Positions 1 to 29,570 of a stretch of 29,570 bases of DNA are shown in pieces (the stretch's first letter is position 1; every line of letters begins with the position of its first letter). A model generated the notes under the pieces. It was given only the letters and a program-made list of their open reading frames with translations. It searched no databases and was not told where the DNA came from. A program made the position numbers and the translations under genes. Origin of the DNA: Saccoglossus kowalevskii (taxonomy: Eukaryota; Hemichordata; Enteropneusta; Harrimaniidae); assembly GCF_000003605.2 (NCBI RefSeq), contig NW_003133377.1:4015-33584 (forward strand). The letters are read 5' to 3'.

Positions 1-321
1 GCGGCACCCTAGATTAAGCGGGAATAAGACAGCAATGTAGATTATTAACCTATGACGTCAAACGTTCAAAGTGCAATTAGCATATGGCTGTACTGTACGA
101 CATGAGGTGTCATAATATATGGAATAAACCACAGACTGTGAATAAACTAATGTCAGTCTGGCTATACAGCGTAAACGCCGAAACACGTGCACAAGATGTC
201 CTAAACCGTGATTGGCCTGAATACTCGGATACGCGAGACGATCTCAATTGTTTGGGGACAGTTTTCGATACCAGAGAACGCAAATAACACTGCATGGGGG
301 TCACTGGTCGGTAGCCCGGGC
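1..321. other. No gene recognised
   Basis: Only short open frames occur on both strands and none resembles a known family. The stretch is the 3' flank of the minus-strand BTB gene, so part of it may be that gene's 3' untranslated region. I see no clear polyadenylation signal on the minus strand. Confidence 0.5.
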
Positions 322-383
322 GGTAGACGTGTTCTGTTCTGATTATATACCTGGTAGACGTGTTCTGTTCTGATTATATACCT
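322..383. repeat. Perfect 31-bp tandem duplication at the end of the BTB gene
   Basis: Positions 322-352 and 353-383 are identical 31-bp copies, beginning GGTAGACGTG and ending TATATACCT. The BTB reading frame enters on the minus strand through the 353-383 copy and stops inside the 322-352 copy. Because 31 is not a multiple of three, the second copy is read in a shifted frame, and its TAA (complement of 343-345) becomes the stop codon. Confidence 0.95.
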
Positions 384-1704
384 GCCTACAGTCCCTCAAC
401 AGGTGTTGAGGGTCTGTGACCTGCCTCAGTGATGTGAATTCTTTGTCTAGTAACGCATCGGTGTTAGGGTCACGCCCACCGATATAAAATACGTGCTGAC
501 TCGTATCTCCAATGTTACCCCTACCACTCAATCTAGCCAACATGTAACCAGATGATACGTCATGCAGACTTATTGCCGCAGAATATGACATACCTACATA
601 TTGTTTCAAATTAGAAAATTTCAAAAATAAGTTATGACGTTTATCGTTATTGATAGAAATATTTTGTTTGGAAATACCAAGATGCCATGTTTGGCCTGTT
701 CGGGCGTTATATTCCCGCGTGTTGACTGAGAATTGAGGCATGCCTTGTTGTGTTGCGCCGATTTTATTCCAGTTGATGCTCACACGTAACTTTTCATTTG
801 GCATTTCGTAATACCGCGGCACGGATTTTTCGAAATCGGTAACTGGGTTCCCATCCCCTCCCATCGCCAAATACCAATATGCATAAAATAGGTGACTGGA
901 AAATGCAGCGTGAGATGTCTTGCAAAAGTCCGACTGCTCTATAGTGTATAATTGAGCCGGTGTCATCTGACAGAAACGGAGAAGTGACAAAACTCGGTTA
1001 ATTGTGTCCGCCGCATTTATCCTGTGAGTAGATATGATCAACCACTGTTCTACCCCTTTACACAGAGTAAATTCGTTTATAACCCATGCATCTGATTGCG
1101 CAAGTATGTGGCATAATTGATCAGTGGATAATGCCAACCATTCTTCGGTCAACAAAGCCTCGTCTAAGTCAGTTAGTATCAACTCCAAACATGCTTGGCC
1201 AAGATTATTCAAGTTATAGCTGTCAGCATGTCCCCACCACTGCAGAGCTCCCCTTACGCTGCCTCTGCTCGTTACCTGGCTCATCATAAAGTTTTCACAG
1301 AGTTCTTTCAAATTAACTACGTTATACTTGTCTGCCAAAACCAGCAATGGGAGGGCAGTTGACACCGAGATGTCAATTTGACCACAGTACATGAACTCCA
1401 GGAAACTATGGAATACAGCAGCACACTCCGGCGTTTCCTCCAATATAATCTCCGTTGAATTGGAGTCATTCCATCTTGACTCGGTCAGCATGGTGCACAA
1501 TACATCGCTGAAGTGGGCTAGTAATAACTTATGTGCATAGAAACTCTTGTGCGCTATCTTTAATACTACATCACTCAGTTTGGGGTTGTTGTATTCAGTA
1601 ACAAGGCTTGATACGTGTACTTCTGCGGACCCAATCCTTTCGCTGTGTTCGATATCGGCAGATGCTAAAGCTTCCATGTCGACGGGAACTTCGTTAGTTG
1701 CCAT
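343..1704 (-). CDS. BTB-BACK domain protein (BTBD17-like), intronless
   Basis: A single uninterrupted frame of 453 residues. The start ATG at 1704-1702 sits in a strong context, with A at -3 and G at +4 on the minus strand. A BTB/POZ domain lies at about residues 35-145, with the signatures LSDVVLKI, FYAHKLLLA, FHSFLEFMYCGQI and ADKYNVVNLKELC. A BACK-like helical region follows at about 150-260 (WLALSTDQLCHIL, FTLCKGVEQWL). The C-terminal part (about 290-440) is a beta-rich segment of the kind found in BTBD17 and related proteins. BTB-BACK proteins commonly dimerise and act as cullin-3 adaptors, but a specific role cannot be read from sequence. The last residues are encoded by the 31-bp duplication. 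The gene is divergently oriented to the PAD-like genes. No signal peptide is evident, unlike secreted relatives such as galectin-3-binding protein. Family call is firm; the BTBD17 sub-assignment is tentative. Confidence 0.88.
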   Translation of the reverse strand: MATNEVPVDMEALASADIEHSERIGSAEVHVSSLVTEYNNPKLSDVVLKIAHKSFYAHKLLLAHFSDVLCTMLTESRWNDSNSTEIILEETPECAAVFHSFLEFMYCGQIDISVSTALPLLVLADKYNVVNLKELCENFMMSQVTSRGSVRGALQWWGHADSYNLNNLGQACLELILTDLDEALLTEEWLALSTDQLCHILAQSDAWVINEFTLCKGVEQWLIISTHRINAADTINRVLSLLRFCQMTPAQLYTIEQSDFCKTSHAAFSSHLFYAYWYLAMGGDGNPVTDFEKSVPRYYEMPNEKLRVSINWNKIGATQQGMPQFSVNTREYNARTGQTWHLGISKQNISINNDKRHNLFLKFSNLKQYVGMSYSAAISLHDVSSGYMLARLSGRGNIGDTSQHVFYIGGRDPNTDALLDKEFTSLRQVTDPQHLLRDCRQVYNQNRTRLPGI

Positions 1705-3190
1705 TGTATTCTTTCATGCACTACTATTCAAAACTAGATGCTTTCGATCTCACAGAGAAAAAGCGCTGTAAGGAAACAGGTGTTATAGTTATTTTTGTGG
1801 ATTCAGGCGCGGACACTCTCATGTGCAAAATGTATTTATGATAAGACGCATGAATTGGTTACTTTACCCTGAAAACTCTTTAGATATGGGTCAACTAATT
1901 TGGAAAATGTCTAAACATGGGTCAGATTTTTAAAAAAAATAAAAAAATTCACACGTGTTACTGTATTATAGAAGTGAACGGAAACAATGCATTCACAGTG
2001 ACCTATATATAATCAGGCATGAATACGTACAGTTGTGTGTTTTTAGTTGTTATTAATTGTTTGGCCTCTGGTCATTCGCCTTTGGTCATTTGCATATTGT
2101 ACAAGCATACAATCTGTGTTACGATATAATAATGTGACTATGGTTGTGTTCTGTGAACAGACCAAAACTATCCACCCCGAGACAAAGAAGATTGTTTTCT
2201 TTGGTATCCCTACTAACTGCCAGTGTTTGCCAACTTGTCATGAATTTTCAGTAACATCACTTATCTTCGGAATCGCTCGGGACGGTAATTCCCTGCAATC
2301 GGATTTCCAGCATGTTCAAATTAAGACACCAATTATTGAATAAATACTAATGCCCAGACGTATTAATTGTGTGATAATCGCACTGAATCCATACTGAATT
2401 TCACAGAAATATATTTTCATACATCGAATTTGGGCCATACCTTTTTGGAAGTCACAAGACAAAGCGTGTCGGTGGTACTTTTTAATGGGCGAATGGGCGT
2501 ATCCAATGACCCCATCTAATATAATCACGTGCTGGCCGTTATTGTGTTACTATGACTGAATCCCATGCACGTACTGACTAGACTAGCGGAAATTCCCATT
2601 ATAGGGGGGGGACTGATTGTTCTTATATAATTACATACTAGTCTATTATTATATAATAATTGTATCTGACCAAAGTTTAGTTTTGAATGTTCCTCGGGAT
2701 ATAGTACGACTCTAGATTTATACCAATGGTTCAGAACCTATGGTTATGTCTGGAAGTTCATCCAAATAAAGTGGCGGTTTACTAACCTGACTACTATGTT
2801 CGTCACCTCAAATCCAGACGGCGTACCGTGTTTCTCGCTGAGTTTGTTTCCAACTGAAGAAAACAACAAACCGATAAAGAGAATAGATCGTGGATGATTG
2901 CGACACTTAGAAGAGGTATTAGTCGTTTGCACGTATGGCTGATAAATGAGGGGTTAGGTATAGTCACGTGATTATTGTAGTGACATAAAAATTCCTTGAA
3001 ACAGCTCGTCGTCAGAAATATTTGGAAATTCCCAGGCGAAGCATTTTCGTTTCATAACAATGAAAATCCCGACGGAATTTAAATGGGCATTTAGTGATTT
3101 CGTTTCTTGATACCGCTACAGAACGTTAAGAAACACAGTTTCGGTGCATCATTTTCAACGAACTATTCGCATATTTTTTTTAAATATTTT
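1705..3190. other. Gene-poor interval between the divergent BTB and PAD-like genes
   Basis: It must hold the BTB promoter (minus strand) and possibly the promoter or missing 5' exons of PAD-like gene 1. I found no tandem array and no confident exon. A frame near 2160-2235, preceded by an AG and followed by GT, has only a vague PAD_N-like look and is not accepted. A run of seven G occurs near 2604-2610. Confidence 0.4.
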
Positions 3191-3253
3191 TGTTTGTTTG
3201 TCTGTTTGTTTATTTATTTATTTATTTGTTTGTTTGTTTGTTTGCTTGCTTGT

Positions 3254-3344
<91 letters not shown>

Positions 3345-3345
3345 T
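3191..3345. repeat. TTTG/TTTA tetranucleotide microsatellite
   Basis: About 155 bp of TTTG and then TTTA tetramers with a few TTTC/TTGC variants near the left side. It produces long spurious frames of Ile/Tyr/Leu/Phe in both plus-strand registers, which are not genes. Confidence 0.97.
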
Positions 3346-4070
3346 ACTCAACTGTGACAATCTATCAGCACATTCCTTTAACCACAAAAGCAAAACAGAC
3401 TAACGATGAAATAACACAAACAAAATTGTTACATCTATCTCGTACATGTTTTCTTGGCGCACATCTATAAAGGTTACACGCGAGCCGAGTGACATCATTG
3501 CCGCAGTGTATTACGGGTAATCGACTGAGCATGATTTTACTGTTGTATAGGTCGCCCATAAATCTTTGGATGGAGGAATGTAACACATAGGCGAATGTAT
3601 CTACGTATTCGTGTCATATTAATAAATGCATTCACAGTGCCTGGTACGCAAGTATAGTTTGCTGCGTTAATGTGATTCTGCGTGCGTTTCAAAGACACAA
3701 ATCATTATGTCCTAGATGTTTGCGTTAACGCGACCTCTTTAACAATACGTTGACACTGATCAAACGATAACATTATGGAAACGCTAGTATACGTGCGCCC
3801 GGATTTACCTCGTGATACGTACGCATAATTTCAAGAGACAGAGCTAGCATTTATTATTGAATCAATTGAATACACCGCTCTATTTGCTGCCAAAAAATGT
3901 TTTCACTTTACGATATATTGTAAGATACAATATCAAAATTGTGCTCCAAATTATTCACATTGACCACTTCAAAGAATGGCAGCATAACTTTTCATTTCAG
4001 GTGGAAACTTGAATGAAATGAGTGGTGATGAAATGTAGAGGAATATTATAGACCATTTTATTTGAAGTAC
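3346..4070. other. No gene recognised, upstream of PAD-like gene 1
   Basis: Ordinary AT-rich sequence directly upstream of the first recognised exon of gene 1. No convincing TATA box, initiator or upstream PAD exon was identified. Confidence 0.35.
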
Positions 4071-7000
4071 ATGTCGTTTTACATGTCTTCCCAGGATTGC
4101 AAGCAATCTATATCTATATACACATACACCATTGAGGGACTGCTCAGACAGATGATTGGACCAGAGACGAGCGAAACGGAGGCAGTTGTAAGATGGCCGC
4201 CACCGTCCTCTAACGCCAGGAGCGAAGATATCATTGAAACAAAACTTCTAGCCCAAGGGCAGCAACTATACGACGGCTCTACACAATCTAAGGAGTTTGT
4301 AGCCATAAAGCTGTCATTGTACAAGGTAGGGTCTAAGGTCCGAAGCTAATTCCGCTTCACATCCGCCCGTGATATGTTAACGCCCTCTACCGACGAACAT
4401 TTCTGTGACATCACAATGCCGTAGATTGTTTTCATCAAGAGATATAGAATTTTACAAATACTTTCGCGTATTTAGCTGATAAATAAGTGCACTGAATTAA
4501 AACTCAGGAAGTAGGCAAAATTAATAATTCAATATATTTCTTTCACAAACAATTGAATTTAAAATCTATAGTGAATGTCCATGCAACGCGCCAAACCCAC
4601 TCAGAATTAAACCCAGTGAATATTCTTCACTCTACTGTATTCGTGCAGGAAACACCATAAAACAGAGGGGTGTTGTGAGGGCGTAGCCCAAAACAACTAC
4701 TAGTATCCGATGTTCCGTGGTGTTCGTTACGTATACACTGGAATTTAATTTAAGCTTTAATTTAATTTGCAAGGTCAACATCATTTCTCCATCAACAAAC
4801 CATTCATATCTATAAGCATTATTCTGTTTTGCTTCGAAGTGTATATTTTTTGTCATTTTTTTTACCCTGAATACACCATCCAAAACAATCAAACCACAAT
4901 TCAAATATACCAGTATTGTTTGATCCACATAGAAAAAGGAAGTCATTTATGAAGATAAAATATACCTGCGTGTATGTACCTGGATATTGCCCTCGCCATT
5001 AGCTGCCCCAGTCGCGTTGTATGTAGTGGACGACAAATCGGAGGGTGTCACAGAAACCACAGTAGATGATCTCAGAAACACAGTTGAGGCGATAGGTGCC
5101 AGTTTAGTGACCATTCCGAGACACAAAGTTACCTCTCATCCAGAAGGCGAAGTTCTGTCGGTTAGTTAATACCTGTTTATGTATAAATATATTCCTCCAA
5201 TAAGATTGGTTCAACATCATTATACCACCCACATACATTGCATGTGTGTGTTTCGACATTTTCTTCATATTTTTGAATCCATGCAGAAATGAGCTAAAAT
5301 GACCCTTGTATCAAATGAGTGCACAGATGATGATATGTCAAGTGATATTGTATATATTTATAATAATATCATGCAAATACCTGGTGGATGAATTGTTGTA
5401 ACAAATATAAATTTAATTTCCTAGGCTGATTTTTGCATATGCGATGAACATCCCTACATATTATCTAATGTATGTATATTTTGTATCACAGACGTCATAT
5501 TTGGCATGTAATGCCCCTGACCCATTTCCCATAGAAGGAGATTAATGAAACTTGGTACAGTTATTAGTCTTTCTCTACATAGGAGCCACCCAGAGTTATG
5601 TATTTCTTCTATCGTTTGATGCAGCTCTGGACACCGTTTTTGTAGAAAACCCAAGGCTGCATCATCTGGGAAACGTTTTCCTTTCAAAAACAACTTCATG
5701 GCTGGGAAAAGATGAAAGTCAGAGGAGGCAAGGTCAGGAGAGTAAGGGGGATGAGGAGGATTTCATAGCCACACGCCCATGCTTCTGATCTGGTGACATG
5801 CTATTTGTGGACCGGAGCGTTGTCCTGCAGGAGGATGATACCTTTGCTGATCTTGCCCCACCTTTTGATAACTTCTCTTAATTTCATCAAAAGTGAAGCG
5901 TAATAGGCTCCCGTAATTGGGGTACCCTTTGCCAGGAAATCTGTCATCACTACTCCGTCCTGGTCCCAGAAGAGCATGACCTTGCTAGCGGAGGGCTGCA
6001 CCCTTGCCTTCTTTGGAGGTGTGAGTCCTAGTGCTTCCACTGCATTGATTGAGCTTTGGTCTCTGGATCATAGTGATTGACCCAAGTTTCAACCTGTGTA
6101 ATTCAGAAAAACTTTGACTCATCTTCTTGGCACATCTCCAAATTCATCCTCGGGCATTCAACATGTTCTTGCTTTTGGAAAGGTGTGATCAACCTGGGAA
6201 TCCATCTGGCAGACACTTTATGCATATGCAAATGGTCATGAATGATAGTTTCCACTGACCCTGTACTAATCTTGACCTCTTGGGCTATTTGGCAAGCAGT
6301 AAATAGCTGCCTCAACTTGACGGACAGATGCCTCATCAATGGCAGAAGAGGGACGACCATGTCTGGGAGTTGTTTCCACAGACTTCATATGATGGGGCAT
6401 CATCACCTTAAGTTTCTTTCATTTCATCAAAAGTCTTTTTTGGTGTGCGTCCTTTCAAATGCAAAAACCGGATCACTGCGCGACACCCAGCTGGCTCCAT
6501 TTCACCCCTGACTCAGTTCAAACACCTGTAAATCAGAAACCACAATTAGTTCAGAGCTGTTTTTGAACATAACCCATAGAGATGTAAATCATTACACATG
6601 CAAAATTTCATCTAGAACAGACAACTGGAAGTGGGTCAGAGGCATTATTTATTTAACGCCCCTCGTAGATTATAAAATGTAAACAAAACAGCTTATGTCT
6701 CTTTAATAAAAATTCAGTTGATCATTTTACTGTTTATTTCATAGGCTTGGATGGCATGTGGGTTTACTCAGACCACAGAACAAACACAGACCATGGTGGC
6801 TGTTGCAATGCATCAAGACGAAGACAGCAAAAGAGATCTTGTGTTGGTAATGTCCAATGGAGTACTGAATTGTAAAACAATATTATCATAATGACGAATG
6901 TGATGAATTGTTGTGAATTGGTGAAAAATTCATCGCGGTTTCAAATATATAGAAACAAGATGTTTTGTCTTTGTTTTTTCTCAACAGGGTTCCCACCTGA

Positions 7001-10000
7001 ACTATTTTACTATCGGAAAGGTCTGGGGTTTTGATCGAATTATGGCAACTCCGCCTATGTATCCATATTTCCCACTGGGTGCCTTGCTGGTTTCATCACT
7101 GACTCCCGGTGGAGAAACTCCAGGGTGAGTAATGTACGTGAGTTTGTGACAATGTAGAGTTCATCAAGAATGAGTAACGTACGTGAGTGCAAGTCAATTA
7201 GAAGTTCATCCAGGTTGAGTAACATGCGCGAGTGCGTGTCAATGTGGAGTTCATCTAGAGTGAGTGCGTGTCGATGTGGAGTTCATCTAGGGTGAGTGTG
7301 TGTCGATGTGGAGTTCATCTAGGGTGAGTACGTGTCGATGTGGAGTTCATCTAGGGTGAGTGCGTGTCAATGTGGAGTTCATCTAGGGTGAGTAACATGC
7401 GTGAGTGTGTGTCAATGTGGAGTTCATCTAGGGTGAATGCGTGTCGTTGTGGAGTTCATCTAGGGTGAGTGCGTGTCGATGTGGAGTTCATCTAGGGTGA
7501 GTGCGTGTCATTTAGGAGTTTATCTAGGGTGAGTAACATGCATGAGTGCGTGTCAATGTGGAGTTCATCTAGGGTGAGTGCGTGTCGATGCGAAGTTCAT
7601 CTAGGGTGAGTGCGTGTCGATGTGGAGTTCATCTAGGGTGAGTGCGTGTCGATGTGGAGTTCATCTAGGGTGAGTGCGTGTCAATTAGGAGTTCATCTAG
7701 GGTGAGTAACATGCATGAGTGCGTGTCAATGTGGAGTTCATCTAGGGTGAGTGCGTGTCGATGCGGAGTTCATCTAGGGTGAGTGCGTGTCAATGTGGAG
7801 TTCATCTAAGGTGCCATCTTCGTCAGCCAAGGACCATTTATTCAGCCAGAGCCTGGGCCGGTCCTGAATGACCAGCCGACTTAGCAAAACCATGCGACTC
7901 GGACAATGCTAGGGTGAGTGCATGTCGATGTGGATTATTTCATCTCGGTAGGGTGAGTAACCTACGTGATTGTATGTCAATCTAGGGTTAGTAATGTATG
8001 CGAGTGCGAGTCAGTGTGGAGTTAGTCTAGGATGAGTAACATACGTTAGTGGGAGTCAATGTAGAGTTTTAGCCCCGCCTAAAGATACCATGATTTCCAC
8101 GGGCTAAATTAACAGTTCTTCATAATACCTACAAAGAGTGTGATTTTTTGCGAGTGAAGATTAAATAATAATAACTGTGATTATATGTCAGGAACTGTCT
8201 GAATATGTTTGGTAATTTGATGCTCATCGGTCAAAGACTATCCTGTCGCTTTGTTTCAGAAACTGGAAATTTGGTGATTATCCCGTGGGTTATTTGCCAC
8301 AATCCATGACCCATTTCATTAATTCACAGAAAGTCCAACCTATTGTGGAAGTCTTCACAGATTGGTTAGCAAATGGTGACATTGCTAGTGTGGTTAATTT
8401 TGTGCCAGCTACTGGACCCAGGGTAATGTTATTCACTCTAATTATGTTCCTAACAATCACACCCTCCGTCTTTCGAAAAAATGCGTATGTGATGACAAAG
8501 TGATGTAGCTGGGTGTAAGCAACAAATGCGGCAAATCTGTCAAAACGTTCATTGACGGATGTCAACAGATTAAAACAATATGGACGCTGAGGAGAGCGCG
8601 TGGTACAGCTGCATTATTTCTGCGTTGTTATGTCTACACGCAATAGTTGGGTATCTGTGGGATTGCGGAGCAGGCGAGTGGGAATATACGATTGCTATGT
8701 GTACTCTCTGCTCATCCTGTTATACTACTCTTCTAGTGCCCAGTTATCCTAATGTTCCATCTAGTTAGCCGACATCCTGTCCAGTTAGGCTACCTTGCGC
8801 CAGTTATCTGCTCTCTGATCAGTTAACCCGATCTCTGCCGTGCTAGACCACCTTCGTACAGTTAGACCCATCAATCTGTTAGCCTACTCTCTGACCAGTT
8901 AACTTACTGTCCACTCAGTTACTACTCTCCGCCAGTTATCCTGCTCTTTGACCAGTTTGCCTCTTCGCCCAGTCAGATTACTTTTCCGCAGATGGACCCA
9001 CCGACCAGTTAGCCTACTTTCCACTTAGTTAAACTACTCTCAGGCTCCACTCATCCAATCTTCTCCTCGCCCTGTCAGCCTTTTTTCATCGGGTTAGCCT
9101 GCTTTGTGTCCAGATAAACCTGCTCTCTATTCAGCTAGACTGCTCTTCGTCAAGTTATTTTACACTCTCCTCAGCCTACAATTCGCCTGTAGTTGCCCAC
9201 AATCATTACCCCCACTCTATGTGGCCTACTATTACACAACAACAACATCGTTTTAAATTGCAGGGTTTCAAGGTAGTGACACCAAGTATGTATATATGCA
9301 GAGACCTTCTATTGGACTTTAGGAAAGACGGAGAGGGATTTCTCTGTGAAGGTGTAGTTCTATTCTCGTTCTATGTTTAATTTCCTTAAATATGATGTTT
9401 GGTGGATTGTGTGATAGATTTAAAATCTATTCATATTGAGTGTGGACAGATGGGTCTTTACGGTGTGCATGTCCGTATTAGTCGATAGCCGACATCTGGC
9501 TGATCTCAAAGTTCAAAACTTTATCTCAAGTCGAAGCTAGAGTGTGGATAGTTGGAAGATGTTTTCTTGTTTGTGTGGTACGTTTCTGTTTTGTTTCCAA
9601 ATAACCAGTAACCATGTCTATTTCATTAGAGTCACACTGTATTTACCATTCACACGCAGGCAAGACATTGAATGGAATTGACGCGTCGATAAAAGTGTCT
9701 AATATTCTCGCCGACAGAGAATTTTGGAAAATGAACCAGCATTTTCAGGTAGGTATGAAAACATGCATTATGGATAAGAAAGGCAATTGTCCTACTGCTG
9801 CAAGTTTTCATTCATATTGCACTTTTAAACTTGCCTGTACTTTAGTTTAGTTTAGTTTATAAATATATAACAATTTGTAAACACCGATAATCAGCTTTTA
9901 TTCAAATTCAAATATTTAATATTGATTGGTTCAAGAGCTCAACATTGTCTACGACCATAATTGCGCGCGCGAGCATACAAGCGTCATAGAAACTGCGACC

Positions 10001-12900
10001 GCCCACTCAAAATGAAGGGCTTGCTGATTGGATGATGTTGAAGTATACGTAGCTCATTGATATTAATTAGAGCTCGTGGTGAGCTCGCCATGATTCTGAA
10101 TTTTACCTGTCATTTTGATTTAAGAAAAAATGAATTTATATAACGTTCATAACATTCCCAGTTGGGAACACCGATTTAAACAATGGCAGACACACATATA
10201 TACACACGTATATATTTTAAAGGAAATTGTTTGTTCATATAAAATTCGAATTCGCACTGCACAATGACAGTGGTGCTGTATTGATGAAAGCGGCTAACAC
10301 ACTTATGAGACACAAGTTTTCTTAAAATCTTAATATTTGAAGGGCAGAAGCAAGGAATCGGGATTAACTTTTGCATTATGATCGCAGTTGTATGTATTCA
10401 ACTGTATGGCCAATTTTTAACTCAAAATAGGCACCATAATAACCGAACATCACCGAACTGGTCCGTTGGTTAAATTGTGATTAAATTTTCAGCATCTTAG
10501 GGGGTCGTCAAGTCATCGCCGAATTGTATATGGCACAGGATTATCTGTTCAGCGATAGAAGGTGGACTATATTACAAATTCGATGTGAGGCATTTTCCAT
10601 TAAGATTAGTCTGAGATGCACACCAGATTTTTGACTCGGAGTTGTTTCCTGAATAACCATTCTGTTATAACAGAATATAGACGTTTAGGACCTCCGACAA
10701 GCAGAAAGGTTATGTTTTGCCTGCGTACGTTTGTTTGTTTGTCTGCTTATTTGACTTTAACCAGGATAGCGCAACGAGTTATAATAGATGAATTTTCGTA
10801 GTTTTCAAGAGGGTTGCCTTTGACCTCCGGTCGTCATGGAGACGGCAATTACGGGAATTATTTTTTATTTATCACCCAAAAGACATGGATTTCATTGGAT
10901 TTTCCATTGCATGTTGGAGATGCGGGTTGTCATGGGTACAGCAATTGTTGGATTTTGTGGTTTTCATTTAAAACTCGAAAACTTTGAGAAGGGGTTTCCT
11001 TTGGATACAAGTACCAATCGATTATATTTTGATATGAATGCGGATTTGGTTGCCATGGAAACAAAAATTTTGGGAATGATTGATAGATTTTCATGACATT
11101 TTTAGTAGGGTACCAATCAGTAATAGATTGGTTGAGATCTGGATCTCGATGCGATGAAAACAAAAATGTGTTCAAAGACTATTCGTAAAAAAGTAAATGA
11201 AAAACATATTGTGTTTTTAAGTAAGAGTTGTCCTTCAAACATTAACCAAGTATTAGACGGATTAGATACGAAAAGAAATTACTAGTAGTAGCTTTTGTGA
11301 ATATGATATATGTATCATTAGGGTAGCGGTATGAGTGCGGATATGTAATTTGCATTCTTATTGCGGAGGTTTGCGTTTTCTGGGTGCCTAGTTTTACTAA
11401 TTTTATCATTGCGCCCGAACTTCGAAAATTACATACTCCCCAGGTTAGTTGTATTTAGTGTGCACTTATTTGAACCGCAATGCATGACGGGATTGATAGT
11501 AGTGGTGACAATGAACAAATCGCGCGATACGTCAGGTTTTTGTCAGTTTAACTCATGAATTCCGAAACTTTCAGATTTGAGCTTCGGGGGTTTCAACGCG
11601 AGCATACAAGTTTTGCCGACACTACAACTTTACAACGCTTTCACCCTGCAATATGATATGCAATATGATATGATAAGAATCTGTCGTGTTTTAAATTTTC
11701 TTACTGAATTACTTAGCCGCGACAACCCTTAAAGTGTTTCGTTTGGCTTTTACATTTTATATATTTTATTGTTTTTTGCAGAGCTTTATCGATTTCAACA
11801 GAAAAACTCTTCGAAGGCAGTTAGGATTACAAACAGACGATTTTATTGAGCTTCCGGCGTTGTGGCAGCGATGTAAAGGTGACAAAATGCGGGCAGTGCC
11901 GTTCTTTCCCAATATGACATCTATGATGTGCCTTGGCGATAATATAAGTACGTAAACAATAAGTGTTCCTCTGTTTAAAAGGTGGTGGTCGTCGCACCGC
12001 GTCCTGTTCGATATAGGCGCCAATGCGACGTATACAACGCGTGTAAAATACAGTGTTTGGTTACACGAAATTCAATGGCGCACGGGACGGCCAGAGTAAA
12101 ATGAGCGTCTCATTGAGAGGAAGGATGAATTGAAACAATCAAATTCCCGAGGTTTGAATCCGCTTAAACAATGGTGAAAGATCGGCGTCCACCGCCGCCG
12201 CCGAAACACCAATATTTGCGCGACGATGTAACTGGGAGGGTAGAATTCAGTGTTTCGCTTAATCCGGTAAGAATTACACATGGCTAGAATCACACAAAAA
12301 TACACTTGGGGATATAAAACTATAGAACTGAAAAAAGAGCGGGCACGGTTTCTGATTGTAAAAATTCATAGCACCCACCCACCCCATGACGCATATTTGT
12401 GTTAAAGCGGGGGAGTCGTCACCTGCGCATGAGTCAGATGGCCATAGCGTGTCATTGTTTACAAACAAGCGTCTACCCATGAGCCTTTGTGTTTTTAGCG
12501 TGTGTTGTTATCGTCGCTTGGGACTCAATTCCCAGGCGTGCGCAGGTGACAACCCTCCCGCTTTAAATCATATCCAAACTACACCTTCTGCACAAATAAC
12601 GGTGCACATGTGTTATCCCGGCAATTATAAATAATTGTGGTTTTGTTTTAATTTTCAGTCATTCCAAAACCTCATGGACCGAAAAGAAAATATCAAACGT
12701 TGGACAGATTCGAAAAATACACCTCAGATGAATTCAAATCAAACAGAGTCACTGCAAATGTACAATTCGTTGACGACTGGCAGCGGTATTTTGACAGTCG
12801 CCGGGAATCCAGATCGTACAGAAGCTCACTGTCAAGCCACGTTCTTGTGCAACGCCGACCCGGTTCGAGTCCAGCTTGGTGGGAAATTGAGATGAGCTAA
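4071..12900 (+). CDS. PAD-like gene 1: spliced peptidylarginine deiminase homologue, predicted inactive
   Basis: This is the span of nine recognised exons: 4095-4325, 4933-5160, 6745-6846, 6988-7124, 8260-8422, 9264-9351, 9660-9748, 11782-11947 and 12659-12900. They join in frame to 481 residues plus stop. The product covers the second half of the PAD middle domain and the whole C-terminal deiminase-type domain. Landmarks are the segment before the catalytic domain (residues 78-100, YEDKIYLRV then WILPSP), DWLANGDIAS (267-276), FIDFNRKTLRRQLGL, PFFPN and a C-terminal WW (475-476). Active PADs convert protein arginine to citrulline with Ca2+. Here the PAD4 Asp350, His471, Asp473 and Cys645 positions read Ala154, Asp273, Ala275 and His462 (or Ser461). 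No PAD_N exon was found, so the gene is either 5'-incomplete in my reading or truncated. An in-frame ATG at 4071, upstream of the first acceptor, could be an alternative start. All frames are open and intron phases match gene 2, which argues against simple decay. Confidence 0.88.
4095..4325 (+). CDS. PAD-like gene 1, first recognised exon (PAD middle domain)
   Basis: A strong acceptor (pyrimidine tract ending TTCCCAG at 4094) and donor GTAGGG. It encodes 77 residues, phase 0 at both ends. SISIYTYT and RQMIGPE align with CVYIYRKN and ERLLGPG of the corresponding gene 2 exon. The frame extends upstream past the acceptor to an ATG at 4071, so an unspliced start here is possible. Confidence 0.8.
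4933..5160 (+). CDS. PAD-like gene 1, exon joining middle and catalytic domains
   Basis: 76 codons, phase 0-0, after TAG at 4930-4932 and before donor GTTAGT. Residues VIYEDKIYLRV then WILPSP match the vertebrate PAD pattern of FxDSVxFRVAPWIMTP, and match YKDSIQLRASPFIIP of gene 2 with the same exon offset. The last codons, GEVLS, fall just before the position of PAD Asp350. Confidence 0.85.
5511..6645 (-). mobile_element. Degenerate mariner (Tc1/mariner, DD34D) element
   Basis: A 1135-bp element flanked by TA dinucleotides (5509-5510 and 6646-6647). Imperfect terminal inverted repeats read ATGCCCCTGACCCAT at the left and GTGGGTCAGAGGCAT at the right. The minus strand carries a broken transposase. 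The N-terminal start is MEPAGCRAVIRFLHLKGRTP near 6499. Next come a helix-turn-helix stretch (CQIAQEVKISTGSVETIIHD), a catalytic part with FWDQDG, LLQDNAPVHK and YSPDLASSDFHLFP, and a C-terminal LKGKRFPDDAAL region. The three catalytic Asp positions are recognisable, but stops, frame changes and a missing segment between the N-terminal helices show it is dead. It sits inside the intron of gene 1 between 5160 and 6745. Confidence 0.93.
6745..6846 (+). CDS. PAD-like gene 1, exon at the Asp350 position
   Basis: 34 codons, phase 0-0, acceptor TTTCATAG, donor GTAATG. The product starts AWMACGFTQTTEQTQT. Aligned with vertebrate QDEMEIGYIQAPHK, the Met, Gly, aromatic residue and Gln are shared. The Asp350 position is Ala and the next (Glu351) is Trp. 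The Arg374 substrate-contact region is only loosely retained as DSKRDL. Confidence 0.87.
6988..7124 (+). CDS. PAD-like gene 1, exon with FPLG motif
   Basis: 45 codons plus two bases (ends phase 2). Acceptor TCTCAACAG; donor is GG followed by GTGAGT. KVWGFDRIMATPPMYP then FPLGALLVSS matches the PAD stretch SLDSFGNLEVSPPV then YPLGRIL. The donor sequence is the apparent seed of the minisatellite that follows. Confidence 0.86.
7125..8065 (+). repeat. 32-bp minisatellite beginning at a splice donor
   Basis: About 20 recognisable units, mainly 32 bp, with longer variants of about 44 bp carrying GAGTAACATGCATGAGT. The typical unit contains GTGTCGATGTGGAG, TTCATCTAGG and GTGAGTGC. The array starts exactly at the donor of the preceding exon, and most units repeat AGGGTGAGT, a near-perfect 5' splice site. 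A unique stretch of roughly 100 bp interrupts it near 7810-7908, and degenerate units continue to about 8065. Confidence 0.95.
8260..8422 (+). CDS. PAD-like gene 1, exon at the His471/Asp473 positions
   Basis: One base plus 54 codons. Acceptor TTGTTTCAG, donor GTAATG. QKVQPIVEVFTDWLANGDIA then SVVNFVPATG aligns with vertebrate [20 protein letters not shown] then EFLSFVPAPD. The catalytic His becomes Asp and the catalytic Asp becomes Ala, while the DWL and NFVP framework is kept. Confidence 0.93.
8735..9185. repeat. Degenerate array of CCAGTTAgCCtactctctg-like units
   Basis: Roughly 20 diverged units of about 20-25 bp sharing (C/T)CAGTTA followed by a C/T-rich run such as CCTACTCTCT. The array fills much of the intron between the exons ending at 8422 and starting at 9264. 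Unit length varies, so boundaries are approximate. Confidence 0.75.
9264..9351 (+). CDS. PAD-like gene 1, GFK exon
   Basis: 29 codons plus one base. Acceptor AAATTGCAG, donor GTGTAG. GFKVVTPSMYICRDLLLDFR matches vertebrate KGFRLLLASPRSCYKLFQEQ, and ends in FLCEG like ALLFEG of PAD. Confidence 0.88.
9660..9748 (+). CDS. PAD-like gene 1, exon with ILADREF
   Basis: Two bases plus 29 codons. Acceptor CACACGCAG, donor GTAGGT. KVSNILADREFWKMNQHFQ corresponds to PAD IKNILSNKTLREHNSFVERC and to the NHLLDVKYNRWIWQDSQYFQ exon of gene 2. Confidence 0.88.
9749..11781. other. Large intron of gene 1
   Basis: About 2 kb. Between about 10800 and 11110 a loosely repeated motif built around GTTGCCATGGAAAC recurs (near 10832, 10928 and 11049), spaced about 100 bp. 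The sequence CGCGAGCATACAAG occurs near 9968 and again near 11597. Short TTTAG tandems lie near 9842. No further exon was recognised. Confidence 0.55.
11049..11062. promoter_or_regulatory. RFX X-box-like palindrome
   Basis: GTTGCCATGGAAAC matches the canonical X-box bound by RFX factors. A second palindromic match, GTTTCCATGGAAAC, lies at 20960-20973 in an intron of gene 2. Being inside introns and within a degenerate repeat, functional use is uncertain. Confidence 0.3.
11782..11947 (+). CDS. PAD-like gene 1, exon with PFFPN motif
   Basis: 166 bp (55 codons plus one base), the same length as its gene 2 counterpart. Acceptor TTTTTTGCAG, donor GTACGT. FIDFNRKTLRRQLGL, DDFIELPALWQ and AVPFFPNMTSMMCLGDN match vertebrate CIDWNRELLKRELGL, DIIDIPQLF and AFFPNMVNMLVLGK closely. 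This is the best-conserved exon of the gene. Confidence 0.96.
12171..12266 (+). other. Possible cryptic or alternative exon in an intron of gene 1
   Basis: An ATG in strong context (A at -3, G at +4) opens 32 codons reading MVKDRRPPPPPKHQY then LRDDVTGRVEFSVSLNP, and ends exactly at a GTAAGA donor-like site. It sits in the last intron of gene 1 and does not belong to the PAD fold. It could be an alternative first exon, a repeat fragment or chance. I do not recognise a family. Confidence 0.2.
12406..12562 (+). mobile_element. TTAA-flanked MITE, copy 1
   Basis: 157 bp between TTAA sites at 12402-12405 and 12563-12566. Inverted ends are AGCGGGGGAGTCGTCACCTG and its near-complement ending CCCTCCCGCT. 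The inner part holds GTTTACAAACAAGCGTCTAC. The TTAA target duplication suggests piggyBac-type mobilisation. There is no coding capacity. It lies in the last intron of gene 1. Confidence 0.9.
12659..12900 (+). CDS. PAD-like gene 1, terminal exon
   Basis: Two bases plus 79 codons and TAA. Acceptor AATTTTCAG. IPKPHGPKRKYQTL matches PAD GIPKPFGP, and TANVQFVDDWQRYF matches LQCTFINDFFTYH. The end, VLVQRRPGSSPAWWEIEMS, aligns with [20 protein letters not shown]. The position of catalytic Cys645 is His (Ser one residue earlier), so no cysteine is available. The conserved RR and WW remain. Confidence 0.93.
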
Positions 12901-13104
12901 ACCCACCTTTATTCCGATATTTGACGCTGTGTTCTGCACCTCGCTGGGGGGGGGGGTATGTTTGGGTCATTCGGTTGATGAAATCACAATAGACTTTTCA
13001 TATAACTTAAAGGCAAAGCCCAGCATGATAATACCATGAACCAACACACAAGTCATTCACTACTGAACCTTCCATTGGTCTGAGTGCACAACCCCTTTAA
13101 GTGT

Positions 13105-13154
13105 TTTAATTAATTAATTAATTAATTAATTAATTAATTAATTAATTAATTAAC
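13105..13154. repeat. TTAA tetranucleotide microsatellite
   Basis: About 50 bp of uninterrupted TAAT/TTAA tandem. Confidence 0.95.
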
Positions 13155-13560
13155 TGCCTACTTCAAAAACACGGCAGTATGTGAAATGCTTTGTCTCTTC
13201 GCCTGTCCTTCGACATGGAGTTGAGCTCAAACCGTGGTGCTTGAACATAACCAAAATTTTAATAGTCACAGAAAACTGCAATTCACCTAGACTATAACAT
13301 TTTGCATTGAAATAATCAGAATACTTCCAAGGTTAGCTCTATTTAGTGCGCATGAATGGAAACATGTACTTTGTATTACGTGTTTTATAAATTGTAAAAG
13401 TTTATGATAAAGGGTGGCTGGAAGGCGATTTGAGATTGTGGGTTCTGCTTTATTTTACATTTTACTAAATTCCCTATAGCGAATATTCTTTGAATGTAAC
13501 ATGAATGTGATCATTTATTACTACTGCATGTGTACAGAACTGTGTTGGTAGGTACATTAA

Positions 13561-13713
13561 AGCGGGAAGGTCGTCACCTGCGCACGCGCGGAAATTGAGT
13601 CCCGAGCGATGATGATAACAACACACGCTAAAAAGGCTTATGGGTAGACGCTTGTTTGTAAACAATGACACGCCATGGCAATCTAACGCATGCGCAGGTG
13701 ACGACACCCCGCT
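13561..13713 (-). mobile_element. TTAA-flanked MITE, copy 2 (inverted orientation)
   Basis: 153 bp between TTAA at 13557-13560 and 13714-13717. Same family as copy 1 but reversed: the GTAGACGCTTGTTTGTAAAC core reads in the opposite sense. Terminal AGCGGGAAGGTCGTCACCTG pairs with the right end CAGGTGACGACACCCCGCT. Confidence 0.9.
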
Positions 13714-13963
13714 TTAAGTTATTCTGGGGATTGTTAGTAGCTTGGAACTCCATGTATGTAGCAAGCTAACTTGGCAGTGAATGACTAGTTGTTTGTTCGT
13801 TGAGTATTAACATGTTGTCTTTAATTGCGCCATCTAGCGACGATTTGCTACTGTGACGTCAAAATGACGTAAACGGGTGTATCGTTCAAATAGAAAACTC
13901 AAATTTGGTTGTGTTGTCGTTCGGTATTTGGATTACAGCAAATCTCACAAAATAGTATTTGTT

Positions 13964-14007
13964 CACAGTCCCTCTATAGAATATAGACTGATTATAGAAG
14001 GACTGTG
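13964..14007. repeat. Imperfect inverted repeat (hairpin)
   Basis: Arms CACAGTCCCTCTATA (13964-13978) and TATAGAAGGACTGTG (13993-14007) pair at 14 of 15 positions around a 14-base loop. Possibly a short foldback repeat; function unknown. Confidence 0.7.
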
Positions 14008-14046
14008 ATTTGTTATTAACAGGAACGCCTTGCATCATAGACGACC

Positions 14047-14096
14047 TTCCCGGAAGTCGAAGATACGGCGTTTCCCGGAAGTCGAAGATACGGCGT
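14047..14096. repeat. Perfect 25-bp tandem duplication
   Basis: Two identical copies (14047-14071 and 14072-14096) starting TTCCCGGAAGTCGAAG. Related CTTCCGGGAAA segments recur near 14277 and 15811, suggesting a dispersed repeat in this intergenic DNA. Confidence 0.92.
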
Positions 14097-17000
14097 TTCG
14101 CCGCATGCGAGCGCATGTCGTTTTGGGGTGTAAACTTGCATGCGTGATATTATGCTTCTCGGTGTACCAATCGTTGCCAGAAAAGTAGAATTACCTTCTA
14201 TCGACTATCAGCAAACTGACATGTTTGTATTTTCCGCCATGACAAAGCAGGAGTATTTTTGCACCCCAGTTTTGCTACTTCCGGGAAAATCGTCTATTAA
14301 CGTTACAGAGATGCATATTCACTAGAGGGCGCAGTTTATTTACGGGTTGTATTATTTATTTTTCCTAACATTGGCGTGTCGTTTATGTATCTTTCACCTA
14401 CATTTACAATAATAATACTTTTATTTGTCGTTGATGGCGTAGTCGCGAATTTCACCCACTATTGCCCAGACGTTGCTATGGGATATTGCTGTGATTTGAG
14501 TGATGAATAAATAACATTTAACACCAAATATATGAAATTAAATAAATTAATTGCGTGATTTTCTTGTTTGTTTCAATTCGTCTTTTTTTTCTTAGAAAAA
14601 CATGCACTTGTCAGCCTGGGCACAACATGGACTACAAACAAAACATTATTCAAGATGAATCTTCCCATTGTGGAGTCTTACCGGTGTACTTTCTGTTCTT
14701 CATGCTCTGAATCTTTTACCAATGTCAATGTACCCAATATTTTTGGGAAACAATGTATATGCTTGGCCTGAGGGCATTCCCGTATGAACAACAAATCCTG
14801 CTCTGTGATAAAATGTTTACATGTTTAGTCAACTTCCTCTTTCTGGTAGCAAAAATTGATATTTGCTCGTGTAGACATAAAAACCAAAAGTTCATGGCAT
14901 ACAAAAGATAGGTAAAATATATACTGGAGATAGAGTACGTCATTGCTGCCCGACGGAATAGATTGACTTCTCATAATAAGAAATGGGGAAATTTTTTGAA
15001 AAATGTTTCCAAATCCGCTTCACAATGCAGCCGTATTAAATGTAATTTGTAATGTATAAACCAGGTATGTAAGATGTTAATTTCAGTACAAACTCCAATA
15101 AAAGTTTATAAATACAAACAAAAAATAAAAGAAAAAAATAAGTGAGTATGACCATGTATTATGGCCGGGATTGATCTGATTCTAGTTTCTATTATTTTTT
15201 TATACTTATAACTTAAAGTTTCACTAGCATAGTTTACTCTAGATGTATTATTTCATACGCTCATTTCTGGTACTTCCAATGGATGTTTTCCTGTTCACTG
15301 CGAGGTCTTGCTTATTGCGTGTATGGCGCGGACCGAACGTCTGCCGCGAAAATAGATTTGATTATGAATTTAAATTTGTGTTTGAGTGTCAAAATGTCGA
15401 TCTTTGAAGAGGGGAATTTTGCATTGAAATATCATTATTTCATCATAATTGACCAACACCAATTGATGTATAACATATTATTAAGCGTAGAAATACCCCA
15501 TAATACTTTCGCGTTTGTCGAATCCTGTTTTGACCTCACTGTGACGCTATGACCTTTGTTTGTCTTTTGTTAACTTTCGATTCCACGCATAACACGGGAT
15601 CTCGCAATAAACGAAAAATTGTATATTTGATGTAAAATCGATGCAGATCATTAATAGGATATAACGTGGGTAAACAATCTTGAAAAAAAAAACACGAGTA
15701 AGTTGGGAACACATTTCGGCAATACACGTAACGCGACGTGTACAGTCAATACGCACTTCCCAGTCTCGCCCTCTGGTGACAAAGCACTTCCATGACGTAA
15801 ATGAAAGACTTCCGGGAAAGTGGTATATCTGTAGTCGTCCATTAATAAATGAAAAAAAAATACTGTTTTGATAGATTTACTATATTTTAAATGTCGAATG
15901 GATACGCAACTAAACAGTTACCTAATTGGACGACATTGAATGTTGACGTCATAGGAGCGCTTCGTCTGTAGAGGGCGCGACTTGCAAAAGTGGTTTATTG
16001 AAGGGGTAAAATTCCAATTCCTATAGGCATCCGTAACAATAGATTTGAGTCGTGCGTTGTATGTGAAAAGAGGTGTTATTATATTCAACAGAACGTGTTT
16101 TAGGGGTGTAATTAAAACCAAGGCCGAGTACCCAATTTTACCCAAGCACCCCACTGAGCATGGATGCCAGTGGCGTGTAATTATAGTAATAACAACGCGA
16201 ATAGGAGAAAGGGGCCCGTGCACGTCCAGAATGGTCGCATATAAATAGTTTGATTTTTTCCTGACCTACCACTATATATAACATCGCATTAATACGGGAT
16301 AGGACCTTATGCGTAAGCAAATTTGATGAACGTTAATAGTATACGATGCGAATAATTAGAGTGTGATACTGGCGGAATCCATGGAGGCGAAAATACCCAA
16401 CGTGGCGTACGTGTTTCAGACAATTCTTCTTTGTGTACAAGTATTGGATAGCATTGTGTAGTTTACCGTCATGCCTGGCGACTTTTCTTTAATTTACTTC
16501 ACAAGAATTGAGCCGTCATGGTGGGCTATAATAGCCATAAAATGAAGTACACCGTTTTACAATTGATTACTTCGAGGTCACTCGGGTCATAATTTCTTGT
16601 TATGCAAATGACTCGAACAACCGGGCCGCTCTTCACCCTAATAATACAGATCACCTTTCATGTAAGTACAATGAATATATAACTAGAGTCGCTCGCTTGA
16701 CAGTCTCAATACCGTATTGTGCTCTTCAGTTTTACTGGTTGTTATTTTAGTACAAAGAAGAGTCAATCGGTCATTGGAATACGACAAGGGTGAGACAAAT
16801 TGAGATATTAAACTCAGGCTGAACAACGTGCTTGCAACTTGACGCGAAGATGGTAATAGCTGAAATGTTAACCCCGCTACAAATCCCTGAAGTTAGGAAG
16901 TAGACGGTTAAATCTCTTGGTACTGTTTTACACGGGAGGTAAGTAAGAATCATAATCGACAATCAACCAAGGTTCGATCTTCTAAATTATTGAATTGTCT

Positions 17001-17207
17001 GGTATGTGTTGGCCTTTTGGGAAACCTTGAGAGCTGCAGTACATAACACGGTGCTCAATCAGTCCCGGTCTGTTATTAATCAAGGCAAATTGTTAAAACA
17101 GATATTAAGAAACTCCATAAGAGAAGAAGACGAATCATGTTTCAATTATTATACCTTAGTTCAAATCCTGAACATGGTCGCCAATTCTCAGACCCAGACC
17201 CTGGGGT

Positions 17208-17735
17208 TAGTATAATCAATCTGAGATGCGACCCATCTGACTCGAGTTATTATTTGATACAGACCCATCTGACACAAGTTATTGTCAGATATAGACCCCA
17301 CTGACTCGAGTTATGGTCAGATATAGACCCCTCTGACACGAGTTATTGTCAGATATAGACCCCACTGACTCAAGTTATTGTCAGATATAGACCCCACTGA
17401 CTCGAGTTATTGTCAGATATAGACCCCTCTGACACGAGTTATTGTCAGATATAGACCCCACTGACTGGAGTTATTGTCAGATATAGACCCCACTGACTCG
17501 AGTTATTGTCAGATAGACCCCACTGACTTGAGTTATGGTCAGATATAGACCCCTCTGACACGAGTTATTGTCAGATATAGACCCCACTGACTCGAGTTAT
17601 TGTCAGATATAGACCCCACTGACTCGAGTTATTGTCAGATATAGACCCCACTGACTGGAGTTATTGTAAGATACAAAGACCTTTGACTCGAATTATTGTT
17701 GGATACAGAACCCAGATCAGTTAAGCTATTCCCAA
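17208..17735. repeat. 32-bp minisatellite in the intergenic region
   Basis: About 15-16 units with consensus AGACCCCACTGACTCGAG plus TTATTGTCAGATAT. Two unit types alternate: CACTGACTCGAG and CTCTGACACGAG. Some units carry private variants (TTATGG, GACTGG) that recur at multi-unit spacing. The right-hand units decay after about 17650. Confidence 0.95.
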
Positions 17736-18347
17736 GTATGAGACACACTGAGTACAATTATTCACAGATACATAACCACTTTTGTTCAGATCTACCCGTG
17801 GCTACTGGAGTTATATCCTCTTACCAACCATGGGGGTCAGTATAATTATCCCAAAATCTACCCTCGACGCCAGGTGTTTTAGAACAAACAAACAAAATAC
17901 TCATTCATGGACAATATAATAAACTCTTACTATCGACTTTTGGAAATATCAAAACATAAATCAGACATTTACTTCGAATCACCCCCACGCTTACATAGAA
18001 CACTGTGTGTTATAGTCAGAAACATAATACTTCACTGAATTCCAACCTTACTGTAATTTCACGGTAGAAGTGTTCGATGAATTGACTCGGATTTCGTGAT
18101 TGTGACTCACTATGAGCTATGACGTGACAAAGTAAGCTAGAGGCGGGATTACATCGACTACGACTGAAAAAAAAAACCACAATAGACGAGGGGTTACAAA
18201 CAACAATAGACACATTCCGATCGATCACTATTGCCACGATATGATTTAATTGAAATAACCAGTGGGTTCACTTCAACTATTCAAGTTATTGTCTTTCGTT
18301 TGTTTTGCAGCTCGAGTTGTTTTGCTCGGCACCAACAACAAATAAAG

Positions 18348-18395
18348 ATGGGCGCTGGAGTTTCGGTTAAGAAGACCAGCACGGTCTTATTTAAG
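18348..18395 (+). CDS. PAD-like gene 2, exon 1 with N-myristoylation-type start
   Basis: The ATG at 18348 has A at -3 and G at +4. It encodes MGAGVSVKKTSTVLFK, phase 0 at donor GTAAGG. Gly2 followed by Ala, Gly, Val, Ser6 and two lysines fits the N-myristoyltransferase pattern. A likely acceptor (TTTGTTTTGCAG ending at 18310) just upstream suggests a separate 5' untranslated exon. Confidence 0.75.
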
Positions 18396-21300
18396 GTAAG
18401 GGGTGTTTTTTTTACAAACCGTGGCTTTGTTTAGTATAATACGCTTTATAAATCCTCTTTGAATAGATAATGCACGTATGATAGAAAATATATAATAAAA
18501 TTCAACAAATATTAAATATTATTAGTAGAGTAAAGGGAAGCCTATTTTCAGTTAAGTCTTCTCGGTAAATTCATGAGACAAGGTTTGTGATTCAAACACG
18601 TGATCATGGCACCAAATCGCATAGCTACGACACAGCGTGGTATTCATTCGGTCATCGAACGTCCCAAACAAAACAAACTTACTCAGAACGTGCAACGCAA
18701 TACGACCAATTGAATCGACTCAGCATACCGAGGGTATGAGATAACAAGTGACGTAAATAAAGCTACCTGTGTTGGTATTTTACATAGCGACGTAACTACA
18801 TGCATTGAGATTAATGCGCCAGTCGTCCCTATCCCATCTCACTCACCTTCATTATGGACGATGAGACATGTGAAACCAAGTAATTCGAGGACTTTCCCAG
18901 TTCAAAGCACCGACACAAGAACATCGGGATTCTAGTCTAAGGGAAACCCTTTTTAAACTCATAGTTGCTGTCGACATAGGAAGTAAAGTAAGCAAATAAC
19001 ACCGAATAAACGGCAAGGGAAACCCTGGTTAGTTGCTTGTTTTGCACTGAGCATGGGGTTGGAAAACATATAAAAGATCAGTGGCTGGCCCCAGAAAGGT
19101 GTAGTTGAGATAATTTTCCTGAAGTGAGCATTCCGAAAAATCATTTTCATTTCACCATAGGAATTTCACCGGATTCCAGTGTATTTTTTATTTTATTTTC
19201 AAAGATGTATTGTCATTTTTTAATATTGTTGTTTAATAAAATTGGTTTATACTTTATCATACGTTGTTTTTGTAGCACACAACTAACTTGACTATTCGTT
19301 CGATGAAACGATGCAATATTCTAATACGCATGTGCATTGTTTTGTTTGGTACGTACACAATTTACCACTGTACATGTGCATTAGTGTTTGTGTGTATTGC
19401 AAAAGCAAAATTGGAGTTTATTAATAATCAAGTCTTTCTATATAATAACATCACACGCATTACATTTTGATAAATCATTATATAACATACATTTTACGTT
19501 CGTTTCGAACAACTGAAAATGCAAACCCTTGATTCCCGGGACACAGACTCCAGAGGGCGCCACGTACTCACCTGATGTTTTTTTTTTGCCTAAACAGAGT
19601 GGGTCCACGTTATCCCTGAGGAGCAGGTCATCCAGTCTGAGCAGGCTGAGTTTGATAAAACCCGACGCATCCAAAAAAACAATGACGAAACGACACCAAT
19701 ACGACGACGACCGTAGAATAAGGACCATATCACCTTCCCTGGGAACACCAATAACAGAGGTTGCCGTTGTCGGCACGACATTGGAGATTTTATTGATAGC
19801 GGTGGCCCCGGAGGAGGCACACAGTTTCACCCTCCGCACTAGCCACCCATTCCATATACAGGCAAGATATACAGATGAGAGTAACAAACGAGACGTCGAT
19901 GTGGAATTCGGGAAGGCCGTCATGTTTGATATCACAAGGTGTCCACGTATATTTATTGATGCATTGAGGGATGCTCCTAGACACATAACGGTAAGTTCGC
20001 CTGAAAACTATATGTTATATCAAGACACAGTAAAGATATACAATTCAAATGGCACAACTGCATTATTAAATTGGGATATTTGTTTGTTTTTTTGTTATAT
20101 TACTACTAAACAATTATCATGTATCATGGCCAATACATGTACATATATCATATGCTATTATTGATAGTTATATTACAGCGATATCACTATTATATGTATA
20201 TTATACTACTACTGACTATGGCAAGCCAAGAGTTGCAATATTAGTAAAAATAAGTTTTGTTTTGTAAACTCCATGCTGCATTTCATGAAACGAAATTTTG
20301 TTATATAAATCCCATTTCATATTTTCTGATTGTAATATTGTTTTGTAAATTACTCATTTTATTTCAAGAATCTGATATATGTTTTTCAACATTGCCACAG
20401 GTAAGCCTGGCATTTGAACCAAGTGAGTTCAATCCTCGTTCATCAACCACAGCTGTTCTACGACTTGGAATAATTTCTATCTCCCTTGACGTGGACGCTG
20501 ATCGCGATGGCGTTATTGAAAAGGACAGCAATTTAAAGGTGAGAGAGAAAGTATTTGTTCAGACTCCACCACACTGGTCAATATAACTTCATATACTCAA
20601 GTACACATATTCAGGGTGTATTCACTGCCACGAACGGCGACCTCTATAGTTATCAACACAACATGTGGAAATAATATCCCAAATACAACAACGTTGTACC
20701 ACTCAAAATGTAACATTGTAAACTCAAACTTAAATAGCACTATACATGCCACTGCGGTTTGTTTATATAGGCTTCGTCTTAACACTTATTTATTTCCACC
20801 CATGCAACTTGACGTAACGGAGGAAATGTCATTATATTTCAACGGTTGATTAGTTTTTTCGAGTTACAAGTGAATGACAAACAGAATTATTTGCTATTGT
20901 TTTCAATACAAAATGCTCCTGTACGGCTTTAACGCCGCGAGAGAAATCACTGCGTCATTGTTTCCATGGAAACACGTTCTCACCATTTCTCAGCTGCTCT
21001 TGTTTTTATGGAACCTCCCCCTCGGCGAAAAAAAATGCAGTGCGTTTAAATGTTTACTTAGTACACGGTTACTAAAAAGAGTAATCGTGCTTAGTAGTTC
21101 AGAATATAGATTCCGTTGATAATTACATTAACCAGGTTTAGCATCCTCAAAGTATACTGTGACGTCACAGTCTCCGAAAGCACGTGTGATCATGTATTTT
21201 TAACACACGTTTTACAAATTAATGTATCTTAAAAATTTAGAATTCGTGGAAGTGGGGATATTTGAATGACGGCGCCATCGTTATCACAGACTTCGGACAT

Positions 21301-24300
21301 TATTCAACGCGTCGAAAACATCCGGATTACCCGCCAGGCACGACATATGCTGAAATGAGCGTGAGGAAGATACAAGAGGCACGTCGTCAACGTAAATATA
21401 TGACTAAATGTCTCATAAGGTCACGTGGTCCGAGACCATCGGGAGGATGGTCTTTACACCTGGCATTCCCCGACAAGGTAAATTTGATTTTCGATACTTC
21501 CTTAAACGCAAAAATAGATCCAGATATTTCAACGAATTATAATTACATATAAGCTGTTGAATATGGCGGAAATGCTGAATGTCGGAACGTTCTCAAAACA
21601 TATTACACCAATCTCATACAGAGCAAACAAACGAACAGGGACAAAACACCAACCAAAATATAATGATCGCTACCAGTCGAAATCATTACACGGATCGCAC
21701 TCACACACAGTCTAAACAATTAAACTACAAAACTAGTTCGAATAAATTATTGTACCAATTTCAGCAAAAGTTCAAGCAAAGCAGAGCACCAATAACAGAC
21801 AGTCTCAAAATAACGCATTGCGCCATTCCCACTCAGTTCAAATAAAGAAACGCGCATGATCAGACAGTTCGAATAACACACCACCCTAATACGTATAGGT
21901 GCAAAAAGCGCCGAAAAAAATCGAGTTAATTAGTCCCAAGTTACTCACAAACAGCGAATACACGCGTGAAACCCTTGGAGTGTGTATTATCATTGTCTGG
22001 GTAGGTAATGAATGCTCTTTTATCAATGCGCTTTTACTATATCACCAATCAAATCAGAAGGTATACTGGGGATAATTAGAAGTAGTGTATTATCATATCG
22101 CTCGTACTACTCCACTACGTCACGGTCTACATTATCCCTGATAGTATATTGCTTACAAAGAGCCCCCTAAGTAAACGTCGATTTGTTCGTTCGTGCCATA
22201 TAACACTTCACAATTATATATAATTATGAGTGAAAGCATGAGTGCGTTGGCCGACATTCCATGGTTCTTAGCTAACAAAATCAATCAATCAAAAAACACA
22301 ACACTTTGACGAAGAAGGGCATTATGTACACACGTTTCTGTTTATTGCCAATCACAGGAATCGCAGAGATGCGTCTATATATACAGAAAGAATCCACTCC
22401 AGGAAGAAAACGAACGACTTCTAGGTCCAGGGATTATCAAAATGGAAACTGTAGATATCAAATTCCCACAACGTTCCGAAATACCTCTATGGCTTAAAGG
22501 GCTTCCGCGTACTATGGGCGAAGGACATGGCGTATTTTCTATCGATATGATACTAAAATATGTGAGATTAAAACATATACGCATTGTTTTTTTTTCTTCT
22601 TCTGGGTTCAAGTAGTGATTTTACTTTAAAGCTGGCAGTCCTCATTTGCGCATGCGGCAGACGTGTGGTAGACGCTTATTTGTAAACTACGACACGCTAT
22701 GACCGTCTGGCGCACGCGCAGGTGACGGCTCTCCCCGCTTTAAATACTTTGAAATAAACCACGCTGTTTTCAAGAAAGTACTAAGAAATATTCGTTATCA
22801 AAAGAATTTCACACATTATATTGTCATACATGATTGCACCCGTCATTGTGCACGAAATATACTATATTTCTCGCAGGATTTGACCAGATAATGTATGTCT
22901 AATCTGATTTCGCTTTACACCTGGTCTTTTTTCACTTAAAGCGGGGGAGTCGTCACCTACGCAGGCATCAGATGGCCATAGAGTTTCACTGTTTACAAAC
23001 AAGCGTCTACCCATGGGCCTTTGTGTTTTTAGGCGTGTGTTGTTATCGTCGCTTGGGACTTAATTCCCGCGCGTGCGCATGTGACGACCCTCCCGCTGAA
23101 TATTCATTCAGTAATTAAATACGCTTTTGTCGCGTGACGAAGACCGATTGTGGTGTAATGGGTGAAAGTTTTGATTCGTAGTCGTGTGTCAACAAAAGAA
23201 AAATAATGTTTTTGTGAGATTTACCAAGAGAGTTGTCGTTTTAGGCAACATATATATTGCTTACAACTAACTATGTCATTGTGACGTCACCAAAACGCCG
23301 TATCGCCAGAGGGCGCAACGGGCAAGGTACTAAGGCGTATTCCCATTCATAACTGCTTATCTAATATTGACAGCATGGCATCGCAGCATATAAGGACAGC
23401 ATACAACTTCGCGCCTCTCCATTCATCATCCCTTCATCAACCGAAGCAGCTGTTAATATATTCATTGACACGGGGCCAGGCAATACACAACTCATTAATA
23501 CCCTTTCAAGGATCGCGGAAGGAAAAACGGATCTTAATGTCGTTCAATACTCTGACGAAATGAACGATAGCCTCCAGGTATGCTAATTTATTTACATAGT
23601 TTAGTTATCGAAATGGAAATAAATCAACATAAATTATGAATTCAATGAGTTGTGAAACTATTTCCTCAACAAGTTTCTGGTCAATTTTGTTTCAAAACTT
23701 TCTTTTAAATAGTCATTAAAATTGTGCTTGTATTTTGATTCGAAGAGCATAATTTTAACTGATTTGTGCGATTGCTAGAGATCTGAATATTGTTATGAAC
23801 CTAAATATTTTGTTTATAATTTATATAATATAATATAATATAATGTACACATTGTTTTTCACATATTTTCAAATACATTATTGGGCAAATATATTCTATA
23901 AATCCGACATCTTTCATTAATTGCAACATATTGGTATTATGGACAACCCGTAGGTGATTGATATCAACAAAGTATTTCTAACTGTTATTTGCTAACATTA
24001 TATTTAATAGGGGCATATGCTGTTTGGGTATACACAAACTCCAACGCAAACACTACCAGTAGTGTTTGTGACGTCCGCAGAACTACTCAAATATTCAACT
24101 ATAATACAGAATAATCTGGTGAGTTTGTTTTCGTGCAATATAGAATAGAATAGAACATTTTTGCGTTAGTGTTTTGATATTTAAAACCACTTTTTGTGGT
24201 ATAGTTTGAGCAGTGTAACGTCAACACTGTCTAAATAAAAAAAAGCTAAAATTATAATTTTAGAGTTCCGATCGGTCATTAACTAGGGATTTATTTTTAC

Positions 24301-27300
24301 TGAGTTTTACGAATAAATAAATGCTACCACCATTTGGTGATAATTATATTTACCAGTCACGCGAACATTTATTACATATATTCAAATACGTAGAATATAT
24401 AGTCATTGAACAATCATTCCAATTTATGACAGGAGTATTTGCAATTGGAAAGCGAAGACCGTAGTTATTGTTTTCATTGTTGTCTTGCAGACGGAAGACA
24501 CTCAAATTTGTCACTGCCACGATGCGTGTAACACGATGCATCCATTGGTTGCCATGCCTTCAACCCCTCCCCGGTATCCCCTAGGATGTATACTTATCAA
24601 AGAGGATGAAATTAATTGGTAAGAATTGTTAAATGTGAAATTTCAAGCATTGCTAGTAGCTGATATGTTTTACAATTGGACGATGTTTTGCTACCATATG
24701 ATTTCACGTCACCAACATATACAGCGATGTGTTATCAGTCACCAACATTTATAGCGATATGATATCACATCACCAACATATACGGCGATATGATATCACG
24801 TCACCCGCATATACGGCGCTACGATATCACGTCACCAACATATACGGCGTTACGATATCACGTCACCGACATATACAGCGATAAGATATCCCGTCACCAA
24901 CATATACAGCGATATGATAACACGTCACCAGCATATATAGCGATATGATATCACGTAACCAACGTATATAGCGATATGATATCACGTCGCCAACATATAC
25001 AGCGATATGATATAACGTCACCAACATATACAGCGATATATCACGTCACCAACATATATAGCGATATGATATCACGTCACCAACATATACAGCGATACGA
25101 TATCACGTCACCAACATATATAGCGATATGATATCACGTCACCAACATATACAGCGATATGATATCACGTCACCAACATGTACAACGATATGATATTACG
25201 TCACCGACATATACAGCGATATGATATCACGTTACCAAAGTATATAGCGATACGATAACATGTCACTAACATAGGAAACAATATATCATTTCACCAACAT
25301 ATGTTGATTTCATATACTAACTGTTTGTCCGCTCCACGTCTCAATTTAAAGCGGTGTGTGGTTCAGGAAGTTACTGAGGAGACAGAAAGTGCAACCAATT
25401 ATTCAAATACCATTGGATTGGATGAAAAAGCCAAGCATGACATCAATAATCAACTTTGTACAATCACCAAGAGAAAACCACGAAAAGGTAAAAAAGTGAT
25501 GCGGGCAGTTGCATTTTATACGAAACACTCGACCGCTCTGGGGAAATATTGGTATACCTTTGACAAATCACGCCATGTAATGTGAATGGCGACACGACAC
25601 AAAGACCGCTCAAAATATTGGTCTGTAGACGTCCATCAATGAAAACTATGTTTTTTGAGCGATTTTACAATATTCGTGAAGACGAACAGCGGTCGATTTA
25701 AACGCCATTGTCTTCACCAATATACGTGTTTTTGACGGGAGCACTCTGGCACGGATATGAAATCGCAGTATATCAATATTTATCATAATTGTATGTCATA
25801 TTTCTACAGGGCTTTAAGGTTATTATATCAAGTACAAAACAAGCATTTACAATACTCAAACATTTACAAGACAGCGGTAGAGGAGATACAAGAATTTTTG
25901 AAGGTATAAAAAGTGTTGATTTTGACGTACGGTATGCGTATTGCCGCGTGTTAGAAATGATATGATTGGTACTTTATTTTCACGTGCTAGCTTTGCTGTG
26001 TTTGGACGCATTCTCACGTGATCGCTTACGCATATTTTGTAATGCTATCTTGGCAGGTAAATTTCGTGGGAGAGAATCAGCCACGATTACAGTGAACCAT
26101 CTGTTGGATGTGAAATACAACAGGTGGATCTGGCAAGACAGTCAATATTTTCAGGTAGAATATTTACGTTAATATTACTCTAAATAAAAGGAGGAGACAC
26201 AAATACTATGTGCATAGCTGGTAGACATGTTTACACCATTGTAGTTGATACGATGCCAAATATTACAACACTGTATTTGATATACTATATTTAATATATT
26301 ACATCATTACAGTTGATATACTGCACCAAATAGTTACACCGTTATAGTTGATATACGATGCCAAATATATTACACCACTACAGTTGTAGCCTGACAAGGT
26401 CGCGTGAGTTGCGCCCTCCGCGGTGCTTCAAACCAACACATGCCGTTCGGTCGGCGAGGGCGCCGCTCACGTCTACATGCCAGGCTACTGCAGTTGATAT
26501 GCTATAATAAATAGTATATTGCATCATTACAGTTGATATACTACACTATAATTCTTGGTATATCGGGGTAGGATCCAGTGGCGGAAAATCAACGATGTTA
26601 GGGACTCCGAGTCTAGTTAAGATTCTACTAAGAGGTCTTTTGTGTTTTATTCCCAGCACTTCATTGATGATATTAAAAGGATTCTCGTAGAAAAAATGGA
26701 TCTGAAACCAAATGATTTTCTTGAAGTACCTATGATGTGGATGAGATCTGAAATTAATCCAAAAAAGGCAGTGCCGTATTTTCCAAACCCTGTAAATATG
26801 ATAATTTTGGATAAACACGCAGGTAAGAAAACAGCAGTGCAGTTCATAAATGACGTCACTGAGTATTACGTAATGGATTAATTATTCGTTTAGGTTGTTC
26901 GATTCAAAGAAATTATTTAGTAAACACAAACTGTCGTGGCATTAGAATCACTTTGCATAGGCGTTGTAATAGCAGCACACTTCCTTCGGATTTTACAACA
27001 AATCCTTGAACAAAAAAACATCGAAATAACACAGTTTTGGGTTCGTATCATCCTATCGTCTGCGCGCGTTGTCCGCATTCAACCAGTTTCGCTGCGCATG
27101 GACATGGAAAGCTTTCTATGTGTATGTCAGTTATATTTCTTACGAAACAAAACTTGTGTTGTGTCACGTTTGGATTCATCCAAAAAAATGCAAATATAAG
27201 CTTTGTATTTACGAGCAACCGAGTTAGGAAATCAAATCAAAATTCGATAAGAAAATTCTGTAAATAAGTAATAGAATCTCTGACATAGTTGTATTTTTGT

Positions 27301-27530
27301 TACAAGTCGTACCAAGACTGTTCGGTCCCGTGGTGAAAGGAATGGATATGTTCGAAGACTTTGTTCAAGAACAGTTGCACTCCCAGACGGTGGTTCGATT
27401 GGTACACTTTGTGGACGTGTGGAACACTGAGATCCACGATATTGATAGCACAGTGACAGTACAGAGGCACACACCATTGCCGTACAAATGGTGGAATATG
27501 AATGTCAAAGAACCGTATCAAAAAGTCTGA
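18348..27530 (+). CDS. PAD-like gene 2: full-length peptidylarginine deiminase homologue, predicted inactive
   Basis: Thirteen coding exons join in frame: 18348-18395, 19598-19990, 20401-20538, 21241-21477, 22358-22561, 23374-23577, 24011-24118, 24491-24618, 25352 (or 25367)-25487, 25810-25903, 26057-26154, 26657-26822 and 27307-27530. The product is 725 or 720 residues, against about 665 for vertebrate PADs; the excess is mainly an N-terminal Ser/Arg/Lys-rich extension. Order: MGAGVS start, basic-serine tail (about 1-65), PAD_N (about 66-165), PAD_M with DVDADRDGVIE (177-187) and WKWG, then the C-terminal domain. Asp350, His471, Asp473 and Cys645 of PAD4 correspond to Gly409, Ser515, Thr517 and Thr700 (or Ser699). 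Calcium ligands near the active site (Glu351, Glu353, Asp369) are also replaced. The fold motifs TQTLPVVF, LDWM, YFPNPVNM and YKWWNM persist. This is a pseudoenzyme by sequence, with open frames and normal splice sites. Confidence 0.92.
19598..19990 (+). CDS. PAD-like gene 2, exon 2 (N-terminal extension and PAD_N)
   Basis: 131 codons, phase 0-0. Acceptor with a long T run ending TAAACAG, donor GTAAGT. The first part, STLSLRSRSSSLSRLSL then IKPDASKKTMTKR, is Ser/Arg/Lys-rich and looks disordered. VAVVGTTLEILLIAVAPEEA then HSFTLRTS resembles PAD_N (CVLGTLTQLDI then TSFSINAS). The rest is beta-strand rich, as expected for this immunoglobulin/cupredoxin-like domain. Confidence 0.88.
20401..20538 (+). 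CDS. PAD-like gene 2, exon 3 with acidic calcium-site motif
   Basis: 46 codons, phase 0-0, acceptor ATTGCCACAG, donor GTGAGA. ISLDVDADRDGVIEKD is nearly identical to the PAD1-3 stretch ISLDVDADRDGVVEKN. The four ligands of the PAD2 Ca6 site (Asp123, Asp125, Asp127, Glu131) are all present. This is the strongest single match to vertebrate PADs in the N-terminal half. Confidence 0.95.
20960..20973. promoter_or_regulatory. RFX X-box-like palindrome in gene 2 intron
   Basis: GTTTCCATGGAAAC is a perfect 14-bp palindrome and matches the RFX X-box consensus. See the related site at 11049-11062. Intronic enhancer use would be speculative. Confidence 0.3.
21241..21477 (+). CDS. PAD-like gene 2, exon 4 (PAD_M start)
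   Basis: 79 codons, phase 0-0, acceptor AAAAATTTAG, donor GTAAAT. NSWKWGYLNDGAIVITDF matches PAD ASWTWGPEGQGAILLVNC. The PAD Ca3-5 ligand motif NCDRD is not kept (DFGHY here, with PAD4 Asp155 and Asp157 positions Gly and Tyr). Confidence 0.92.
22358..22561 (+). CDS. PAD-like gene 2, exon 5
   Basis: 68 codons, phase 0-0, acceptor CCAATCACAG, donor GTGAGA. ESQRCVYIYRKN and ERLLGPGIIKMETVDIKFPQ correspond to PAD DKVRVFQATRGK and VVLGPKWPSHYLMV, and to exon 4095-4325 of gene 1. Confidence 0.88.
22630..22738 (-). mobile_element. TTAA-flanked MITE, copy 3 (internally deleted)
   Basis: 109 bp between TTAA at 22626-22629 and 22739-22742. It keeps the GTAGACGCTTATTTGTAAAC core and the right end CGCAGGTGACGGCTCTCCCC, but lacks about 45 bp of the left half. 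Same orientation as copy 2. Confidence 0.85.
22940..23096 (+). mobile_element. TTAA-flanked MITE, copy 4
   Basis: 157 bp, closely similar to copy 1 and in the same orientation. TTAA is intact on the left (22936-22939) and mutated to TGAA on the right. It sits in the same intron of gene 2 as copy 3, about 200 bp away. Confidence 0.9.
23374..23577 (+). CDS. PAD-like gene 2, exon 6
   Basis: 68 codons, phase 0-0, acceptor ATTGACAG, donor GTATGC. AAYKDSIQLRASPFIIPSST matches PAD VVFQDSVVFRVAPWIMTPNT. It ends MNDSLQ, immediately before the Asp350 position. The offset from exon start equals that of exon 4933-5160 in gene 1. Confidence 0.92.
24011..24118 (+). CDS. PAD-like gene 2, exon 7 at the Asp350 position
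   Basis: 36 codons, phase 0-0, acceptor TATTTAATAG, donor GTGAGT. HMLFGYTQTPTQTLPVVF aligns almost residue for residue with vertebrate EMEIGYIQAPHKTLPVVF. The catalytic Asp350 is Gly409, Glu351 is His, Glu353 is Leu, Asp369 is Val, and Arg372 and Arg374 are Ala and Leu. Confidence 0.95.
24491..24618 (+). CDS. PAD-like gene 2, exon 8 with YPLG motif
   Basis: 42 codons plus two bases. Acceptor TGTCTTGCAG, donor GTAAGA. MHPLVAMPSTPPRYPLGCIL matches PAD FGNLEVSPPV then YPLGRIL. The phase 2 end matches gene 1 exon 6988-7124. The start is unusually Cys/His-rich (CHCHDAC). Confidence 0.9.
24695..25295. repeat. 31-bp minisatellite in gene 2 intron
   Basis: About 19 units with consensus CATATACAGCGATATGATAT plus CACGTCACCAA. 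It fills most of the intron before exon 9. This is the intron homologous to the gene 1 intron that holds the 32-bp splice-donor minisatellite, but the unit sequences are unrelated. Confidence 0.95.
25352..25487 (+). CDS. PAD-like gene 2, exon 9 at the His471/Asp473 positions
   Basis: RRQKVQPIIQIPLDWMKKPS then MTSIINFVQSP matches gene 1 NSQKVQPIVEVFTDWLANGD then IASVVNFVPAT. The His471 and Asp473 positions are Ser515 and Thr517. Two acceptors fit the frame: AAAG at 25351 and GTTCAG at 25366. The second gives a Trp at the junction, as in gene 1. Compared with gene 1 the exon lacks roughly a dozen N-terminal codons. Donor GTAAAA. Confidence 0.87.
25810..25903 (+). CDS. PAD-like gene 2, exon 10 (GFK exon)
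   Basis: 31 codons plus one base, acceptor TTTCTACAG, donor GTATAA. GFKVIISSTKQAFTILKHLQ and TRIFEG match PAD GFRLLLASPRSCYKLFQEQQ and ALLFEG. Confidence 0.9.
26057..26154 (+). CDS. PAD-like gene 2, exon 11
   Basis: Two bases plus 32 codons, acceptor TCTTGGCAG, donor GTAGAA. ITVNHLLDVKYNRWIWQDSQ corresponds to PAD IKNILSNKTLREHNSFVERC and to exon 9660-9748 of gene 1. Confidence 0.88.
26225..26545. repeat. Degenerate ACAGTTGATATAC repeat
   Basis: A low-copy, AT-rich array with units such as TTACACCATTACAGTTGATA followed by TACGATGCCAAATA, about 35-45 bp each. It is interrupted by a GC-rich insertion at 26387-26487. Confidence 0.75.
26387..26487. mobile_element. Short GC-rich palindromic MITE, possibly hAT-type
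   Basis: About 101 bp with terminal inverted repeats TAGCCTGACA and TGCCAGGCTA. Inner complementary segments are GTGAGTTGCGCCCTCCGC and GCGAGGGCGCCGCTCAC. Flanks CTACAGTTG and CTGCAGTTG look like an 8-9 bp target duplication with one mismatch, which would suit a hAT element. The surrounding array already repeats CAGTTGATAT, so the flank match may be pre-existing. Confidence 0.7.
26657..26822 (+). CDS. PAD-like gene 2, exon 12 with YFPN motif
   Basis: 166 bp, identical in length to gene 1 exon 11782-11947. Acceptor TTATTCCCAG, donor GTAAGA. FIDDIKRILVEKMDL, DFLEVPMMW and AVPYFPNPVNMIILDKHAG match PAD CIDWNRELLKRELGL and AFFPNMVNMLVLGKHLG. Confidence 0.96.
27307..27530 (+). CDS. PAD-like gene 2, terminal exon
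   Basis: Two bases plus 73 codons and TGA, acceptor TTGTTACAAG. VPRLFGPVVKGMDMFEDFV, VVRLVHFVDVWNTEIHD and VTVQRHTPLPYKWWNM match PAD IPKPFGPVINGRCCLEEKV, LQCTFINDFFTYHIRHG and TNVRRKPFSFKWWNM. The catalytic Cys645 position is Thr700 (Ser699 adjacent). The protein runs nine residues past WWNM, where vertebrate PADs stop after two. Confidence 0.93.
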
Positions 27531-28045
27531 CATCGTCCGAATCGCACGGTTGCAGCTTGTGTTACGGCTACCAACAAATTGTGAGATGGTAGCTGAGTAA
27601 ACTCACATCTTGCCAATCGAAGATGAATAACTGATGAGTAACTCGAGACAGTTTTTGAGTCGTCTTTGTGCAATATATACTGGAGAGTCACGACGAAAGA
27701 AACAACTTTATATATGTATAACAACTTATACGTATTATGAGAAAAAGGACGACGTAATCATGACAGACTCTTGAGGACGGGTTGTAGACAAAACGCATTC
27801 TATATTGATACACAGTCAGTGTCCACGATATGCAACCATCAATTTAAATTGTGAAACACGCCATTATGATATTTAATAATCTCGACATTTCACGTTTTAT
27901 GAATGAGAAAATAGTTGATAATTCTGGTGCGTAATATGTTACACAAGACATGTTACTCACACGTGTATGTATATGATAAATGTCCGTTGATATATATGTC
28001 TGAATATTGGCCGCGACGGCAAACGAACAAGGTTTGGTAGTTTAC

Positions 28046-28051
28046 AATAAA
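28046..28051 (+). terminator. Candidate polyadenylation signal for gene 2
   Basis: AATAAA about 520 bases after the stop codon, followed by T-rich sequence near 28091. Confidence 0.45.
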
Positions 28052-28455
28052 ATCGATTGTTCGAAAATCCCATACATGTTTAGTTTAAAACTTTTTTTTC
28101 CACAAATTTTGTATCTGCATATAAATGGGCATGGACACCACTAATGGCTGCAGTAGTGATACAATACCGGTTAAAATCACAAAATATCAAAACAACATGA
28201 ATCCCAAAATTAACCTCAGAACAAACAGGTTATATAAAGAACAGAAAGCAGGCGCGTAGAAAACAGTTTTTATTTATTGTTTTTATTTTCTATTATTTTT
28301 TAATATTGTATATTTTATATATTGTTTTGTTTTTCTAAATTTTATTTGTGCAAACTGTAGATGCAACATGATACGACACAATACAGTACTATTATGACAA
28401 TCGCAGAGCGAGTGTTGTTATAATTTGATAGGATGTATGTAAACATGTGAAGGCG

Positions 28456-28461
28456 AATAAA
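28456..28461 (+). terminator. Second candidate polyadenylation signal
   Basis: AATAAA followed by GTCAGTCAGG, shortly before the inverted-repeat element. Confidence 0.35.
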
Positions 28462-28486
28462 GTCAGTCAGGAACACTACGACGAAA

Positions 28487-28803
28487 ACTTTCCGTTTTCG
28501 ACATCGTGAAATTCTTTTGTTTTTTGGAGAACGAACCTGAAAACAACTGATTTTGAAATATATTATAATTCATAACGAAATATACCTAGAAATGACGATT
28601 TTCATAATTACCGACTACGCGAGAATATTGCACAAAAAAAAAGAGGATAATTTGCTATTTTCTCTATATTTTTGCATTCGAAGTTGAATTATGACTGAGG
28701 GGGCTGAATGAAACGACAAACTATGCATTGTGGTCGACAACTCGTGTATGAAAAATAACTTTAATAAAAACGAAAGAATATCACAGTGTCGAAAACGGAA
28801 AGT
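28487..28803. mobile_element. 317-bp MITE-like element with long inverted repeats
   Basis: Left end ACTTTCCGTTTTCGACA (28487-28503) and right end TGTCGAAAACGGAAAGT (28787-28803) are perfect complements. Pairing continues imperfectly through ATTCTTTTGTTTTT and AAAAACGAAAGAAT for about 37 bp in total. There is no coding capacity and no clear target duplication. Confidence 0.8.
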
Positions 28804-29570
28804 CTTGATCTTAGTCACGGAGTTCAGGGAATGTGATCGGTCCAGACATGTTTGAGATATAGGTGCAGACAAACTAGCAAATAGACAAGGACTAATATAT
28901 ATTAAACATAAAAGTTCATACAAAGAGAACGCCCCCTAAATACGAGAATTATGTTATTTGGTTGTCAAAATATGCGCACTTCATAAACCAATGCATTATC
29001 GAACAGAAGTGATAGTGTCATGTTCTCGTTTATTTTGTATCTTAGTAATTACAGACAATATAACCGGATCGTACGAATGTTAGCCTGCCATGAGTTTGAA
29101 ATACATTGTTTTTTCAGAGTAATATTAAAACAATAACATCCGAGAACCACAAAAATAACAACTTGAAGCACGACAACACATGTGAAATGCAGGCATTACA
29201 AGCCCTTGTCATAATAGAAAATTTCAGTAAATCCTTGTACACGCAGTGATTCGGATCGAAGGTTGTTTTTTTCAGTTTTAGATTAAAGTAATTAATGATT
29301 GGTAACAAAAACCAAAATTACATTATGCCATAATTAGTTGTAAATTAGTGACTGACCAGCTAATTGTTAAATTATCCTCTAATCATGCATTTTATCAATT
29401 GGCGGGTCGGCACATCGAGAAAGTCTCAAATTTCGCAGAAAGGGCGTCACATGACAAAAATAAAGCTCAAGAGTATAGCACAACTGTATTATATCTTGAC
29501 GTTCACGTGGCTTTCAAACCACAATGAAGTGCACTACCGTCAATAATACACTATAGTTTTAATTTATTAA
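28804..29570. other. No gene recognised
   Basis: AT-rich sequence with only short open frames and no repeat, RNA gene or family match that I could support. Confidence 0.5.

What the first reader, a model, noticed from the sequence alone, without database searches (positions are those of the whole stretch)
4071..27530. Tandem pair of peptidylarginine deiminase homologues that both lack every catalytic residue
Both genes were spliced by hand and aligned to human PAD4 recalled as a family pattern. Seen: gene 1 has Ala/Asp/Ala/His and gene 2 has Gly/Ser/Thr/Thr at Asp350/His471/Asp473/Cys645. Surrounding framework motifs, exon borders and intron phases are preserved, and the joined frames are fully open. 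Known: these four residues are required for deimination, and mammalian PADI6 is a precedent for an inactive PAD with a structural role. Inference: the pair is an old family of pseudo-deiminases kept for a non-enzymatic function such as scaffolding, substrate shielding or regulation of an active PAD elsewhere in the genome.
Basis: partly seen in the sequence, partly recalled or inferred. Interest (0 to 1): 0.88.

Follow-up and report, generated by a model that had tools for sequence, protein, structure and literature searches.

The report
Dead deiminase pair in acorn worms
Acorn worms keep two old sister copies of the enzyme that turns protein arginine into citrulline, but every catalytic residue is gone from both, so this fold seems to survive there for a non-enzymatic, possibly membrane-anchored, job.

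Summary
The window is from the acorn worm Saccoglossus kowalevskii (database proteins P0011 and P0001). Two tandem genes encode PAD-type proteins, and both lack Asp350, His471, Asp473 and Cys645. The gene models need correcting: gene 1's exon starts at 4095, not at the ATG 4071, and its 5' exons are not found in the assembly. The same loss is seen in the orthologues found in Ptychodera flava and Glandiceps talaboti: 0 of 24 catalytic cells kept in six proteins, one of them a gap. The Ca1-Ca4 ligands tested are mostly lost, while Ca6 is kept (17 of 18 cells). Both paralogues begin MG[S/A]GVS, an N-myristoylation-type motif, and gene 1's disordered N-tail is its best-conserved stretch (22 of 30 residues identical in three species). 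Four genome searches found no third PAD. Best reading: a PAD already dead duplicated before the acorn worm families split, and both copies were kept as Ca2+-insensitive, probably membrane-tethered scaffolds. Substrate shielding or regulating an active PAD is disfavoured. PADI6 is a precedent in kind, but it keeps three of the four residues. Expression, acylation and partners are untested.

The parts
4095..4325 (+). Gene 1 internal exon (P0011 residues 258-334), phase 0 out
   Evidence: acceptor ttcccag before 4095
4933..5160 (+). Gene 1 exon, start of PAD_C
   Evidence: carries T where P0011 has P350
6745..6846 (+). Gene 1 exon; its first codon is Ala at the Asp350 position; ex-Ca1/Ca2 segment degenerate
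6988..7124 (+). Gene 1 exon (FPLG segment; Glu411 position is Met); phase 2 out
8260..8422 (+). Gene 1 exon with DWLANGDIAS: His471 is Asp, Asp473 is Ala
9264..9351 (+). Gene 1 exon, phase 1 out
9660..9748 (+). Gene 1 exon, phase 0 out
11782..11947 (+). Gene 1 exon (FFPNM framework motif), phase 1 out; best PF03068 exon of the genome scan
12659..12900 (+). Gene 1 last exon; IPKPHGP and WW framework kept, no Cys at the Cys645 loop; ends with the stop codon
18348..18395 (+). Gene 2 first coding exon MGAGVSVKKTSTVLFK: N-myristoylation-type start (my prediction; absent from P0001)
   Evidence: same start in Glandiceps P0002 and in gene 1 orthologues
19598..19990 (+). Gene 2 exon, Ser/Arg-rich tail plus PAD_N-like region
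20401..20538 (+). Gene 2 exon with SLDVDADRDGVIE, the retained Ca6 motif
21241..21477 (+). Gene 2 exon, PAD_M
22358..22561 (+). Gene 2 exon, PAD_M end
23374..23577 (+). Gene 2 exon, start of PAD_C
24011..24118 (+). Gene 2 exon; its first codon is Gly at the Asp350 position (GHMLFGY)
24491..24618 (+). Gene 2 exon (YPLG segment), phase 2 out
25352..25487 (+). Gene 2 exon with LDWMKKPSMTS: His471 is Ser, Asp473 is Thr
25810..25903 (+). Gene 2 exon, phase 1 out
26057..26154 (+). Gene 2 exon missing from database model P0001, supported by Glandiceps P0002
26657..26822 (+). Gene 2 exon (YFPNPVNM framework)
27307..27530 (+). Gene 2 last exon; no Cys at the Cys645 loop, KWWNM end

Best explanation
These are two enteropneust pseudo-deiminases. 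Shown: both are PAD homologues and both lack the whole catalytic tetrad and most tested Ca1-Ca4 ligands, in three species; one protein of each kind is predicted to keep the PAD fold. Inferred: a single PAD lost catalysis in the stem of the acorn worms, duplicated in tandem, changed fast, and was then held by purifying selection. Inferred mechanism: Met1 is removed, Gly2 is myristoylated, and the disordered tail holds a Ca2+-insensitive PAD-fold body at a membrane. There it acts as a binding or oligomerising scaffold, much as catalytically silent PADI6 does in the oocyte lattice, without deiminating anything and without binding arginine substrates in the old cleft.
For: Tetrad: 0 of 24 cells kept in six proteins (one cell a gap), against 44 of 44 in 11 intact-type relatives. 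Thirteen catalytic, cleft and Ca1-Ca4 positions invariant in the 11 relatives keep 9 of 76 cells; the 112 other invariant positions keep 340 of 654; three Ca6 positions keep 17 of 18. So the loss is aimed at catalysis and is not general decay; site-level Fisher p 0.0027.

Age: Sk1-Pf1 50% and Sk2-Gt2 46% identity. One hit of each kind was found per species, and the paralogues group together, 100/100 under two models.

Anchor: MG[S/A]GVS in 5 of 5 complete N-termini; gene 1 tail 1-30 has 22 of 30 residues identical in three species against 293 of 726 overall, and is predicted disordered (pLDDT under 50 for 1-34).

No active PAD found in the genome.
Against: Myristoylation and scaffolding are not shown by any experiment here. 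The tail window was picked after looking at 25 windows, so its p of 2e-4 is post hoc; gene 2's MG exon is my own prediction, backed only by Glandiceps. The join of the two paralogues is of long branches, which may attract; the placement of either with chordates is not resolved (AU p 0.32 and 0.10). Ptychodera gene 2 (P0003) is the loosest: longest tip, no PAD_M match, a broken Ca6 motif and a truncated record. Gene 1's first exons are not in the assembly, so its MG start rests on a database protein. The assembly held is incomplete, so a third PAD could hide. Ca5 ligands were not tested.
Confidence: 0.55

Rival explanations
1. Decaying pseudogenes: a tandem PAD pair that died and drifts without function.
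For: Catalytic residues lost; gene 1 5' exons not found in the assembly.
Against: Open frames and canonical splice sites over 22 exons. Orthologues of both copies in two other species, 39-51% identical to Saccoglossus. Framework invariants kept at 340 of 654 cells. P0011 covers 257 residues not found in the assembly, so it likely comes from a transcript or another assembly.
Confidence: 0.02
2. Regulators or substrate shields of an active PAD (dominant-negative partners or arginine-peptide binders).
For: PADs dimerise, and inactive partners could poison dimers (general knowledge). The fold is predicted to be kept.
Against: W347 and R372, which shape the substrate cleft, are absent in all six proteins as aligned. 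No other PAD was found in the genome by a PAD_C family scan, an intact amphioxus PAD or either paralogue.
Confidence: 0.1
3. Neofunctionalised enzymes: a different chemistry in the same fold, using new residues.
For: The segment around old His471 stays well conserved in gene 1 (14 of 25 columns identical). Asp stands at the His471 position in 5 of 6 proteins.
Against: No conserved nucleophile replaces Cys645 in its loop. The letters at D350, D473 and C645 vary between orthologues, which is not how a new active site would look. Conserved residues elsewhere were not searched for a new site.
Confidence: 0.1
4. Soluble scaffold without a membrane anchor: the MG start is coincidence or is not acylated, and function lies only in the PAD-fold body.
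For: PADI6, the closest functional precedent, is a cytoplasmic scaffold (PMC13060343, PMC11067741, passages); that it lacks such a motif is recalled.
Against: The motif is shared by both paralogues in all five complete N-termini, and gene 1's tail is its most conserved 30-residue window.
Confidence: 0.23

Closest known systems
PADI6 (mammalian inactive PAD; PDB 8ql0, 9fmn; mouse lattice 9xrl)
   Same: PAD fold, Ca2+ ligands lost, no deimination in the assays used; even the changes at E353 and E411 recur (PADI6 A362/M420 in PMC11402830; gene 1 has A/C/M and M/M/M). PADI6 dimers are a scaffold of the egg cytoplasmic lattice (PMC13060343, a preprint).
   Different: PADI6 keeps the catalytic Asp, His, Asp and has Ala in place of the Cys (PMC11067741, PMC11402830, passages); here all four are lost. 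PADI6 chains score lowest among the PAD types listed for both genes. The acorn worm pair has an N-myristoylation-type start.
Active-type animal PADs (human PAD1-4, amphioxus PADs such as P0119 and P0125)
   Same: PAD domains, framework motifs, Ca6 motif SLDVDADRDG.
   Different: Catalytic tetrad, cleft residues and most Ca1-Ca4 ligands lost; only 24-27% identity to amphioxus P0125 and Polyodon P0005.
Other acorn worm database entries: Ptychodera flava P0012 and P0003, Glandiceps talaboti P0013 and P0002, annotated as protein-arginine deiminases
   Same: Orthologues of gene 1 and gene 2, with the same losses.
   Different: Named as deiminases in the source; P0003 is an N-truncated isoform model.

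Membership tests
PAD homologous family (fold and descent) | PAD_C domain PF03068 above the curated cut-off | tested here: met
   160.7 and 132.5 bits against 25 for my first drafts; P0011 162.7, P0002 187.8
PAD homologous family (fold and descent) | PAD_M domain PF08527 | tested here: met
   Gene 2 39 bits; P0011 41.4 bits against 24.8; not called in the truncated P0003
PAD homologous family (fold and descent) | PAD_N domain PF08526 | tested here: inconclusive
   Met in P0011, P0012 and P0013; not called in gene 2 or P0002 by Pfam, though the gene 2 alignment to PAD2 begins at PAD2 chain residue 24
PAD homologous family (fold and descent) | PAD tertiary fold | tested here: met
   Predicted models of P0011 and P0002 match PAD structures over the full length
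Peptidylarginine deiminase enzymes (EC 3.5.3.15) | Asp350/His471/Asp473/Cys645 tetrad | tested here: not met
   0 of 24 cells in six proteins, one a gap; no Cys in the 645 loop
Peptidylarginine deiminase enzymes (EC 3.5.3.15) | Ca1 and Ca2 ligands (Q349, E353, E411; E351, D369, N373 in PAD4, PMC5445078) | tested here: not met
   Q349 kept in 1 of 6 (Sk2); E351, E353, E411, D369 and N373 in 0 of 6; S370, added from recall, in 4 of 6
Peptidylarginine deiminase enzymes (EC 3.5.3.15) | Ca5 ligands (D168, E252) | not tested
   Columns not read out
Peptidylarginine deiminase enzymes (EC 3.5.3.15) | Deiminase activity | not testable with these tools
   Needs protein assay
PADI6 orthologues | Closest to PADI6 among PADs | tested here: not met
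   PADI6 chains have the lowest scores of the PAD types listed for both genes (with draft translations); PADI6 itself was not put in the tree
N-myristoylated proteins | Met-Gly start with small residue at 3 and Ser at 6 (consensus recalled) | tested here: met
   5 of 5 complete N-termini (for four, for gene 2 of the window)
N-myristoylated proteins | Myristate on Gly2 | not testable with these tools
   Needs labelling or mass spectrometry

The most novel reading that the evidence does not exclude
Acorn worms have given up PAD-type protein citrullination altogether, yet keep the PAD fold twice. A dead, myristoyl-anchored PAD duplicated before their families split and was turned into a Ca2+-insensitive membrane scaffold pair. 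The published statement that PAD catalytic residues are conserved in all homologues, and the counting of hemichordates among citrullinating animals, would need revision.
Probability: 0.45. Interest if true: 0.76.

Novelty: new variant of a known kind. Interest (0 to 1): 0.62.

Why it matters
Saccoglossus is listed in print as one of the few invertebrates with a PADI gene, and the same paper states that all catalytic residues are fully conserved among PADI homologues (PMC8826395: abstract, sections 5 and 7, passages; the metazoans named for its residue comparison do not include Saccoglossus). If the pair is dead, the presence of a PADI gene does not imply citrullination, and hemichordates drop out of the map of citrullinating animals unless a third gene is found. 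The pair is also a second and deeper case than PADI6 of a PAD turned structural, with a candidate anchor. That makes the question 'what is the PAD fold good for without chemistry?' testable in an embryo model animal.

Tried and rejected
Rejected: a start of gene 1 at ATG 4071 (the exon begins 4095). Rejected: my first gene 2 exon 9 (25390-25576), a wrong frame that gave a spurious KHSTALGK stretch; replaced. Ruled out as an explanation: general decay. Tried: Rfam and tRNA scans of the window, no match; a bacterial-type promoter scan of 18000-18400, not meaningful here. Literature searches for prior reports: 'Saccoglossus'+'deiminase' gave 2 papers; 'deiminase'+'hemichordate'+'amphioxus' gave 0; 'arginine deiminase'/'pseudoenzyme'/'myristoyl' (20 of 77 listed) and 'citrullination'+hemichordate terms (15 of 1,025 listed) showed nothing on this in the listed rows. 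Only openly licensed papers are held, so absence in print is not shown. The VIA second look was run for gene 1's model only.

Full report
WHAT IS THERE. The window is part of the Saccoglossus kowalevskii genome: scaffold G000:C2532, bases 4015-33584, in an assembly of 572 Mb in 4830 contigs (the species follows from the proteins). The gene 2 query returned P0001, a UniRef entry of S. kowalevskii called 'Protein-arginine deiminase type-1-like', which matches the window's exons at 97-100% where the alignment stays inside the exon (two rows that run past exon ends read 84 and 88%). The gene 1 query returned P0011, 'Protein arginine deiminase-like 346' of the same species, which differs from the window in 2 of 481 residues. 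One orthologue of each gene was found in Ptychodera flava (P0012, P0003) and in Glandiceps talaboti (P0013, P0002). In each of these species both orthologues list a longest contig of the same length (50,616,078 and 27,529,565 bases), which suggests, but does not prove, that the pair is on one chromosome there too.

GENE MODELS. Gene 2 has 13 coding exons from 18348 to 27530, 725 residues, all introns GT/AG; its first exon is my prediction and is absent from P0001, but Glandiceps P0002 starts the same way. Gene 1 in the window has 9 exons from 4095 to 12900 and encodes P0011 residues 258-738. P0011 residues 1-257, carrying PAD_N and most of PAD_M, match nothing near-identical in the window or in the assembly as held (the one match there is gene 2's exon at 39%). 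The scaffold reads N for the 4014 bases upstream, which may be a gap or a withheld stretch. The database protein was therefore hardly predicted from this assembly as held, and may come from a transcript; I could not check its source. All 8 gene 1 introns in the window match a gene 2 intron in phase, 6 at the same alignment column and 2 shifted by 2 and 12 columns.

THE LOSS. In an alignment of 17 proteins (six acorn worm proteins; 11 intact-type relatives: three amphioxus, four fishes or sharks, three cyanobacteria, one Cupriavidus) the catalytic positions read: gene 1 (Saccoglossus/Ptychodera/Glandiceps) D350 A/K/K, H471 D/D/D, D473 A/T/T; gene 2 (Saccoglossus/Glandiceps/Ptychodera) D350 G/R/S, H471 S/D/D, D473 T/T/R. 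The C645 column reads S, gap, S and D, R, S, but gap placement there is uncertain; none of the six has a Cys in the 26 residues before the terminal WW, while the amphioxus and Polyodon controls do. All 11 relatives keep all four residues. W347 and R372 are also absent in all six as aligned; in gene 1 a conserved Trp stands four columns away and would fall on W347 if a four-residue deletion were assumed, in which case D350 is deleted. Of 12 Ca1-Ca4 ligand positions read, most are lost, with scattered keepers: Q349 in one of six, S370 in four, D155 in two, D157 in one, D388 in two. The Ca6 positions D123, D125 and D127 are kept in 17 of 18 cells and E131 in 6 of 6; Ptychodera gene 2 has an insertion inside the motif. 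Ca5 (D168, E252) and the Ca3 positions D165 and D176 were not read. PAD4 ligand numbers for Ca1-Ca5 are from PMC5445078 (passages with its Table 1); S370 and part of the Ca6 numbers are recalled.

NOT GENERAL DECAY. Of 128 columns invariant in the 11 relatives, each acorn worm protein keeps 51-65. Thirteen catalytic, cleft and Ca1-Ca4 columns keep 9 of 76 cells; the remaining 112, with three Ca6 columns set apart, keep 340 of 654. Nine of 13 functional sites are lost in all six proteins against 29 of 112 others (Fisher p 0.0027; the per-cell p is far smaller but cells are not independent).

HISTORY. In trees of 24 proteins the two paralogues group together, 100/100, and each orthologue trio is 100/100, under LG+F+R4 and LG+C20 by PMSF. 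The program warns that long branches meet. With one paralogue left out, the other hangs on a long branch of 1.9 to 2.4 changes per site and its place is unresolved; a clade with chordates is not rejected (AU p 0.32 without gene 2, 0.10 without gene 1). In the full C20 tree the stems are 1.15 and 1.24; that is about twice the crown depth of gene 1 (0.5-0.6), which fits a burst of change followed by constraint, while gene 2's crown is uneven (0.6 to 1.15), so the slowing is less clear there. That the families of these acorn worms split hundreds of millions of years ago is recalled, not looked up here.

THE N-TERMINUS. All five complete N-termini begin MGSGVS or MGAGVS: gene 1 of three species, gene 2 of Saccoglossus and Glandiceps; the Ptychodera gene 2 record is an N-truncated isoform. 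This fits the N-myristoylation consensus as I recall it. In gene 1, residues 1-30 are the most conserved of 25 windows (22 of 30 identical in all three species, against 293 of 726 overall; hypergeometric p 2e-4, chosen after looking), although the segment 1-34 has pLDDT under 50. None of the 10 vertebrate and cyanobacterial N-termini printed begins with Met-Gly; one of two amphioxus paralogues begins MGKCLGKL (P0119, P0120, P0131), a possible acylation signal, so anchoring may be older than the loss of catalysis.

NO ACTIVE PARTNER FOUND. Four searches of the held genome hit only this scaffold: PF03068 (3 exon matches), intact amphioxus PAD P0125 at E up to 10 (4 matches), P0011 (11 matches) and P0002 (11 matches). 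As a sensitivity check, P0002, 46% identical to gene 2, picked up 9 of its 13 exons and two gene 1 exons. An intact PAD would be expected to match amphioxus far better than these two genes, which it matched at E 0.0015 and worse. But the tool scores only its best candidates, and the assembly as held lacks even gene 1's own first exons, so absence is not proven.

MECHANISM AND RIVALS. A dead tetrad, a dead cleft and a largely dead Ca2+ switch leave the fold itself. [quoted passage not shown] I therefore favour a scaffold at a membrane, anchored through Gly2. Shown: loss of residues, conservation, motif; predicted: fold. Inferred: acylation, membrane site, scaffold role. Substrate shielding and control of an active PAD are disfavoured; a new enzymatic chemistry is not excluded but has no candidate nucleophile in the old Cys loop.

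NOVELTY. The individual genes are known to databases as PADs, and S. kowalevskii is named in PMC8826395 as having a PADI; [quoted passage not shown] I found no report of the loss in the searches. I rate it a new variant of a known kind: a pseudo-PAD lineage apparently separate from PADI6, with a deeper loss, two conserved paralogues and a candidate lipid anchor.

Noticed in passing
window 343-1704, - strand: Single-exon BTB-BACK protein gene (PF00651, PF07707). If gene 1's 5' exons lie upstream, it would sit inside a gene 1 intron on the opposite strand.
   Followed up: partly
window 7126-7813: A 32-bp minisatellite begins right after a gene 1 donor site and its unit copies the donor: 14 AGGGTGAGT in 7125-7820, 2 more at 7911 and 7950, none further off in the window. 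An array of decoy 5' splice sites that splicing must ignore.
   Followed up: partly
window 5454-6384, - strand: Broken mariner-type transposase remnant in a gene 1 intron (PF01359 in the 5801-6067 frame, no family in the other two frames scanned; 'mariner' is recalled from the motif).
   Followed up: partly
window 12410-12566, 13557-13710, 22944-23090: Copies in both orientations of a short MITE-like repeat with ends like TTAAAGCGGGGGAGTCGTCACC (and by eye).
   Followed up: no
window 17232-17714 and 24696-25273: Two more minisatellites of 32 and 31 bp, the second in gene 2's eighth intron.
   Followed up: no
P0119, P0120, P0131 (amphioxus): One of two amphioxus PAD paralogues starts MGKCLGKL, a possible myristoyl/palmitoyl signal; P0119 keeps the tetrad. 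A membrane-bound active PAD would be new to me.
   Followed up: no
P0001, P0003: Database models of gene 2 and its Ptychodera orthologue lack the N-terminal exon, and P0001 also lacks the 26057-26154 exon.
   Followed up: yes
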